Assembly: GCF_017874615.1 (NCBI RefSeq)
Contig: NZ_JAGIKV010000010.1
Span: forward strand, 62,001-126,000
Direction of reading: 5' to 3'
Length of the DNA stretch: 64,000 nt
Origin: Paenibacillus xylanexedens
Lineage (GTDB): Bacteria > Bacillota > Bacilli > Paenibacillales > Paenibacillaceae
Position 1 is the first letter of the stretch. Each line of letters starts with the position of its first letter. The notes under the pieces were generated by a model. The model saw only the letters and a program-made list of their open reading frames with translations, had not been told where the DNA came from and made no database searches. The position numbers and the translations under genes are program-made. Shown piece after piece: positions 1 to 64,000 of this stretch.

Positions 1-949
1 GTTTATCTTCATATCGCCCGTCTTGAAGATGGGCAATCATGAAATGAGCCATATCGTTCGCCGAGACGCTTCCTGATCCCGCAGGACGGAATCCTCCCTC
101 ATACGTTGGCCGTTTGGTTACAAACTCGCCGTTAGCTCGGGCGTATCCAAGGACGGCATAAGGTTCCAGAGACGCTGGAACAGGCTCCTCTACCGTAGCA
201 TAATTCATGCCCAGCGGATCAAATATATTTTTCTGTATATAGTCATTGTAGGCAATACCGCTGACTTCTTCGACGATAAGTCCCGCGAGTGAGGCTCCGT
301 AATTGGAATACGACAGCATCTCGCCTGGTGGCTTAACCCGTGCAGGCATATGTTTCGCCATCGTTTCAGCAATAGAGACGGGAAGTTTCCCCGGATCGGT
401 AGTGATCTGATAACCTACACCGCCTTCCTCAAAGCCTGCGGTATGGGTCATGAGATGGCGCAACGTAATCGGTTCCTCATAGGTTTTCGGTATTTTCACC
501 GTTTTCAGATAAGTGTTGATGTCTTTATCGAGATCAAGCTTGCCCGCCTCAACCAATTGCATCACCGCGGTCCATGTGAACAGCTTTGTTGTTGAAGCAA
601 TTCGAAATAAGCTGGTTTCGGGATCAACGGGTTTATTTTCTTCGATGTTCGAATGTCCGTACCCTTTGGAGAGCAGGATCTTCCCATCCTTCACAATCGA
701 AATGACTGCGCCTGGAATCTGTAAAGATCGCATTTGCACATCCATCATCCCATCCATGAATGCCGTTAACTGATCAGTATCCTCCAGATTAGCTACGACT
801 CCTTGCTCCAATTTACCCGAATTTAATCCCGGATTGGATACTGCTGCCGATAGTGGCATGGTCCCTAATCCAGTTGCCCCTAATATCATGCCTAACAATA
901 ACACCAGTAAAATCATTTTCCCAAAAAGCTTTCTTATCAACGATGACAT
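1..949 (-). CDS. Serine hydrolase, class C beta-lactamase / PBP-like family (3' end outside window)
   Basis: Reading left from an ATG at 949 gives 316 residues with no stop before the window edge, so the C-terminus is missing. Residues 9-30 form a hydrophobic signal or anchor segment, so the enzyme is exported or membrane tethered. The catalytic SxxK motif is STTK at residues 119-122 and the second motif is YSN at 214-216. Both are typical of the beta-lactamase/D-Ala-D-Ala-peptidase-like esterase family. The third motif (HxG or KTG) would lie off the edge. A G-rich ribosome site precedes the ATG. The substrate cannot be told: many such proteins in Bacillota are peptidases or esterases rather than true beta-lactamases. 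It is divergent from the small membrane protein at 1118. Confidence 0.9.
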   Translation of the reverse strand, partial: MSSLIRKLFGKMILLVLLLGMILGATGLGTMPLSAAVSNPGLNSGKLEQGVVANLEDTDQLTAFMDGMMDVQMRSLQIPGAVISIVKDGKILLSKGYGHSNIEENKPVDPETSLFRIASTTKLFTWTAVMQLVEAGKLDLDKDINTYLKTVKIPKTYEEPITLRHLMTHTAGFEEGGVGYQITTDPGKLPVSIAETMAKHMPARVKPPGEMLSYSNYGASLAGLIVEEVSGIAYNDYIQKNIFDPLGMNYATVEEPVPASLEPYAVLGYARANGEFVTKRPTYEGGFRPAGSGSVSANDMAHFMIAHLQDGRYEDK

Positions 950-1117
950 AACTTGCCCCCACCACTCCGTATATTTTTTAATACCTGTTCCTTACGCTTT
1001 CTTTCGAGAGCATATCAAGCACGTATGAACGGAGTGTGAACCTTTTTTTCATATTTTGCCAAATTAAATTACCTTTAGTAAGATAGGAGCAGATTGAATA
1101 GGAAAAGGAGACTTAGC

Positions 1118-1483
1118 ATGCCTGACTTTTTACTGGTTTTATTTTTGTTTAACCTGTCTCTCTTTCTGCTTCACGAAATGGATGCCATCAGGCGGTCCGA
1201 GTGGAAATTGTTTATGGTGTTAAAAGATATGGAAGATGATAAAGCCTATAGGTATTTCACTTGGATTCACCTGCCAATGTATACCATCATCCTCTCTCTT
1301 CTTTTTAGCTCATATCAGACCGTTACATTTTGGGTGCTGGATATCTTTTTCATCATACATACCGTATTACACTTCTTTTTCGAAAAACATCCTCGAAATG
1401 AATTTAAAAACGGGTTCTCCAGATCATTGATCTACCCTATGGGAATAATCGCTTTAATTCATTTGATATTCCTAATCATCTAA
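1118..1483 (+). CDS. Small integral membrane protein, DUF6713-like
   Basis: The gene encodes 121 residues. I chose the ATG at 1118 because GGAAAAGGAG lies 7 bases upstream; an in-frame TTG at 1094 has no such site. Hydrophobic stretches near residues 2-20, 50-65, 68-85 and 103-120 suggest four membrane segments. A conserved-looking LHEMDAIRRSEW segment follows the first helix. This acidic and aromatic pattern recalls small HxxE-type membrane families such as DUF6713, but I assign that from memory of the motif only. No function is known. It ends 72 bases before the DUF4003 gene on the same strand and may be cotranscribed with it. Confidence 0.75.
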   Translation: MPDFLLVLFLFNLSLFLLHEMDAIRRSEWKLFMVLKDMEDDKAYRYFTWIHLPMYTIILSLLFSSYQTVTFWVLDIFFIIHTVLHFFFEKHPRNEFKNGFSRSLIYPMGIIALIHLIFLII

Positions 1484-1555
1484 TCTGTTTACACCGACAG
1501 AATGAAGGAAGCTGGAAGGGTATTGTTGAATAACAGTGAATATGGAGGTGTGCCT

Positions 1556-2545
1556 ATGCAGCAGCATCATGCAGAACGAGTTGAATTATTTGTTTCCAAT
1601 ACCCAGATCATCAAGGAGTCGTTCAAATGGCAACATGCGATGATGCAACGTCTGGCTGCCCTGCTCTATGCAGCGGAGAATAAAACAGCGGATGGGGAAG
1701 CTATTCGTCAAAGCCATGAGTTGATTAAGCAAAACACAAAGCTTTTCTCTGCATTCAGAGGTAATTCGGCCATTAGCGTTGCTGCCATGCTCTCCCTTAC
1801 AACGGATGCAGAGACGAAGCTGGCAGACACCTTGCATGTCTATGACTTGATGAAAGAGATCAAATTTCGCAACTCCGATTATCTGGTTATTGCCGCCTAT
1901 CAGATCGCTACTCAGACATCACCTGACCAGTTTCAACCTACGGTGGAGCGGGCCAAATCATTTTATGACGGCATGAAAGCAGAGCATCGTTTCCTCACTG
2001 GACAGGATGACTACATTTTCGCTGCCATGTTAGCCCTTTCCGATCTCGAGGTGGATACTGGTGTGGCACGTATGGAACAACTCTACGGGGAATTAAAACC
2101 AGAGTTCTCTTCCAGAAACAGTGTGCAGGCGTTAACACAGGTTCTGGTTCTTGGAGATGATCCCCCGGATGCAGGTGCTCGTGTGATTGCCTTAAATGAA
2201 GCTTTTCGCAAAAGGGATCTTCGAATGGACAAAACGTATACGTTAGCCTCTCTCGGAATACTTTCTCTACTGCCTTCGGACAGAGACTCATTAGTGGATG
2301 AAGTCGCGGAAACAAATGACTGGTTACGGACTCAAAAAGGCTTCGGTGCCTGGTCAATCGACAAACAGGAGTTGCTCCTGTTCTCGTCAGCTCTGGTAGC
2401 CATTCAACATGTGGAGAATCTGCGGAACGGTGTGCTTACGACAGCAATCTCAACCAGTATCACAAATATTATCATCGCTCAACAAGCAGCCATGGCCGCA
2501 ACCGCCGCAGCATCGGCTGCTGCCGCTTCTTCATCATCAAACTAG
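1556..2545 (+). CDS. DUF4003 family protein
   Basis: The gene encodes 329 residues starting at an ATG with GGAGG 7 bases upstream; an upstream in-frame ATG at 1502 lacks a ribosome site. The protein is soluble and largely helical. Its N-terminal part (VELFVSNTQIIKESFKWQ) and the following repeated pattern of helical segments match my memory of DUF4003, a Bacillota family of unknown function. The C-terminus is a low-complexity Ala/Ser tail (residues about 305-329) containing runs of AAAAS type, which is odd for a folded end and may be flexible. It is followed directly by a bidirectional terminator shared with the convergent hybrid kinase gene. Confidence 0.8.
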   Translation: MQQHHAERVELFVSNTQIIKESFKWQHAMMQRLAALLYAAENKTADGEAIRQSHELIKQNTKLFSAFRGNSAISVAAMLSLTTDAETKLADTLHVYDLMKEIKFRNSDYLVIAAYQIATQTSPDQFQPTVERAKSFYDGMKAEHRFLTGQDDYIFAAMLALSDLEVDTGVARMEQLYGELKPEFSSRNSVQALTQVLVLGDDPPDAGARVIALNEAFRKRDLRMDKTYTLASLGILSLLPSDRDSLVDEVAETNDWLRTQKGFGAWSIDKQELLLFSSALVAIQHVENLRNGVLTTAISTSITNIIIAQQAAMAATAAASAAAASSSSN

Positions 2546-2583
2546 CAAATTAATTCGACTCTTAAGATGCTCCGTGCAAAACA

Positions 2584-2622
2584 AAAAACGAGTACCCGGG
2601 TGAACCCTGAGTACTCGTTTTT
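2584..2622. terminator. Bidirectional rho-independent terminator
   Basis: A perfect 12-bp inverted repeat (AAAAACGAGTAC at 2584-2595, GTACTCGTTTTT at 2611-2622) encloses a G/C-rich loop. A-rich and T-rich edges give U-runs in both directions. It lies between the convergent DUF4003 gene and the hybrid kinase gene and can end both. Confidence 0.9.
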
Positions 2623-2675
2623 CCTGTTGAACGCCACTCATTAATGGCTTAATTACTGTAAATCCTTGTCTTTCC

Positions 2676-5600
2676 CTAATCCAGAACATACAGAGGCAGC
2701 GTGAAATAAAAAGAACTCCCTTTTCTGACTTCACTTTCTACGTGTATGTTTCCATCATGATACTGAATAATTTCCTTCGCAATCGCAAGTCCAATTCCAC
2801 TGCCCTGAACCACATGCCGATCATGTTTCTCACGGAAAAAGCGATCAAATACAAATGGCAGTGACTCTTCCATAATACCCGCTCCATTGTCCTCCACACG
2901 GATGGTAAGTCGTCCTGGAGAATCACCGTCATTTTCCCATTCCTCAATGGAACAATGAAGACGAATCATTCCACCTGCACCTGTATGCTGAATCGCGTTA
3001 AACACCAGATTGGTCAACACCTGAGTAATCCGATCCATATCAATCACGACTTGATAATCACTTCGCTGAGCAGTCGTAATGTTCATCTGAAACTCGTAGC
3101 TCATGTCAGCACGTGCGATGTCCAGCCTGAATTTGTCCTGAATGGTATCCATTAACTCCTGCAAGCTCATCATGATAAAGATCATTTCAGACTTGCCCGA
3201 CTCCAGTCGGGACAACTCGAATAGATCGTGAATGAGACGGTTTAGCCCCAGCGCCTTCACTAAGACCATTTGCAGATATACTTTTTGATCCTCTTCGTTA
3301 TCCACCAATCCGGATACAATTGCCTCCACATAACCCTGAATCGCAGTCATCGGTGTGCGCAGTTCATGCGATATATCGCTCAACAATCGTCTGCGTGACA
3401 ATTCCAGACGGCCCATATCTTTATTTTTGTGCTCCAGCTCTACTGTACGATCCTGAATACGATGCTCCAGGTTGGTATTTAACTCGGATAACTGTTGATT
3501 CAACTCTTCAAGCTGCTGTGCGTTCAGACTCAGCTCCTGAGCAGACCTTTTTAACAACAACAGTGTGCGTACACGGCTTATGAGTTCATTACGTCCAATC
3601 GGTTTTGATATATAATCATTGGCTCCGGCGGCAAAACAGGCTGTAATTGTATCATCTCGATTACTTGCTGTCATAATTAGAATAGGTAACTCAATCAGAC
3701 TGTAACGCTCCCTGATCAATCCGCATAGTTCATATCCAGACATGCCGACCATCATCATATCCGTGATCACCAGATCAAAATTCTGCAACTCATTCATACG
3801 CGCGAGTGCTTCAGTGCCACTGTTCGCAATTTCAAACACACATGCCAGTGGTGCAAGCTGCTGAATCACCACTTGCAGGTTAACGGGCTCATCGTCCACA
3901 ATTAATACACGATAAGGTTGGATCTCCGATTCTTTCGCGGAACTGACTTCCCTATTAAGAGCATGTGAACTTGCTGTCTTAGCTGCTGCAACAGAACGAA
4001 GGGCGCTTACGCCGTTCTGAATGGATTCATTGTTTTGCTTATCCGGTAGCGCAGCTGGAACATTCTTCTTATGCTGCCTGATGGTGAACGAGAAAAGGGA
4101 GCCATGATTCACTTTCGACTGTACTTTAATCTCTCCTCCATGCAGCTCGACAAGTTGCTTGGTGATTTTCAGTCCAAGTCCGGTACCCGTGTTATCAATG
4201 GATTCCAGCTTTTCGAATGGATTGAAAATCATTGCAAATTTATCCTCCGGTATGCCAATCCCTGTATCCTCTACCTGAATTTCCACATCGCCCTGCACAA
4301 TCTGTGCACGAATCACGATATGACCCGATGGTGTGTACTTGATCGCATTGCCTACCAGATTAAACAAAATTTGCTGCATTCGATTCTCATCTGCTTCGAT
4401 CGGTGGAAAATGGGGATCAATTCGATTGTGTAATAGAAGATCCCTACCAGTAATGAGCGGTTTAACCACGGTGAGGACCACCTGAACCAATTGGTGCAGA
4501 TTTATTTTGGTTCGATTCAGACGTACATCGTTATTTTTAAGAAGTGCATAATCCAGAATATCGTTAATCAGAAAAGACATACGTTGACCACTTGAGACGA
4601 TCATGTTCAGATGCATTCGCTGGTTATCTTCCAACCGATCATCCATGCTGTGCAGCAACGACTGCGTAAGCCCGATAATTCCGTTGAGCGGTGTACGAAG
4701 CTCGTGGGAGGTATTGGCCAGAAACTCATCTTTTACCCGATCCAATTCAAGCAGGCGCGAAGATAAACGTTCATTGGTTTTCATGGCATTGGAAAATTTG
4801 GTGGATACAATAATCGACAGACAAAGAATGAGAAAGAGAAGACCATATGAGAAATAGATTCCTGTTTGAATTATACCGTTATTCATTAAAATATCATTCA
4901 CTACGGTAATGAAGAATACGATCGTACCTGCCAGCATCCAGTGTGCCCCAGCAAGTTTTTTCATGGCAGCTCGGACCACATTTTGAATGATCACAATCCC
5001 GATCAGAATCACGTATGCCTGCATGAACAACGCAAACTTCGTGTATACCTGTGCAGGTGTGAACAGGATAAATAAAGTGAACAGCAACCCTGGAATCCAA
5101 AATATATCACGTAATCGTTTGGACACCTCGTTGGGGAAAATGGAGTAACAAAAAAGCAGAGCAAGTGAAGAGCTGCCCAAGAAGCCTAAATACTCAACTT
5201 TAAGGAATGTATCACCACTCATGCCCGGAATAAGCTCTGATAAAATGTACTGGGAATCAGAACTATTCTTCATGGCCAGCAGAATACAGATCAGACCAAA
5301 ATACAGAGACTCCCGATTTTTGCGCAACAATGCATACAACAGGATATGGTAGAGCCCCATAATCAACATGCAGCCAATAATCATGCTCTCGGATACCATT
5401 TTGTATTTCATGGATTGATTCAATTGATTATATTCACCGATCGTTAGAGAGCCAAACAAACCCGCTTTTCGATGTGTATAGTTCGAAACTTGAATGATAA
5501 TATCAGCTTGGGTCTGCCCTGCCTCCATTCGGATTAGAGCAGGCACCTTATATGAAGAAGATTCCTTTACCGTTCGTCCAACAATCCCACTTTCGGATAC

Positions 5601-6026
5601 AAGTTTGCCATTAATCCACAATCGGTGTGCGGAGGTTATCCCTGTGGTTAGTAATCCCAGCTCTATATCTTGCTCTGGTAAATCCACCACCAGACGATAC
5701 GTGGCGAATCCCGTATTATCCAGCTTATGCCCACTGATTTCATAATTCCCCCAAGATTCTGGAACATTAACGTAACTTACCGGACCCGTTCGTTCACTGG
5801 CAAAATCCTTGGGCTCCAGCAATTGTTTCCAATAGAATGCCCATTCGCCATCTAACCGACTTCCTTCTCCAGAGGACAGAGCTTCACTGGTAATCGTTAA
5901 ACGCCCATCCTGAACTTCTGCATTCATCTGATTAGAAGGTAATTCGAACAAGATCAGTACCGTAAAAATCAGAAAAAATAGCATAACAGGGATGATGTAA
6001 TACAGGAAAGAAGTACGTTTATTCAT
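2676..6026 (-). CDS. Hybrid sensor histidine kinase with 7TMR-DISM sensor, two kinase modules and an internal receiver
   Basis: The product has 1116 residues. In order: a membrane segment (7-28); an extracytoplasmic galactose-binding-like domain (about 50-200); seven-helix 7TMR-DISM membrane part (about 212-408); HisKA with H441 in NTSHELRTP; a first HATPase (N560, GTGLGL near 615-619); a receiver with acceptor D756 in VITDMMM and K808; a coiled coil (about 828-875); a second HisKA with H887 in ISHELRTP; and a second HATPase (GSGIGL near 1075). Two complete kinase cores in one chain are unusual. The N-terminal sensor half is paralogous to the kinase at 43227. It lies 88 bases downstream of the lipoprotein at 6115, behind a weak terminator, at the left end of the peptide cluster. 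The orphan response regulator at 22042 is a plausible partner (inference). Confidence 0.93.
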   Translation of the reverse strand: MNKRTSFLYYIIPVMLFFLIFTVLILFELPSNQMNAEVQDGRLTITSEALSSGEGSRLDGEWAFYWKQLLEPKDFASERTGPVSYVNVPESWGNYEISGHKLDNTGFATYRLVVDLPEQDIELGLLTTGITSAHRLWINGKLVSESGIVGRTVKESSSYKVPALIRMEAGQTQADIIIQVSNYTHRKAGLFGSLTIGEYNQLNQSMKYKMVSESMIIGCMLIMGLYHILLYALLRKNRESLYFGLICILLAMKNSSDSQYILSELIPGMSGDTFLKVEYLGFLGSSSLALLFCYSIFPNEVSKRLRDIFWIPGLLFTLFILFTPAQVYTKFALFMQAYVILIGIVIIQNVVRAAMKKLAGAHWMLAGTIVFFITVVNDILMNNGIIQTGIYFSYGLLFLILCLSIIVSTKFSNAMKTNERLSSRLLELDRVKDEFLANTSHELRTPLNGIIGLTQSLLHSMDDRLEDNQRMHLNMIVSSGQRMSFLINDILDYALLKNNDVRLNRTKINLHQLVQVVLTVVKPLITGRDLLLHNRIDPHFPPIEADENRMQQILFNLVGNAIKYTPSGHIVIRAQIVQGDVEIQVEDTGIGIPEDKFAMIFNPFEKLESIDNTGTGLGLKITKQLVELHGGEIKVQSKVNHGSLFSFTIRQHKKNVPAALPDKQNNESIQNGVSALRSVAAAKTASSHALNREVSSAKESEIQPYRVLIVDDEPVNLQVVIQQLAPLACVFEIANSGTEALARMNELQNFDLVITDMMMVGMSGYELCGLIRERYSLIELPILIMTASNRDDTITACFAAGANDYISKPIGRNELISRVRTLLLLKRSAQELSLNAQQLEELNQQLSELNTNLEHRIQDRTVELEHKNKDMGRLELSRRRLLSDISHELRTPMTAIQGYVEAIVSGLVDNEEDQKVYLQMVLVKALGLNRLIHDLFELSRLESGKSEMIFIMMSLQELMDTIQDKFRLDIARADMSYEFQMNITTAQRSDYQVVIDMDRITQVLTNLVFNAIQHTGAGGMIRLHCSIEEWENDGDSPGRLTIRVEDNGAGIMEESLPFVFDRFFREKHDRHVVQGSGIGLAIAKEIIQYHDGNIHVESEVRKGSSFYFTLPLYVLD

Positions 6027-6066
6027 GAGATTCCCACCACGGTGTCCCCTCTTTTAACTGAATAAA

Positions 6067-6086
6067 AAACCGAACCATCGGGTTCA
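6067..6086 (-). terminator. Weak terminator after the lipoprotein gene
   Basis: On the minus strand a short imperfect hairpin (AACCCGA...TTCGGTT) is followed directly by six T. It lies in the 88-base gap between the solute-binding lipoprotein (6115) and the kinase (6026). Partial termination here would separate kinase expression from the biosynthetic genes. Confidence 0.4.
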
Positions 6087-6114
6087 TGCATGTATCATAG
6101 CACAACCCTATTGC

Positions 6115-7074
6115 TCAGATGCCATAGTTTTCAAGCCAGCGCTGAATGTTCTTCTCCTGCATGTGAAGATACGTATTGATCCACTGGTGGAGATGCATGC
6201 GGCGCGGATCAACGGCGATGGCAATATCGTCATCCTGATCCTCCAGCTGCACATATTGAAGATCAAGGGAGTAGGCTGGATTCTGATCCAAATAACGTGA
6301 AATTTCAAAAGCATCATAGACTGCAGCGATCACTTCGCCTTGCCTCACACGATCAAACAATTCGGAAGTATTCTTGTAGGCAATCTGATTCTGCGTGGGG
6401 AACAGCTCACGTGTGAAGCCTACGTAAGACGTGCCTTGAACAATGCCGATCTGTGTTCCACGTTGCTGAAGCAGCGTTAGCACATCGGGAAATTTGTTTT
6501 TTTTGCCGAGCTCCGCAAGTTGAAGGCGGTTAATCAGCAGTGCTTGTTTGAAATGCAGATATGCATTGGAGAACAGTACTCGCTTCGCCCGCTCCAGGGT
6601 GATACTCAATTTGGATATGCCGACATCCACCTCCCCGGAAGACACCTGATCAATCACTTCATCGAAAGAATCCGCTGTTCGGATATACTCTGGTTTAACT
6701 CCAAGTTTAAGAGCGATGTCGTTGGCAAGCTCAACATCGCTCCCGCGCAGTAACCCTTCTTCATCGGTGTAAAAGAACGGATAACGATCCTCTACCTTCA
6801 ATCCAATCCTCAGCTTGCCCCTGCTCAAAATATCCCGAATATCTTGCGGATATCCTTCTAATTCTTCCGCAGTATAAACTCTTGGCTCACTTCCCTTAGC
6901 TGCCTTAGCTGCTGTGATGTCCGTTTCTGCTGCCCGAGACTGAGCCGTTTCAGTCTGCGGACTTGCTATGGTTGATACAGCGTCTCGGGATACGCTTGTA
7001 CAGGATGAGAGGATAAGTCCTATAGTTAACATGAACAACAGCAAGATGCACAGCCGGCCGTAACTTCTGATCAT
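6115..7074 (-). CDS. Solute-binding lipoprotein, amino-acid type (SBP_bac_3)
   Basis: The product has 319 residues. The ATG at 7074 is preceded by GGAGAAGGGGG; this site overlaps the end of the small peptide gene, whose stop lies 2 bases upstream, so translation is probably coupled. A lipoprotein signal ends in LILSSC with C25 as the lipidated residue. A linker and then an SBP_bac_3 fold follow (LRIGLKVEDRYPFFY, the SGEVDVGI segment, and a typical YDAFEISRYL). This family binds amino acids or small polar ligands outside the membrane. No cognate permease or ATPase is present in the window, so it may serve as a ligand sensor, an immunity lipoprotein or a partner of a distant transporter. It is the last gene of the peptide/acyl operon. 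Confidence 0.85.
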   Translation of the reverse strand: MIRSYGRLCILLLFMLTIGLILSSCTSVSRDAVSTIASPQTETAQSRAAETDITAAKAAKGSEPRVYTAEELEGYPQDIRDILSRGKLRIGLKVEDRYPFFYTDEEGLLRGSDVELANDIALKLGVKPEYIRTADSFDEVIDQVSSGEVDVGISKLSITLERAKRVLFSNAYLHFKQALLINRLQLAELGKKNKFPDVLTLLQQRGTQIGIVQGTSYVGFTRELFPTQNQIAYKNTSELFDRVRQGEVIAAVYDAFEISRYLDQNPAYSLDLQYVQLEDQDDDIAIAVDPRRMHLHQWINTYLHMQEKNIQRWLENYGI

Positions 7075-7076
7075 GG

Positions 7077-7292
7077 TTAGCCCCCTTCTCCTGCAAGTGG
7101 AAGCTGCGTTTTGCGAAAACAAGCTGCACATACGCTCATCTCGTACACTGCAATTCGTATGTGGCAGACTTTGCAACGCGCAATTGAAACAGTTGCCAGT
7201 CCACCGACAACCTCTTCCAGTTCTTCTTCCAGCAGTTCATCGGACTGGGGGTTCTCCTGCTCCGCATCGTTTCCATTCTGTTGATATCCCAT
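7077..7292 (-). CDS. Small peptide with double-glycine leader and paired CxxC motifs; candidate second precursor
   Basis: The gene encodes 71 residues. An ATG with GAGG 6 bases upstream begins it and its TAA lies 2 bases before the next gene, so it sits cleanly in the operon. Residues 18-31 (DELLEEELEEVVGG) look like the acidic end of a double-glycine leader, as cut by C39 peptidase exporters. One such exporter is encoded at 17418. The remaining 40 residues contain C40, C43, C55 and C58 as two CxxC pairs and end in GEGG. This could be an exported disulfide- or thioether-bearing peptide. The alternative is a small zinc-ribbon protein, where the two CxxC pairs bind one zinc and the GG is chance. 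I recognise no named family. Confidence 0.65.
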   Translation of the reverse strand: MGYQQNGNDAEQENPQSDELLEEELEEVVGGLATVSIARCKVCHIRIAVYEMSVCAACFRKTQLPLAGEGG

Positions 7293-7340
7293 CTTCTGCC
7301 TCTTTCGAAGATTACTGAAGCCGTATTGTCTCAGATCATA

Positions 7341-8072
7341 TCAGAGAACAGACGGAATACCGTAACCCCACGTTATATTTTGACCACTCATGCCCTGACC
7401 ATAATCAAGTAACAGGCCTAGACCTTGTACAAGCTCTTCCAATTCAGGCACAGAAGGTTTTAAGGTGAACATATCATAGATCTTCCTGCGACTTCGTCCG
7501 GCATTTATGTGGTTCTCCATACGGTAGTAACCAAACGTTAACGTATTGACCGAGACTCGAAAAGGCGTCATCTCTTTGGCAAAGCTTTTGACATATGCCT
7601 GGGCACCCTGGTTATACACCGGAGAAGAAGGAAATCCACTATAGTGCATCATATCCGCCAGTATGGGTACGATCATCTGTCCACTTTGTTTACGCGCCAT
7701 AAAATGACCTGCTGCACGGGTATATAGAAAGAGTTCACTTAACTGACGATGGCTGGTTAGAGCAAAAGCCGCCGGATCACTTTGGAGCTCAGACAGTTCA
7801 TCCACCCAGCTACTGCCATGAATATAGAAGTCGAGCCCCTGCATATGCTCGGCAGATGCTGACAGTACGGATTCAATTCCCTTCATTCCCAGGTCCGGCG
7901 CAACGATAGTCCGGCAGTTCTTCTGGTCGTGCACAGACAGATCGGAATGAAACTGCTCTGCTTGTTCTGATGTGGCGAAGCTTGCTGTAATCTGCAAGCC
8001 ACGATGTAACAAATATACAACCATCATCTGCATAGCTGTACTCTCTGCATGATGCACATACGCCGTTTTCAT
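7341..8072 (-). CDS. Degenerate short-chain dehydrogenase/reductase-like protein
   Basis: The product has 243 residues starting at an ATG after a GGAGG-like site. The overall pattern is that of an SDR: alternating strands and helices, FYIHGSSWVDEL near the usual NNAG region, and a late segment (FRVSVNTLTFGYYRMENH) like the substrate loop. The key features are missing. The N-terminus lacks TGxxxGIG, and the YxxxK motif is replaced by YNQGAQAYVK with no lysine at the catalytic position. It is therefore probably not a working reductase; it may be a structural partner of the intact SDR upstream or act as a dehydratase-like or binding subunit (inference). It starts 37 bases after that gene. Confidence 0.75.
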   Translation of the reverse strand: MKTAYVHHAESTAMQMMVVYLLHRGLQITASFATSEQAEQFHSDLSVHDQKNCRTIVAPDLGMKGIESVLSASAEHMQGLDFYIHGSSWVDELSELQSDPAAFALTSHRQLSELFLYTRAAGHFMARKQSGQMIVPILADMMHYSGFPSSPVYNQGAQAYVKSFAKEMTPFRVSVNTLTFGYYRMENHINAGRSRRKIYDMFTLKPSVPELEELVQGLGLLLDYGQGMSGQNITWGYGIPSVL

Positions 8073-8109
8073 TAGCTTCCCTCCCTCTGATTCCTATTCA
8101 AGTTTGCCC

Positions 8110-8853
8110 TTAACGCAAAAAGCCGCCATCCAGTTTTAATGTCTGTCCGGTATGATAACGTGCCGCGGGTCCTGCGAGGTATATCACCGCTTCAGCTACC
8201 TCTTCCGCAGACCCTTGCCTTCCGGTGAGGGTGTGGCGCAGAAAATCATTCAGCTTCTCTTGCGACACCTCCCCCGTCATCTCGGTATCAATCATACCTG
8301 GTGCGATGGCACTGACCTGAATGTTGTTTGATGCATACAGGCGGGCATATAACTTCGTCAGCCCCATCAAAGCCCCTTTGGAAGCTGCATAATTGCTTTG
8401 ACCTTCCCGCCCATATATACCGCTCACCGACACCAGGTTGATAATGCTTCCACTGTCCTGAAGAACCATGTAGCTGACCGCTTCCTGTGAGCAATAACAG
8501 GCACCAACATAATTGGTGTCCAGCACCTCATTCCACTGTTGCTCTTCCATCCGCAGTGCCATCTGGTCGCTCGATCTTCCGGCATTATTGATCAGGACAT
8601 CCACACGGCCAAATGTATCAAATACCTCTTTCATCACATCTGCTACAAAAGCATGGTCCGCAACAGAGCCCTTGAACAACCGCATCCGTCCGCCTGCTGC
8701 ACTCACCTCTTCTGTTAGCCGGTCCGCTGCAGCGTCATCCCTGACATAGATGCCTGCCACAATGGCTCCCTCTGCAATGAATCTCAGCGCTATCGCCCGC
8801 CCTATGCCCCGTGATACCCCTGTAACCACAACGACGTGATCACGAAAGGTCAT
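8110..8853 (-). CDS. SDR-family 3-oxoacyl-ACP reductase, FabG-like
   Basis: The product has 247 residues, the normal FabG length. It shows the NADP-binding TGVSRGIG (11-18), NNAG (89-92), and the catalytic S142, Y155 and K159 in VSVSG and NYAASK. FabG proteins reduce beta-ketoacyl-ACP to beta-hydroxyacyl-ACP using NADPH in the cytoplasm. The start ATG overlaps the stop of the acyl carrier protein gene by 4 bases, so the two are translationally coupled. This pairing with a ketosynthase gene just upstream argues for a dedicated acyl chain pathway rather than a random SDR. Chain length and substrate cannot be read from sequence. Confidence 0.9.
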   Translation of the reverse strand: MTFRDHVVVVTGVSRGIGRAIALRFIAEGAIVAGIYVRDDAAADRLTEEVSAAGGRMRLFKGSVADHAFVADVMKEVFDTFGRVDVLINNAGRSSDQMALRMEEQQWNEVLDTNYVGACYCSQEAVSYMVLQDSGSIINLVSVSGIYGREGQSNYAASKGALMGLTKLYARLYASNNIQVSAIAPGMIDTEMTGEVSQEKLNDFLRHTLTGRQGSAEEVAEAVIYLAGPAARYHTGQTLKLDGGFLR

Positions 8854-9155
8854 TGGACTCGCGTCCCTTTGGTCTTTCTGGCCATAATCAGTTCGGCAAT
8901 CGACTGCACATTTCTCAGATGAATCTTTAACTCTGTCGCGGGAAGGTCCTCGACCATCACGCCATATACTTCTTCCATACCAACCATAACCTCAAACGCC
9001 TCCACAGAGTCCAGTCCCAGTTCTTCACCGAACAAAATCATGTCATCCGTAATTTCCTCTGCGGTGATGTCCTCCAGTTTGAGTCGATCAATTAACAACG
9101 TTTGTTTGATTGTCTGTTTGATCTCATCCATCTCTACCTCGTAATTCACTGTCAT
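8850..9155 (-). CDS. Acyl carrier protein
   Basis: The product has 101 residues. I chose the ATG at 9155 because AGGAGG stands 9 bases upstream; a longer frame begins at 9191 without a site. The 4'-phosphopantetheine attachment motif is GLDS with S50 (LFGEELGLDSVEAFEV), followed by the acidic recognition helix. It would carry the growing acyl chain as a thioester. No phosphopantetheinyl transferase is seen nearby, so the housekeeping enzyme would have to activate it. It sits between the fused ketosynthase (stop 39 bases upstream) and the FabG-like reductase (4-base overlap), which makes a compact mini fatty-acid or polyketide set. Confidence 0.93.
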   Translation of the reverse strand: MTVNYEVEMDEIKQTIKQTLLIDRLKLEDITAEEITDDMILFGEELGLDSVEAFEVMVGMEEVYGVMVEDLPATELKIHLRNVQSIAELIMARKTKGTRVQ

Positions 9156-9194
9156 ATGTGTAAGCCTCCTATAATTTTTTTCAATTAACACGGT

Positions 9195-11663
9195 TCACTC
9201 AGCGACGCTACTGACGATTGCCGCAGAATAACTGCCATTAACGGTAGAACTGATGGTCAAAATATGGCGGTATGCAGAAGAGCGCTCAGGCAGGCCCAGA
9301 TGGGCGTAGGTACCTTTGGCAAGCTCATGCATGGCTCCCGGGCTTACAAGCTCTGCAGCCGCCGCGAGATGTAACATCGAACTGTACGATTCTCCATAGC
9401 CTGCCCATGCATTAAGGTTAATGATCGGCACGGATGGCACGGATGGTACGGCCACAGCTTCCCCGATCGAGGATACAGCGACCTGCTCTAACTCCAATTC
9501 ACCGGGACGTCCCACTGAGTTGAGCAAAATCAGATCCATTTGCCCCATGCTGGTTTCAGCTTCATGGAGTGCATCGGTAACTGCCCGGATCAACGCCTCG
9601 CTCTGTCCCGAAGCGTCCTGTGCTGCGCCAGAAGCAACACCGAGTCCACTCAATTCCGCATAGATCCCGGATCGCGTCTGATCAGCTTCTTCCAGGTCAC
9701 TGAGGACCATACAGACACTGCCTTCCGTCATCTCGTAACGGCTGTCCTGCAATCCTTTAGCCCGGTCGATATCCTCCGCAAGCTGGGATCGTTCATCTCC
9801 AGCACCAATCAGACAAGATGTCAGGGCTCCCTCTCGGATCTTGCCCGTTGCATACAATGCGGCAGTCAATCCCTCATTGCCTCCTGTGCTAAAGGAGCTA
9901 TTGAATCCCTTAAATTGCAATTTCTCGGCCGTCTGACCAGCAATGGAATTAATGACCGTATGCGGGAAATAGATCGTACTTGCATACTCGGGGCCTTTGA
10001 CAAATACAGATTCCAGAAAGTTCGAAATACTGCTCGTGCTTCCTCGTGCTGTACCGTAGATAAAACCCGTATGTTCCCGCTGAGACTTGCCCAGCGCTGC
10101 ATCCTCCATCGCTGCAAGGACTGCACCTATCGTATTCTGTGTGAGCTGGTTCATTCTGCGCTCATATTTGCTCTTATCGTAATCTTTTAAGGAGAAGAAG
10201 GACGTCTCCGTTACCTGTTTGGTATCCTTACCGAAAGCCCCGAGTACATTTCCCTTACGGATATCCCCTTTGCTGACGGCACCCACTCCAGTAATGACAA
10301 CACGTCGTCGGGGGACTGCCTCGCCCGGATGCCCTGCAAGTGAATTCTCACGTTCAGGATTCTGCACGCTTGAATACCGCTCTTCTTCAATTCCATTTGT
10401 ACGCAGCACAAGCGAAACATTGTGTCCTCCGAAGCCAGAATTGTTGCAGATCATATATTCCGGGCGCATCGGACGCATCGAATGTTGAATGATATCAACA
10501 TCCTCGCAGCCTTCGCGAGCTTCTTCAAAATGAAGCGTAGCGGGAACGTATCCTTGCCTGATAGCGTAGAGCGAGGTAACCAGCTCCAATGCAGCCGAAG
10601 TACCTAATGTATGACCAAAATAGGCTTTGCTTGAGCTGATAGGAATCGACAGATTAGGCCCGAAACTACCCTGCAGACCACTAATTTCAGCACGATCATT
10701 TGCCTGTGTTCCAGTCCCGTGTGCGTTTACGTATTCAATATCTGTTTTGGATACTCCAGCAAGGCTGATCGCCATCTCCACTGCACGTTGTATACCCGCA
10801 CCTTCCGGGTGAGAAGCCGTCATATGATGGGCATCGTTACTCAACCCATAGGCACATAATTCAGCATAGATCGTAGCACCACGTTCAAGTGCGGCGTCCA
10901 GTCTCTCCAGAACCACAAAAGCAGCACCTTCTCCCAGATTCAATCCGTATTGGGTGCTGAAGGGTGAAGAGGGACGGGAATTAAGTGCACGGAGTACATT
11001 AAATCCGGCATATACACTATGCGACAATGGATCAGATCCACCAGCGAGCATCACATCGGCATACCCCCAGCGAATGAGATCACTTGCATAGCCTATGGCA
11101 TTACCACTCGCAGCACATGCCGTATTTAACGTTGCGACCGGACCTGCCACACCCAGAACTCGCGCTGCATCATCGCCCTGCTGATAAAATGGATACCGGG
11201 ACGTATGATCAACGTCCAACTCAGACAGGTTCCACTGTTCTTCCAAAGATAGAACTCCACCGTTACACGTACCCAGCGTGAGTCCGATCCGCGCAGGAAG
11301 AACGGATGGCTTTCCACCTGTTCCTTTTGCCCTGTCGTGGTGCTTCATGTTATCCCCATGTGCTATTGAAAGGCCACTATCGATTAACGCTTTCCTCGCA
11401 GCAGCGATGGCATACCGTGCACATAAGTCCATGGATAGCTCCGCTGTGCCTGCAAGTGCTCCTTCACGGATGGAATCCTCCAACTGACCTGCAAGTGAAC
11501 TCTGTAACTTATCCGTGTCGAAGCGGGTTACTTCCCGAATTCCGGTCTCAGCAGCAAGCATACGCTCATATACCATCTGCGGGTGATCGCCAAGTGCGCA
11601 TAATACGCCCATGCCTGTAATCACGATACGATCCTTCGTGTTGGTATTCTCTCTGTCGCTCAT
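9195..11663 (-). CDS. Fused ketosynthase: active FabF-like KS plus degenerate, chain-length-factor-like KS
   Basis: The product has 822 residues; the ATG at 11663 follows GGAGAGGAGGG. Residues 10-422 are a complete FabF/KAS II-like domain with C183 (NTACAASG), H315 (NAHGTGT) and H351 (YFGHTLG), the Cys-His-His triad of a condensing enzyme. After a linker of about 30 residues, residues 453-820 form a second KS-like domain. There the cysteine region reads FSTGGNEG, the HGTGT region reads LNSVGRPG and the GH motif reads WAGYGE, so all three catalytic residues are gone. This mirrors the KSalpha/KSbeta (chain length factor) pair of type II polyketide synthases, but here in one chain. It probably elongates ACP-bound chains; the second half may set chain length (inference). 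It starts 16 bases after the GNAT gene. Confidence 0.9.
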   Translation of the reverse strand: MSDRENTNTKDRIVITGMGVLCALGDHPQMVYERMLAAETGIREVTRFDTDKLQSSLAGQLEDSIREGALAGTAELSMDLCARYAIAAARKALIDSGLSIAHGDNMKHHDRAKGTGGKPSVLPARIGLTLGTCNGGVLSLEEQWNLSELDVDHTSRYPFYQQGDDAARVLGVAGPVATLNTACAASGNAIGYASDLIRWGYADVMLAGGSDPLSHSVYAGFNVLRALNSRPSSPFSTQYGLNLGEGAAFVVLERLDAALERGATIYAELCAYGLSNDAHHMTASHPEGAGIQRAVEMAISLAGVSKTDIEYVNAHGTGTQANDRAEISGLQGSFGPNLSIPISSSKAYFGHTLGTSAALELVTSLYAIRQGYVPATLHFEEAREGCEDVDIIQHSMRPMRPEYMICNNSGFGGHNVSLVLRTNGIEEERYSSVQNPERENSLAGHPGEAVPRRRVVITGVGAVSKGDIRKGNVLGAFGKDTKQVTETSFFSLKDYDKSKYERRMNQLTQNTIGAVLAAMEDAALGKSQREHTGFIYGTARGSTSSISNFLESVFVKGPEYASTIYFPHTVINSIAGQTAEKLQFKGFNSSFSTGGNEGLTAALYATGKIREGALTSCLIGAGDERSQLAEDIDRAKGLQDSRYEMTEGSVCMVLSDLEEADQTRSGIYAELSGLGVASGAAQDASGQSEALIRAVTDALHEAETSMGQMDLILLNSVGRPGELELEQVAVSSIGEAVAVPSVPSVPIINLNAWAGYGESYSSMLHLAAAAELVSPGAMHELAKGTYAHLGLPERSSAYRHILTISSTVNGSYSAAIVSSVAE

Positions 11664-11679
11664 ATTCGCCCTCCTCTCC

Positions 11680-12570
11680 TTATCCCAATCGGATATAACT
11701 GCTTCGCTTCTCACTCGTCTTCCAAGAATACGGTGCAAGCCACTGCCGGGAAAGCTTCATCATGATTGGTGTACTTTGGTTAACTGTGAACATCGCGTGG
11801 GGGATGCCTGCCTCCGTTTGAACCCGGATGGATCTGCCCAGCATCTGAAAAGCCAGACCGAACTGTTGATATTCCGGCGCAATATACAGTGCATCATACA
11901 AGATCGTATCCTCGTCCAGTCGATACGTCATCGACCACCCCTGAACTCCCTGTGTGGATTGAATACCAAAGCTGTTGCTTGGTTCCAGGGGAGCAAAGGT
12001 TTTGAACGGAGACAAAAATGAAGGGAAATCAAGCTCTCCTGTTTCAATGGATTGTCTAAGTTGTCCCTCTTCCTGATCTGCCCATAGAAATAACTCCAGC
12101 CCATTGGGGATAGCTCGTTCCCTTAACCAGGTCGCCTCAGCAATTCCGCTTCCAAGATGGATATGGAAAACGACTGATTCACATTGAGGCTGTATCCAGC
12201 CTTCCTTATGCAATAAAGCTTCGATCGTATCCGACGAAGACTTGTCAGAGTAATAGCTCAGAGAGAGCGTAGCCATTTCTTTCTCCATACATAAAATTCG
12301 TGCTTCCTGGAGCAACGATGTAGCGATTTTTTGCCTGCGCCACGGCTTCGATACGAAGATACACTGTAAGACTGCATGCCCGTATCCACCCCGCTGCTCA
12401 AGCACAAGCAGGCCCACGGGGACACCTTGCGATTCTGCTCCGATTAACATGAACCGTTCAGATTCCATTGGATCATTCAAGCTCTGTTCCACTTGTTTGT
12501 ATAACCACTGAAACATGAACGATTTATACTTCAACCTGTCCTGGAGTGTTAGCCGTTTGATAGTGATCAT
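11680..12570 (-). CDS. Tandem GNAT-family acyltransferase
   Basis: The product has 296 residues with two GNAT-like halves. The first (1-140) has a clear acyl-CoA-binding pattern (VLQCIFVSKPWRRQKIATSLL near 88-108). The second (about 145-296) ends with IAPEYQQFGLAFQMLGRSIR, a second degenerate cofactor loop. GNAT proteins move acyl groups from CoA or ACP to amines. In the known selidamide-type RiPPs, GNAT enzymes attach fatty acyl groups to lysine or ornithine side chains of NHLP-type peptides. The position between the precursor and the ketosynthase/ACP genes makes that role attractive here (inference). The start overlaps the symporter gene by 47 bases, and the ketosynthase follows 16 bases later. 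Confidence 0.85.
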   Translation of the reverse strand: MITIKRLTLQDRLKYKSFMFQWLYKQVEQSLNDPMESERFMLIGAESQGVPVGLLVLEQRGGYGHAVLQCIFVSKPWRRQKIATSLLQEARILCMEKEMATLSLSYYSDKSSSDTIEALLHKEGWIQPQCESVVFHIHLGSGIAEATWLRERAIPNGLELFLWADQEEGQLRQSIETGELDFPSFLSPFKTFAPLEPSNSFGIQSTQGVQGWSMTYRLDEDTILYDALYIAPEYQQFGLAFQMLGRSIRVQTEAGIPHAMFTVNQSTPIMMKLSRQWLAPYSWKTSEKRSSYIRLG

Positions 12571-13828
12571 AGTTATCCTTTCTGGCTGACAATAGTGAAG
12601 TGGTTAGACATTGTATGGATACATTCGCAGCCGTAATGATAGGATCAATAATTGGATTCATAGCCAAAAGCAGAATGATGGTGACCTCGGAAGGCAGACC
12701 GAGCATCTCCGCAATAACCGCGATCATACCAATAGAGACAACACCCGGGGAGCCTGCACCAGCAATCGATATCACCACAGCCCCTGCAAGCACCACGATC
12801 CACTGCGACAACGTAAAGTCAAAATCATACAATTGGACGGTAAAGGTGATGCCAAGCGTATACACAAGCACCATACTGTAACGGCACATGATCATGCCCA
12901 GAGGTACGACCAATTGTACGATACGCGGATCTTGCTGAAGCTTCATACTCAGTGCCTCCATACAGGTCGGAACGGTGGCGATACTATTCCGTGTACCGAA
13001 TGCCAGAATTAACGCATCCTTCAATGCAGACAGGATGACCCAGACAGGCTTCCGCAATGTTACAGCCATGATCACAATAGATAGCACAATCAGAATCACG
13101 CTGGAAATGTAAAACATCATAATCAACTTCATCATGGCAGGTAGAATATCCAAATTTAGTGTCGCGAACTGCCCTGCCATCATACAGAAGAGTGCAAAAG
13201 GCAATGCGTACATGGACCAGGAGATCACCTTTTGAAACGCTCCAAACAATACATCAGCAATCTTCAGCACGTCATCTCCCTGCGGTGTCCGCATCATGCC
13301 GACTGCCACCCCAACGATCACGGAAAAAAACAAGATTTGCAGCGTATTGTTTTCCGTCAGCGCTGTGAATATATTGGATGGAATCATGTTAAGCAAAAAC
13401 GAAAATATCCCCTGCGGCTTCTCTTCGATGGACAGGGCACTGTTATCGGCGCTCAGATCGTATACAATAGCCCCAAGTACATGTTTGGATTCTTCTGGCA
13501 GCCCTGCACCCGGACGGCCGATTCCACCAAGACCGAGACCTAGCAGACCACAGAATATCAACGCTATGGTATATACCATGCACATGCGAACGATCATCTT
13601 CATCGCTCCGCTCTGGATAAACAGACTGCCGATGCTAGAGATGATGGCGGTCATCATAATGGGAATGACACACATCTTCAAAAAGGACAGATACAGATCG
13701 CCAAAACGTGATACGGCATGAGCCAACTCAGGAACGTATAATCCTGCCGCAATTCCAGATACCATACAGAGCACAATCATCCAGAATGATTTGATCCATT
13801 TCAATGAGAAAGCTGTCTTCCTTGACAC
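12524..13828 (-). CDS. Dicarboxylate/amino acid:cation symporter-family protein with altered substrate motifs
   Basis: The product has 434 residues with a GTG start after GAGGTG. The fold is that of the DAACS (GltP/DctA) family: multiple membrane helices, the HP1 region FGTRNSIATVPTC, and the TM8 region NPIIDPIITAANVSIQ. Two features depart from the family. The TM7 NMDGT cation motif is replaced by MCRYS, and in TM8 the arginine and last aspartate that bind acidic substrates are absent. It may therefore carry a different substrate or act as a non-transporting membrane component. It is the first gene after the precursor, behind a strong hairpin. A role in self-protection or precursor supply is possible but cannot be shown. 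Confidence 0.85.
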   Translation of the reverse strand: MSRKTAFSLKWIKSFWMIVLCMVSGIAAGLYVPELAHAVSRFGDLYLSFLKMCVIPIMMTAIISSIGSLFIQSGAMKMIVRMCMVYTIALIFCGLLGLGLGGIGRPGAGLPEESKHVLGAIVYDLSADNSALSIEEKPQGIFSFLLNMIPSNIFTALTENNTLQILFFSVIVGVAVGMMRTPQGDDVLKIADVLFGAFQKVISWSMYALPFALFCMMAGQFATLNLDILPAMMKLIMMFYISSVILIVLSIVIMAVTLRKPVWVILSALKDALILAFGTRNSIATVPTCMEALSMKLQQDPRIVQLVVPLGMIMCRYSMVLVYTLGITFTVQLYDFDFTLSQWIVVLAGAVVISIAGAGSPGVVSIGMIAVIAEMLGLPSEVTIILLLAMNPIIDPIITAANVSIQCLTTSLLSARKDNYDHYQTANTPGQVEV

Positions 13829-13919
13829 GCAGGCACCTCTTGTTCGTCATTGTAGCCATGGTGACTGCTGCACTGAATTCCTGTTCAGACAGCGGACTTT
13901 TCGGCTCGTGTTAAGCAAT

Positions 13920-13959
13920 TTGGAGTGCGATCCTACCTGGGTAGGGGATCACACTCCAA
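13920..13959 (-). terminator. Strong hairpin after the precursor gene (attenuator or mRNA stabiliser)
   Basis: TTGGAGTG (13920-13927) pairs with CACTCCAA (13952-13959), and GATCC (13929-13933) with GGATC (13946-13950), with a further short TACC/GGTA inner pair. There is no long U-run, so it should stop only part of the transcripts or protect the 3' end of the precursor mRNA. Such hairpins after RiPP precursor genes let the peptide be made in excess over the enzymes. Confidence 0.7.
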
Positions 13960-14004
13960 TTCATTCCATGCTTTTTAATATAAGTATGAAGTATATAAGG
14001 AAGA

Positions 14005-14373
14005 CTACTTGGCTTGTGCGTTACCGTAATTCTCTCCAACACGGATGGCTGCTCTTGCAGCATCCTCGGCAATACTACCCACGCCATTGAAGAAATCAGT
14101 TGCGCCGTCTTTGCTACCACCAGCCACAGATTCCAGCTCGGTTTCTGTCAACTCATCCGCCTCGCCGCGTGCTTCTGGCAATACAATCGTTGCGTGGTAA
14201 CCTGTTCCATCCACTACATTGATTTTGAACTCACGTGGTACTTCTTGACCCGTTTCTTGCTGAATTGCTGCGTAGATGTCGCTTACAGCCAATGCGCGGA
14301 ATGCTGCATCCGAACTTGCCTTAGCCATAACTGCGTTAACCGTTTCTTGAATCTGCTCTTCTGTCCAACTCAT
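14005..14373 (-). CDS. NHLP-type RiPP precursor peptide
   Basis: The gene encodes 122 residues; the ATG follows GGAGG by 9 bases. Residues 1-86 resemble the nitrile-hydratase-alpha-like leader family (NHLP), with an N-terminal helical part and the typical strand segment FKINVVDGTGYHATIVLP (49-66). The leader ends in LTETELESVAGG, a double-glycine site at G85-G86 for a C39 peptidase. The predicted core is 36 residues (87-122), free of cysteine, with lysines only at core positions 2 and 36 and few Ser/Thr. It therefore offers nothing for lanthionine formation but two amines for acylation. It has its own upstream region with phased TTGA repeats and is followed by a hairpin. Export would use the two ABC proteins encoded upstream. 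Confidence 0.92.
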   Translation of the reverse strand: MSWTEEQIQETVNAVMAKASSDAAFRALAVSDIYAAIQQETGQEVPREFKINVVDGTGYHATIVLPEARGEADELTETELESVAGGSKDGATDFFNGVGSIAEDAARAAIRVGENYGNAQAK

Positions 14374-14434
14374 GTAATGATTCCTCCAATAGATCGATTT
14401 GGTTTCTTACCTTATTCAGCATAACAGCCCAGTT

Positions 14435-14471
14435 TCAAGCAACGCTCAAGGTTACTTCAAGTTTAGTTCAA
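14435..14471 (-). promoter_or_regulatory. Four TTGA direct repeats at exact 11-bp spacing upstream of the precursor gene
   Basis: Read on the minus strand, TTGA occurs with its ends at 14468-14471, 14457-14460, 14446-14449 and 14435-14438, every 11 bp, in the 100-base gap before the precursor. The last repeat could act as a -35 element, with TGTTAT or TATGCT as a -10. OmpR/PhoB-type regulators bind such phased direct repeats, and one is encoded at 22042. Confidence 0.7.
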
Positions 14472-14473
14472 AT

Positions 14474-17392
14474 CTACGCCAGCTGACGGCTGGCCAGTTC
14501 CGCGAAGAGCCCGTTCTGCTCCATCAGCTCCTGATAGGTGCCAGACTGAATGATTCTGCCTTTATCAAATACATAGATATGATCCGCCTGCGTAATCGTA
14601 CTGAGCCGGTGTGCAATCACAATCCTTGTCACCTGAAGCTTGCTGAGGCTTTGGCTGACAATACGCTGTGTTCGGTTGTCCAATGCACTTGTTGCCTCGT
14701 CAAAAAAGAGAATCTTCGGCCGTTTGGCAATGGCTCTGGCAATCATTAAACGCTGCCGTTGTCCACCAGACAGTGTACCTCCACCTTCGGAAATTACGGT
14801 ATGCATGCCCATCGGCATGCTGCGGATGTCATCATCGAATCCAGCCATGGCTGCGGCCTCCCAAGCATCCTGAATCGTCAGATCCGACGTTCCTGTGATA
14901 TTCGTGAAGATATCACCGGACATCAGTTTGCTATTTTGTAACACCACCCCGAACTGACTCCGAAGCAAGCTGATATCAAGCGAACGCAGATCCTGACCAT
15001 CGAAATAAATAGAACCGCTCTGAGGTTGTTCGAAACCCAGTAACAATCGCATCAAGGTAGACTTTCCACAGCCTGATGCCCCGACAAAGGCTACATATTG
15101 TCCTGATTTGATATCCATCGACAGGTCGTTCAACACAAGTGCCTGATCCTCTTCATACCGGAACTGGATATGGCGAATCTCGATCGCTCCACTCACCTCA
15201 CCCGGATCTTCCAACTGATCATGGATTTCAGGTAACGTTTTGAGAATGGGTTTGGCCCGTTCATATAATGGAACAATATTCACCACGGATAACAGTGCTG
15301 TAGCCATACCGAGCATGGCCATAAGGAAGCTGGTAAATGCAGCGAAAAAGGCGATAAACTGTCCTGCCGACATTTCTGAACGGGTAGATACCACCAGATA
15401 GAACAACACCATTGATGTCAGCAATGGGAAAAAGGCTTGAAATACACTGGAGAAGCTATCCAGCATCCGAACTTTATAGGACCACTTTTTCTGCTCCGCA
15501 AATGCTCTGGCCCACAAGAAGAAAGCCCGGTTCTCGGCTGCTGCCATCCGAAATTTGCTCATTCCGTTCAATAGCTGAAGTACTGTTCCGGCAATCTGTC
15601 CCTGAAGCTCCAACAATCGGCGCTGGTAACGTACCTGTAGCAGGCCAATCGCAAAGGTAAATGACATGGAGATGAGGACAAGACCACCCGCCACCAAGGC
15701 AAGAACAGGACTATACCGGAACAATAATGCAAATTGAAAAATGGAGAACACACCTGTTAGCAGCGAACTGATTACTGCACCGGATAACAGCTGCCGAATC
15801 GCATTGATGCTTCCCGCTCTGGAAGCCAAATCCCCGGCTGAATAGTTTCGGAAGAACGAAACCGGCAGATTCAGCAATCGATCCCAGATGGCAGCCTGAA
15901 CCGCATTCTCCACGCGTCCTTCCATACGCAGCGCGGCAAGTGAACCTGCGAGTCGGAACAAGGCAATCGATAACACGACCGCGATGAGGATAAAGGCCAT
16001 CTGTACCAACGGCCCTCGATAAGACTCCGGTATAATGGTATCCACCAGAATACCGCTGGCGAGCGGGACCATAATGCCCAGTAATCCAGCCAGTGCCCCC
16101 ATCAGAATCACCATCACGAGATCCCGACGAACCGAGTGGTGAGCACCATACTGAAGCAGGTCTTTGATGCCAAGCTCACGCGCAGGAAAAGGCCGGTAAA
16201 ACATGTACGCCATCGGCTGTATGGTAGCCGCCATTTCATCATTAACGAACCCATTTTCCCCGTGCATTGGATTCTCCCAGCGATAAGAATTGGCCCCTGC
16301 CGGGATTAATGCAATTGGCTCGCCTGATGTCTCCAGGTATCCAACAAGCGGTCCATTGTCCGCTTCCCACCATTCCCCTTTAAGTGCGACTTGGCGGGAA
16401 CGCACACCGGAAGCTTCCGCCATCTCCTGGACAGGCGAACGCTTTGATTGGCTTTTTAATTTTCGTGTAACAGGCTTCATCACGATACCAGCATAGTCCC
16501 CAACGATCTTGCCTACGGGGTAAAGCGGATCAGTAGAATAAAAGGAGACAACTTGCTGCTCATCCGGCCCGGTAACGGCAATCAGTTTTTTGAGCGCATG
16601 GTCCATTAAGGAATCATCATGCTCCGTACGCTGTTGCAAGCGTTCCTGTTCCTGCAAGCGTTCCTTGGCAACCACGACCGCAAGCCTATTGGCGACTAAT
16701 CGATGGAAGGCATATAACCCGTGAAGTGACGGATCTGTGGGTAACCAGGACTGTGTTGCTCTTACATCGACGACAGCCGCTTGTTGCGTTTCCAGCCAAC
16801 CCGAGGACGTTACGGGTATGTAACAAGCAACTTCTGTAGTAACGGGATGTTCTTTCCCCCAGAGTATCGTGCCATCCTGTACTTTAATCCAGACGGTACG
16901 CATCGGCCTCCAGGTCTGATCAGGTATCAGATTCTGATCTTCCCCAGGTTCCAACAGTGTAAATTCAAGTGGTGAATTCCGTACATTCAGTGCTGCCGAC
17001 CAACTACCAACCCACTGATCTACCCTGGATGCCAGCCACTCGTTATCCCACTGGTCGTTTAATCTTCGGTTCAGGAGTAACTCTTTATCTATCCGGAATA
17101 CTTTGGTACCAACAGACGCTGTTAACAACAAGCCCATTCGCTCCACCATCTGACCATTGTCAAAGCCGAACAAAAGCGCTCCCTCATCCAGACTGAACAT
17201 ATAACGGCGTTTATGTCTTGTTCCGGCGTTCTCTCCTTCCATGACTACAGCAAATACATCCACGTAACCGGAAGCCACGTACCATACACTGTTCTCATCC
17301 GTAATCAGAATAGGGTTATTTCCTTCCACATCATGAATCATTCCAACCTTTGTAAAAAATGACTCCATTTTCGTCCTGATCGGCTCTGCCAC
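14474..17392 (-). CDS. NHLM-system ABC transporter, permease/ATPase (second exporter subunit)
   Basis: The product has 972 residues with a GTG start after GGAGGGGG. A long N-terminal soluble part (about 1-400) lacks a C39 peptidase. Six membrane segments follow (about 420-700), then an ATPase domain with Walker A GASGCGKST (771-779), signature LSGGQ (874-878), Walker B ILFFDE (894-899) and an H-loop AHRLST. This large protein with an uncharacterised N-terminal domain is the known second ABC protein of NHLM bacteriocin systems and pairs with the peptidase-containing ABC protein encoded just upstream (25-base gap). Together they should cut the leader and export the mature peptide. The start codon and spacing suggest one operon with the HlyD gene. 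Confidence 0.93.
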   Translation of the reverse strand: MAEPIRTKMESFFTKVGMIHDVEGNNPILITDENSVWYVASGYVDVFAVVMEGENAGTRHKRRYMFSLDEGALLFGFDNGQMVERMGLLLTASVGTKVFRIDKELLLNRRLNDQWDNEWLASRVDQWVGSWSAALNVRNSPLEFTLLEPGEDQNLIPDQTWRPMRTVWIKVQDGTILWGKEHPVTTEVACYIPVTSSGWLETQQAAVVDVRATQSWLPTDPSLHGLYAFHRLVANRLAVVVAKERLQEQERLQQRTEHDDSLMDHALKKLIAVTGPDEQQVVSFYSTDPLYPVGKIVGDYAGIVMKPVTRKLKSQSKRSPVQEMAEASGVRSRQVALKGEWWEADNGPLVGYLETSGEPIALIPAGANSYRWENPMHGENGFVNDEMAATIQPMAYMFYRPFPARELGIKDLLQYGAHHSVRRDLVMVILMGALAGLLGIMVPLASGILVDTIIPESYRGPLVQMAFILIAVVLSIALFRLAGSLAALRMEGRVENAVQAAIWDRLLNLPVSFFRNYSAGDLASRAGSINAIRQLLSGAVISSLLTGVFSIFQFALLFRYSPVLALVAGGLVLISMSFTFAIGLLQVRYQRRLLELQGQIAGTVLQLLNGMSKFRMAAAENRAFFLWARAFAEQKKWSYKVRMLDSFSSVFQAFFPLLTSMVLFYLVVSTRSEMSAGQFIAFFAAFTSFLMAMLGMATALLSVVNIVPLYERAKPILKTLPEIHDQLEDPGEVSGAIEIRHIQFRYEEDQALVLNDLSMDIKSGQYVAFVGASGCGKSTLMRLLLGFEQPQSGSIYFDGQDLRSLDISLLRSQFGVVLQNSKLMSGDIFTNITGTSDLTIQDAWEAAAMAGFDDDIRSMPMGMHTVISEGGGTLSGGQRQRLMIARAIAKRPKILFFDEATSALDNRTQRIVSQSLSKLQVTRIVIAHRLSTITQADHIYVFDKGRIIQSGTYQELMEQNGLFAELASRQLA

Positions 17393-17417
17393 GCTTTCAC
17401 CCCCTCCTGCAACCCTG

Positions 17418-19574
17418 TTACTGACTCTGAATAAGACGGGTGTAATATCCGTTTTGCTCCATCAAAAACGTATGCGTACCCCGTTCAATTATCTTCCCGC
17501 GTTCCAGTACAATAATCTCATCGGCATCCCGGATGGTGCTCAAACGATGAGCCACCGTAATACAGGTCAGACCTCTGCGCCGAAGACTGTCATCGACCAA
17601 TTTCTCTGTTGCCGGATCAAGTGCACTCGTCGCCTCATCCAGGATCAAAATCGACGGATTGCCTGAAAGGGCTCTGGCTATTTCCAGCCGCTGCCGTTGT
17701 CCTCCGCTGAAGTTACCGCCATTCTCCGAAATCAAGTGATCATACCCACCGCTACGTTCTGCGATATGGTCATGAATGACGGCATCTTTGGCTGCACGAA
17801 CGACATCCGTCTCCGGAATCGTTGCATCCCAGAATGTAATATTTTCCTTGATCGTGCCTTCAAGCAGCACAATCTCCTGATCCACAACGGCCAGGGAATT
17901 GCCCATCCGATGCCTGGAGATCTCATCCCGACGCAGATCATCAAATCGAATCTCACCTTCCCACGGTTCATATATTCCGGCAATCAGTTTTGCAATCGTG
18001 GATTTTCCGCTGCCCGAACCGCCAACCAGAGCCACCTTCATACCTGGCTGAATAGACAGATTAAACTGGTCAATTAATGGTGCCTCCAGCTTGCTGTATC
18101 CGTATGTCAGATTACTGATCTGTACCTGACCGGATAACTTGGCACTGTCCTTCTGTTCGTCTGCTTCATCCAGATCCGATTGAATCTGACGATCCACCGG
18201 ATATTGCAACACGTCATCCAAACGTTTCATGCTTCCTCCTGCTTCCTGAATCGTTCCTGCCAGCATGACCATCTCATTCACAGGCTGACTGAAGCTTGCA
18301 GCAAGACTTTGAAAAGCGACCAACGAACCAATGGTCAACGCCCCGTCCATGACTTGAAAACCGCCAAAAAATAACACGGCAACAGCCCCCAGACTGGTCA
18401 ACAGTGTGGGAACAGACATCAGAAACTGATTTGATACGCCAAATTGCTGATTGGATTGCAACAGTTTTGCCTGATAACCTGACCATTTGACGAAAAAATC
18501 AGACTCAGAGCTATTGGACTTCAACGTCTCAATAACCTGAAGTCCATTCATGGAGACACCCTGCATCTTGCCGCTTTCCTGCAACAGGCGCAGATTCTGA
18601 TCGTTGCGCTTACGCGTGATGAATTGCATGAATATAACATTAAGCAGGGATACCCCTACCGTAACTACAGCTAGCAATACACTGTACTGCAACATCAGGA
18701 GCAGATAAAACAGGATCATGACACAATTCAGTGCAGCGACTGCCAGCTGTCCAGACAACAGCTGCGCGACCCGATCATTGATGGCCACCCTTGATGCGAT
18801 GTCTCCGCTATGCCGTTGGGAAAAAAATTCAATCGGCAACCGGAGTACATGCCAGAAAAAACGACTGGATGAGCTTAAAGCCAGTTTCATCTCCAGTCTG
18901 AGCAAGTAGTAGCGCTGCAGCCAAATCAGCAATGCACGCAGCAGTGCCGTTATTCCCATACCAACCAGAAGCGGGAATAACCAATTGGTCAGATGTCCAA
19001 GTAAGACCTGATCAATAAAAATTTTGCTGAACACCGGAATGACCAGACCGGGCAGAACCAGAAACAATCCTGCTATAATCGCATAGACCAGTGCCTTCTC
19101 CGAACCTTGGATTCGACTGGAGAGAGAGCTAAGCAGACTTGACGTTTTGCCTTGTGGGACATAACCCTCCGCAGGCTTCATCGTCAGTACAACACCCGTG
19201 AACGACTGATCTAATTCCTCAAAGGTAATCTCCCGCGGGCCCGTAACCGGATCATTGAGGAACACCCGATCCTTCTGAATGCCCTCCAATACTAGAAAGT
19301 GATTGAAGTTCCAGTGGATGATGACCGGCCATGGCATGTTTCTCAGATCCTCGGGATTTTTACGGTACCCTTTGGCTTCCATTCCATATTGCCTTGCTGC
19401 CTTGAGAATATTGTTCGCTTTACTGCCATCACGGGACACGCCACAGGATATCCGAAGCTCCTCCAGTGGAATGAAACTTTTGTAATAGGAAAGTACGATC
19501 GACAGTGAGGCAGCTCCGCATTCTACAGCTTCCATTTGTAATACCGTCGGCGTTTTCACTCTTCTTGGGGCCAC
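17418..19574 (-). CDS. NHLP-family peptidase/permease/ATPase exporter (C39 peptidase-containing ABC transporter)
   Basis: The product has 718 residues. The start is GTG at 19574 near a GGAGGATGATGGAG stretch. Residues 1-135 are a C39 peptidase with Q13, C19 (EAVECGAAS), H92 (FNHFLVLEG) and D108 (LNDPVTGPR), so the catalytic set is complete. Membrane segments span about 160-450. The ATPase domain has Walker A GGSGSGKS (518-525), signature FSGGQ (623-627), Walker B ILILDE and AHRLST. The enzyme removes double-glycine leaders on the cytoplasmic side and exports the core. It is the obvious processing protease for the precursor at 14005 and perhaps for the small peptide at 7077. Confidence 0.95.
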   Translation of the reverse strand: MAPRRVKTPTVLQMEAVECGAASLSIVLSYYKSFIPLEELRISCGVSRDGSKANNILKAARQYGMEAKGYRKNPEDLRNMPWPVIIHWNFNHFLVLEGIQKDRVFLNDPVTGPREITFEELDQSFTGVVLTMKPAEGYVPQGKTSSLLSSLSSRIQGSEKALVYAIIAGLFLVLPGLVIPVFSKIFIDQVLLGHLTNWLFPLLVGMGITALLRALLIWLQRYYLLRLEMKLALSSSSRFFWHVLRLPIEFFSQRHSGDIASRVAINDRVAQLLSGQLAVAALNCVMILFYLLLMLQYSVLLAVVTVGVSLLNVIFMQFITRKRNDQNLRLLQESGKMQGVSMNGLQVIETLKSNSSESDFFVKWSGYQAKLLQSNQQFGVSNQFLMSVPTLLTSLGAVAVLFFGGFQVMDGALTIGSLVAFQSLAASFSQPVNEMVMLAGTIQEAGGSMKRLDDVLQYPVDRQIQSDLDEADEQKDSAKLSGQVQISNLTYGYSKLEAPLIDQFNLSIQPGMKVALVGGSGSGKSTIAKLIAGIYEPWEGEIRFDDLRRDEISRHRMGNSLAVVDQEIVLLEGTIKENITFWDATIPETDVVRAAKDAVIHDHIAERSGGYDHLISENGGNFSGGQRQRLEIARALSGNPSILILDEATSALDPATEKLVDDSLRRRGLTCITVAHRLSTIRDADEIIVLERGKIIERGTHTFLMEQNGYYTRLIQSQ

Positions 19575-19617
19575 TACTCCATCATCCTCCCTATGCCTGT
19601 TCGACTATATTGACTCC

Positions 19618-20577
19618 TCATTTGAAATAGGGAATGACGGTTGCAATCGGTCGCTGCGAATGAACCGTAATGGTTCCATCCACCGTCATTCCGCTATTCA
19701 GACGCACAGGCGGACCTTGTTTCGTTGTCCAGTTATAACCACTCGACAACTCCGAGTTAGGCGAGAGATTCACGCGCACTTCCAGCGAGAGACCTTGCGA
19801 GGCCATCTGCTCCACAAGACCCTCGTTACCCAATGTAGACTGTAACTCCTGTACCGTTACGGGGAATTCAGATACCGAAACGACCTGCCCGATCATGGAG
19901 CCATATTCTTCACGATTGACGGTACTTGGCGAGACACGGACTTCCATGCCCGGAAGTAACTGCTTGCCTTGATTTACGGGCACATACATAACCCCTATTA
20001 ATTCATCCGTCTGAGACCCGTAGGTCTCCATCCGGAACATCTCCGTTCCTTCACCCACATACATTCCATTCTTAACTAACACCTCGGTGACCTTTCCTGT
20101 GTAAGGACTGACCACTTGAGTCTGGTACTCATAGTTCAGTAACTGCTGCTCCTGCTGCTGTTTTAACTTGCCCAGCTCCGCAACACGCCCTGACTTGCCT
20201 TGAGATGAGGCACTTTGCAGATTGGTGATAGCAAGCTTCGTTTGCCTGATCTGGTCAAGCAATGCCGGTTGCTCGATTCGACCAATCACCTCTCCTTGCT
20301 GAACCGTATCATTCTCCACCACTGCAATATCGGAGATTGCGCCTTCTGAAGAGGTGTGTACCGTTTTTAGGCCGCCCGGCCGAATCAATACACCCTGTCC
20401 TTCTGCCCTCGTGGTCATGGTGCCAAAGATTCCCCAATACAGCGCAGCTGCCAGAATTAAACCTGCTCCGATGAGCACCAACCAGCCTCGGGGAGAGGTG
20501 ACACGTACCAGATTATCCAGCTGTTCAGGAGAAGACAGCCGCTCAAGGGCTACTTTTCGAAAAACCTGTTTATTCAT
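19618..20577 (-). CDS. HlyD-type secretion adaptor of the NHLM system
   Basis: The product has 319 residues with one membrane segment at about 33-53 (WLVLIGAGLILAAALYWGIF). It is followed by biotinyl-lipoyl-like hairpin halves (EVIGRIEQPALL; SPYTGKVTEVLVKNGMYV) around a short coiled coil, then a beta-barrel region. The shortened coiled coil fits Gram-positive and NHLM-type adaptors, which have no outer membrane to reach. It would stabilise or extend the exporter formed by the two ABC proteins. Its ATG overlaps the stop of the upstream lipoprotein gene by 8 bases, with GGGGGAGG as ribosome site inside that gene. The peptidase ABC gene starts 43 bases after it. Confidence 0.92.
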   Translation of the reverse strand: MNKQVFRKVALERLSSPEQLDNLVRVTSPRGWLVLIGAGLILAAALYWGIFGTMTTRAEGQGVLIRPGGLKTVHTSSEGAISDIAVVENDTVQQGEVIGRIEQPALLDQIRQTKLAITNLQSASSQGKSGRVAELGKLKQQQEQQLLNYEYQTQVVSPYTGKVTEVLVKNGMYVGEGTEMFRMETYGSQTDELIGVMYVPVNQGKQLLPGMEVRVSPSTVNREEYGSMIGQVVSVSEFPVTVQELQSTLGNEGLVEQMASQGLSLEVRVNLSPNSELSSGYNWTTKQGPPVRLNSGMTVDGTITVHSQRPIATVIPYFK

Positions 20578-21784
20578 CCTGACCTCCCCCTTTCGCTGAA
20601 TCTCGTGATGAATCTGAAACGGGCTTCAGTGTCTGAAATTTGCCCTGCTGTAACTTCTTCATTACAATGCTCATTCCCTGAACATCACCCTGGGTATCAA
20701 AAAAGTGTTCCCCCGTAACCCCCTCCCAAGATGTAAGGTCGGACAAAGCTTCTGCTATCGCTTTCGGACTTCGTGAACCTGCTTCTTCTATACCCGCAGC
20801 GAGTAATTTCAGTGAATCATATGCCTGTGCTGCCCATTTGTCCGGTGCCTTACCATAGTGTTCAATGTAGGTTGATCGAAAATCTTGATTGACGGTCGAT
20901 TGTCCCTGATCATCGTATACGGAAGCGACGATTGTGCCTTCTACGGACCCGCCGCCTTGTGCAAACTCAGCCGAATCAAGCGCATCTCCCCCGATGATAG
21001 GGGTATCCATACCCGCCGCACGGATTGCTTTGACAAATGTAATTCCTTCGTCCGCTCTTGTCGCGATCATAATCAGATCCGTGTCCAGTGTCTCCCATTT
21101 ATTCGCAATCCGCATCATGTCGGCTCCGTCCTTATAACCTGATACGCGGTCAACCACATTCTGTCCGGATAGTGTAGCCTGACGTTCAAATGCATTCGCG
21201 AGCCCTCTACCATACTCGTCATCGGTATAGTAGATTGCGATATTCTCATGCTTCGTGCCCGCAGCATACAGGGCAAGGGATTGCCCGATCTGATTATCAT
21301 TCGGTATATTTCTAAAAATATAAGGACTGCTCACATCGGTCAGTTTGGGCGAGGTCGATGCCGGAGACAACAGTACAATGCCCGCATTGGCATATATGCG
21401 TGAAGCCGGTACGGTTACGGAAGAACCCCGATGCCCAATGACCGCACTGACGGAGGGATTATCGGCAAATTGCTGCGCGATGGCCATGCCCTTTGTCGTG
21501 GAAGCGCCATCGTCCATCTCCAGCAATTTAATTTTTTTTCCTCCCAGAACACCCTCTTTGTTAATCTGCTCCAGCGCCAACTGAAGTCCTTCACGAAATT
21601 GTTCATTCTGCTTCTCAAAAGGCCATACAGCTCCCACGATGACTTCATTTGATGAGCTTCCAAGCGTCTTTTCTCTGATCTGGTCTGGCGCAGTGTCAGA
21701 TGAACACCCACTGATTACCAGTGCACCAAGCAGTACCACACTCCACAACACCCATTTCAGGTGATTCCCCCCATTTCCATTCAC
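20570..21784 (-). CDS. Branched-chain-amino-acid-type solute-binding lipoprotein (Peripla_BP_6 family)
   Basis: The product has 404 residues from a GTG at 21784. The frame continues upstream to an ATG at 21838 with no ribosome site, whereas GGAGGGAGATAG precedes the GTG. The signal ends in LVISGC, giving lipidated C27. The rest is a type I periplasmic-binding fold (VIVGAVWPFEKQNEQFREGLQ; AVIGHRGSSVTVPASRIY), as in LivJ and AmiC proteins. No LivH/M/G/F partners are present. It is the first gene of the export operon and overlaps the HlyD gene by 8 bases, so it is made together with the exporter. It may sense or bind the product or a signal outside the cell (inference). Confidence 0.85.
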   Translation of the reverse strand: MNGNGGNHLKWVLWSVVLLGALVISGCSSDTAPDQIREKTLGSSSNEVIVGAVWPFEKQNEQFREGLQLALEQINKEGVLGGKKIKLLEMDDGASTTKGMAIAQQFADNPSVSAVIGHRGSSVTVPASRIYANAGIVLLSPASTSPKLTDVSSPYIFRNIPNDNQIGQSLALYAAGTKHENIAIYYTDDEYGRGLANAFERQATLSGQNVVDRVSGYKDGADMMRIANKWETLDTDLIMIATRADEGITFVKAIRAAGMDTPIIGGDALDSAEFAQGGGSVEGTIVASVYDDQGQSTVNQDFRSTYIEHYGKAPDKWAAQAYDSLKLLAAGIEEAGSRSPKAIAEALSDLTSWEGVTGEHFFDTQGDVQGMSIVMKKLQQGKFQTLKPVSDSSRDSAKGGGQDE

Positions 21785-21840
21785 TAGACCTATCTCCCTC
21801 CAGAGCTCAAACCTGGAACGCCCAAGTTTTAATATCATTA

Positions 21841-21846
21841 ATTATA
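21841..21846 (-). promoter_or_regulatory. Candidate -10 element of the export operon
   Basis: On the minus strand the sequence is TATAAT, about 55 bases before the GTG of the lipoprotein and about 25 bases downstream of the phased TTGA repeats. No good -35 stands at the right distance, which fits an activator-dependent promoter. Confidence 0.45.
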
Positions 21847-21870
21847 GAAGCAGCCGAATCATCAAGACCA

Positions 21871-21907
21871 TAAATTGAAATTCAAGTTAACCTCAATTTC
21901 ATATCAA
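21871..21907 (-). promoter_or_regulatory. Three TTGA repeats at 11-bp spacing upstream of the export operon
   Basis: Minus-strand TTGA copies lie at 21904-21907, 21893-21896 and 21882-21885, with a degenerate TTTA at 21871-21874 continuing the same 11-bp phase. They have the same sequence and orientation as the repeats before the precursor gene. The region is shared with the divergent response regulator gene at 22042. Confidence 0.7.
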
Positions 21908-22041
21908 ATTTAATGTATCCAATCGACTTATCCCGGTCCACATGCGATACTTGAAACAGAATACATCGAGGACTTTCGACGAACGATTGGAAGGATACGG
22001 ACTTTGACCAAAGCGATATACATAAGGAGAATGAACGCCCT

Positions 22042-22761
22042 ATGTCTTTGAAAAACACGATTTTGATCGTCGATGATGATCATGAAATCAATGAATTGTT
22101 AACGATGTCTTTGAAACGGGAAGGTTTTCAGACTATATCTGCATACACTGGCGTGGAGGCACTTCGAGCTGCACAGGAGCATTCACCTGATCTTGTACTC
22201 CTGGATGTGCTGTTGCCTGGGATGGATGGTTTTCAAATCTGTAGCGAGATTCGTAAAACGAGTAATGTGCCTATTTTGTTCGTAAGTTGTAAGGATGAAG
22301 CCACAGACAAAGTCATCGGACTTGGGCTGGGAGGGGACGACTTTATCTCCAAACCATTTAGTCCAATTGAGCTGATTGCACGAGTCAAGGCTCATATTCG
22401 GAGAAACAACATGCCACAGAAACAAGAGGAGCAGGTGGATGAAACGCTGGTATTTGATCAACTACTCATCGACCCAGCCACCCATCGTGTACTCGTCGGT
22501 GACAAACCCATTGCTTTGTCGGCCAAGGAATTCAAATTATTGTTCCATCTTGCGAAGAACCCTAACCGCGTATACAAAAATGAACAGCTTTTCTCGCTGC
22601 TCTGGGATGATGTGCATATGGGCGATACGCATACAGTTATGGTGCATATCTATAATCTGCGGAAGAAGCTGGAACAAAATCCGGCCAAGCCACACTATAT
22701 CCGTACAATTCGGGGTGTCGGGTACAAATTCAATGACAAGCCTGTTGAATTCGCAGAGTAA
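22042..22761 (+). CDS. OmpR/PhoB-family response regulator of the peptide cluster
   Basis: The product has 239 residues. The receiver (5-120) shows the acidic DDD (11-13), phosphoacceptor D55 (LVLLDVLLPGMDGF), and K104 (FISKPFSPIE). A winged-helix DNA-binding domain follows (about 140-232), ending YIRTIRGVGYKFND. AAGGAG lies about 12 bases before the ATG, a somewhat long spacing. It is divergent from the export operon, and the shared upstream region contains the 11-bp-phased TTGA repeats, so it is the best candidate to bind them. No kinase gene is adjacent; the hybrid kinase at the far end of the cluster is the likely partner (inference). Confidence 0.93.
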   Translation: MSLKNTILIVDDDHEINELLTMSLKREGFQTISAYTGVEALRAAQEHSPDLVLLDVLLPGMDGFQICSEIRKTSNVPILFVSCKDEATDKVIGLGLGGDDFISKPFSPIELIARVKAHIRRNNMPQKQEEQVDETLVFDQLLIDPATHRVLVGDKPIALSAKEFKLLFHLAKNPNRVYKNEQLFSLLWDDVHMGDTHTVMVHIYNLRKKLEQNPAKPHYIRTIRGVGYKFNDKPVEFAE

Positions 22762-22806
22762 ACGTATTACAGCACACAGGTATGTACGTTCATTCAAACT
22801 AAAAAA

Positions 22807-22823
22807 GCCGCCAGAATGGCGGC
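22807..22823 (-). terminator. Rho-independent terminator of the phosphotransferase gene
   Basis: The stem GCCGCC/GGCGGC has a 5-base loop, followed on the minus strand by six T. It lies 38 bases beyond the stop of the gene at 22862. It may also stall transcription from the response regulator side. Confidence 0.85.
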
Positions 22824-22861
22824 ATGATGATGGTAACTATATTCTCTTTTTCATTGAATGA

Positions 22862-23851
22862 TTAACTAACGATATCTGCTTCCCGGAATTCTTCCACGAA
22901 ACTATCCAGCCAATCCGAACCATAGTCCAGCGCACCCATATCACTCTCAATAAAAGCAACATCTAGTCCCATCACCCAGAATCGGCGAGCAATAATAAAG
23001 AGATCAACCGCCTGCTCATCTTCGGCAGAGAAGCTTCTGACTGAACGATATCCTGCCATGAGCGCATCCCATAATGCTGCTTTTCGCTCATCAGACTGCC
23101 TTTTTCGAACTTTCACTTGAGCTAAATCATAGGCACGCCAGCCTTTGGCTGCCCACTCGAAGTCATAATGGATGAACTGATGTTCCTGTTGAAATACATT
23201 GTTATTCCCATGCATATCGCCATGGCACAGACCAAAGTCCAGATCTTGTCTGGAAGTGGCAACGATGCGTTCTTTTAATGTTGTGGCAAACGTATGGAGA
23301 AATGCTGCTGCTTCATTGTTCTCACCGATATAGTGGATAATTCGCTCAAGGGGTTCGTCAATAAGTAATTTCAGATCCAGCTCATATCGTGGCAGCTCCA
23401 TGTTCACCTGATCCATAGCCTCATGCAATTCAGCCGCAGATTGGCCAAAGGCGTAACAAGACTCCTCATCCTCCAGGTTGTTCTCCGTACCCTCAATATA
23501 CCGAAACATCACAGCAACCCGTTTGCCTTCCGCAGCCTCCAACACCGTATATCCCGTATGATCTTTCTTCTCGATGTATTCTCCAATGTCAGTATGTTCC
23601 GCAGAACCTAGAACGTTCTTCAGTTGAGACAATAACGAAAGCTCATACTGAACATCTTCCTCCGAAATTTCAGTGCGGTAGATACGGAGAATATACATGC
23701 CACTGGATGTACGAACCCGGTAGGTATCATTCAATCCCCTAAGCCAAAACAAACATTCTTCCCATGTTCCAATGTCATACTCATCCCTCAATGCAGACTC
23801 GAGGTATCTGGGGTTAAGCACTGAACGTAAAGCAGTCGGTTGAATGGACAT
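22862..23851 (-). CDS. Aminoglycoside phosphotransferase-fold kinase family protein
   Basis: The product has 329 residues. The APH/ChoK-type kinase core is clear: the N-lobe has YRVRTSSGMYILRIYR (44-59), the catalytic loop is CHGDMHGNN with H210, D212 and N217, and the metal-binding DFE is at 230-232. Such proteins phosphorylate small hydroxylated molecules, such as homoserine, choline, sugars or antibiotics, with ATP. Nothing in the neighbourhood indicates the substrate. The gene stands alone with its own terminator. I see no resistance-specific signature, so antibiotic resistance should not be assumed. Confidence 0.88.
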   Translation of the reverse strand: MSIQPTALRSVLNPRYLESALRDEYDIGTWEECLFWLRGLNDTYRVRTSSGMYILRIYRTEISEEDVQYELSLLSQLKNVLGSAEHTDIGEYIEKKDHTGYTVLEAAEGKRVAVMFRYIEGTENNLEDEESCYAFGQSAAELHEAMDQVNMELPRYELDLKLLIDEPLERIIHYIGENNEAAAFLHTFATTLKERIVATSRQDLDFGLCHGDMHGNNNVFQQEHQFIHYDFEWAAKGWRAYDLAQVKVRKRQSDERKAALWDALMAGYRSVRSFSAEDEQAVDLFIIARRFWVMGLDVAFIESDMGALDYGSDWLDSFVEEFREADIVS

Positions 23852-24019
23852 ATGGTTGCTCCTTCGGTTTAATATGATTATTTCTCATCAGATTAACGAT
23901 GTAATCCTTTTCACCTATCAACCTATAACATAGTATATTTTTTATTTATTTTCCAGAATATATATTTTGATGAGTAAATACTCTTTAGACTCCTATAGTT
24001 CCATCTCGCATCAGCGGGA

Positions 24020-25795
24020 TTAGATAGGGCTATTTGCATTGGCCCGCTTTCCAGATTTAAGCAGGTTATTACGCGCTGGATCGCCGCCAGTGCTCGACAA
24101 TGCAGCACATTCACGGAAGGCAAAATGTTTGCACCCCTTACATTTCTGAACATCCAGATGCTGCAATGCATAATTGATAGCTTCACCCGTGTGCTCAAAC
24201 ATATGATCCGAACCAATCCGTTCAATCAAACCTGTTCTCTTCAGCATTTCCAACGGTTGCGCCTGAATGCCTGAAAGTAAAACTCTGCCCCCGGATCTCT
24301 CCATATGTTTGACAACACGGGCCAGATTGGATTCACCTGTTGTATCCATAAAAGGCACCTTGCCCATGCGCAACAGCAGAGTACCTGGTCGCCGATGAAT
24401 CGAATCCATGACCGACTTCTCGAACATATCCGCTGCGCCGAAAAAAAGTGGCCCTTCAATTGTATATAGGCTTATTTGCGGACAGTCATGTCCTTCCCGA
24501 ACCATGTGGGCCATGACTTTCTCATGTTTATGATCGGGATCGGGCAGTACTTTGGCAACCTTTAACATCTCACTCATGCGTTTAACAAATAAAAGAACAG
24601 CCAGAATCAACCCAACCTCTACAGCCGTTGTCAAACTTGTAAATACGGTCAGCAAAAAGGTAATCAGCAGAACGAGTGAATCGCTCGTTTTGGTTTTCAT
24701 GACATGTACGAAGGATCTTCGTTCACTCATATTCCAGGCAACCAGCATGAGAACGGGAGCCATACTGGCAAGAGGAATGTGGGATGCATATGGCGCAAAG
24801 AGAACAAGTACCAGCAAAACCACTACACCGTGAATCACGCCAGACCATGGCGATACTGCGCCGGATTTGATATTTGTTGCTGTACGTGCAATCGCTCCTG
24901 TTGCAGGAATACCACCAAATAACGGCGTCACCATATTAGCAATCCCCTGCCCAATCAACTCTCGATTGCTGTTATGCCGACTTCCGGTCATGCCATCGGC
25001 AACAACTGCGGATAGCAGCGATTCAATTCCACCCAGCATGGCGATGACAAAAGCGGGTTGCAGCAAGTTCACAATACGCTCCCAAGTGATCTCTGGCACA
25101 TGAAACTGAGGCAAAGAGTTAGGTATGGCGCCAAAGGACGAACCAATTGTAGCCACCTGCCCTTCAAAAAAGAACGCCGCGACTACCGTCGAAAGAACCA
25201 GCCCCACCAGTGATGCAGGCACCTTTGGTGCAAACTTGGGCACAAGCAGAAGAACAGCCAGACAGATTCCAGCTGTAAGCACACTGTATATATTAATCGT
25301 CGAGATATGTATCCCGATTTCTTTCATATTGGACCAGAAATCCTCGTGTTTCTCGATGCCTCGAAGTCCCAGAAAGTTCGTAATTTGTCCGCTAAAAATA
25401 ATGACGGCGATGCCTGCCGTAAAACCGATAGTCACCGGCCTTGGAATAAACTTAATTAATGCCCCAAGCTTGAATACGCCCATAAGTACAAGCATCAAAC
25501 CGGCCATCATTCCGGCGATCAGCAGATTCTCATATCCATACTGCATCACAATGGCAAAGAGGATCGGAATGAATGCCCCCGTTGGCCCACCAATCTGGAA
25601 CTTGGACCCACCCAGCAAGGAAATGAGAATCCCTGCGATGACTGTGGTATACAATCCATACTCCGGTTTGACCCCGGAAGCGATGGCAAAGGCCATACCG
25701 AGTGGAATCGCAATGATACCTACAATCAGTCCTGATAACAGATCCTTGCGAAAAGCGGCAGCATTGTACCCTGTATATCTCCCCATCCATTTCAT
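24020..25795 (-). CDS. SulP-family anion transporter with STAS domain and a cysteine-rich tail
   Basis: The product has 591 residues from the ATG at 25795, chosen because AGAAGG stands 9 bases upstream; the upstream ATG at 25819 has no ribosome site. Many membrane helices with the SulP signature (GLYTTVIAGILISLLGGS; QIGGPTGAFIPI) are followed by a STAS domain (about 440-545; MDTTGESNLARVVKHMERSGG). The family carries sulfate, bicarbonate or other anions. The last 50 residues are unusual: CKGCKHFAFREC, a possible metal-binding or redox motif absent from ordinary SulP proteins as I know them. It follows an ArsR regulator gene and has two overlapping AT-rich inverted repeats before its start. 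Confidence 0.92.
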   Translation of the reverse strand: MKWMGRYTGYNAAAFRKDLLSGLIVGIIAIPLGMAFAIASGVKPEYGLYTTVIAGILISLLGGSKFQIGGPTGAFIPILFAIVMQYGYENLLIAGMMAGLMLVLMGVFKLGALIKFIPRPVTIGFTAGIAVIIFSGQITNFLGLRGIEKHEDFWSNMKEIGIHISTINIYSVLTAGICLAVLLLVPKFAPKVPASLVGLVLSTVVAAFFFEGQVATIGSSFGAIPNSLPQFHVPEITWERIVNLLQPAFVIAMLGGIESLLSAVVADGMTGSRHNSNRELIGQGIANMVTPLFGGIPATGAIARTATNIKSGAVSPWSGVIHGVVVLLVLVLFAPYASHIPLASMAPVLMLVAWNMSERRSFVHVMKTKTSDSLVLLITFLLTVFTSLTTAVEVGLILAVLLFVKRMSEMLKVAKVLPDPDHKHEKVMAHMVREGHDCPQISLYTIEGPLFFGAADMFEKSVMDSIHRRPGTLLLRMGKVPFMDTTGESNLARVVKHMERSGGRVLLSGIQAQPLEMLKRTGLIERIGSDHMFEHTGEAINYALQHLDVQKCKGCKHFAFRECAALSSTGGDPARNNLLKSGKRANANSPI

Positions 25796-25819
25796 GTACC
25801 AAAACCTTCTTTTCTTCAT

Positions 25820-25839
25820 ATATTTGAATATTTGAATAT
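25820..25839 (-). promoter_or_regulatory. Two overlapping inverted repeats before sulP, candidate ArsR operator
   Basis: ATATT-TG-AATAT occurs at 25820-25831 and again at 25828-25839, offset by 8 bp. They lie 25-45 bases before the chosen sulP start. AT-rich repeats of this type are common ArsR/SmtB-family operators, and an ArsR gene lies directly upstream. Confidence 0.5.
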
Positions 25840-25910
25840 ATTTAAAAGACTACTCCCCTGCATACATCCTGTCAATCGGATTACCCACAATCCCAGCAGG
25901 AACCTAACAC

Positions 25911-25955
25911 AAAAAAACAAGAACCTCCGGAGCTTACACCCAGTTGCTCTTGTTT
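25911..25955 (-). terminator. Terminator between arsR-type gene and sulP
   Basis: AAACAAGA (25915-25922) pairs with TCTTGTTT (25948-25955); on the minus strand the stem is followed by a run of seven T. It lies just beyond the ArsR stop, so sulP probably has its own promoter or depends on read-through. Confidence 0.75.
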
Positions 25956-25961
25956 ATTGTG

Positions 25962-26291
25962 TCAGGACTCTTTACGAATATCTTCCAGCATGGAAATGGC
26001 ATCAACCAGATGATTGTCAAAAATCTGTTTGGTGACTGCCAGCAGGTCCCTAATCAGCGGATCACGCAGTGAATAGGTGACGGTTGTCCCTTCTTTGATT
26101 CCGTGGACAACGTTTTTGCTGCGCAATACAGCCAGTTGCTGTGAAACGGCAGAGCCTTCCGATCCCAGAATGCTTTGCAGTTCATTCACGTTCTTGGCTC
26201 CTTCACTCAGCAGCTCCAGAATCTGAATCCGCATCGGGTGTGCCAACGCTTTGAAAAAATCCGCTTTAAACTGTTGTATGCTCTGATTCAT
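25962..26291 (-). CDS. ArsR/SmtB-family transcriptional regulator
   Basis: The product has 109 residues. A winged helix-turn-helix is clear: FKALAHPMRIQILELLSEG, then VNELQSILGSEGSAVSQQLAVLRSKNVV with the recognition helix, and a wing GIKEGTTVTYSLRD. There are no cysteine pairs of the arsenic- or metal-sensing type (no ELCVC), so the ligand is not a thiol-bound metal at the usual site. It may sense a sulfur-related or other small signal through another route. The gene precedes sulP on the same strand. Palindromes at 26357-26373 and 26402-26417 lie upstream and could mediate autoregulation. Confidence 0.9.
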   Translation of the reverse strand: MNQSIQQFKADFFKALAHPMRIQILELLSEGAKNVNELQSILGSEGSAVSQQLAVLRSKNVVHGIKEGTTVTYSLRDPLIRDLLAVTKQIFDNHLVDAISMLEDIRKES

Positions 26292-26356
26292 ACGCTATGC
26301 CCCTTCAATCGAACTTTTGAAGATGCAAATATCATAACATAGAACGGGTACCATGC

Positions 26357-26417
26357 TTTACTCTAAGAGTAAACGGTTTGATGGAAAAATGAAGATTGAC
26401 CTTGAAGTACACTTCAA
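26357..26417. promoter_or_regulatory. Two palindromes upstream of the ArsR-type gene
   Basis: TTTACTC-TAA-GAGTAAA (26357-26373) and TTGAAGT-AC-ACTTCAA (26402-26417) are both perfect 7-bp-arm inverted repeats. They lie 66-126 bases before the ArsR start and are possible operators for that gene or for a lost gene on the other side. Confidence 0.45.
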
Positions 26418-26467
26418 CCTTTATACTTTACTTATAGTCTCCACAGACCGTATATCGGAACGTTAGA

Positions 26468-26788
26468 TACCAAGAAATTTTTTTCAACACGCGAGCTTAC
26501 CCGCAAACACCTGGATCATATGGGCTTGGAAAACATTAAACCTTATACCTTGGGTAAAACAAAACTGTCATCTTCCATCAAAGAGCGCTCCCATGAAGAC
26601 ATGCAGGTGTTCACCTTAAACGATCAGCATTCCCGTGAAGCTCGACAAACTGCTGACGGATCAAAGAATCGATCATCAAACGTACGTTTACCCATGTCTT
26701 TGTCCTCTATCCGATTCCGGAAGCCAGGGATGCACTGCGTAAAATAGTTAACATCATAAAAAGCTCAGCACATGAAGCTGGACAATAG
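26468..26788 (+). pseudogene. Decayed ORF of unknown family, at least two frameshifts
   Basis: Protein-like text runs across three frames. First comes a segment with FFSTRELTRKHLDHMGLENI up to VFTLNDQ. After a frame change it continues as IPVKLDKLLTDQRI. After another it continues as KRTFTHVFVLYPIPEARDAL and ends with a stop near 26788. The pieces join into about 105 residues of plausible protein, but no single frame covers them. A 75-codon open frame at 26520 is only part of this. I do not recognise the family. The rest of the 600-base gap between 26292 and 26896 holds the palindromes and a terminator. Confidence 0.35.
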
Positions 26789-26830
26789 ACTGTAACGCCT
26801 CCCCATAGCCATTTGGCAAAAGGAACGAAA

Positions 26831-26870
26831 AAAGCTCAATCCCTGGACTAACGCCACCGGATTGAGCTTT
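26831..26870 (-). terminator. Terminator of the GH43 / sugar ABC operon
   Basis: A perfect 12-bp stem (AAAGCTCAATCC at 26831-26842, GGATTGAGCTTT at 26859-26870) is followed on the minus strand by a T-run. It lies just beyond the GH43 stop. Confidence 0.88.
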
Positions 26871-26896
26871 CTTGCTGTTATTCTGTCATCTAAATA

Positions 26897-28474
26897 TTAT
26901 TTATATGAACCATATTCAAACCAGTCAAAGTCCGCTACCTGATCGGAAGAAGTACCGTTGCTGCTGCTAAACATTCCGATACAACAGCCAACAAAGCCGC
27001 CGGCTACTTCAGTGCTCAAGCTGCTTGTATCCACCTGTTCCGCCACCAGATGATACTGACTTCCATCTGTGCTGTAATAGAAGTTTAGTTGCTGACCTGT
27101 TGCGGCCAGTTTGATATACAACCGCGATACATCACCCTCCAGCGCGATTTGCGCAATGTGGGTATCCTGACCATCTATACAGGTCAGCACACGCAGCACC
27201 TGCTGTTTCTCGACCAGAGCACGCTCAATCCGTACGTGATACAGATCGTTCTGAATGACGACAAGACCAGCCGTTTCATTGGCATTCCCGGGCACAAATT
27301 CCATCGCTGTAGCTGCGACATAATCCATATGCCTTTGACGCAGACAAACAAAGCTGGAATTTTCTTTTTCCTTCAATGTTTGCGGTTTCAGCTTCAGTCG
27401 CAAGTATCCTTTTCGTTCGGTTAATGAATAGAGATCCTCCTGAGGATTGCGCAGGAACATCCATTGCAAGCCCAGTTTATCACTGTCAAAATGGTCAAAT
27501 CGCAGTTGCGACTCTACCGGAACAGGCTTCAAATCCAACGTGCCCTGCTCCTCCAGGATGCCGCGGCCCTCATTAACAACAGGCCATCCGTCCTCCCAAA
27601 CGACAGAAGCAAGAAACGTCTCCCGCCCCAGGTTGCTATAGCTCCCCCCATATGGACGCGAAGCAAGCATGACCATGAACCATTGACCGTTCGCAGCCTG
27701 CACCAAGTCGGCATGTCCTACATTAACAACAGGGTAACGTTTACCCAAATGGCGATGTGTAATGATTGGATTATTCGGATTCCCGACGTATCCTTCGGTC
27801 AAACTTTTACTACGAGCAATGGTCACCGCATGGTTTGGCCCTGTGCCTCCCTCTGCAATCAATAAATAGTAATATTCATCGATCTTATACAGATGCGGTC
27901 CTTCCGGCCAGATAACATCCACCATCGCCCCGCGCCACAGAACGTAACTGTCTCCCACCAGCTTCATACTGTCCAGATCCAACTCCCGCAGCCACACTTC
28001 CCAGTTCCCATTGTAACGAACTCCCTCAGAGCAAGGACGTGTACCAAGGTAATACGCTTTGCCGTCATCGAAGAAAATCGTAGGGTCTATGCCTTCGGCG
28101 CCTTCAATAAAATAAGGATCTGACCATGGCCCAGCTGGGTCGGTAGCGGTTACAACAAAATTGCCGCCATGTGATACATTGGTTGTAATCATATAGAAGG
28201 TGCCTTCATGATACCGAAGCGTTGGAGCGAATATCCCCTGTGAATGGCCTGCTCCCTGAAGATTTAATTGCGAAGGACGGTCCAGCACATTGCCAATCTG
28301 TTTCCAATTCACTAGATCACGGCTCTGAAAGATCGGAACGCCAGGAAAATAGGCAAATGTTGATGTCACCAGATAAAAATCTTCACCCACCCGGCATACG
28401 GACGGATCTGGATAAAACCCGGGCATAATCGGATTATTAAACGTGCATTGTTCGCTTTGATTTGCATTTTTCAT
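26897..28474 (-). CDS. Glycoside hydrolase family 43 protein, beta-xylosidase/arabinosidase type
   Basis: The product has 525 residues without a signal peptide, so it acts in the cytoplasm on imported oligosaccharides. The five-bladed propeller of GH43 shows the catalytic base D23 (GFYPDPSV), the pKa-modulating D130 (EGIDPTIFF) and the acid E191 (WPEGPHLY). Residues from about 330 form a C-terminal lectin-like beta-sandwich found in the XynB-type subfamily. This layout usually means release of xylose or arabinose from short chains. Its ATG overlaps the stop of the permease gene by 4 bases, so it is the last gene of the uptake operon. Confidence 0.93.
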   Translation of the reverse strand: MKNANQSEQCTFNNPIMPGFYPDPSVCRVGEDFYLVTSTFAYFPGVPIFQSRDLVNWKQIGNVLDRPSQLNLQGAGHSQGIFAPTLRYHEGTFYMITTNVSHGGNFVVTATDPAGPWSDPYFIEGAEGIDPTIFFDDGKAYYLGTRPCSEGVRYNGNWEVWLRELDLDSMKLVGDSYVLWRGAMVDVIWPEGPHLYKIDEYYYLLIAEGGTGPNHAVTIARSKSLTEGYVGNPNNPIITHRHLGKRYPVVNVGHADLVQAANGQWFMVMLASRPYGGSYSNLGRETFLASVVWEDGWPVVNEGRGILEEQGTLDLKPVPVESQLRFDHFDSDKLGLQWMFLRNPQEDLYSLTERKGYLRLKLKPQTLKEKENSSFVCLRQRHMDYVAATAMEFVPGNANETAGLVVIQNDLYHVRIERALVEKQQVLRVLTCIDGQDTHIAQIALEGDVSRLYIKLAATGQQLNFYYSTDGSQYHLVAEQVDTSSLSTEVAGGFVGCCIGMFSSSNGTSSDQVADFDWFEYGSYK

Positions 28475-29370
28475 TCTTTTACCCCTCCAATGGTTAGTCC
28501 AGTCACAAAGTATTTTTGCAAGAACGGATACAGTAAAACAATCGGCATTGCCGTCACAACCGTGATCGCTGCACGAATGGATACAGGCGTCACCATGTTG
28601 GTTACATTTTTGAATGAATCCACGTTGACGGTCCCCCCCTGTGAGGTCGCAGAGGATAACAATTTCATCAGTTCATACTGCAAGGTGGTCAAATTCCGAT
28701 TCCCCGCCGTGTACAACATGGAGTCAAACCAGGAGTTCCACTGACCTACAGCAATAAACAGTGCAACCGTAGCCAGAACCGGCTTGGATAAGGGAAGCAC
28801 GATACGCATGAAAATCCGAAAATCTCCGGCTCCATCCATCTTCGCGGATTCAATCAATCCCTCCGACAGTCCCTGAATGTAAGTACGAATGACGATCATG
28901 TTGAACACCCCGATCAACCCGGGAATAATGTATACCCAGAAGCTGTTCAGCAGCCCCACTTGTTTAATCAGCATGTATCCCGGAATTAAGCCGCCGCTGA
29001 AATACATCGTCATGACAAACAGCGTTGTGACCAATTTGTTAAACATATACTCCTTGCGGCTCAGTACATAGGCCAGCATGGCTGTACAGAACAGCTGTAC
29101 AACCGTTCCCACCACCGTTCTGGCGACCGAAACAAATGCGGCTTGTGTCAGATTCGGGTTCTGGAATACGGAGACGTAATTTTGCAGCGTCCATTCCCTC
29201 GGCCAGAGATAGATCCCGCCGCGGATCGTATCCAGCCCGTTATTGAAAGATACGGCAATGGTGTTTAAAAAAGGATATAACGTAACAACCATGACAAGCA
29301 ACATAAATATGCCATTGGTGATGGAAAAAATAGAGTCTCCCAAGCTTCGGTTTCTACTAAATCGTTTCAC
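28471..29370 (-). CDS. Carbohydrate ABC transporter permease, LplC/YtcP-like
   Basis: The product has 299 residues with six membrane segments. The cytoplasmic EAA loop is visible as LIESAKMDGAGDFRIFMRIVLPLSKP. This is the MalG-side type permease of the CUT1 family, and its C-terminal FVTGLTIGGVKE is typical of LplC/YtcP proteins. It pairs with the permease gene 15 bases upstream and with the lipoprotein at 30497. No ATPase gene is in the locus; in this transporter group a shared MsmK-like ATPase elsewhere usually serves. It overlaps the GH43 gene by 4 bases. Confidence 0.93.
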   Translation of the reverse strand: MKRFSRNRSLGDSIFSITNGIFMLLVMVVTLYPFLNTIAVSFNNGLDTIRGGIYLWPREWTLQNYVSVFQNPNLTQAAFVSVARTVVGTVVQLFCTAMLAYVLSRKEYMFNKLVTTLFVMTMYFSGGLIPGYMLIKQVGLLNSFWVYIIPGLIGVFNMIVIRTYIQGLSEGLIESAKMDGAGDFRIFMRIVLPLSKPVLATVALFIAVGQWNSWFDSMLYTAGNRNLTTLQYELMKLLSSATSQGGTVNVDSFKNVTNMVTPVSIRAAITVVTAMPIVLLYPFLQKYFVTGLTIGGVKE

Positions 29371-29385
29371 AGCTCTGCCCCCTTA

Positions 29386-30360
29386 TCATATCAATCGCTC
29401 TTCACCAAGAGACTTGGCAATCCCGTTGGCGATAAATATGAGCACCAGACTGACCACACTTTTGAAAATGCCTGCTGCGGTGGCAAGTGAGTAGTTGCCG
29501 AGATTAATCCCGTATTTCAAAACAAAAATGTCGATCGTCTCGGATACATCCTGCACAAGTCCGTTCCCCAGCAAGTATTGAATCTCAAAACCCGCGTTCA
29601 GTACGTTACCAACGTTGATGATAAGCAGGATAATAATCGTTGGTTTGATGCTTGGAAGCGTGACATTGAACATTTTACGAAACCGTCCGGCTCCGTCGAT
29701 GGAAGCTGCCTCGTACAAGCTCGGATTAATCGACGCCATGGCCGCCAGATAAATAATCGTGCCCCAGCCAATTTCCTTCCACATGCTGGACAGACCTACA
29801 ATCCCCCAGAAGTATTTGGGTTCGGCAAAAAAATTGATCGGTGCATCAATCAGGCCCAATTTCGTCAACAGCACATTCACTATTCCTGTTTCCGTTGATA
29901 ATACATTCGCAACAATACCTGTTACGATGATCCACGACAGGAAATGTGGAAGGTAGGAAACCGTCTGTACCACGCGTTTGAACAATACCATTCGCAGTTC
30001 ATTCAATAAGAGCGCCAGACCAATTGAGCCGACAAATCCCAGAAACAGACTGATCAGGCTCATCGCCAGCGTATTGCGAATGACACGTAAAAATGTAGGG
30101 TCCGTGAATAACGTTCGAAAATGATCCACTCCAACCCAATCTTGCTCCATAAAACCAATGCCCGGTCTATAATTCTGAAACGCCATCAACCAGCCCCATA
30201 ATGGTCCATACGCAAAAATAGCGATAAACGCAATAAACGGAAATGACATCCACATTAATTGTCGCTGACTTTTCATTCTGGACAGGTTGTACCCGATCCA
30301 GCTTGTTCCCGCTGGGATATGGCTGGTTTTTAACGAAGGCTGCAGCTCCTTTTTGGCCAT
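29386..30360 (-). CDS. Carbohydrate ABC transporter permease, LplB-like
   Basis: The product has 324 residues. I chose the ATG at 30360 because AAGGAGAG lies 9 bases upstream; the frame extends to 30432 without a site. It has six membrane segments. The EAA loop reads LYEAASIDGAGRFRKMFNVTLP. This is the MalF-side type permease of the LplB group, partner of the permease directly downstream. The gene lies 136 bases after the solute-binding protein, behind a stem-loop, so it should be expressed less than the binding protein. Confidence 0.93.
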   Translation of the reverse strand: MAKKELQPSLKTSHIPAGTSWIGYNLSRMKSQRQLMWMSFPFIAFIAIFAYGPLWGWLMAFQNYRPGIGFMEQDWVGVDHFRTLFTDPTFLRVIRNTLAMSLISLFLGFVGSIGLALLLNELRMVLFKRVVQTVSYLPHFLSWIIVTGIVANVLSTETGIVNVLLTKLGLIDAPINFFAEPKYFWGIVGLSSMWKEIGWGTIIYLAAMASINPSLYEAASIDGAGRFRKMFNVTLPSIKPTIIILLIINVGNVLNAGFEIQYLLGNGLVQDVSETIDIFVLKYGINLGNYSLATAAGIFKSVVSLVLIFIANGIAKSLGEERLI

Positions 30361-30451
30361 GTTTTTTCTCTCCTTGCTTACGAGTTTATCTATATCACCC
30401 AGTCTAGGTGAATCGATTCCATTCCTATCCAATCTCCTAATCTAGCGTGTA

Positions 30452-30483
30452 AGAAAGGCTACGGGGTTCCCCATAGCCTTTCT
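30452..30483 (-). terminator. Intercistronic hairpin between binding protein and permease genes
   Basis: AGAAAGGCTA (30452-30461) pairs with TAGCCTTTCT (30474-30483) with an inner GGGG/CCCC pair. There is no strong U-run. It probably stabilises the binding-protein mRNA and reduces read-through into the permeases. Confidence 0.75.
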
Positions 30484-30496
30484 GTGTGACAGGCCT

Positions 30497-32167
30497 TTAT
30501 CCCCACAGTTCCATACGTCTGCGGACTTCTTCCGTCAGCGCATCTTCATACGCTTTAATATCTGCACTTTCCTTGAGCGTGGCTTGATATTCTTCCCAGG
30601 CCTTATCAAATTCGGCTGGTGAAGTCATAATCACTTTTGGCAGCCATTTGCGTTTTACATCATCCATTTTCTGTCTGGCGATGGTCTCCGGTTTATTCGG
30701 TTCAAAATTATAGGTATAGATTGGGAACCACGGTTCATTTTCCTCCGCAGGCTCAAGGAAGTCGGTAAACTTCGTATATCCATAAGCCTTCAGCACTTTT
30801 TTGTCGATATCATTCAATGTAGCAAGGTACTCCTCAGGCTGCTCCTTAGGGTCAAGGGCATTCTTCCCGTCAGCGGTCATACCTTCATGATGCGGGAAAT
30901 AGACCAACGGGCTTCCCGTGTTTGCCAGCACCCAGTCCGGATCTTTGGAATTCGCACGTTGCTCTTCATTCCTGGAGAACACGCCTTTGTCATCGACTTG
31001 ATAATCCACGCCTTCCTGTCCCCAGGTTCTCAATACCTCCATCTCAGGGTCCAGCAAATCATTAATATATTGAAGTGCTCCCTCGATATCCTCGCAGCTC
31101 TTTGTAATGGCCAAGCCACCATTTACGTTAAGGATTGGATTGTTCTGATAACGCCCTTTAACATCCTCTGAGAGTGTAATGGACAACGGTACATAGGTTT
31201 TGTCATACAATTTTTGCTTCACGAGTGATGCCTCGGCGTCAAGGAACTGCCATCCTTGATCCACCATGCCCAGCACACGTCCGGTTGAAATTTTGGAGAT
31301 ATATTGATCATAGTTTGCTGTAAAGGTTTCGTTATCGACCAAACCTTGATGATATACCTCATTGATCTTCTTGAAATATGCCTTCGCTTCCGGAATGGTA
31401 TTATAGTTTTTGGCCGTCAGCGTTTCTTTATCAACGATGGCTGCACCTTCGTTAGGATAACCAGCCATGAAGAGCGGAGGGTTCTCCAGTGCGAAATAAC
31501 GCCAGTCATAGGAGATAATTTCAAATCCAATTGTTGGCTGACCATCAACGGTCGGGTGAGCTGCTTTATACCGTTCAATCAAGTCGAAGTATTGGTCAAG
31601 CGTTTTGATTGTCGGATAATTATCCCACTCCAGTACGGCCTTCTGAATCCAGAATGCTTCTCCGTCATGGGATACTTTCATCGATTTCTCTTGTATATTG
31701 CCGAATTGAGGAATGAAGTAGATATGTCCATCCGTCGTATTTTTCATCTTCTTCCAGTCTTCGCCCAGATAATTTTTGATGTTTGGATATTTATCGATGT
31801 AATCCTCAAGTGGTACTAACGCTCCTGCTGCTACCAGTTGCTGAGTACCATCACTCCCATCGATAAAATCGGGATATTCGCCGCCTGCAATGAGTACACC
31901 AATCCGCTCTTTAGCTGTTTGGCCTGTAAGCCAGTCCATCGTGACTCTGGCGCCTGTTTTCTCCTCAATAGCCTTTAACACCCGATTATCGTCAGGCGCA
32001 ATTTTTCCCGGTACGGCAAAAAATGCGGAAAATTGTTTCAATTCCCTTCCATCTGCTGTCTTTTCCCCTTTCGAGGACGATCCCGGTGTACATCCAGTGA
32101 GTGCGATGACCAGTATTAAAGCGAGCAGAGCACTATACTTGATTCTTTTTCTAACATCCTTTTTCAT
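30497..32167 (-). CDS. Extracellular sugar-binding lipoprotein, LplA-like
   Basis: The product has 556 residues from the second of two adjacent ATGs; GGAGGGG stands 7 bases before it. A lipoprotein signal ends in VIALTGC. The large size (over 500 residues) and motifs such as ISTGRVLGMVDQGWQFLDAE match the LplA/YtcQ type of CUT1 binding proteins in Paenibacillus and Bacillus. It captures an oligosaccharide outside the membrane for the two permeases downstream. The GH43 enzyme in the operon suggests xylo- or arabino-oligosaccharides (inference). A 20-bp palindrome lies just upstream and a terminator separates it from yesN-like regulation genes. Confidence 0.92.
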   Translation of the reverse strand: MKKDVRKRIKYSALLALILVIALTGCTPGSSSKGEKTADGRELKQFSAFFAVPGKIAPDDNRVLKAIEEKTGARVTMDWLTGQTAKERIGVLIAGGEYPDFIDGSDGTQQLVAAGALVPLEDYIDKYPNIKNYLGEDWKKMKNTTDGHIYFIPQFGNIQEKSMKVSHDGEAFWIQKAVLEWDNYPTIKTLDQYFDLIERYKAAHPTVDGQPTIGFEIISYDWRYFALENPPLFMAGYPNEGAAIVDKETLTAKNYNTIPEAKAYFKKINEVYHQGLVDNETFTANYDQYISKISTGRVLGMVDQGWQFLDAEASLVKQKLYDKTYVPLSITLSEDVKGRYQNNPILNVNGGLAITKSCEDIEGALQYINDLLDPEMEVLRTWGQEGVDYQVDDKGVFSRNEEQRANSKDPDWVLANTGSPLVYFPHHEGMTADGKNALDPKEQPEEYLATLNDIDKKVLKAYGYTKFTDFLEPAEENEPWFPIYTYNFEPNKPETIARQKMDDVKRKWLPKVIMTSPAEFDKAWEEYQATLKESADIKAYEDALTEEVRRRMELWG

Positions 32168-32202
32168 CATGACCCCTCCATCGATTATATTGACAGAAGC
32201 TT

Positions 32203-32222
32203 TTTGGAAAGCGCTTTCCAAA
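32203..32222. promoter_or_regulatory. cre-like palindrome upstream of the sugar-binding protein
   Basis: TTTGGAAAGCGCTTTCCAAA is a perfect 20-bp palindrome whose core GAAAGCGCTTTC matches the CcpA cre core. It lies about 36 bases before the start codon, where a bound repressor would block transcription. A LacI-family local regulator is an alternative binder. Confidence 0.7.
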
Positions 32223-32305
32223 GGCTGACTTAAAATTATCATGCTTCCATGCCCCTCTCAACGGGATAAACTATAGATGGAATCCCACTAATTCCAGCAT
32301 CTACG

Positions 32306-32344
32306 AAAAAAAATATCCCGCCGCTCCGTCAAGGAGTGCAGGAT
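32306..32344 (-). terminator. Terminator after the YesN-like regulator
   Basis: On the minus strand an imperfect stem (ATCC...GGAT with CTCC/GGAG inside) at 32315-32344 is followed by eight T. It starts right after the regulator's stop and separates the regulatory pair from the transport operon. Confidence 0.75.
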
Positions 32345-32345
32345 G

Positions 32346-33920
32346 TTAATCAAGAGAGTACGCAGCATGGGCACTTTTACGATATTGTGCAGGAGTTTCC
32401 CCCATGAGTTTCTCGAACCGGCTAATAAAGTAATCGGAATCCCGATATCCCACCATTGTTGCGATTTCGTATACTCTTTGATCTGTTCTGCGCAACAGCC
32501 GGGCGGCTTCCTCAATACGCAATTGATTCAAATAATCACTGAAGCTGATTGAGAAATGCTTTTTGAAAATCTGACCCAGATATGCACTATTCATGTAAAA
32601 CTGCTCCCCGAGCAATTTCAGACTGATATTTTCTCTGTAATGCTCGTGAATGAAGGCCTCGATTTTGGCTAATACGCCCATCGCATTTGACTTTTGCTGC
32701 TCCTTCAGTTTCTCTGCGCACATGAGCGAGAATTCGCATAAATGTTCAATGTTTTCCTCCATGGATAACATCGCGTAGTTCACCTTCAGAAAAGTCGATT
32801 CCATCAACCCCGAATCTGGAGTAACCGTATCGTTATTCACGAGATCCAGCAATGTGTATGCCAAATAATGCAAGTGAATGCGGACAATACCAGGCTCGAT
32901 TCGCTCATCCAGAAAAAATTGAAAAATGGCCTTTGCATGACTGTATAACTCATCCGTCTGCTGTTCCTCAATAGACTTGACTAGCCCATCAAATAATTGT
33001 TTTTCGAACTGTCCCGGCCGATTAACAAATAAGGTCGTATCCATAAGTTCGAAGTAATAAATGGGCCTGCAAGTGGTGAAGAAACGTAAGCTTTTCATTA
33101 TGCCGCAGGATTGATAAGACTCGTGCAGCGCCTCCAACTCATGTACTTCCTTCCCGACATAACAAGCAATAGCCGCCTCTTGACCATGGCTCAGATCGGC
33201 ATGTAATCGGGTCAAATATTGCTCCAAGGTCACTGCCTCACGGTTCACCATCAGGTCCGTAACCATAAGCAGAACCGCATTTTTATCACCTGTGAAGGGC
33301 TTCAAAATTTGTCCCGGCAAGGGCTTGCCCACCCATGCCTCAACCCGAGCGCACCAATCCGTTCCCTGTTCTGGACCGGCTTCAGCCTCAATCAGGATGC
33401 AACGCAGTATTCCAACATCTTGATAATGGGGCTGCAGACTCGTAACAGCATCCTCCTCAGCCACCCCAAGCATGATTGACTGCATATGCTGAGCCATAAT
33501 AATCCGATCTTTTTTTTGCTGAAATCGCTTCTCTTCCGTCCGCGCATTAAATGCGACCCTGAACTCCTCAAGCACCTGAACCAGTTCGGTCTTCACAATA
33601 GGCTTGAGAATGTAGTCATCCACCTGGTATTTAATCGCCTGCTTGGCATATCCGAACTCATAGAATCCACTCAGAAGAATCAGCTTGATGTCACCGTTAT
33701 ATTGCTCGTACAAGGTTTTGGCAAGCTGCATTCCGTCCATTTCCGGCATCTTAATGTCGGAAATCACCAGATCGGGCTGCATAGCGCGTATGCACTCCAA
33801 TGCCTGCATACCATTGGAGGCCTGACCGCAAATCTGAAATCCGTAAGACTCCCAATCAATTAACAATAGAAGTCCTTGGCGAATAAATGGCTCATCGTCC
33901 ACAATCAGCACGTTGATCAT
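32346..33920 (-). CDS. Response regulator, YesN type (REC + AraC HTH)
   Basis: The product has 524 residues. The receiver is at 1-120 with D55 (LVISDIKMPEMDG) and K107 region (DDYILKPI). A long middle domain of unknown role follows (about 130-400). The C-terminal AraC-type double helix-turn-helix (about 415-515) includes SFSDYLNQLRIEEAARLL and VGYRDSDYFISRFEKLMGETP. Such regulators activate the neighbouring sugar-uptake operon when phosphorylated by their YesM kinase, which is encoded 11 bases upstream. GGAGCGAGGAT precedes the ATG. Confidence 0.94.
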   Translation of the reverse strand: MINVLIVDDEPFIRQGLLLLIDWESYGFQICGQASNGMQALECIRAMQPDLVISDIKMPEMDGMQLAKTLYEQYNGDIKLILLSGFYEFGYAKQAIKYQVDDYILKPIVKTELVQVLEEFRVAFNARTEEKRFQQKKDRIIMAQHMQSIMLGVAEEDAVTSLQPHYQDVGILRCILIEAEAGPEQGTDWCARVEAWVGKPLPGQILKPFTGDKNAVLLMVTDLMVNREAVTLEQYLTRLHADLSHGQEAAIACYVGKEVHELEALHESYQSCGIMKSLRFFTTCRPIYYFELMDTTLFVNRPGQFEKQLFDGLVKSIEEQQTDELYSHAKAIFQFFLDERIEPGIVRIHLHYLAYTLLDLVNNDTVTPDSGLMESTFLKVNYAMLSMEENIEHLCEFSLMCAEKLKEQQKSNAMGVLAKIEAFIHEHYRENISLKLLGEQFYMNSAYLGQIFKKHFSISFSDYLNQLRIEEAARLLRRTDQRVYEIATMVGYRDSDYFISRFEKLMGETPAQYRKSAHAAYSLD

Positions 33921-33931
33921 ATCCTCGCTCC

Positions 33932-35734
33932 TTATTCTTGAGATGCCTGCATAAGAGGAATTTGAATGCCAATCGTTGTTCCCTTCCCCTTTTCACTGAA
34001 TATGTGCACCTGAACGAAATCATCAAAATACATCCGCAGCCGAATATATGCATTCATCATACCAATGCTGCTAAGCTCACTCATCCGATCCATACTCGGG
34101 TCTTGCATCATTTTGCGGAGCGAGGCCAGCTTGTCCTGATCCATACCGACTCCGGTATCTCGAATGGAAATGTACAGTTCATTACTTCGAATTTCGAATA
34201 ATACCTCCACGACCCCATCATTCGACGTCCCCTCAATGCCATGGATACAAGCATTCTCCACAAAGGTGAGAACGGTTAGCTTGGGTATCATCATGGCAGC
34301 AATGGATTCGTCTGTGATCCGGATTGCAAATTGCAGCTTTTCACCAAAGCGATACTGCTGGATACTCAGATAACTCTCCACAAAATTGATTTCCTCTGCA
34401 ATTGTAATCAGATCATCGCCCCAATTGATCGTCTGACGTAACAGCAGTGCCAGTTTATGAATGACATCGGAGGTTTCAAGCTCGTCCTTGATCAAACTCC
34501 GCATACGGATCGTTTCAAGCGTGTTGAACATGAAATGGGGATTCACCTGACTCTGAAGGGCTTTCAGCTCCGCCTGTTTCTTGGAGAGCTCAAGGGCTTG
34601 CCGCTCCACCTGACCCTTAAATACAATCTCAATCAGGTTCTTGATCTTGATGACCATCATGTTATAACTATGGGTCAGGCTGCCGATCTCGTCCTTGCCC
34701 ACAGGTCCCGATATCACCTCAAATTTCTCATGCTTCACTTGGTCCAGGTGCTTTGCTATCCGATTAACTCTGATGACCAGTGATCTGGATATCAACCAGA
34801 TTAGCAGTGTCGGCACCAACAGATTAAGAATGATTAGTAAAGTCAAATTAAGCTTGGAATTAACAATCTCCGACAGAACGTCCAATTTCTCCGTGCTGAC
34901 GACAATCTGCCAATCCTCGGATACGACGGGAATCGATTGCATGGATTGAACAGGGTCAATTGGACTGTTTGCAATCAGATTAAATGACTTGCGCATCTGA
35001 TTCATTTTTGAATCGTTCGAGAAAATGACCCTGCCATCCGAAACGACATACACCTTCCCATTGGCTCCCTCATTTTTAAGCGATTTGTTGATGAAAGCGT
35101 AGTCCAGATCAACCTTTAACACCTTTTCAACCTGCTGCTCCCCAAAGTAATCCAGCTTGCGGATAATGCTTACTTTGCGTCCTCCCTGACTTTGCGACAT
35201 CTCCGCCTGTTGTTTGTCAAAATACGAATAGATCATGATATGGTCGCTCGTGTTCATCAGCGCTTGATACCAATCACTTTTCTTCACCTCATCATCCAGC
35301 TTAATAAAGTTTCCTCCATTGACGAAGGTATCATTGCCAACATAAAACGTAATTTGATTCACCTGCTGGTAGCTGTAGTAGTACCTGACCAGATTGTTGT
35401 TGCTAAGCATATCATAGTAGGCAGAATAATAGTCTTCCTGATCACGATACTTGAACTCCATGAACCGGTTCAGCGTTCCATCGGTATAGAGAAAATTGGA
35501 CACATACAAGCTATTGTCTATACTGTTCCGCAGGTTGAACTTGATCCTTTGCTGCATTTCATTGAATCGGCTATGCTCCTTCTCTTCAATGTTACCTTTG
35601 ATGCTTTGGTAAAACACGGTATTTGTGACCAGGACCGGGACCAGCACACAAAAAATGAACAATATGTACAACTTGGTTTTGAGACTCCAATCATCCAGAA
35701 ACTGAATACGCTTACAGTATTTCTTTCGGCTCAT
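33932..35734 (-). CDS. Sensor histidine kinase, YesM type
   Basis: The product has 600 residues. A first membrane segment lies at about 18-38. An extracytoplasmic sensor region follows, then a second segment at about 295-320, a HAMP domain, and the His_kinase domain with SQVNPHFMFNTLETIR, where the histidine is phosphorylated. The C-terminal ATPase shows ENACIHGIEG and RDTGVGM. It detects an external cue, probably sugar or the loaded binding protein, and phosphorylates the regulator encoded immediately downstream. The nearest ribosome-like site (AGAGGAG) is a long 13 bases before the ATG. Confidence 0.94.
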   Translation of the reverse strand: MSRKKYCKRIQFLDDWSLKTKLYILFIFCVLVPVLVTNTVFYQSIKGNIEEKEHSRFNEMQQRIKFNLRNSIDNSLYVSNFLYTDGTLNRFMEFKYRDQEDYYSAYYDMLSNNNLVRYYYSYQQVNQITFYVGNDTFVNGGNFIKLDDEVKKSDWYQALMNTSDHIMIYSYFDKQQAEMSQSQGGRKVSIIRKLDYFGEQQVEKVLKVDLDYAFINKSLKNEGANGKVYVVSDGRVIFSNDSKMNQMRKSFNLIANSPIDPVQSMQSIPVVSEDWQIVVSTEKLDVLSEIVNSKLNLTLLIILNLLVPTLLIWLISRSLVIRVNRIAKHLDQVKHEKFEVISGPVGKDEIGSLTHSYNMMVIKIKNLIEIVFKGQVERQALELSKKQAELKALQSQVNPHFMFNTLETIRMRSLIKDELETSDVIHKLALLLRQTINWGDDLITIAEEINFVESYLSIQQYRFGEKLQFAIRITDESIAAMMIPKLTVLTFVENACIHGIEGTSNDGVVEVLFEIRSNELYISIRDTGVGMDQDKLASLRKMMQDPSMDRMSELSSIGMMNAYIRLRMYFDDFVQVHIFSEKGKGTTIGIQIPLMQASQE

Positions 35735-35933
35735 GTTATGTCTTTGTCTCCTCTAACCATGTCATATATCAACATTATTATAACGAGTACAGGATGGGTT
35801 GGATACTGCAATCCAGGATTTCCGGGAAGCCTTTAATCAACCTCCCGTTCAACTGGCCCAACAAGACAGACACTAACACCCCACATATTTTCGTATGAAC
35901 CCGATCTGATCTTAAGTCGAAACGGGTATCTCG

Positions 35934-36782
35934 TTATAATTTCAAGAGCATTTCGTACTGGCCCACATGATATGAAAAGCCTGATTTGACCAGGAGAAAA
36001 TCTTGCATCGGTTTCAGATGAGACTCCACATTGAGGACACTGATTCTAGGCGATTCTGTGCGTTGCACCATCTCTGTCAGGATGCTGCTTGCAATACCTT
36101 TGCCCCGGTAATTTTGGTTCACTGCAAGCTGGGGAATATCACCTGTTTTTTTATCTATAATGCCATAACCAACAATGCTGTGATCCTGACGTGCTACCAC
36201 ATAGATAAAAGCCTCCGGTACAGCGTAGATGGAATCAATTGAATTTTGCCAGGAGGGCTCCACATCCCAAAATTCCTTAAACTGCTCCACATCGATTCTC
36301 TCCACACATTCCACCGTGGAGGTCGTTTGCGGTATGAATTGATCTTTTTGCAACTGGAAACATGAAAATCCCCTTTGAATTTTGAAGTTTTGTTTACTGT
36401 ACAGCTGAACTGCAGATTCGTTGGATTGGATGACTTCCAGCAAATATTGCTCTACATTTTTTTCTTTTAACAGCTTTTGAATATTCAAGAGCAGATCGCT
36501 TGTAATGCCTTGCCGTCTGCAATCTTTTACAACGCCTGTCCCAAGGTCATATGCAGTTGCCTTTCCATTCCAGCTTCGGAGTCCATTGATAACAAATCCG
36601 ACCATTCTCTCATCTTTAAAGGCTCCCATAGATATTTCGGGGTGATACCCCCTTCGTTGGAGCATCTGTTGAAACTTCCAAAAAGGCAAATCCATTTTAA
36701 CCTGGTAGTCGGAGAACGCATCCACAAACGCCTCGTGAAGTGTCTCCATGCTTATTGTGTCCAACAATTTATAACTGTACAT
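35934..36782 (-). CDS. GNAT-family N-acetyltransferase, two GNAT halves
   Basis: The product has 282 residues. The first half has a good cofactor loop (TGVVKDCRRQGITSDLLL near 84-101) and the second half has LAVNQNYRGKGIASSIL near 217-233. It is thus a tandem GNAT. It is not related in detail to the cluster GNAT at 11680. AAAGGAGAG lies before the ATG. A perfect 16-bp palindrome about 87 bases upstream could be an operator. The IS element has inserted 3 bp beyond that palindrome. The acceptor substrate is unknown. Confidence 0.9.
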   Translation of the reverse strand: MYSYKLLDTISMETLHEAFVDAFSDYQVKMDLPFWKFQQMLQRRGYHPEISMGAFKDERMVGFVINGLRSWNGKATAYDLGTGVVKDCRRQGITSDLLLNIQKLLKEKNVEQYLLEVIQSNESAVQLYSKQNFKIQRGFSCFQLQKDQFIPQTTSTVECVERIDVEQFKEFWDVEPSWQNSIDSIYAVPEAFIYVVARQDHSIVGYGIIDKKTGDIPQLAVNQNYRGKGIASSILTEMVQRTESPRISVLNVESHLKPMQDFLLVKSGFSYHVGQYEMLLKL

Positions 36783-36868
36783 TAGGGCACTCTCTCCTTT
36801 AAAAAGATGAAAACAATAATAATATAGTAGAGCTCATGATCCCTATCTTTATATACATATTCTACTAG

Positions 36869-36884
36869 ATAGTGTTAACACTAT
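36869..36884. promoter_or_regulatory. Perfect 16-bp palindrome upstream of the GNAT gene
   Basis: ATAGTGTTAACACTAT is fully symmetrical. It lies about 87 bases before the GNAT start, next to the right end of the IS element. It looks like an operator for a dimeric regulator that is not encoded beside it. Confidence 0.55.
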
Positions 36885-36887
36885 ACA

Positions 36888-37033
36888 TTGACACTCCCAC
36901 CCCTAAAGGGGCAAGATCACTAAAGTGATTGGGATTCTTAGCTAAGCTTAACGTCCTCATTTCATTTCTGCTTTGGACAGATGCTAAGATTAGGGTATGC
37001 CATTACCCCTCCTAAGACAGTGCATATAGCATC
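36888..37033 (-). ncRNA. Candidate omega RNA (right-end guide RNA) region of tnpB
   Basis: In IS605 elements the RNA that guides TnpB spans the 3' end of tnpB and the right end, with the guide taken from flanking DNA. Here the region from the tnpB stop to the TCAA end contains two compact hairpins near 36900-36925. The guide would begin at 36887 reading left. This rests on family knowledge plus the visible stem-loops. Confidence 0.5.
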
Positions 37034-38112
37034 TTAGGCTGATTGACTGTTACCGCCAATCACAGTTGCGTAGCGAATATTCATCGCCCCAACGATATCA
37101 CGATGTCTCTTGAATCCACATGGGCACGTATATCTTCTATCTTGCGCCTTGTTCTTTTTTGAACATTCTGGACAGGTTTGACTTGAATATGCAGGGTTCA
37201 CATATTCCACTTTGATCCCTGCCATGTTTGCTTTGTATTCAATGAATTGTGCCAAACGGTAGAATGACCATGTGTGTAGATTCTTTTCGTTTTTACGACT
37301 TGTTCTTGTCGTCTGCCTAATATTCGTTAGTTGCTCTAAGCGAATGACAGAAGTCTTATTTTCGACTGCGAAATTAACGATTTCACGACTGACTTTGTGG
37401 TCTTTGTCTTTCATCCATCGTTGTTCTTTATCATCTAACTTGCGAATAGCGTTCACTTTCTTTTGTTTTCCTAGTTTTTGACGAACACTACGAAACTTCC
37501 GTTTCTTGTATTTGTTTTCTCGCCCATTCCCAAAGAATCGAGCGTGATCATTATCTGTGATGGCTACGGCAGGGACTTTCAGCCCTAAATCAACGCCCAA
37601 AATCCGCATACCCGTTTTTTCAGTTATTGGCATGGTGACAGCAATTTGGGCTATCCACTTACCTGAGCTTTTCGTGACACGGAGCGTACCAAGTTTATGC
37701 TTCAAAAGGTCAACGTTTCGATGGTCCTTGTCGATGAACAATGCACGAATTTTTAAACGCTTAGATTTTCCCTCTACCATGAATGGAATGGAAATGTGCG
37801 TGAAGTCAAGAGAATAGTTTTGGTTATTCCATACGCAAATCGGTTTCTTTAGGATCGGTATGATTGCGTATTTACTTTTTTTAACTTTGGTAGAGAAGAC
37901 ACTATTCGCATCTTTAATCGCTTGATTTTTTACTGCACTTGGTAGATTAGCAGGAATGTCTTTTGTTGTCTTCTTCAACCTTTTCTTTTCTTCTACCATC
38001 TCGGCCACGAGTGTATTAACAACTCGGATATATTCATGACTACTTTGTTGCAATAGTTGGATCTGCTCTTTAGTCGGCAGCAGCTTTACCTTAACTGTTA
38101 GGGTCTGAGACA
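37034..38112 (-). CDS. tnpB: IS605-family TnpB (RNA-guided nuclease / OrfB)
   Basis: The product has 358 residues if started at CTG 38112. The frame gives LSQTLTVKVKLLPTKEQ, the usual TnpB N-terminus, and AAGGGGG lies 8 bases upstream; no ATG/GTG/TTG stands at that place. RuvC-type residues are visible: D in LGVDLGLKVPAV, E in SVIRLEQLTN and D in RHRDIVGAMN. A zinc finger (CPEC and CPCG) lies between the last two. TnpB is an RNA-guided DNA nuclease that helps the element persist. It starts 6 bases after the tnpA stop. All catalytic parts look intact. Confidence 0.92.
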
Positions 38113-38118
38113 GTTACT

Positions 38119-38517
38119 TCACCCCCTTGTCTTTTGTTGTTCAACATAACGCTTGATGGTCTCACTTGATACATTTCCAGCGGTAGAAACAAAATAGGAA
38201 CGTGTCCACAAACTGGGCAAATGCAGAAGGTGTGGAAACTCTTCTCGTAGTTTTTTTGATGTGACTCCTTTTATTTTTGCCATGATATCAGCAGGGCTTA
38301 ATGTTGGAAGTGCATTGAGAAACATATGTGTATGGTCTTTGTCGCACTCCATGGCAACAATCACAATTTTAAGCTCTGCACATACCTCATGCACCAGTTC
38401 CTTGAAGCGCTGTTCTACCTCTAATTTGAGAAATATCTTTCTTCTGTATCGTGGGCAGAACACAAAATGATAGTTCAACAAAGATACGGTTGTGTTTGTT
38501 CTTCTATATTCATTCAT
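38119..38517 (-). CDS. tnpA: IS200-family TnpA transposase (HUH Y1)
   Basis: The product has 132 residues, normal for the family. The HUH metal motif is HTHMF (in CDKDHTHMFLN) and the catalytic tyrosine is probably in ETIKRYVEQQ near the C-terminus. The enzyme cuts and joins single-stranded DNA at the element ends. It looks full length and functional, with tnpB directly downstream. Confidence 0.95.
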   Translation of the reverse strand: MNEYRRTNTTVSLLNYHFVFCPRYRRKIFLKLEVEQRFKELVHEVCAELKIVIVAMECDKDHTHMFLNALPTLSPADIMAKIKGVTSKKLREEFPHLLHLPSLWTRSYFVSTAGNVSSETIKRYVEQQKTRG

Positions 38518-38727
38518 ATCTATATTGTATCAGTTTAATAGATGAATTGAAACAAACTAAAAAAATTAAGAAGGCAGACATTTCGGATACTTGAAGCATC
38601 ACAATAGTGATACTCCGTATCCGACTTCACTTTCATCCCACATCTAAAGAATTTGGCTTTCTCGTTCGGGGATTCTGTAAGATCCGCAATATATACGTTA
38701 ATGAAATTGATTCAACTAATAACTAAA

Positions 38728-38761
38728 ATAGACCGCTCCCTGGTTAAGGAATACGGTCTAT
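38728..38761 (-). terminator. Terminator of the GH112 gene
   Basis: ATAGACCG (38728-38735) pairs with CGGTCTAT (38754-38761), followed on the minus strand by TTTTAG. It lies just beyond the GH112 stop. Confidence 0.8.
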
Positions 38762-38773
38762 CGAGTCATTATT

Positions 38774-40954
38774 CTATGGGGATACCGATTTTGTTAAACC
38801 AATTTTGGTGATTACCGTATCATACGGCTCCAATTCCACGGTCTGTTTTCCATGCTCTGTATTGATCGTCGTGAACTGAACCTGATTGCTATTATTGATC
38901 ACAACCAATATGTTGCTCTCGGGGTAGTAGGCGCACTCCGTATACAAGTTATCCGTGATGTACTTTGTTTCATGGAATTCATTGCCCGCAAATCGAATCA
39001 AATTCAGAAGTAGTCTTGTATTTTCCCAGCTGAATTCGAAGGAAGGTAAATAGATCCCTTTTCCTTTTCCAAAAGCATGTGTGGACAGTGTGATCTGACC
39101 ATCCGTTTCACTCACTACAGCTGCTGATCCATCAGTTAGATAAATGTTATCTTTCGGAAGTATGCTGGCCCCCTCAGGCACCAAACCATACTGATCATTA
39201 ACCTCATACGACCATTTTCCATGAACAACCCTTGCACCTGTATCCTCGTCCACTCCAAGCACATGCGCCATTCTAAAATAGCTGTCGTACCCATCCATTG
39301 CCGAAGGCTGGTTAATGCCAATAAAGGTACCACCCTCATACACCCATTGTGTCAATAAGTCCACAGACTTGTGGTCACTCCAGTGCTCTCCACCGCTCCA
39401 TGCTGAACCTGCAGAGCCGGCATTGATGATAACATCTACATCCTTCAATGCGCCCTGACAAATATCATCAAAATCAATAAACTGCACGTCAACAGGCAAC
39501 CCGGCTAATGCCTCATTCACATGAATCAGATCATGCATATGCGTTTCATGAAAATGACCGGACAAGGTCCACGATCTTAACTTGCCCCAGCTATGCAGCA
39601 CGGCTACCTTTGTTTTGATCTGATACGGTTTTCCCTCTTGATGCAGCTCTTTCATTTCCCTGAATTCATGGGCAATCTTTTCGATATAATCCACAAAGTC
39701 CGGGTAAGGCTCAACCAGATGCAAATATCCACCCAGTCCAATCCGGTCAATCGACTCCCGCAGCAGCGCACGCCGGATATTAATCCAATATTTCTTCGCA
39801 TCCAGGGTGGGGTCACCTCCCTCCTTGAAGGTAGGAAGTCCGCCTAAGCCAACCGGAAACAAGTAGGGATGCAACCGAATCTCATGGGTATCAGCCTTAA
39901 CGCCGGAGCACATTCTTGCCTCATAACCAGAGAACACACATTTGATCATGCCGTCGAATCCAAATTCCTCAAAGCGATCATTGTACGGCTCCATGCCCAC
40001 CCAGCTGTCATCATAGAAGACATACGCCAGCTTGTCATGCTTGTGCACAATATCAATTAATTTCTTACCGAATTCAATGACAAAATCATTGATAAATGCC
40101 ATCCAATCCAGTTTGCGCTGATCCGCAGGCATATGAGTGACCTGATATTTACCGCCATTTACAAAGTCCTCGGCGGAGAGTGAATACCCATATTTTTGAG
40201 CAAACAGATCCAGTGCTCTCGAACTTACTGTGAAATCGTATGAACCCCAATCCGAGAACAGATGGCGATTCCGCTCATCACTGCCCCAGATCCAGGCGAA
40301 GTTATAAAATAGGGACGTAAAACGTACAACCGTTGTTTCCGGGTGGCCTTGGCACCACTTTTCCATCCAATCCAGCAAATAGGTTTGGGTGTCTGTATAG
40401 ATCGGGTCAATCTGCATCAGATGCTCTTTGTCCCAATTATTCGTCGTGTGATTGTACATGGAAATCTCTTCCCATATCCGATAAACCATGAAACTCACCG
40501 TGTATTTATGCCAAGGAGCAACGCCGGTAATGACAACATTGCCAGATTCCCTTTCATAATTCCACTGTCCTCTAGGAACTTCTTCCCCAGTCGTTCGGTC
40601 GTACACCTGCCAATACTTAAACGCTTCTTTGGAATCATTCACCCTGAATTGTTCAGCAAAGAAGTCCTCCATCAGATAGATGGATACATAATCTTGTACA
40701 GCGACCTTTGGATTCGTTATTAGAAAACATTGCTGCAGCTTATCCAGATTACGGGATGCCCACTCATTATGATCCCGAATAATGCAAATGGTTGAATAGA
40801 TGCCGTATCCGGCATTAATAATCTCATCGGACAACTTTGTACCGTCACTGTCACGGATCACATCCGCACCCCAGCGATCGGCAAGTTCCAGCGTCAGTGC
40901 TTCATAACCGGATTCTCCCGGTAGTGTAAAGGAGCCTTTGGTTGGTTTGGACAA
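38774..40954 (-). CDS. GH112 beta-galactoside phosphorylase
   Basis: The product has 726 residues, the usual length of GH112. The family is recognised from long colinear motifs (FNFAWIWGSDERNRHLFSDW, LAYVFYDDSWVGMEPY, GYLHLVEPYPDFVDYIEKI). The catalytic acid is in the DDSW motif at D315-D316. These enzymes phosphorolyse galactosyl-beta-1,3-N-acetylhexosamine or galactosyl-beta-1,4-L-rhamnose to galactose 1-phosphate in the cytoplasm. The neighbouring GH105 gene, 13 bases upstream in the same operon, points to the galactosyl-rhamnose type (inference). No signal peptide is present. Confidence 0.93.
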   Translation of the reverse strand: MSKPTKGSFTLPGESGYEALTLELADRWGADVIRDSDGTKLSDEIINAGYGIYSTICIIRDHNEWASRNLDKLQQCFLITNPKVAVQDYVSIYLMEDFFAEQFRVNDSKEAFKYWQVYDRTTGEEVPRGQWNYERESGNVVITGVAPWHKYTVSFMVYRIWEEISMYNHTTNNWDKEHLMQIDPIYTDTQTYLLDWMEKWCQGHPETTVVRFTSLFYNFAWIWGSDERNRHLFSDWGSYDFTVSSRALDLFAQKYGYSLSAEDFVNGGKYQVTHMPADQRKLDWMAFINDFVIEFGKKLIDIVHKHDKLAYVFYDDSWVGMEPYNDRFEEFGFDGMIKCVFSGYEARMCSGVKADTHEIRLHPYLFPVGLGGLPTFKEGGDPTLDAKKYWINIRRALLRESIDRIGLGGYLHLVEPYPDFVDYIEKIAHEFREMKELHQEGKPYQIKTKVAVLHSWGKLRSWTLSGHFHETHMHDLIHVNEALAGLPVDVQFIDFDDICQGALKDVDVIINAGSAGSAWSGGEHWSDHKSVDLLTQWVYEGGTFIGINQPSAMDGYDSYFRMAHVLGVDEDTGARVVHGKWSYEVNDQYGLVPEGASILPKDNIYLTDGSAAVVSETDGQITLSTHAFGKGKGIYLPSFEFSWENTRLLLNLIRFAGNEFHETKYITDNLYTECAYYPESNILVVINNSNQVQFTTINTEHGKQTVELEPYDTVITKIGLTKSVSP

Positions 40955-40967
40955 TGTGGTTCCCTCC

Positions 40968-41987
40968 CTATCTCAACATATCGGACAGAAAAGCGAGTGC
41001 CAGGCCCTGACCCCAGCCCTGAATCCAGTCTTTTGGAATATTACGATAGCCATCCCGATCCTTCATCACCGCGGTACCTCCAGATACACCTAGCACGCGT
41101 CCATCTTCGCTAATGTTGTTCAGGATGCCTTCCAGTGCCTTTTGCACGTATTTGGTATGTAGTGGATTGCCGTTATTGATCATCGCTGCTGCAATACCCG
41201 CGGAAGCGGACACCTCTTCATACGATTCTTCGTCATCCAGAACCGTACGCCACAAGCCGTTCTCGGTCTGTACCAGCTTGAGAGCCGCCAATTGATCACG
41301 AAGGGCACACTCTACATCCATACATTGCGGATACAAGTACCAGTCGTTCAATTGAGGTTTCACCTGAGACATCGTATAGGCTCCCCAAGCATTCGCTCTG
41401 CCCCAGTAAAATCCGGACATGTGGTCCTTGTTGATATTGTTATAACCGTGATACCACAGACTGCTGGTCGGATCTTGAAGATATTTGATATGCCAGTAAT
41501 ACTGATTCAGCGCATCCTGAATCATGGCCTCATCTTTTAATTTGCTACCTACGCGGAGCAGGAAAAATGCCGCCATAAACAAGGTGTCCGCCCAAGCCTG
41601 TTCCGGAAAATCATTGGAAACGGATACCGTATGCTGAAGCACATTGTCTCCAAAGCGAAGTGCATGGTTCTGGAGATAATCGACCTTGCTGAGGACAATA
41701 TCCCAATATTTCTGATCTCCGGTTTCTTCATATAAAGTGATGAGCACATGACCCATAGCACATGTATTTACCGTCCAACTTGGCAGGCCTAGCTCGATAT
41801 ATTCGTCTGCCCATTTCACCAGCCTGTCCAGAATCTCTTGGTTGCCTGTCGTTTGATAGGCTCTGGATACACCATAATAAGCCACTCCACCGGGCCAATC
41901 CCATGTCAGATCCATATCCAGTGTTTTCTTGGTAACGTTCTCGATTACGTGTAGAATCTGATCCCTGTCATATTTCACTTGAAGCAT
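40968..41987 (-). CDS. GH105 unsaturated rhamnogalacturonyl hydrolase, YteR/YesR-like
   Basis: The product has 339 residues from the ATG at 41987, which has GAGGGG 8 bases upstream; the frame runs on to 42047 without a site. The fold is an alpha6/alpha6 barrel. The catalytic motif WADTLFMA places the general acid at D134, as in YteR. It removes the unsaturated uronic acid from rhamnogalacturonan lyase products in the cytoplasm. A cre-like site lies upstream, and an AraC regulator is divergent. It is the first gene of the operon with GH112. Confidence 0.93.
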   Translation of the reverse strand: MLQVKYDRDQILHVIENVTKKTLDMDLTWDWPGGVAYYGVSRAYQTTGNQEILDRLVKWADEYIELGLPSWTVNTCAMGHVLITLYEETGDQKYWDIVLSKVDYLQNHALRFGDNVLQHTVSVSNDFPEQAWADTLFMAAFFLLRVGSKLKDEAMIQDALNQYYWHIKYLQDPTSSLWYHGYNNINKDHMSGFYWGRANAWGAYTMSQVKPQLNDWYLYPQCMDVECALRDQLAALKLVQTENGLWRTVLDDEESYEEVSASAGIAAAMINNGNPLHTKYVQKALEGILNNISEDGRVLGVSGGTAVMKDRDGYRNIPKDWIQGWGQGLALAFLSDMLR

Positions 41988-42050
41988 TGTTATTCCCCTC
42001 TCCCTGCGCACACGCCCCCAAGTGCGCCCTGAGAGGTGTCCGTCCATTTT

Positions 42051-42064
42051 TGTAAACGCTTTAC
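42051..42064. promoter_or_regulatory. cre-like site in the GH105/AraC intergenic region
   Basis: TGTAAACGCTTTAC matches the cre consensus with perfect 5-bp arms (GTAAA/TTTAC). It lies about 65 bases before the GH105 start and would give glucose repression through CcpA. Confidence 0.6.
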
Positions 42065-42158
42065 TTATTCCATTGTACGCAGTAAAATAGTCTCAATCTA
42101 AGCATATTCATAACAAAACTGCGCAATTTCAATCATTTATACATAGGAGTCCTCGAAA

Positions 42159-43106
42159 ATGCCCAAACCGAAGAAACCTGTCATTGAATATCGTCACTAC
42201 AGCCTGCCCATTGATTTCCCTGTCCTGTTACTCAGTGGAGACCGCTGGAGAATATCCGATATCAAGAGTGAGCATCTTCATTTCCATAACCACATGGAGA
42301 TTGGCATCTGTTATTCAGATGGAGGCATCATGGAGATTAAGGGGGAATCTGTGCCTTTTCGGGCAGGCGACATCACGTTCATTCCCCGATATCTTCCGCA
42401 TACCACATACAGTTCACCTAATAACGCCAGCCTGTGGGCTTATATCTTTTTTTCACCGGAAGAACTCTTCCGTCATTCGCTCAAAACAGCACAAACTCAC
42501 ATTGAACCGAATCTATGGGCGATTCAGGGAACCAATTGCATTCTTAATAAGGAACAGCATCCCAAAATTCATATGCTCGCAACTTCAATCGTTGAAGAAA
42601 TGAAGCAGCAGTCTCCCTATTATCGGGAGAGCGCGTACGGCTTGTTGATGTCTCTATATATCGAACTGCTTCGAATTCATGCGAGCAGCGAACGCTTGTC
42701 ATCTCAGGATCAGGAACGGGAACGAGACCTCCAAGGTGACTTGGTCATCTCACCCGTGCTGGAGTTTATCACCAAAAACTATATGATGCCTGTGACCATC
42801 GATTACCTCGCTGAACTTTGTCATCTGAGTACAACGCATTTTCGCCGCAAGTTCCATGAAATTATGGGAACCACGCCGCTTGATTTTCTGAACAGTACCC
42901 GGATTGAAGAGGCATGCAAACGATTAAAAAGCACCGAGGCCTCCATTCTATCCATCTCTGAGCAAGTTGGCTTCCGCTCCATCTCCAGCTTTAACCGCTG
43001 CTTCGCCAAACTGATGGGAGAATCCCCCAAAGCCTGGCGCAAAGGGGCTCATACAGAAGCACAGTCTGCAAAAGCGTCGATATTGGAATTCACGGGGTGG
43101 GTATGA
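42159..43106 (+). CDS. AraC-family regulator with cupin sensor domain
   Basis: The product has 315 residues. An N-terminal cupin-type domain (about 30-170) has HFHNHMEIG and the late motif FIPRYLPHTTYSS. The C-terminal double helix-turn-helix (about 200-300) has VTIDYLAELCHLSTTHFRRKF and VGFRSISSFNRCFAKLMGESP. Such proteins sense sugars and control adjacent catabolic genes, here most likely the divergent GH105-GH112 operon. The last residues are a tail with no helix-turn-helix. Confidence 0.92.
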   Translation: MPKPKKPVIEYRHYSLPIDFPVLLLSGDRWRISDIKSEHLHFHNHMEIGICYSDGGIMEIKGESVPFRAGDITFIPRYLPHTTYSSPNNASLWAYIFFSPEELFRHSLKTAQTHIEPNLWAIQGTNCILNKEQHPKIHMLATSIVEEMKQQSPYYRESAYGLLMSLYIELLRIHASSERLSSQDQERERDLQGDLVISPVLEFITKNYMMPVTIDYLAELCHLSTTHFRRKFHEIMGTTPLDFLNSTRIEEACKRLKSTEASILSISEQVGFRSISSFNRCFAKLMGESPKAWRKGAHTEAQSAKASILEFTGWV

Positions 43107-43226
43107 AGGAATTTGTCGAAATATGATTGCGCCCCCTAGAGATATTCGCTACAATGCCGATAGAATACAAGAGATTTTGTCCGAAGCTACCAAAGGATTG
43201 AACAATCTCTAAAGGAGCAGCATTTC

Positions 43227-46200
43227 GTGTTATTAAAAATTTCAGGCGTTGTCCTGACTGTTGTACTTGCCATTACCGTACTGCTGCTGTCAACGATCAG
43301 AGAACCACAATCTGCTGCGCTTCATGCCCGTCAAGGTGTTCTGGACCTCTCGGCCTGGAACCCTGAACAAGACGAGCGGATCAAGCTGGACGGGGAGTGG
43401 GAATTTTACTGGGAGCGATTGCTTCCTGACGAATCTGCAACATCGAATCAGGCTGGTCCAACGAAAGCACCCGACACTTATGCAACCGTTCCCGGCTCCT
43501 GGAATCGACTTAAAGTGGATGGTGAACGACTGCCTACCCACGGCTTCGCCACGTATCGACTAGTGCTGCGTAATGCACCTGTTGAGGGAACGCTGGCGAT
43601 CAAAAAAATGAACATTCGTTTTGCTAGCGAAATCTACATCAATGGCAACAAGCTGCTGGAAGACGGGCATGCCGTGGCAAAATCTGCAGGTTACCGACCT
43701 GGAAACTCCCCCCAGATTGTTTTTTTCCCCTATCATGGCGGTGACATTGAGATTTTGATCCGGGTGGCTAATTACGATTACACGGACTCTGGCATTCCGG
43801 GTCCACTCTTTTTCGGTGAACAAGCAGCTATGCTGAAAAAACATCAAGCCAGCACAGCTATCGAATTCGGCACGCTGGCAGTCCTGGGTACCATTTCGAT
43901 CATATTCCTCATCAGTTACCTGGGGTCTGCACTCTACCGAAACAGGGACGATTCCCTGCTGCTGATTGGTCTAATCTGTCTGCTGTATGCACTTTATAAC
44001 GGCATGGTCAGCGAACGTGTGTTATCCATGGTGGGCACGGAAATCTCCTTTAGCACGCTCTATAAATTAAAAGATTTCTGCTCTGTCGCATGTCTGGGTC
44101 TGTTAACCTTTTACTTCTACCGATTCAAAACAGGCATCCTGTCCGGTTTGCTCACGACGGTGATCCTGATCATCTTCGGAGCTTACTTATGCATGGTCGC
44201 GCTCCTGCCTATTTCTGTCTATGGGGTTGTTGCACCTTACGTCGTCGTTATGTACACGTTGCTGCTGCTCTGGTTACTGTATCAATGTGCATCACAGTTT
44301 CTAACCAGCGAGAAGGGCGATCGATTGTCTACTTTCTTGTGGTATGCGTCTCTCTTAAGCATCGTGCTGTACTGTCTGGACATTAATCTCTTCTCGATCT
44401 CGCTCAAGGAAAATATGAACATCGGGCAGGCTTCCATTGTCCTGTTCAGCATCCTGATGCTGTTTCTGGCGGTGCTTCGGTTCTTCGAGGCCTATCGTAC
44501 GGTCCGCACCCTCAAAGATCAGTTGCTCTTGCTAGACAAGGTGAAGGACGACTTCCTGTCCAATACCTCGCACGAGCTCAAAACACCGCTGAACGCGATT
44601 GTAAATATCAGTGAAAGCCTGCTCAAAGGCGCCGAGGGCCCGCTTACCGACGAACAGGCGCACAATCTGGCGATCGTGACAGGAAGCGGCCGACGATTAA
44701 CCTATTTGGTGGATGAATTGCTGGATTATTCGAAAATGAAACATGGCGACATCCCGCTCCAGCGGTCTTCGACCGATCTGTACTCGTTTGTCGAATCGGT
44801 TATGCGTATGCACTCCTTCCTGCTTGGTACAAAAAAGGTGGAGCTTATCAACCGCATCCCGGCGTATTTCCCGCCGATCTATGCAGACGGCAACCGACTG
44901 ATTCAGATTTTGCATAATCTGATCGGCAATGCCGTTAAGTTCACGGAACGTGGCACGGTAAGCATCAAAGCTACGGTTGTGCAAGGCAAAGCGGAAATAC
45001 GCATTGTGGATACCGGCCGTGGTATCGGTACGGACAAGCTGGAACATATCTTCCTGCCGTTCGAGCAGGAAGCGGATACGGGGCCAGTCGTTGCTGGAGG
45101 CACCGGTCTAGGACTAAGCATTACACGCAAGCTGGTCGAGCTGCATGGCGGAACCATTCATGCGGAATCAGCACCCGGCATGGGTGCTACGTTCATCCTG
45201 AACTTTCCGCTGGCGGATGGCAAAGGTGAGAAACGTTCCAACGTCATGCCGCTTACCATCGCTCCTACAGGTCCTGGTAATCGGCTACTCCGGTTCGAAG
45301 AACCAACGATTGTACAAGGGAATAAAGACGAATGGATCATCGTTGTGGATGACGACTCGGCTAATTTGCAGACAATAGTGAATCTCTTGAAGTTGGAAGG
45401 ATACAGTTACGCAGTCACTTCACGCTCCCCTTCCGTACTGGAGCTGCTGGACAAGCTACCTGCCGTGCATCTCGTCATTGCTGATATCATGATGCCTGAC
45501 ATGTCGGGTTACGAATTGCTGGAACGAATCAGGGAGCGCTTCTCTCCTTCCGAATTGCCTGTACTCATGTTGACGGCGAGTAATAAAGCTAATCAATTGA
45601 AGCTGGCCTTGGAGAAAGGTGCCAATGATTTTGTATCCAAACCGTTCGAATCAGAGGAACTGCTGGCACGGATCGGCGGTTTGACTCGGATGAAAACATC
45701 CGTGCAAGCTGCGCGAGATGCCGAGATATCCTTTTTACGGTCACAGATGAACCCGCACTTTCTATATAACGCCCTGAACGCCATTGCCGAATTGTGCGTG
45801 GATGCGCCGAATCGGGCAGAACAATTGATTTTGCAATTATCGAGTTACTTACGGCGGAGTGTGCACTTTAAACATCTGGACTCAAAAACTAGCCTGATGA
45901 ACGAACTGGAGATGATCGAGGCATACGTAGCCATAGAGCAAGCCCGTTTTGGCTCAAGGTTGGAGGTCATTATCGATGTGGATGCGGATGTGAACCGAAA
46001 CATGGACATTCCACCGCTCACGTTACAGCCCCTGATTGAAAACGCGATTCGGCATGGCCTGATGTCCAGCATTCGCGGTGGTCGGGTCATGTTGTCTATC
46101 CGCAATCTGAATGATACTGAAACACGGTTCACCATCGAGGACAACGGAATCGGCATAACCAAGCAACGGATGGACGAGATTCGGCAATCCACGGACGGCA

Positions 46201-46358
46201 GTAACGGCGTTGGACTATGGAATATTTCCAGCCGGTTGAACCTGCTGTATGGCAGACACCTTCAGATGGAAAGTCTGGACGGCGAGGGAACGCGGATTAC
46301 CTTTGATCTTCCAAATCAACGTCTAAGCACAAATGGGAACGGGGGTTATGAAACATGA
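43227..46358 (+). CDS. Hybrid histidine kinase: 7TMR-DISM sensor, HisKA kinase, receiver, His_kinase-type kinase
   Basis: The product has 1043 residues with a GTG start 9 bases after AAAGGAG. The sensor part is like that of the kinase at 2676: a membrane segment (4-24), a jelly-roll domain (about 45-200) and seven membrane helices (about 212-418). Then come HisKA with H449 (NTSHELKTP), HATPase (GGTGLGL near 624-630), a receiver with D753 (VIADIMMPDMSG) and K805, and a YesM-like His_kinase domain with H844 (QMNPHFLYN) and ATPase (ENAIRHG). Two kinases of different families in one chain are notable. The gene overlaps the next by 4 bases (ATGA), so it forms a system with the REC-BTAD regulator. 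Confidence 0.93.
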   Translation: MLLKISGVVLTVVLAITVLLLSTIREPQSAALHARQGVLDLSAWNPEQDERIKLDGEWEFYWERLLPDESATSNQAGPTKAPDTYATVPGSWNRLKVDGERLPTHGFATYRLVLRNAPVEGTLAIKKMNIRFASEIYINGNKLLEDGHAVAKSAGYRPGNSPQIVFFPYHGGDIEILIRVANYDYTDSGIPGPLFFGEQAAMLKKHQASTAIEFGTLAVLGTISIIFLISYLGSALYRNRDDSLLLIGLICLLYALYNGMVSERVLSMVGTEISFSTLYKLKDFCSVACLGLLTFYFYRFKTGILSGLLTTVILIIFGAYLCMVALLPISVYGVVAPYVVVMYTLLLLWLLYQCASQFLTSEKGDRLSTFLWYASLLSIVLYCLDINLFSISLKENMNIGQASIVLFSILMLFLAVLRFFEAYRTVRTLKDQLLLLDKVKDDFLSNTSHELKTPLNAIVNISESLLKGAEGPLTDEQAHNLAIVTGSGRRLTYLVDELLDYSKMKHGDIPLQRSSTDLYSFVESVMRMHSFLLGTKKVELINRIPAYFPPIYADGNRLIQILHNLIGNAVKFTERGTVSIKATVVQGKAEIRIVDTGRGIGTDKLEHIFLPFEQEADTGPVVAGGTGLGLSITRKLVELHGGTIHAESAPGMGATFILNFPLADGKGEKRSNVMPLTIAPTGPGNRLLRFEEPTIVQGNKDEWIIVVDDDSANLQTIVNLLKLEGYSYAVTSRSPSVLELLDKLPAVHLVIADIMMPDMSGYELLERIRERFSPSELPVLMLTASNKANQLKLALEKGANDFVSKPFESEELLARIGGLTRMKTSVQAARDAEISFLRSQMNPHFLYNALNAIAELCVDAPNRAEQLILQLSSYLRRSVHFKHLDSKTSLMNELEMIEAYVAIEQARFGSRLEVIIDVDADVNRNMDIPPLTLQPLIENAIRHGLMSSIRGGRVMLSIRNLNDTETRFTIEDNGIGITKQRMDEIRQSTDGSNGVGLWNISSRLNLLYGRHLQMESLDGEGTRITFDLPNQRLSTNGNGGYET

Positions 46359-47476
46359 AGATGAAAGTCATCATCGTGGACGATGAGGATTTGTCGCTGA
46401 AGCGACTGAATCGCATTTTGACAGAAAGCGGAGAAGTTGAGGTGTCTCGCGCATTCCATGACCCGGAGGAAGCCTGTGAATATGCGGCAGAGAATAGCTT
46501 CGATGCGGCATTTCTGGACATTACGATGCCTCGCATCTCGGGTATGCAACTCATTGGTGAATTGCGTAAACATCATCCTTCGCTTCCCATCGTGCTGGTG
46601 ACTGGATATGAGGAATATGCGGTGCAAGCCTTCGACAAAGAGGTGATCGATTACGTCATCAAGCCGGTCACGGCTGAGCGACTGAACCGCAGCATCAAGC
46701 GATTGCAGGAAAAGCTTCACAAGTCCGTGACAACACCTGAACCAGCGGTGCCTGGACCCAAACTGAACGTTCGTCTGTTCGGTGAATTCACCGTGTTTGG
46801 CGGTGCTGGAGCAGACAGTCCCATCAAGCTTAGAACGCCCAAAACCGAAGAGTTACTTGCATTCTTGCTGTATACCAAATCAACCACCCGCGATGCCTTG
46901 GCCGATACGTTGTGGAAAGACCTCAGTCCGCAGAAAGCCTGGACTAACATCAATTCCACACTGTACTACGTGCGGCGTGCCATCGGCGATAATAGTGACG
47001 TGCCGATTATTCTCAAGGACCGGAACGGTATCCGGATCGATCGGGAAGCGATTGACTGCGATCTGTACGAGTTCGAGGCTTTGTTCCGGCAGATGCGTCA
47101 GGCATCAGCACATCAACCCGATCTCTTCGAGCGGATGGATACGTTGTATACGGGTGAACTTCTGAAGGGAAGGCATTATGAGTGGGCTTTCGCGTGGTCC
47201 AGACAGCTGGAGCTGGATTTCATCATGACGATGGAAACTGCTGCCCACTATCATGCGAAGGAAGGCGAGCCGTTACGGGCGCTGTATTATTTTGAACGTA
47301 TCCTCCAGATTGATTCGATTCGGGAAGATATTCATCGCGAGATCATCCTGTTGTACCTATCGCTTGGACGAAGAACCGAAGCGCAGCGCCAGTATCTGGT
47401 GCTGGAGGAACTGCTCAAAGAGGAACTTGGTTCCAGTCCGGCAGCGGATATCAAACAACTGCTGCAGCAATCATGA
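46355..47476 (+). CDS. Response regulator with receiver, winged helix and BTAD domain (SARP-like)
   Basis: The product has 373 residues. The receiver (1-120) has D55 (AAFLDITMPRISG) and K103 region (VIDYVIKPVT). An OmpR-like winged helix (about 140-235; IKLRTPKTEELLAFLLY, the INSTLYYVRRAI helix) is followed by a bacterial transcriptional activator (BTAD) repeat domain (about 240-370; YEFEALFRQM, ALYYFERILQID, EAQRQYLVLEELL). The winged helix-BTAD layout is well known from actinobacterial SARPs and also occurs in Paenibacillus-type regulators. Its target is not visible in the window. It is coupled to the kinase by a 4-base overlap. Confidence 0.92.
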   Translation: MKMKVIIVDDEDLSLKRLNRILTESGEVEVSRAFHDPEEACEYAAENSFDAAFLDITMPRISGMQLIGELRKHHPSLPIVLVTGYEEYAVQAFDKEVIDYVIKPVTAERLNRSIKRLQEKLHKSVTTPEPAVPGPKLNVRLFGEFTVFGGAGADSPIKLRTPKTEELLAFLLYTKSTTRDALADTLWKDLSPQKAWTNINSTLYYVRRAIGDNSDVPIILKDRNGIRIDREAIDCDLYEFEALFRQMRQASAHQPDLFERMDTLYTGELLKGRHYEWAFAWSRQLELDFIMTMETAAHYHAKEGEPLRALYYFERILQIDSIREDIHREIILLYLSLGRRTEAQRQYLVLEELLKEELGSSPAADIKQLLQQS

Positions 47477-47482
47477 AACAGC

Positions 47483-47585
47483 AAAAAGGCCCATGCCTTG
47501 GCGATAATGAACTGCTCCCATCGTAGTCTTCTACGGTCTACTATGACAGGGAGCAGTTCAGTGTTGCTTTAGGCTTGGGCTTTTT
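47483..47585 (+). terminator. Large three-tier nested hairpin after the REC-BTAD gene
   Basis: The outer stem AAAAAGGCCCATGCCT (47483-47498) with AGGCTTGGGCTTTTT (47571-47585) has one mismatch and one bulge. The middle stem GAACTGCTCCC (47509-47519) / GGGAGCAGTTC (47549-47559) has 11 perfect pairs. The inner stem is CGTAG/CTACG around TCTT. The T-run at the end makes it terminator-like, but the size is greater than needed. Confidence 0.7.
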
Positions 47586-47597
47586 GCAATAGATGGA

Positions 47598-47633
47598 CGT
47601 TCGTTCGTTCGTTCGTTCGTTCGTTCGTTCGTT
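47598..47633. repeat. Tetranucleotide microsatellite, nine CGTT units
   Basis: CGTT is repeated nine times in a row between the convergent genes ending at 47476 and 47673. Such tracts can change length by replication slippage. It lies outside any gene, so no coding effect is expected. Confidence 0.95.
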
Positions 47634-47672
47634 CTGGTCGGATGATTTTACATCATCATTGTCTAGAATCAA

Positions 47673-48854
47673 TTACTCATTTATAAGTTTTTCTGTATTA
47701 AGGGTAAAGCCTTCAATCACGACATCTTCGTCCACTTCAATCATGATGCAACGTCTGCCTTGATAGTTCACCTGTTTCACATATCTCAGGTCTTGCGGGC
47801 TAACCGAAATCGTAGCAACCTTGGTCTCGATCTTAATGGACTTGGACGTAAACTTCGGCATAACACTGGTTGCCTTCATCTCATAGTTCTTGTTATCAAC
47901 GATCGTTTCGAAGGCACGTTCTACTTTCTCTGTTGTCAGATCCTCTATACCGCTTGCGGTCAGTACACGTTCCAGATCTTTATAATCCAGCTTTGGAGGT
48001 TCTTCCTCATGGGACTCTTCGTTAATTTCGATGACTCGGTTGATCTCCTCGTATACATGTGCAATGGTGGCTGAATCTAGCTGTTCACCAGCCACTTCCT
48101 TGACGATATCTTCGAAGATCGCCCGTTCTTCCAGTGCGGTTACGGATCTTTCTCCATTCAATACATTTTCAACAAAATGCGGATCCGGGAAATTGGATTT
48201 CCCTGTACAATATAGAACACGATTCACATCGGAGTAGTTGTCCGTTACGCTAGGGTACAGGAATCCTTGCTCTGGCGTGCTTAATTTGATAATTGGATCT
48301 ACAATGATGTTGTATTTGAATTCTCTCTCCACGTAATCAAACAAGAGTGTCTTCCTTTGTTTCTCCGTGGAATTTACGCTGCACAGAATGAACGGATGAG
48401 CGAACACCTCATTCTTCTCACTCTCTTCCGTGGCTTCGTTTCTAGCCTTGGTCGGCAGATAATACTGTCCACGCACAAACGTAGCTACCATATCCCGCTC
48501 AAACTTCGCATCCACTAACATTCGATCCACGAGCAGCAGCATCAGATCCTGCCATTCATCCGGATCACCTGTTACCAAAGCCTGGTGAAGTAGTACTTGC
48601 GCCGGGTCCTCCGCCGCTTCCTGGAACTTCAACTCAAACAACTTCTGATCTAAATCACCTGTTAGCAATTTTTTGAAATTGCCCATGTACAGCTCCTGCT
48701 TCTCTCTGTCCACCAGTTCGAACGGGTGACGCTCCCAATGATATACCTCATTCGTTTCCTTCGTAATATACACATTGAGAATATCGTAAATATTCAGTAG
48801 ATCGTGATCGAGTTTAAATTGCTTGCGTATATGCGCGACTTCTTTTTTATTCAT
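47673..48854 (-). CDS. DUF4317 family protein
   Basis: The product has 393 residues. The family is assigned from the strongly conserved N-terminal part (MNKKEVAHIRKQFKLDHDLL) and the overall length typical of DUF4317 in Bacillota. The protein is soluble, acidic and has no signal peptide. Function is not known. It is transcribed alone, towards the REC-BTAD gene. The region upstream (48855-49185, 331 bases) holds the promoters of this gene and of the lipoprotein; I see no further gene in it. Confidence 0.88.
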   Translation of the reverse strand: MNKKEVAHIRKQFKLDHDLLNIYDILNVYITKETNEVYHWERHPFELVDREKQELYMGNFKKLLTGDLDQKLFELKFQEAAEDPAQVLLHQALVTGDPDEWQDLMLLLVDRMLVDAKFERDMVATFVRGQYYLPTKARNEATEESEKNEVFAHPFILCSVNSTEKQRKTLLFDYVEREFKYNIIVDPIIKLSTPEQGFLYPSVTDNYSDVNRVLYCTGKSNFPDPHFVENVLNGERSVTALEERAIFEDIVKEVAGEQLDSATIAHVYEEINRVIEINEESHEEEPPKLDYKDLERVLTASGIEDLTTEKVERAFETIVDNKNYEMKATSVMPKFTSKSIKIETKVATISVSPQDLRYVKQVNYQGRRCIMIEVDEDVVIEGFTLNTEKLINE

Positions 48855-49185
48855 GATTCGTTAGACAACTCCCACAATATATAATTTTATCTGCGTGCAG
48901 CTCTATATCCTAAAAGCCAGTGCTCCCTTGGAAGTCTTCATCTGAGCAGTAGGTCACAAATGGGCGCAGCTATGGAGTAGCTGGATCAAGCCGTTCTTGC
49001 TCTCCATTTCTGTACTCTCAGTGAGAAATTATATCATATAATGATGACGATTAATGAGAAACAATCTATGGTATTTCCCTCTTACGATCACTATCCATTT
49101 TTTTAATACGATTTTAACTGAACATAGTAACATAACCTTCAGTCTGATAGACTAACTAAGATTACATACCAATGGAGGAAATATT

Positions 49186-49740
49186 GTGAAGAAATCAATA
49201 CTAGTTTTATCAGTTCTTGTGTTGTCCTCTCTATTAAGTGCGTGCACTGTGACCAAAACAGAGGAAACTAGACAAGTCAGTACAGTAGTATCACAGATTG
49301 AGAATACAGATGTGGTAACAGAGGAAGCATCTACATCTGATGCCGTCGAACAGACGGAGCAAGCAGCGATAGACTGGCAGACATCGGTTAACGAACTTGC
49401 TAGAAGCGATCAATCACCTACAGAAAAAGTCGAAGCAACAGAAAAGCTTGCTCGGGAATACAATCCTACTACTGAAGAACTCGAAGAATTTAAGTATCAT
49501 GTCCTTCAAGAATTTATGAGTTTCAATTATCTAAAAGATGGCTCAAATGCTGAATATATGTTAAGCAATCTGTTTCAATCGATTGTGTTAGAACATCACG
49601 ATGTTCACGCCGTCAGGGACTTCGCTCTTGCTTTTTATCACAACACCAAAAATGTATTTACAGGTGTAGAAGATATCGATAGCGATAGTGTGAAAACTTA
49701 CGAAGAACAATTGTATAAAGCCCTCAACGATGGAAAATAA
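49186..49740 (+). CDS. Predicted lipoprotein of unknown function
   Basis: The product has 184 residues with a GTG start 7-8 bases after GGAGGAAA. A typical lipoprotein signal (KKSILVLSVLVLSSLLSAC) puts the lipidated cysteine at residue 20. An acidic, Thr/Ser/Glu-rich linker follows (21-65), then a helical domain (about 66-184). No domain is recognised. It stands alone, with a terminator after it. Confidence 0.8.
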   Translation: MKKSILVLSVLVLSSLLSACTVTKTEETRQVSTVVSQIENTDVVTEEASTSDAVEQTEQAAIDWQTSVNELARSDQSPTEKVEATEKLAREYNPTTEELEEFKYHVLQEFMSFNYLKDGSNAEYMLSNLFQSIVLEHHDVHAVRDFALAFYHNTKNVFTGVEDIDSDSVKTYEEQLYKALNDGK

Positions 49741-49780
49741 CTCACCGTATGAGAGGCACGATGAGATCTAAAAAGAAAAC

Positions 49781-49820
49781 AAAAAGACGCAACAGGAATG
49801 ACTCCCGTGCGCCTTTTTTC
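49781..49820. terminator. Bidirectional terminator
   Basis: An imperfect hairpin AAAAAGACGC...GCGCCTTTTTT with T-rich edges on both strands lies between the convergent lipoprotein (49740) and ABC permease (49844) genes. Confidence 0.75.
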
Positions 49821-49843
49821 GTTGTTTAACAATTCTTAAATAA

Positions 49844-51019
49844 TTAATTACTGCTCGGCAATATATCCGTATTCAACAGGGGTGCTCTGCTGGAAGAAAC
49901 TTTCCTTGTTTCCCGCAGAAACAGTAATCCCATGAACAAGGACACTCCGCCAATAATAATCAGCAATGCCCCCAACTCCTGACTATAGGCTGTCAGCGCC
50001 CCGTCCCTAAACGCCATTCCACGAATCAGACGGTTAAGCCAGTTCATGGGTAATGCCCATGCGAACATTTGGAACGGTTCTGGGAACGCCAGTGGCGTTA
50101 GTTGAATTCCCGTAGCCAGAAAGGAGGGATACAATACAAAACCGGTTCGTAGGCTTACTTTCGACATATCTTTGGCAGTGTATCCAATCAGCATACCCAT
50201 GAGTGACAAGGCAAAAGCATAAACAACTAACGGAATGATAAAAAGATAAGCCTCTGCTTCAAACCGCATTCCCCCCACCTGCTTTAATAATCCATAGGAT
50301 AGAAGCAGCGAAAGTGAACTGAACACAGCGTAAGGTACACTCCGAACCCATAGTTGAAAAGGTGACTTTCCGTTGGCAAACAGTTTCCCTTCCTGACGAA
50401 GCCGAGGTACAATCGATCCCGCTGCGCTTGTCGTAATCATCAATACTACGATATTTACAAATCCAAGCACCATAAAACCGACATAACTGGAGGTTGGATT
50501 AAACAGCATCCGCTGCTGAAGGGATAACGGTGACACGATTCCTTTAGCTGTCTCGGCATCCATCCCTTTTTGGATCAGACGTGTCATGGAAAGGGTCATA
50601 TTCTCTGTCTGTATGATCTCCTGAATCGCAGTGCGAATACCGCTTAGCCCCGAGGGCATCGTGTTATCCATCAATATGCCGATATTTGTCGATTTCCCTT
50701 GTTGTTGGCGCAATCCCAACTGATTGGGAAGCATAATGACCGCTACAGCCTGCTCGTTGGCAAGCAATGTTTCAGGACTCATTCGGCTCGCATATACGCT
50801 TTTGACGCTCATGTATTGTGACGCATTTATTTTGGAGATCAATTGCCGTGAATATTCGCTATGATCCTCATCAATGACCACAACTGGTGATTTACTGAGT
50901 TGATTCTGCGAGAACATTAGTCCAAAAAATAGGGCTGCAATCATTGGCCCAATAAAAATTAGCCGTATATACTTACTGCCCGCGACGTACTTCCACTCGT
51001 CAATCAGTGATTTCATCAA
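49844..51019 (-). CDS. ABC-2 type transporter permease, YhhJ-like
   Basis: The product has 391 residues. A first membrane segment lies at about 18-36, a large extracytoplasmic loop at about 40-180 (SPVVVIDEDHSEYSRQL), and five further segments at about 185-385. This is the ABC-2 permease layout with an N-terminal external domain, as in YhhJ and drug-export permeases. No ATPase gene is adjacent, so the needed nucleotide-binding protein must come from elsewhere. The start overlaps the HlyD gene by 20 bases. It is the last gene of the TetR-controlled operon. Confidence 0.88.
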   Translation of the reverse strand: MMKSLIDEWKYVAGSKYIRLIFIGPMIAALFFGLMFSQNQLSKSPVVVIDEDHSEYSRQLISKINASQYMSVKSVYASRMSPETLLANEQAVAVIMLPNQLGLRQQQGKSTNIGILMDNTMPSGLSGIRTAIQEIIQTENMTLSMTRLIQKGMDAETAKGIVSPLSLQQRMLFNPTSSYVGFMVLGFVNIVVLMITTSAAGSIVPRLRQEGKLFANGKSPFQLWVRSVPYAVFSSLSLLLSYGLLKQVGGMRFEAEAYLFIIPLVVYAFALSLMGMLIGYTAKDMSKVSLRTGFVLYPSFLATGIQLTPLAFPEPFQMFAWALPMNWLNRLIRGMAFRDGALTAYSQELGALLIIIGGVSLFMGLLFLRETRKVSSSRAPLLNTDILPSSN

Positions 51020-51632
51020 GTTTCACCTCTGCCGTCATCCCCGGAAGCAAATCGGTATTCGAATCCATCGATATTCGGACCAGAAACATACTTAAATCGG
51101 CTTGCCCTTTTTCCCGCGACATACGCAAATTCGCAAACTGAGGAGCAGTTGAGATGGAAATAACGCTCCCCTTCACCTGCGTTGGCTGATCCAAATAAGG
51201 GAAATGAACATCAATGCTTTGATTCACTTCAAGCTGTTGAATTTCACTTTCCTGTATGTAAAGGTCGGTGTAATACGTCTTCTTTTGCACAAATGCTAGC
51301 GGGACTCCTGCTTGGACTTGATCTCCCTTCTCTACAGCGACTCGGTCAACTAATCCGTCATATGGTGCGAGTACATCCACATCTCCCTCCCCGGTTGATT
51401 TCACTTTGAAAAGAACCTCTCCCTCTTTCACAGAATCCCCCGTAGATGCACCAACCTCTGCAATCGTCCCGGGACTATTCAGATAAAATAAAGTCGTTTG
51501 CTCTGCCTCAAGTATGCCTTGTTTCCGGCTCTCGGCCTGACTTACAGCATCCTTTCCTTTAACAGCCAAAAGTGAACCTCCAACAATGAGCACCATCGTA
51601 ATTCCAATATACAAACCTGCTTTTATTTTCAT
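51000..51632 (-). CDS. HlyD-family membrane fusion protein
   Basis: The product has 210 residues with one membrane segment at about 7-25. It has biotinyl-lipoyl halves (GASTGDSVKEGEVLFKV; LAPYDGLVDRVAVEKGDQVQ) joined without a coiled coil, then a barrel domain (VNQSIDVHFPYLDQP). The short form suits a Gram-positive adaptor for the ABC-2 permease encoded directly downstream with a 20-base overlap. It is cotranscribed with the flavoprotein gene 49 bases upstream. Confidence 0.9.
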   Translation of the reverse strand: MKIKAGLYIGITMVLIVGGSLLAVKGKDAVSQAESRKQGILEAEQTTLFYLNSPGTIAEVGASTGDSVKEGEVLFKVKSTGEGDVDVLAPYDGLVDRVAVEKGDQVQAGVPLAFVQKKTYYTDLYIQESEIQQLEVNQSIDVHFPYLDQPTQVKGSVISISTAPQFANLRMSREKGQADLSMFLVRISMDSNTDLLPGMTAEVKLDEITD

Positions 51633-51681
51633 TCTTATATCTCTCCCATTCCCAATCCTCGTGTATGGTTAAATTTGCTGA

Positions 51682-53067
51682 CTATTTTTGCTTTTTCATT
51701 TTGGTGACCGCATTCTCGGCTGCCTCCATGATCACTTCTCCCAAAGTGGGATGAGGGTGAATCGTCATGGCCAGATCTTCCACGGTTGCGCCCATCTCGA
51801 TCGCAAGTGCAAGCTCCGATATCAGTGTAGATGCCTCCACGCCGACGATTTGCGCGCCAATGACAATTCCTGAAGTCGGGTCAGCCACTATTTTCACAAA
51901 ACCTTTGGTTTCCCTTAACGCCAATGCTCTTCCGTTGATTCCGAAAGAAGATTTCCCGATAACCACCGGAACGGCCTGTGTTTTGGCTTCCGTCTCACTT
52001 ACTCCAACACTGGATAGCTCCGGATCAGAAAACACGACAAGCGGAATCACCTTGTAATCCACTTTGGAGGTGAGACCCGCAATGGCCTCTGCAGCTACTT
52101 TGGCTTCATAGGATGCCTTGTGAGCGAGTGCCGGACCGGCTGTAATATCTCCAATGGCATAAATGTGCGGGATAACCGTTCTGCACTGTTCATCCGTCTC
52201 AACCAGTCCTTTGTTCGTTACGGGCATACCTATGCGTTCCAGTCCTAACTGGCCGTCTGTATTGGGTTTCCTGCCGATTGTAACCAGTACATATTCTGCT
52301 GTAACTTGTTGCCGCTCCTGATTTTTCGAATAATGCAGTGTAACGGAATCCGCATTGTGCTCCACCTTTTCGGCAATCGCTCCGGTTACGATCTGGATGC
52401 CGTCCGCCTTTAATTGTTTGACTACCGGGGCTGCCAGTTCCTCCTCGAATCCAGGCAATACTTGTGCGCCTCCCTCCAGAATCGTTACCTTGGTTCCGAA
52501 TTTGGCATACATCTGTCCAAGCTCCACCCCAATATAACCTCCGCCGATCACAATCAGACTACTCGGAAACTCCTGTAGAGATAATGCTTCAGTGGAAGAT
52601 AAGATGCGACCTCCAACTGGAAATGCGGGCAACTCAATTGGACGAGACCCCGTTGCCAATATGAGATTTTTAAAAGAAATGCTTTGCTCCTGTCCAGTTT
52701 GCTGGATCATGGCTGTGTGCTCATCCACCAGACTGGCCTCTCCTTCCAGAATGGTCACACCCGCAGTCTTTAACAAATAGTGGACGCCACCTGCCTGTTT
52801 ATTCACAACTCCCTGTTTAAAATCCTGAGCAGTCTTAAATGTCGCTGCCGCGTCAGCTTGATTGAACTGTCTGAACCAATCATAGCGATGCGATTCCGCA
52901 ATTAAGGCTTTGGATGGTATGCAACCCACATGTGTACAGACCCCGCCGAGCTGTTTACGTTCAACAATCGCCGTCTTCATCCCCAACTGCGAAGAACGAA
53001 GCGCCGCCACATATCCCCCTGGACCTGATCCAATAACTAACGTATCCACAGATTCAAGCTTACTCAT
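51682..53067 (-). CDS. lpdA: Dihydrolipoyl dehydrogenase
   Basis: The product has 461 residues, the usual length. It shows the FAD-binding GSGPGG (13-18), the redox disulfide C44-C49 (GGVCTHVGCIPS), a NAD-binding GGGYIG and the C-terminal HPHPTLGE with the active-site histidine. It reoxidises dihydrolipoamide with NAD. It is not beside 2-oxoacid dehydrogenase genes; instead it leads a TetR-controlled operon with export genes. It may therefore be a specialised disulfide reductase for stress rather than the housekeeping subunit (inference). Confidence 0.92.
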   Translation of the reverse strand: MSKLESVDTLVIGSGPGGYVAALRSSQLGMKTAIVERKQLGGVCTHVGCIPSKALIAESHRYDWFRQFNQADAAATFKTAQDFKQGVVNKQAGGVHYLLKTAGVTILEGEASLVDEHTAMIQQTGQEQSISFKNLILATGSRPIELPAFPVGGRILSSTEALSLQEFPSSLIVIGGGYIGVELGQMYAKFGTKVTILEGGAQVLPGFEEELAAPVVKQLKADGIQIVTGAIAEKVEHNADSVTLHYSKNQERQQVTAEYVLVTIGRKPNTDGQLGLERIGMPVTNKGLVETDEQCRTVIPHIYAIGDITAGPALAHKASYEAKVAAEAIAGLTSKVDYKVIPLVVFSDPELSSVGVSETEAKTQAVPVVIGKSSFGINGRALALRETKGFVKIVADPTSGIVIGAQIVGVEASTLISELALAIEMGATVEDLAMTIHPHPTLGEVIMEAAENAVTKMKKQK

Positions 53068-53102
53068 ATTCTGATACCTCCCGATTTGAAGTCATTTTAA
53101 AA

Positions 53103-53134
53103 TATGATGATCGTAATATATTATAACCATCATA
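53103..53134. promoter_or_regulatory. Two back-to-back TetR operator copies at the lpd promoter
   Basis: TATGATG-ATCG-TAATAT (53103-53119) on the plus strand and the same pattern TATGATG-GTTA-TAATAT on the minus strand (53118-53134) share two bases. The outer arms form an 11-bp inverted repeat (AAAATATGATG / CATCATATTTT). They sit upstream of lpd. Confidence 0.75.
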
Positions 53135-53213
53135 TTTTAATACCGTCAATAACCGTATTTTATCCTTTTGTAAAGCAACAGATATATTCAGTCGCCAAAT
53201 TGACAGGCTTTAT

Positions 53214-53230
53214 TATGATGACTATAATAT
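53214..53230 (+). promoter_or_regulatory. Third TetR operator copy at the tetR-type promoter
   Basis: TATGATG-ACTA-TAATAT repeats the pattern of the two copies at 53103-53134. It lies 34 bases before the TetR start, which implies autoregulation. Confidence 0.75.
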
Positions 53231-53263
53231 TTTAAAAAGCATAATGATGAAACTATGGAGTGA

Positions 53264-53845
53264 ATGATCATGCCCTATCCCAAAGGACATAAGATAAAAG
53301 TACGAGGTAAGATTGTTGAAAGTGCGGCTCGAGCTTTTCGCACCAATGGTATTCAGGAGGTGAGTGTCCCGTTTATTATGAAGGGAGCTGGATTAACTCA
53401 CGGAGGGTTCTATTCACACTTTGACAATAAGGAACAATTGGTTGCCGAAGCCTGCGAATATGCCATCAGTGATACCATTGCACTTCTACAGAACGTGGCT
53501 GATCAGGAAGAACAAAACCCCAAAATTAATAAAGTAATCGATTATTATTTGAGTCCGTATCACCGCGACCAAACAGAAATGAGCTGTATTTTCCCCGCCC
53601 TTTCCAGCGAAATATCCCGTTCTTCGGAGGAGGTCCGTCAGGTATTCACCCATGAATTGGAGCGGATGATCAATTTTATCTCCAATCTGGCTGAGATCGA
53701 TATGTCCAGCGGTCGTGCACTGTTCAGTACAATGGTTGGTTCGCTTGTGCTTGCACGCTCTGTTAGTGATCCTGAGCTTAGCGACAGCTTTCTCTCGGCG
53801 GGCAGGCAGCAAGCCAAAGAAATGGTTAAAAGGAAAGATATGTAG
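53264..53845 (+). CDS. TetR/AcrR-family transcriptional regulator
   Basis: The product has 193 residues from the ATG at 53264; an in-frame ATG two codons later is also possible. The helix-turn-helix is at about 15-62 (ARAFRTNGIQEVSVPFIMKGAG; LTHGGFYSHFDNKEQLVAEA). The rest is the ligand-binding domain, with a TetR C-terminal region of the type seen in regulators of export pumps. It is divergent from lpd-hlyD-permease and three copies of one 17-bp operator lie between, so repression of both sides is likely. Confidence 0.92.
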   Translation: MIMPYPKGHKIKVRGKIVESAARAFRTNGIQEVSVPFIMKGAGLTHGGFYSHFDNKEQLVAEACEYAISDTIALLQNVADQEEQNPKINKVIDYYLSPYHRDQTEMSCIFPALSSEISRSSEEVRQVFTHELERMINFISNLAEIDMSSGRALFSTMVGSLVLARSVSDPELSDSFLSAGRQQAKEMVKRKDM

Positions 53846-53907
53846 AGGTTTCTTGTTTTTATACGATACGTAGATTTGATGTTGCTATATCAAGCTGAAA
53901 ACACAAA

Positions 53908-53940
53908 TAGACCGCCCACCCTTGCAAAGGTTGCGGTCTA
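53908..53940 (-). terminator. Terminator after the DNA alkylation repair gene
   Basis: TAGACCGC (53908-53915) pairs with GCGGTCTA (53933-53940) in the gap between convergent genes. Its stem is nearly the same as that of the terminator at 38728. Confidence 0.75.
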
Positions 53941-53983
53941 CTTGATCGTGTATCCTCTTGTTAAGCCCACTGCATGGTAAGTT

Positions 53984-54691
53984 TCAGCATCTTACATATT
54001 TGCGCTTGAAGCCCGTCCGCCCTTTATCCACAGCCTTTTGGATATTCTCAGAGGCATTCAGCAGCTTGCTCTTGGGCATGTCCTTGTTCACTTCGACAGG
54101 TCCCACAGCCTTGGCTATCTCCACTGCCTGATCGTGCAACGGTTGATAGGATGTTGCAACGGTATACAGGAAATTGTTCATCGAATATTTCGTTCGTTCC
54201 GGAGATTCGTGAATCGTCTTTTTCACCTGTTCAAGCATCTCCATCAGTTTATTCTCCGAAAACTCAGCATCCTTTCGACTGCCGAGCAACCAACAGTAAC
54301 AGCTCCATCCTGCTGACATTTTCAGCTCATCTCCGCTGGCGATCCACTTATCCGAAACTTCTTGAGCAATATCCGTCTCTGCCAACGTGACGGCAACGAT
54401 GAAGTCAGAGATCATGTAAAAATAAGCAGCGTCAATCCAACGGTCAAAATCAGCTTCTGTCATCGCTTGAGGATCGGCTATCACGCCTGCAAAGTACATC
54501 GCATCATAATTCCCCGTTGCATATAGTTGCTCTGCCAAAGGTTGATCCTTTTTGATCCGCTTCGCCATTGGTTTCATCGCCCCGGTTGCCACGCCAAATA
54601 ACGGTTCATGCGCACCGTTGGAAATGTAGATTTTTTTCGTTCGTTCTTTGCCCAGCGCTTCAAGCTCCTGCATCACTTCATCTAGATTCAT
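53984..54691 (-). CDS. DNA alkylation repair protein, AlkD-like HEAT-repeat family
   Basis: The product has 235 residues, close to the AlkC/AlkD family length. Helical repeat segments with the family-typical LEALGKERTKKIYISNGAHEPLFGV and YDAMYFAGVIAD at the N-terminus are followed by WGSxGDELKMSAGW-like repeats (DKWIASGDELKMSAGWSC). Members remove alkylated bases or act as non-enzymatic helical-repeat proteins. I cannot confirm the catalytic aspartate. It stands alone. The gap upstream to 55078 (386 bases) holds the promoter of the GH27 gene and no recognisable gene. Confidence 0.85.
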   Translation of the reverse strand: MNLDEVMQELEALGKERTKKIYISNGAHEPLFGVATGAMKPMAKRIKKDQPLAEQLYATGNYDAMYFAGVIADPQAMTEADFDRWIDAAYFYMISDFIVAVTLAETDIAQEVSDKWIASGDELKMSAGWSCYCWLLGSRKDAEFSENKLMEMLEQVKKTIHESPERTKYSMNNFLYTVATSYQPLHDQAVEIAKAVGPVEVNKDMPKSKLLNASENIQKAVDKGRTGFKRKYVRC

Positions 54692-55040
54692 TTCGTGACA
54701 CTCCCAATCCTATAAATTATATATCTGATCATATCAAACGGACACTTATGTTTAACGAAAAACCGATGGAAAATCGCTCATTATCCTGTTCAAGCATTAT
54801 CACCGATCATAACATCTATACCTTTGTTTCGCACAGATCCCTAAAAAGATAGATATAACTTCTTTCGCAGACAGACATTTTTCCTTTCTTATGTTTCTAC
54901 CGGCAACTTCTGAATACCTGCCGAGGGCCTGATTGGAAAGAGCTGATTCCCCCAGCACAAGCAGAGCAACATATGTCCATGTCCAAGCAACGTTAAGCTA
55001 TGGCAGGATACGTCACTCATCGTTTATGTTCAGTTTAGTG

Positions 55041-55050
55041 TTGTTAACAA
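55041..55050. promoter_or_regulatory. TTGTTAACAA palindrome before the GH27 gene
   Basis: This 10-bp perfect palindrome lies 28 bases before the start codon. It could be an operator overlapping the start of transcription; the divergent AraC regulator nearby is a candidate binder. Confidence 0.35.
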
Positions 55051-55077
55051 AACCGAGATGAGGAAGGATGCGAGAGC

Positions 55078-56241
55078 ATGAGCAACAATCAAGTGTTAGG
55101 CTTTGCCCCTGCCCTGGGCTGGAATTCGTGGAATACCTTTACGTGGGATATTAACGAACAATTAATTCGGGATGTCGCTGATGTGTTTGTATCAGAAGGT
55201 TATCTGGCCGCAGGTTACGAGTATATTGTCATTGATGATTGCTGGAGCCTGAAGGAACGGGATGCGAGCGGCAATCTGGTGGCTGACCCGGATAAATTCC
55301 CGAGTGGAATGAGAGCGCTTTCTGATTATATCCATAGCAAAGGACTAAAATTCGGCATGTATTCATGCGTAGGTACGCATACATGTGCCGGGTATCCAGG
55401 CAGCTTCGAGCATGAATTCCAGGATGCTGCCCTTTTTGCCGAATGGGGCGTTGATTATTTGAAGTATGATTACTGCTTCAAGCCGCGCCATATCTCAGGA
55501 GAGCTGCTGTACAAACGGATGAGTCTTGCGCTCAAAAACTGCGGACGCGATATCCTGTTCTCCGCCTGCAACTGGGGAGCCGACGACGTATACGATTGGA
55601 TTCGGGAATCGGGCGCTCATATGTACCGCTCCACCGGCGATATCCGTGACAATTGGGATTCAGTGAAGGAACTTGCCCTGTCTCAATTGGGCAAACAAAG
55701 CTACACCGGCTCCTTCTGCCATAACGACATGGACATGCTAATTGTTGGTATGTACGGTGGAAGCAACAATGATTATATTGGCAGCATCGGCGGATGCAAC
55801 GACATCGAATATAAAACCCACTTCTCACTCTGGTCCATGATGGGTTCCCCATTAATGATCGGATGTGACGTGCGCAAGGCTAACCAGATTACAAAGGATA
55901 TTCTCCTGAATCCTGACCTGATCGCTATCAATCAGGATGTAGAAGCGCGCGGAGCTTACCGCATTAAACCAGAACCGCAATGGTTTCACACAGACGATGT
56001 ATTTATGCTGGTGAAGGTACTCACAGATGGTGATCTAGCTATTGGTTTCTTCAACCTGAGCGACAGCCAGCGGGAATTGTCTTTGCAATTTTGGGATATG
56101 GGTCTGCCTTATGCTGCCGGTTATGCCCTGTCCCTGTATGACTGCTGGGAGCATCAAGAGCTTGGCGTATTCCGTGAACGCTTCGCTCCCGTTGTCGCAG
56201 CACATGATTGCCTCGTCGTCCGGGCCAAACTGGTGAAATAG
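55078..56241 (+). CDS. GH27 alpha-galactosidase
   Basis: The product has 387 residues and no signal peptide, so it works in the cytoplasm. The barrel carries the nucleophile D131 (YLKYDYC) and the acid/base D188 (RSTGDIRDNW). The N-terminal motif PALGWNSWNTF is the GH27 hallmark. C-terminal residues (about 300-387) form the beta-sandwich. It cleaves terminal alpha-galactose, for example from raffinose-type sugars or galactomannan fragments. The next gene starts immediately after its stop codon. Confidence 0.95.
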   Translation: MSNNQVLGFAPALGWNSWNTFTWDINEQLIRDVADVFVSEGYLAAGYEYIVIDDCWSLKERDASGNLVADPDKFPSGMRALSDYIHSKGLKFGMYSCVGTHTCAGYPGSFEHEFQDAALFAEWGVDYLKYDYCFKPRHISGELLYKRMSLALKNCGRDILFSACNWGADDVYDWIRESGAHMYRSTGDIRDNWDSVKELALSQLGKQSYTGSFCHNDMDMLIVGMYGGSNNDYIGSIGGCNDIEYKTHFSLWSMMGSPLMIGCDVRKANQITKDILLNPDLIAINQDVEARGAYRIKPEPQWFHTDDVFMLVKVLTDGDLAIGFFNLSDSQRELSLQFWDMGLPYAAGYALSLYDCWEHQELGVFRERFAPVVAAHDCLVVRAKLVK

Positions 56242-56445
56242 ATGGCTCAACATCGCCTGTGCACCTCCTGTCAGGTTCCGCTCTCTTCAGACGATGTGGG
56301 CATCTACCTCAAATTGATCTCGCGCTCTGCTCAGCAATTTCTGTGCATTGATTGTATAGGAGTGAAGCTGAACTGTGGACGTGAGCCTATTGAGAAGCTG
56401 ATCCGTTATTTCCGAGAGTCCGGGAACTGCGCCCTGTTCCGTTAA
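56242..56445 (+). CDS. Small protein with two CxxC pairs (zinc-ribbon-like)
   Basis: The product has 67 residues. Its ATG directly follows the TAG of the alpha-galactosidase gene, so translation is coupled. CTSC (7-11) and CIDC (36-39) can bind one zinc ion; a further cysteine lies in KLNCG. No family is recognised. It may be a regulator or chaperone for the GH27 enzyme. The stop lies 2 bases from the stop of the convergent AraC gene. Confidence 0.7.
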   Translation: MAQHRLCTSCQVPLSSDDVGIYLKLISRSAQQFLCIDCIGVKLNCGREPIEKLIRYFRESGNCALFR

Positions 56446-56447
56446 CG

Positions 56448-57257
56448 TTATGCCTTGGTCCCGTGCAGCATCATGTACGATGTTGGCGTGTGTGAAGTTG
56501 CTTTCTTAAATACTTTGGAAAAATATAACGGATCATTGTAGCCGACAGAATAAGCTACCGATTGAATCGGCAGGCCCGACGTTTTCAACAGTTCACAGGC
56601 GCGCTCGATTCGGCAGGATGTAATATACTCCAAAACAGACTTGCCGGTTGCTTCCTTAAACAGACGAAACAAATAACTGCGCTCCAGATTAACTGCCTTT
56701 ACGATCTCGGTGACGGTCAATGTTGGCTTCCAGTAGTTCTGCTCGATGTACTTTCTCGCCAGCCAGACATAATCCTTGGCGTCCACCTGCGGCTCTTTCG
56801 GATAATGCTCCATATAGTAGGAGAGCAGCAGACGCAAACGGGCATCCGCCCGCAGTAATTCATAAGATGATGCACCCGCGTTCCAGGCAAGGTGGAAAAA
56901 AGGCTGCAATGTCTCCGGCGAGACCGTCACCACGGGTTGTACCTCTGAGAGCTGTGTCAGCCCCAGCAACCGCCCGGCATCCTCACCGTTAAACTCCACC
57001 CAGACGTACTCCCATGGATCTTGCGGGTCTGGATAATAGTAAATCTCCTTTTGCGGAAATATGATAAAGCTTTCCCCCGTAACGAGCCGAAAAACGCGGC
57101 CGCCCGTCTCCAGCGTCCCTTGGCCGCGGATAATATAGTGCAGCGCATAAACGTCACGCACGCCTGGCCCCCATTGGTGAGGGTTAGCTGGCTTGTGACC
57201 ACCGCTGATAAAATACAAATTACTGGCTCTACTGCTCTCATGCCAAATCGGATTCAA
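56448..57257 (-). CDS. AraC-family regulator
   Basis: The product has 269 residues with a TTG start after AAGGGGG. An N-terminal cupin sensor (about 20-110) has HYIIRGQGTLETGGRV and the motif FIIFPQKEIYYYPD. The C-terminal double helix-turn-helix (about 165-265) includes TVTEIVKAVNLERSYLFRLFKE and VGYNDPLYFSKVFKKATSHTP. It most likely controls the flanking alpha-galactosidase and carboxylesterase genes. Confidence 0.92.
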   Translation of the reverse strand: MNPIWHESSRASNLYFISGGHKPANPHQWGPGVRDVYALHYIIRGQGTLETGGRVFRLVTGESFIIFPQKEIYYYPDPQDPWEYVWVEFNGEDAGRLLGLTQLSEVQPVVTVSPETLQPFFHLAWNAGASSYELLRADARLRLLLSYYMEHYPKEPQVDAKDYVWLARKYIEQNYWKPTLTVTEIVKAVNLERSYLFRLFKEATGKSVLEYITSCRIERACELLKTSGLPIQSVAYSVGYNDPLYFSKVFKKATSHTPTSYMMLHGTKA

Positions 57258-57369
57258 CCTTGATTCCCCCTTTCTAAGACGCCCTGTTCTGGCGTTAGGT
57301 TTATCTTATATATCGTTGATCAGATTCTCGGTAACGCTTACATGCTAAATCCAGAGAGGAGAATGTTGT

Positions 57370-58905
57370 ATGCTTAGAATGGTTACGGTAGAACATGGAC
57401 AAGTGCAAGGACTGCCCGCGGCGGACCCGCGGATTACCAGCTTCAAGGGAATTCCTTTTGCCGCACCTCCTGTAGGTGAGAACCGCTGGCGCGCTCCGCA
57501 GCCGCAGTCGAACTGGGAAGGTGTACTGCAAGCTTTTGATTTTGCCCCCATCTCCATGCAAGCCCCAACAGTCATCGATGATAACAATATCTATACCCGT
57601 GAATGGGCCGTTGATCCCGACCTGCCCATGGACGAGGATTGTCTGTATCTGAATGTCTGGACACCAGCCAAGCGCACGGACGAGAAGCTGCCTGTTTTTG
57701 TCTGGTATTTTGGCGGGGGCCTACAAGTCGGCCATACGGCCGAAATGGAATTTGACGGCGAGCGAATCGCTCGTAGAGGTATTGTCGTTGTGACAATTAA
57801 TTATCGGCTGAATGCCTTCGGCTTCCTGTGCCATCCTGAGATTAGTGCCGAATCCCCCCATGCACCCGCCAACTTTGGTCATCTTGATCAACAAGCAGGT
57901 ACCCAGTGGGTCAAACGCAACATTGCCGCCTTTGGCGGTGATCCAGACCAGATCACCATCGGCGGACAGTCGGCAGGCGGAGGAAGTGTACTCAGCCAGA
58001 TGACCTCTCCGCAAAATAAAGGCTTGTTCCAGCGAGGTGTCATCATGAGCGGTATAGCTACCGAGTTGTACCCGAAGGTCCGCGTGCCTTCTGTCCGTTC
58101 CACACTAAGGGATGCAGAGCAAGCAGGGGTTGAATTCTTCGGCTTCCTGGCCGTATCTTCCCTGGCTGAGGCGAGACAACTGGATGCTGAATATCTCCGT
58201 GACAAAGCACTCGAATACAAAAGCTTCTGGGGAACCGTCATCGACGAACAATTTTGCGCAGGCGATCCGTTTACTCGTTTTGTTCAGCAGGAGCGCGAGG
58301 CGATCCCCGTAATGCTGGGGCATACGTCTTCCGAATTTTGGACCCGTCCCGCCGCAGCCAATCTGGAAGAACTGAAGCAGATGGCTGTGGAGCTGTTTGG
58401 CGAGGATGCTCCTGCCTTTTTGCAGCTATGTGAGGCTGATTCCGGCCAAATCGAACATGCTCTGCAACAAGCATCGGTCCGCATGATCCAACATGCCATT
58501 CTGCTCACCATCCGTGCGAACAGCGGTCATCTGTCCGAAACGCCTCTCTACTATTATAACTTCGACGCCGAGATTCCGGGCTGGGACCAGCCAGGTACTT
58601 TTCACTCCGTCGATCTGTGGTTCTTCTTCGAAACACTCGCCAAATGCTGGCGGCCTTTCACAGGCAAGCATTATGATCTGGCTCGCCAGATGTGTAATTA
58701 TTTATCCAACTTTATTGCTACAGGTGATCCGAACGGCTCGGACTCCACCGGAAAGCTAATGCCTCATTGGACTCCTTGTACTACGGAACAGCCGTATCTC
58801 ATGGAATTTGGCGATCAGGCTCAATTACAGCAGGCTGAGCCCGGACCGATGCTCGCGTTTCTAATTGAACAATATTTCAAGAAACAGAATGCACCTGTTG
58901 TTTAA
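57370..58905 (+). CDS. Type-B carboxylesterase / para-nitrobenzyl esterase family
   Basis: The product has 511 residues. It shows the nucleophile elbow GQSAGGGS with S201, an acidic motif EDCLYLNVW (89-97) and the late FHSVDLWFFF region with the histidine. The oxyanion-hole motif, normally HGGG, reads FGGG here (WYFGGGLQVG near 113-121). No signal peptide is seen. It hydrolyses carboxylic esters in the cytoplasm, perhaps acetyl or other groups on sugars brought in by the nearby systems (inference). GAGAGGAG precedes the ATG. Confidence 0.92.
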   Translation: MLRMVTVEHGQVQGLPAADPRITSFKGIPFAAPPVGENRWRAPQPQSNWEGVLQAFDFAPISMQAPTVIDDNNIYTREWAVDPDLPMDEDCLYLNVWTPAKRTDEKLPVFVWYFGGGLQVGHTAEMEFDGERIARRGIVVVTINYRLNAFGFLCHPEISAESPHAPANFGHLDQQAGTQWVKRNIAAFGGDPDQITIGGQSAGGGSVLSQMTSPQNKGLFQRGVIMSGIATELYPKVRVPSVRSTLRDAEQAGVEFFGFLAVSSLAEARQLDAEYLRDKALEYKSFWGTVIDEQFCAGDPFTRFVQQEREAIPVMLGHTSSEFWTRPAAANLEELKQMAVELFGEDAPAFLQLCEADSGQIEHALQQASVRMIQHAILLTIRANSGHLSETPLYYYNFDAEIPGWDQPGTFHSVDLWFFFETLAKCWRPFTGKHYDLARQMCNYLSNFIATGDPNGSDSTGKLMPHWTPCTTEQPYLMEFGDQAQLQQAEPGPMLAFLIEQYFKKQNAPVV

Positions 58906-58936
58906 AACATAAGGCTTGCCCTCTCGCGATATATGT

Positions 58937-58962
58937 AAGAGCCATGCTGTCGCATGGCTCTT
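58937..58962 (+). terminator. Terminator of the carboxylesterase gene
   Basis: AAGAGCCATGC pairs perfectly with GCATGGCTCTT around a TGTC loop, followed by further T. It lies about 30 bases after the stop. Confidence 0.9.
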
Positions 58963-59034
58963 TTTGTATAGTGTGAATGGTAGAGCGATGTTCTTTCGCA
59001 TATGCTTATTTAGCGCATCATTCCAAGAGATTCG

Positions 59035-60378
59035 TTATATATGAGTCTGAGTTGGTTTGTTGAAGATGACAGGTAGCGTAATCTGTAGTGAAAAGATATC
59101 TTTTTCCTGCGACACCGTCAACGTCCCGTTGTGCTGCTGGATCATTTTCTGACAACTAACGAGCCCAATTTCGTTGCTATCTTTCTTTTTGCCAACACGT
59201 TTAATCTTATTCTCCACCGCAAGAATGACCCATTGTTGCTTCAAAGAAATCTGGATATGAACGGGATGCCCTGGATCGGCGTATTTTCGAATATTTGAAA
59301 ATATGTTATCCATTACGCGACGCATAGCGACCAGATTGATTTCCAGCAAAAACTCCTCCTGATGTGCATCTGTCTGAACCTGCACATCTATATCGTCCAA
59401 AACCACTAATTGCTCATCTATAAGTTGATCGATAAGCGCTCTGCCCTCATACATTTCAAATTCTACTTCCTCTTCTTCAGCGGCCGAGGATACCGTAAAA
59501 TATTCGAAAAGTTTGTCCGACAGCACTTTGATCTGATAGGCCTTCTCCCGGCTATTATGAATATACTGCAACAGATCCTCATGTGTCTTATATTTGTTGA
59601 GTTCTATGATATCCATATATCCTAATAGAATCGTGAGTGGTGTTCGCAAATCATGGGAAATCGCCGTGATCAATTCACGGTTGGCCATCCTGACCCTCTC
59701 CTCGCTGCCCAGCCGCTCCACAAATGATTTCCTCATCTCATCAATACTCTGGGCCAGAGATGACAGTTCATCCTTTCCCGATATCGTAATCGAATAGTCC
59801 AAATTTCCACCTTCGAGTATTTTGATCTCTTGTTCAAGCACGCCAATATAAGATGTTTTCTTATTAATCATCAGTAAAAAGGAAACAATGAACACAATGG
59901 CCGCTATGAAAACACCAATAATCAGAATGAGGTTGTAATATTGATACTCATAAAAGCTAACCAAGTATATCTGGGCATCCTGATCCGCAAAATGGATGGT
60001 GGTGATGGGTATTTTCGATGGCACAAATTGAGTTAACAACTCTTCATTGATGGCAGGATCAATCTCCGTGTTGGAGGAAAATATCAATTTGTCTTTTGCA
60101 AAAATATACAGATTTAAGTAGCGCTCATGTCTTATCCAAGCAGACAATTGCTCATGATCACGGGTTGACACGTTCTGGTTATCCACAAATGCTTCGAATC
60201 GATCAAGCGCATCTTGCTGCCTGTTCTCTACAAAAGTGGATTTGCTTAAATAACTATCCAATACAGTCTCGCCAACAACTTGTAAAATAACGAGTGCACT
60301 TATGGAAATGACCAAAGAAATGACAACCGCCAGAACCAGTTTAATCTTCAGCTTTTTTCCGATTAATAATCTATTCAA
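59035..60378 (-). CDS. Sensor histidine kinase
   Basis: The product has 447 residues with a TTG start. It has membrane segments at about 12-34 and 148-170, an external sensor between them, a HAMP domain (about 175-225), a HisKA domain with H242 (ITAISHDLRTP), and an ATPase domain. The G2 box is poor (SNEIGLVSC instead of GxGLGL), so kinase activity may differ from the norm. It overlaps the upstream regulator gene by 8 bases. Layout and length resemble the VanS-like group. Confidence 0.92.
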   Translation of the reverse strand: MNRLLIGKKLKIKLVLAVVISLVISISALVILQVVGETVLDSYLSKSTFVENRQQDALDRFEAFVDNQNVSTRDHEQLSAWIRHERYLNLYIFAKDKLIFSSNTEIDPAINEELLTQFVPSKIPITTIHFADQDAQIYLVSFYEYQYYNLILIIGVFIAAIVFIVSFLLMINKKTSYIGVLEQEIKILEGGNLDYSITISGKDELSSLAQSIDEMRKSFVERLGSEERVRMANRELITAISHDLRTPLTILLGYMDIIELNKYKTHEDLLQYIHNSREKAYQIKVLSDKLFEYFTVSSAAEEEEVEFEMYEGRALIDQLIDEQLVVLDDIDVQVQTDAHQEEFLLEINLVAMRRVMDNIFSNIRKYADPGHPVHIQISLKQQWVILAVENKIKRVGKKKDSNEIGLVSCQKMIQQHNGTLTVSQEKDIFSLQITLPVIFNKPTQTHI

Positions 60379-61063
60379 TTTTGTACCCCTTCCCCCAAAC
60401 GGTCTTCACATATTTAGGGTTCTGCGGGTCATCCTCCAGTTTGCCTCTCAAATTACGAATATGAACCATCACCGTGTTATTACACGTATAAAAGTAGGGT
60501 TGCCCCCAAACACTCTCATATATATTTTCTGCCGAGAATACCTTTCGTCGCTTCTTAGCCAACAGCAGCAAAATCTGGTATTCAATTTCAGTCAGAGCAA
60601 TTTCCTTCTCTCCAACAAACACGGCTTTTGAATCCTGATGGACGGTAAGATCCTTAACGATAATTTGGTCCGCTTCTTCCGTCTTCTCCTTGCCCCGATA
60701 AACATAATACCTTCGCAGTAAAGCCTTCACCCGCGAAACGAGTTCTGTATAGGAAAAGGGTTTGGACAAAAAGTCATCACTGCCTGAGGAAAAGGCCAAT
60801 TGTTTGTCAGAATCCTGCGTTTTCGCCGTGAGAAAAAGGATCGGTGCGCTTGTTTTTTCACGAATCTCCAGACACGCCTTCAGCCCCGATTTATTGGGCA
60901 TCATCATATCCAAAATAATGAGATCCGTCTCTTCGTTCACTTTATCAATCGCATCTTGACCATCTATCGCTTCAATCACTTCATAATTTTCACTCTCTAA
61001 CAAAATCCTTACAATTTCACGAATTTCACTGTTATCATCAGCAATTAGAATTTTCTTGCTCAT
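60371..61063 (-). CDS. OmpR-family response regulator
   Basis: The product has 230 residues from the ATG at 61063, which has GGAGGG 6 bases upstream. The receiver has D52 (LIILDMMMPNKSG) and K101 region (DDFLSKPF). The winged helix follows (about 130-230; ALTEIEYQILLLLAKKR, VKTVWGKGYKIE). It is encoded just before its kinase. The divergent VTT gene at 61223 is a likely target. Confidence 0.93.
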   Translation of the reverse strand: MSKKILIADDNSEIREIVRILLESENYEVIEAIDGQDAIDKVNEETDLIILDMMMPNKSGLKACLEIREKTSAPILFLTAKTQDSDKQLAFSSGSDDFLSKPFSYTELVSRVKALLRRYYVYRGKEKTEEADQIIVKDLTVHQDSKAVFVGEKEIALTEIEYQILLLLAKKRRKVFSAENIYESVWGQPYFYTCNNTVMVHIRNLRGKLEDDPQNPKYVKTVWGKGYKIE

Positions 61064-61222
61064 CTGATCCCTCCGTCTAATTTCAGTATAATATGCGCTA
61101 TTAGCGACTACCAGCAAATACAATCGACTTAAGAATTCTTCAGAAGTTATGTAGGTATCTCTTAATAATTTCGTCTTATACTGTAAATATGTAGAAGTTA
61201 TTAGACAAAGGGGTCGTCAGGT

Positions 61223-61984
61223 ATGCCACAACCTTCGAAAAAAGTAATGATTAACATATTGTTGGGTCTGTTCATCATGTTGTCCTTTGGTCTACTGGTG
61301 TATTATTCTCCTGCCCTTATTAAAATCATGTCTTCCATGGACAACTTCAGAGCGTATATTCATTCAACAGGCCATTGGGGTCCGGTCATGTTTATTTTAT
61401 TCCAGATTCTTCAGATCGTGGTTGCACCCATTCCAGGAGAAGTGGTACAGATTGCAGGCGGTTATATCTATGGGGTTACAATTGGGTCCTTGTATACTAC
61501 AATAGGTTTGATTATAGGCTCAGCGATTGCTTTTTATTTTACTCGTTTTATCGGTCGCGCTTATATTTCACGGCTAATGCAAAAGAAAAATAATAAGTGG
61601 ATGTCGTTAATTCATGATGAGAAGAAGTTCTCCGCTTTTTTATTCATCTTTTTCGTAATTCCCGGCTTGCCCAAAGACATGCTTGTATTTGTCGCCGCAC
61701 TTACATCGATTAGTTCGTTTAGATTCTTCACGATCCTTATCGTCGGTCGTCTGCCTTGGATCATCGCATCTACCGTTGTAGGGTCCACGATTCATATGCA
61801 ACAATACACCATCGCCATTATTATTTCTGTTATCGCTGTAATCGGGTTTGTACTCGGTTATATCTATAGGGAGCAATTGGTGGGATTGTTCTCCCGCTCA
61901 GACAGTACCAAAGCCAAACCCAAGGCTATACCCAGTTATAGTACGAATAGGGAGTCTCGTAAAATAAAAAGAGATACAACATGA
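61223..61984 (+). CDS. TVP38/TMEM64 (VTT/DedA-like) membrane protein
   Basis: The product has 253 residues with about six membrane segments. The VTT core is visible as QIVVAPIPGEVVQIAGGYIYG and FFVIPGLPKDMLVFVAALT, with the conserved glycine-rich re-entrant segments. Members act in lipid scrambling or envelope homeostasis. The C-terminus is a basic tail. It is divergent from a two-component system, which probably regulates it. Confidence 0.9.
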   Translation: MPQPSKKVMINILLGLFIMLSFGLLVYYSPALIKIMSSMDNFRAYIHSTGHWGPVMFILFQILQIVVAPIPGEVVQIAGGYIYGVTIGSLYTTIGLIIGSAIAFYFTRFIGRAYISRLMQKKNNKWMSLIHDEKKFSAFLFIFFVIPGLPKDMLVFVAALTSISSFRFFTILIVGRLPWIIASTVVGSTIHMQQYTIAIIISVIAVIGFVLGYIYREQLVGLFSRSDSTKAKPKAIPSYSTNRESRKIKRDTT

Positions 61985-62028
61985 ACAAAGCCAATCTATT
62001 GATATGAAAACCGGAGGTATATCATCTT

Positions 62029-62607
62029 ATGCAAATACTTAAAACCAATCGATTAATCCTGAGAAATTTCACCTTAACGGACGCAGCCGGACTGTTGGAA
62101 TACACAGCAAATCCCAGAGTAAATTGTTTTATGGATCAACAAATTTCAACATTGGAAGATGCGGCGGCAGAGGTCGCAAAAAGAAGCAGTGACGATTCCC
62201 ACATCGCAGTCTGTCTGAAAGACAGTAACGAGTTGATCGGTGAGCTGTTTGGTATGAGGGAAGATCGGGATGCCGATACGGATAAAGATTCGAATTCAGA
62301 TACGTATAGTATAGGTTGGAATTTTAATGGCAGATTTGAAGGGAAAGGGTACGCCAGTGAGAGCGCCAATGCTTTCATCGAAAATCTCTTTATGGAACAG
62401 GGAATAAGAAGATTGTACGCTTATGTCGAGGATGATAACTTCCGTTCTCAGAAACTGTGTGAGAAGCTGGGCATGCGCCGGGAGGGTCTTTTTTTGGAGT
62501 TCATTTCATTTGTCAAAAATGAGGACGGCACACCGAAATACGAGAATACGTATCAATATGCTTTGTTGAAAAAGGAATGGCTGGCACAGCTTGAATTACA
62601 GAAATAA
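62029..62607 (+). CDS. GNAT-family N-acetyltransferase, RimJ/RimL type
   Basis: The product has 192 residues after a GGAGG site. The family pattern is clear: LKTNRLILRNFTLTDAAGLL at the start, GWNFNGRFEGKGYASESANAFI as the acetyl-CoA loop, and RRLYAYVEDDNFRSQKLCEKLGM. The acceptor may be a ribosomal protein, tRNA-related target or a small amine; the context does not tell. Confidence 0.92.
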   Translation: MQILKTNRLILRNFTLTDAAGLLEYTANPRVNCFMDQQISTLEDAAAEVAKRSSDDSHIAVCLKDSNELIGELFGMREDRDADTDKDSNSDTYSIGWNFNGRFEGKGYASESANAFIENLFMEQGIRRLYAYVEDDNFRSQKLCEKLGMRREGLFLEFISFVKNEDGTPKYENTYQYALLKKEWLAQLELQK

Positions 62608-62652
62608 AGAATAACAAGCCTCATCATTCGTTTAAAAAAGTTATAGAAATGA

Positions 62653-62731
62653 GAACGTACACATATGTACGTTCCACAACAAATACGGCGGCTTCTCCCT
62701 GGATAGATTCCAGAGGAAAGTCACCGTATTT
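62653..62731. terminator. Paired hairpins between convergent genes
   Basis: GAACGTAC/GTACGTTC (62653-62674) and AAATACGG/CCGTATTT (62681-62731, with inner wobble pairing) lie between the GNAT and MetE-like genes. The second is followed by T on the plus strand and by TTT on the minus strand. Confidence 0.6.
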
Positions 62732-62794
62732 TTATCATACCAAACACCATTGAACGGGTAATCGTTTATATGCCACAATACACTCAGCTTGAAC

Positions 62795-63961
62795 CTAGAC
62801 GGTGCTGCCCCAATATTGCTTTGCAATCTTCTGCCCTTGATCGATCTTCGCCCATTGCTGAGCTTCGCTTAATTCGTTACCACCATCGCAGGATGCAAAT
62901 CCGCATTGGTGAGACAACAGCAGCCGATCCTTATCGATGATTTTGGAAGCTTCGTCCAGCAAACGGACAACACGCGCTTCATCATCGAGTGTACTCGTTT
63001 TGGATGACAACAGACCCAGTACAATTTCCGTTTCGGGTCTGTCCTTGAACACTTCCAGAGCTTCAATTGAACCCGCACGATCATCATCCCACTCCAGGAA
63101 GAAACGGTCATACTTCAATTGCTTCAGGAACAGATTCGCAATTTTGGCATACGATCCACCGCCCATGTTGCGGGAGTCATAATTGCCGCGGCAGTTATGT
63201 GTCCACATTTTCAAGCCAAGGCTATGTCCGAAGTCTATCACGGTATTATTAATATCAATGAATTCAGTTGCGAGACCTGATACTTCATCTTGATTGATAT
63301 GCTCACCTGTAAAAGGAGAGTTCGGGTTATCGTCTGCAAACAGTTCCCACAAGCAATCATCGAATTGCAGAATTTTACCGCCCACTGCAGCGAATTCCTC
63401 CACGAATTCCTTATACGCGATCACAAGACCCTCTTTGAGCTCCTGTATGTTTTGATATACAGCATCCGTACCACCAATGTTATCTGACCAGGAAAGCTCA
63501 CCGAAAATATGGGAAGGAGACGGTACGCAAAGTTTCGTTTGTTGCTCGCCAGCCGTGTCTTGCAGTTGTTGGAACAGTTGAATGAAATGATGGTTCTTTC
63601 CACTCAATTTATCAGTGATGCGCAGTCCAATATCTTTGCGTGTTTCATATTTCGAAGTTCCGTCCACATCTCTGAAAAAATAGCCGTGATCCGCGATGTA
63701 ACGCTTCACTCCGCCAAATCCCCATACAAAGTCCAGATGCCACATCGATTTGGAGAATTCGCCATCGGTAACCACGGACAAGTTATGTTCGATTTCCTTA
63801 GCGACAACTTGTTTGATTGCCTCTGTCTCACACTTCTCATATCCTTCGTAGTTTTCATAGAACGGATATTGGATATCATCATTATGTTCAATTTGCGTTT
63901 TATATTTCAGCAGCTCATCCGGCCGCAATAAACTTCCTACGATCTGGAACTTATCAGTCAT
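62795..63961 (-). CDS. MetE-like cobalamin-independent methyltransferase family protein (YxjG/YxjH type)
   Basis: The product has 388 residues from the ATG at 63961, with GAGGGGG 9 bases upstream. It corresponds to the C-terminal catalytic half of MetE. Zinc-binding residues are seen in WTHNCRGNY (H and C) and HQCGFASCDGG (C). Such short proteins (YxjG/YxjH) transfer methyl groups to homocysteine or related thiols in methionine metabolism. The upstream region is cut by the window edge, so an S-box riboswitch, common before these genes, cannot be judged. Confidence 0.9.
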   Translation of the reverse strand: MTDKFQIVGSLLRPDELLKYKTQIEHNDDIQYPFYENYEGYEKCETEAIKQVVAKEIEHNLSVVTDGEFSKSMWHLDFVWGFGGVKRYIADHGYFFRDVDGTSKYETRKDIGLRITDKLSGKNHHFIQLFQQLQDTAGEQQTKLCVPSPSHIFGELSWSDNIGGTDAVYQNIQELKEGLVIAYKEFVEEFAAVGGKILQFDDCLWELFADDNPNSPFTGEHINQDEVSGLATEFIDINNTVIDFGHSLGLKMWTHNCRGNYDSRNMGGGSYAKIANLFLKQLKYDRFFLEWDDDRAGSIEALEVFKDRPETEIVLGLLSSKTSTLDDEARVVRLLDEASKIIDKDRLLLSHQCGFASCDGGNELSEAQQWAKIDQGQKIAKQYWGSTV

Positions 63962-64000
63962 GTAAAAAACCCCCTCGTTGTATACAATGATCATATCACG

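Follow-up and report, generated by a model that had tools for sequence, protein, structure and literature searches.

The window analysed here is a stretch of 64,000 nucleotides from Paenibacillus xylanexedens. ORF and profile analysis of the window delineated a single co-directional operon on the minus strand (6115–21838), whose genes are listed in Table 1 together with two adjoining regulators. The original prediction had placed here an NHLP precursor with a GG site, a C39 exporter with a second NHLM ABC protein and an HlyD protein, and a ketosynthase, ACP, FabG-like reductase, degenerate SDR and tandem GNAT. All of these genes are present, with the tandem nature of the GNAT supported by structure prediction, but the ketosynthase is a fused KS-CLF and not a KS alone. 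The prediction had passed over the SDF symporter, the two substrate-binding lipoproteins and the 71-aa four-Cys peptide.

Table 1. Genes of the operon and adjoining regulatory genes, by position in the window (loci: KS-bearing loci of Paenibacillaceae).
Feature	Position	Strand	Profile match or sequence feature	Remarks
OmpR-type response regulator	22042..22761	+	PF00072/PF00486	divergent; adjoins the operon in several relatives too
Peripla_BP_6 lipoprotein	20570..21838	-	PF13458, 1.2e-47; lipobox ISGC	operon's first gene
HlyD-type adaptor	19618..20577	-	PF16576/PF13437	19/19 loci
NHLM_ABC1 (C39 peptidase, permease, ATPase)	17418..19574	-	TIGR03796, 1097 bits (cut-off 853)	19/19 loci
NHLM_ABC2 (permease/ATPase)	14474..17392	-	TIGR03797, 951 bits (cut-off 709)	19/19 loci
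NHLP-leader precursor	14005..14373	-	TIGR03793	
Sodium:dicarboxylate (SDF) symporter	12524..13828	-	PF00375, 1.6e-65	
Tandem GNAT	11680..12570	-	PF00583	putative peptide acyltransferase
Fused ketosynthase–chain-length factor (KS/CLF)	9195..11738	-	TIGR03150, 5.8e-111	likely start ATG 11663
ACP	8850..9191	-	PF00550, 2.5e-5	attachment site GLDSVE
FabG-like 3-oxoacyl-ACP reductase	8110..8853	-	TIGR01830, 3.1e-71	
Pseudo-SDR (SDR2)	7341..8072	-	PF13561, weak, 1.3e-5	
71-aa four-Cys peptide	7077..7292	-	double-Gly leader	absent from the ORF list
SBP_bac_3 lipoprotein	6115..7074	-	PF00497, 1.9e-20; lipobox LSSC	true start ATG 7074; 18/19 loci
7TMR-DISM hybrid histidine kinase	2676..6026	-	PF07695, HisKA, HATPase, Response_reg	

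The combination of an NHLP leader carrying a GG site with TIGR03796 and TIGR03797 transporters identifies a ribosomal peptide system of the NHLP/NHLM-exported type, in which NHLM_ABC1 is predicted to cleave after the GG and to export the product. The precursor leader scores 50.8 bits on the protein against a cut-off of 50.9, and 51.3 bits, above the cut-off, in the genome scan. Its cleavage site, VAGG, is followed by a 36-aa core, SKDGATDFFNGVGSIAEDAARAAIRVGENYGNAQAK, with a computed monoisotopic M of 3669.78 for the unmodified mature peptide. The helical moment of the core is 0.61, a value that only 0.2% of shuffles reach. In agreement with the original prediction that the common RiPP-modifying enzymes are absent, profile searches of the operon found no modifying enzyme besides the GNAT/KS set; they gave no LanM, no class III-type lanthipeptide synthetase and no avionin-forming enzymes. 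No Rfam RNA elements were found, and promoter and terminator scans gave signals no more frequent than in shuffled sequence.

The KS triad is kept across the loci while the CLF half has lost Cys/His/His, and the full-length protein has the KS-CLF of PfaC (6riw) as its top Foldseek match. The attachment Ser of the ACP is invariant across loci, and the catalytic motifs of FabG (TGxxRGIG and S-YxxxK) are intact and likewise kept. Sequence and structure comparison thus recovers the minimal set of a type II PKS/FAS, namely a KS with Cys-His-His, a CLF without these residues and an ACP with its Ser. The fold and the KS-CLF organisation are those of PfaC and of type II PKS such as that of ishigamide (6kxd), with the fusion as in PfaC, but the operon encodes a stand-alone fused protein with a discrete ACP in a RiPP operon. 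A ketosynthase of the host FAS can be ruled out, as the other FabF-like KS proteins of the genome are only 35–36% identical to the operon KS, which is a KS-CLF fusion. The pseudo-SDR lacks both YxxxK and the glycine-rich motif, and the YxxxK pair is missing in all loci, sister clusters included. A role as a dehydratase is unsupported because the protein is an SDR without YxxxK; it appears as a conserved partner of FabG. Neither an AT nor a dehydratase is encoded in the operon. A sister KS-ACP-FabG-SDR2 set adjoins genes for KASIII, an FkbH-like protein and a 2-oxoacid-dehydrogenase-type acyltransferase, and together with these neighbours it is consistent with a transplantable acyl-chain module.

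The gene set is collinear in 19 distinct species or MAG loci of Paenibacillaceae from many assemblies, which rules out a chance grouping or mis-assembly. The Peripla_BP_6 gene is present in 18 of the 19 (the region retrieved for the 19th was too short) and in most NHLM loci without KS, and the SDF symporter in 18 of the 19 and in four KS-less NHLM loci. In a survey of 400 Paenibacillaceae genomes, the KS set is present at 17 of the 26 NHLM export loci, and 17 of 19 close relatives of the KS/CLF are located in an NHLM operon. The refuting condition given with the original prediction, export and KS/ACP genes lying mostly apart in relatives, therefore does not hold. The co-occurrence of peptide/export and KS genes is far beyond chance. 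Pairwise divergences of all components are correlated at r = 0.89–0.99, which indicates co-inheritance. KS-less NHLM loci retain the order NHLP-SDF-SBP3 (exporter, symporter, binding protein), and for this reason GNAT-KS/CLF-ACP-FabG-pseudoSDR looks like a discrete acylation cassette inserted between the symporter and the binding protein.

The observed gene content, conservation, linkage, active-site residues and core conservation lead us to propose, with a probability of roughly 0.7, that the operon encodes a lipidated ribosomal peptide pathway, in which an acyl chain built by the cluster would be moved by the GNAT to the NHLP core and exported. The KS/CLF, ACP and FabG would lengthen and reduce the chain while it is bound to the cluster's own ACP, and the pseudo-SDR would accompany them as a structural partner. 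With both AT and dehydratase missing from the operon, the host FAS would have to provide malonyl loading and any complete reduction, and the simplest product would probably have a 3-hydroxyacyl end. The tandem GNAT would carry the chain from the ACP to the leader-bound core. The most likely acceptor would be the Lys2 side chain of the SKxGAxxFF core, since the N-terminal amine becomes free only with the C39 cut and the operon encodes no other protease. ABC1, ABC2 and HlyD would take off the leader, through the C39 domain of ABC1, and export a 36-residue amphipathic lipopeptide, which could act as a membrane-active bacteriocin or as a signal.

A core starting with SKxGAxxFF is present in all 19 KS loci, with S1, K2, G4, A5, F8 and F9 invariant and a C-terminal part that turns over. 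Lys2 occurs in 27 of 29 cores of KS loci compared with 0 of 13 cores from eight NHLM loci without KS, a contrast that is partly circular for Lys2, as the main cores were classified by SKxGAxxFF. Two accessory cores lack Lys2, as do the cores of other GNAT-bearing NHLM loci, so that the acylation site need not be Lys2.

The AF2 model of the GNAT has a pLDDT of 84, and its top Foldseek matches are other tandem GNATs without a common substrate; a query of PDB sequences gave no match. Tandem GNAT folds include antibiotic-modifying enzymes, and the resistance GNAT PamZ (7b3a) is among the weaker matches. It is conceivable on these grounds that the GNAT serves self-protection or N-acetylation while the KS/CLF makes a co-acting polyketide. 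We regard this as highly improbable, given that an exported, leader-masked peptide needs no cytoplasmic resistance enzyme and that the top matches share no substrate.

Among the 400 surveyed genomes, orthologues of the GNAT (E < 1e-120) are confined to the 17 with KS and NHLM and are present in all of these. Next in similarity come GNATs that mostly belong to other NHLP/NHLM loci, and the best non-orthologous ones (E < 1e-45; G409, G487, G461, G094 and G232) are all in such loci, two of them with LanM. This GNAT type therefore follows NHLP peptides. The similarity to LanM-associated GNATs of LanM+NHLP loci is only 26–28%, and as the root of the GNAT tree is open we claim no sister relation of the KS-type and other NHLM GNATs. 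In Nostoc and Gloeothece the homologues form fusions with TIGR03032 proteins and no NHLP accompanies them, which counts against the lipidated-peptide pathway. GNAT homologues in the plasmid collection have no NHLP neighbours; the only NHLP match in that collection, from Tistrella, lies in a different context.

A further explanation would assign two products to the operon: an unmodified bacteriocin-like peptide would be exported, while KS, ACP, FabG and GNAT would produce an N-acyl amino acid or a lipid, possibly tied to the symporter and binding proteins. The helical moment makes the core plausible as an unmodified amphipathic peptide, and two KS-less loci (L163, L167) apparently export GG peptides without any modifying enzyme. 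Nevertheless, the symporter and binding proteins are retained in loci without KS and GNAT (L161, L163, L167, L168) and are thus not tied to the acyl product, and the GNAT family tracks NHLP loci, LanM-bearing ones included. Two separate products are therefore quite unlikely.

Precedents for the proposed lipidated-peptide pathway exist. In goadvionins and other lipolanthines a ribosomal peptide is condensed by an acyltransferase with a chain that a PKS has made; these are class III lanthipeptides with an actinobacterial PKS and N-terminal acylation. The operon would, judging by its genes, share the PKS-type chain, acyltransferase and ribosomal peptide, whereas its leader and exporter are unlike theirs. 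Lipoavitides reportedly combine a non-modular FAS and an acyltransferase with a class III-type lanthipeptide that is acylated N-terminally with a short, KASIII-started chain. Discrete dedicated FAS enzymes and an acyltransferase alongside a RiPP are common to both, as far as gene content goes, but the operon has an NHLP leader and a KS/CLF and no lanthionine enzyme.

A GNAT-type maturase encoded with an NHLP or Nif11 precursor marks the selidamides (phaeornamide, kamptornamide, nostolysamides), and the operon has this combination along with ABC export. Selidamides are acylated on Lys or Orn side chains, and the conserved Lys2 may be the corresponding site here. The characterised selidamides have lanthionine rings and use primary-metabolism fatty acids, whereas the operon has no lanthionine synthetase and has its own KS/CLF-ACP-FabG. 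NpuN, a characterised tandem GNAT, acylates Lys1 of a Nif11-leader peptide, and related clusters do not always encode a lanthionine synthetase, which is thus not strictly defining (PMC13060382). The GNAT might use a primary-metabolism fatty acyl group, with the KS/CLF set making a separate molecule or merely adjusting the acyl pool. Host acyl groups do serve the characterised selidamide GNATs (PMC9505594, PMC13060382), and three loci (L190–L192) combine GNAT and NHLM without KS. We consider this explanation unlikely, as the GNAT orthologue never occurs without the KS set in the 400 genomes, and the GNAT, KS, ACP and FabG genes overlap or lie a few bases apart in the window.

The original prediction knew of no described system with this full set; read as a statement that nothing comparable is described, this was too strong, as selidamides already pair NHLP with a tandem GNAT (PMC9505594, PMC13060382), while goadvionins and lipoavitides bear chains from a dedicated PKS or FAS. 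A literature search, with subscription papers including Ren 2024 outside its range, returned no described system combining KS/CLF and NHLP. By analogy, these precedents would place the operon as a variant of lipidated RiPPs. Other Bacillota NHLM/NHLP (proteusin-leader) loci share the ABC1/ABC2/HlyD/NHLP chassis, often with symporter and binding proteins, but lack the KS cassette and carry LanM and GNAT, GNAT alone, or GG peptides with no gene for a modifying enzyme. The NHLP export chassis has thus acquired differing cargo cassettes, with KS/CLF and GNAT as a further kind. If the lipidated-peptide pathway is correct, it would offer a ribosomal route to lipopeptides of daptomycin- or polymyxin-like architecture in cultivable bacteria, a route that has its own acyl supply and uses no further maturase. 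Several named, sequenced species carry the operon, which opens acyl transfer from ACP to an NHLP peptide to direct experiment.

A bolder possibility, which we hold to be rather doubtful, is a separate RiPP class: NHLP bacteriocin-like peptides modified solely by a KS/CLF-built 3-hydroxyacyl group on the invariant Lys2 through an acyl-ACP-dependent tandem GNAT. The exported four-Cys peptide would be a pheromone for the operon's 7TMR kinase, and the symporter and lipoproteins would serve immunity or sensing. The 71-aa peptide has a double-Gly leader, MGYQ...DELLEEELEEVVGG, and a 40-aa core with the four-Cys motif CxxC-x11-CxxC. Matches at E < 1e-30 came from 12 genomes, and each lies in a KS cluster that also has the histidine kinase. 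The 7TMR-DISM histidine kinase, likely the regulator of the operon, is conserved downstream in 14 of the 19 loci, and the identical 14 carry the four-Cys peptide.

The operon probably encodes a system for a lipidated RiPP with a new combination of parts, since no described system in the literature searched joins an NHLP precursor, a tandem GNAT and a KS/CLF without another maturase. Selidamides likewise pair NHLP with a GNAT (PMC9505594), and goadvionins and lipoavitides, cited in PMC13060382, likewise have a dedicated acyl supply. The parts named in the original prediction (NHLP precursor, NHLM_ABC1 with C39, NHLM_ABC2, HlyD, GNAT, KS, ACP, FabG and SDR) were each matched by Pfam and NCBIfam, the SDR weakly, and the tandem GNAT is supported by an AlphaFold2 model and Foldseek. 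Missing from that list were a sodium:dicarboxylate (SDF) symporter, two substrate-binding lipoproteins and a gene for a 71-aa double-glycine peptide, whose annotation moved the SBP_bac_3 start to ATG 7074. SDF overlaps GNAT and GNAT overlaps KS, KS and ACP are 3 bp apart, and ACP and FabG overlap by 4 bp. The operon has no gene for an AT, DH or ER.

Positions of selected genes in and beside the operon
Feature	Position	Strand
Binding lipoprotein, first operon gene	20570-21838	minus
SDF symporter, between precursor and GNAT	12524-13828	minus
71-aa double-glycine peptide, previously unlisted	7077-7292	minus
SBP_bac_3 lipoprotein (SBP3), last operon gene	6115-7074	minus
7TMR-DISM histidine kinase, after SBP_bac_3 gene	2676-6026	minus

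Scans of GTDB species contigs and 400 Paenibacillaceae genomes placed the operon at 19 distinct loci (17 from the genomes, two more from the contigs). Those with a named host come from species of Paenibacillus and Cohnella and from one Paenibacillaceae bacterium. HlyD, ABC1, ABC2, NHLP, GNAT, KS, ACP, FabG and pseudo-SDR are present at all 19, the symporter and SBP3 at 18 each and the kinase at 14; component distances correlate at 0.89–0.99. Gene order around NHLP/NHLM loci agrees with the predicted association of the KS set with export genes. NHLM_ABC2 occurs at 26 loci in the 400 genomes, 17 of them with the GNAT-KS/CLF-ACP-FabG-pseudoSDR cassette (KS loci); eight of the other nine were read (L161–L168), and the ninth (G089) sits at the end of its contig. 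Close KS/CLF relatives (~45% identity and up) occupy 19 places in these genomes, 17 being operon loci; the other two are clustered with genes for KASIII, an FkbH-like protein and a 2-oxoacid-dehydrogenase acyltransferase, a combination resembling tetronate pathways. The distribution is patchy: among 76 genomes from the window's genus, 6 carry a close KS/CLF relative, one of these (G039) in a KASIII/FkbH-type cluster. Sister KS/CLF-ACP-FabG-pseudoSDR sets accompanied by KASIII and FkbH-like genes lie at L026:10001-22167, L126, L127 and L028, loci that come from Paenibacillus filicis, two further genomes of the family and Halalkalibacter; they may be tetronate-like clusters. L026, L126 and L127 also have a 2-oxoacid-dehydrogenase acyltransferase and an amine oxidase.

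The 847-aa KS protein is a KS-CLF fusion, whose AlphaFold2 model (pLDDT 72, pTM 0.83) matches PfaC KS-CLF (6riw) over its full length. At every locus whose frame was recovered whole, the KS half retains its Cys (in TACAASG), its His (in NAHGTGT or NTHGTGT) and its Lys/His (in SSSKAYFGH) (L171 and L126, where the full frame was not recovered, are left out); the CLF half has an STGGNEG-like sequence and no His pair. GLDSVE is kept in the ACP, and TGxxRGIG and S...YxxxK in FabG. The pseudo-SDR lacks the Tyr-Lys pair at every locus, yet always directly follows FabG.

GNAT profile A1 gave matches at E<1e-120 in exactly the 17 of 400 genomes with KS and NHLM, followed by the LanM+NHLP loci of G094 (3e-46) and G232 (5e-46); the best non-orthologues in 300 class-level genomes (1e-50 to 1e-47) were again in NHLM loci. 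An unrooted maximum-likelihood tree separates KS-type GNATs (100/99) from other NHLM GNATs (99/97). The C-terminal-domain P-loop [Q/R]xxGxA is found in all 13 orthologues aligned, and Lys replaces Gly in the N-terminal-domain P-loop of the window GNAT and two near relatives.

Each of the 19 KS loci has at least one SKxGAxxFF core. S1, K2, G4, A5, F8 and F9 are invariant among 19 distinct such cores, and the C-terminal half is replaced between two main groups; eight further precursors have the same leader and different cores, six with Lys2. Lys2 occurs in 27 of 29 cores of KS loci versus 0 of 13 in eight KS-less NHLM loci, counts that are not phylogenetically independent. The window core is amphipathic (moment 0.61, reached by 0.2% of shuffles) and slightly acidic (net charge -1); in KS-less loci, among them L161, L163 and L167, the GG peptides are cationic, at +2 to +3.

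As originally proposed, an acyl chain would be assembled on the ACP. The GNAT would then transfer it to the core while the leader is still attached, before the resulting lipopeptide is cut and exported. The Lys2 side chain is the most likely attachment site, because the Ser1 amine would be freed only by the exporter's own C39 cut, no other protease being encoded. NpuN, a characterised tandem GNAT, likewise acylates a lysine, Lys1 (PMC13060382). FabG without a dehydratase suggests a 3-hydroxyacyl end, which host FabZ/FabI could alter.

The order in L161, L163 and L167 is SBP6-HlyD-ABC1-ABC2-(GG peptides)-SDF-SBP3 (SBP6, a Peripla_BP_6 lipoprotein). The interval from SDF to SBP3 is free of acyl genes there; in KS loci it holds GNAT-KS-ACP-FabG-pseudoSDR. 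L162 and L165 combine exporter and NHLP with GNAT and LanM, and L190–L192, from another Bacilli family, have exporter and GNAT without LanM or KS; L190 and L191 also show NHLP precursors. In L191:1-2385 and L192:2-2404 a binding domain and a CitMHS-like carboxylate transporter form a single fused protein. In two Bacilli families, NHLM export loci repeatedly carry a secondary carboxylate transporter, either SDF or a fusion of CitMHS with the binding protein; it is a candidate receptor, immunity or sensing part. NHLM loci lacking KS and GNAT encode cationic amphipathic GG peptides (L163:11603-11797, L167:8020-8214, L161:7930-8439; e.g. GLIKGITKGIKKGANDLVDKGKKGANNAIDKG...), with very short, 20-residue leaders in L163 and L167; these peptides contain KxGAND-like motifs similar to the start of KS-locus cores.

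The 71-aa peptide (MGYQQNGNDAEQENPQSDELLEEELEEVVGG followed by LATVSIARCKVCHIRIAVYEMSVCAACFRKTQLPLAGEGG) has an ELEEVVGG-type cut site in its leader, as in the NHLP precursor, and a conserved CxxC-x11-CxxC core. Its gene is present at 14 of 19 KS loci, exactly those with the histidine kinase; elsewhere in the 400 Paenibacillaceae genomes there was no match at E<1e-30. This four-Cys peptide is a candidate second product or pheromone.

Elsewhere in the same genome (C5, L174), another short NHLP-like precursor, of 86 aa, has genes for a histidine kinase and a protein of 315 aa beside it, a set similar to the P. alvei cluster for a prenylated peptide (PalX/PalQ/PalP). The window also encodes a Lacto-N-biose phosphorylase family enzyme (PF09508; 38774-40954) near sugar-transport and sensor genes.
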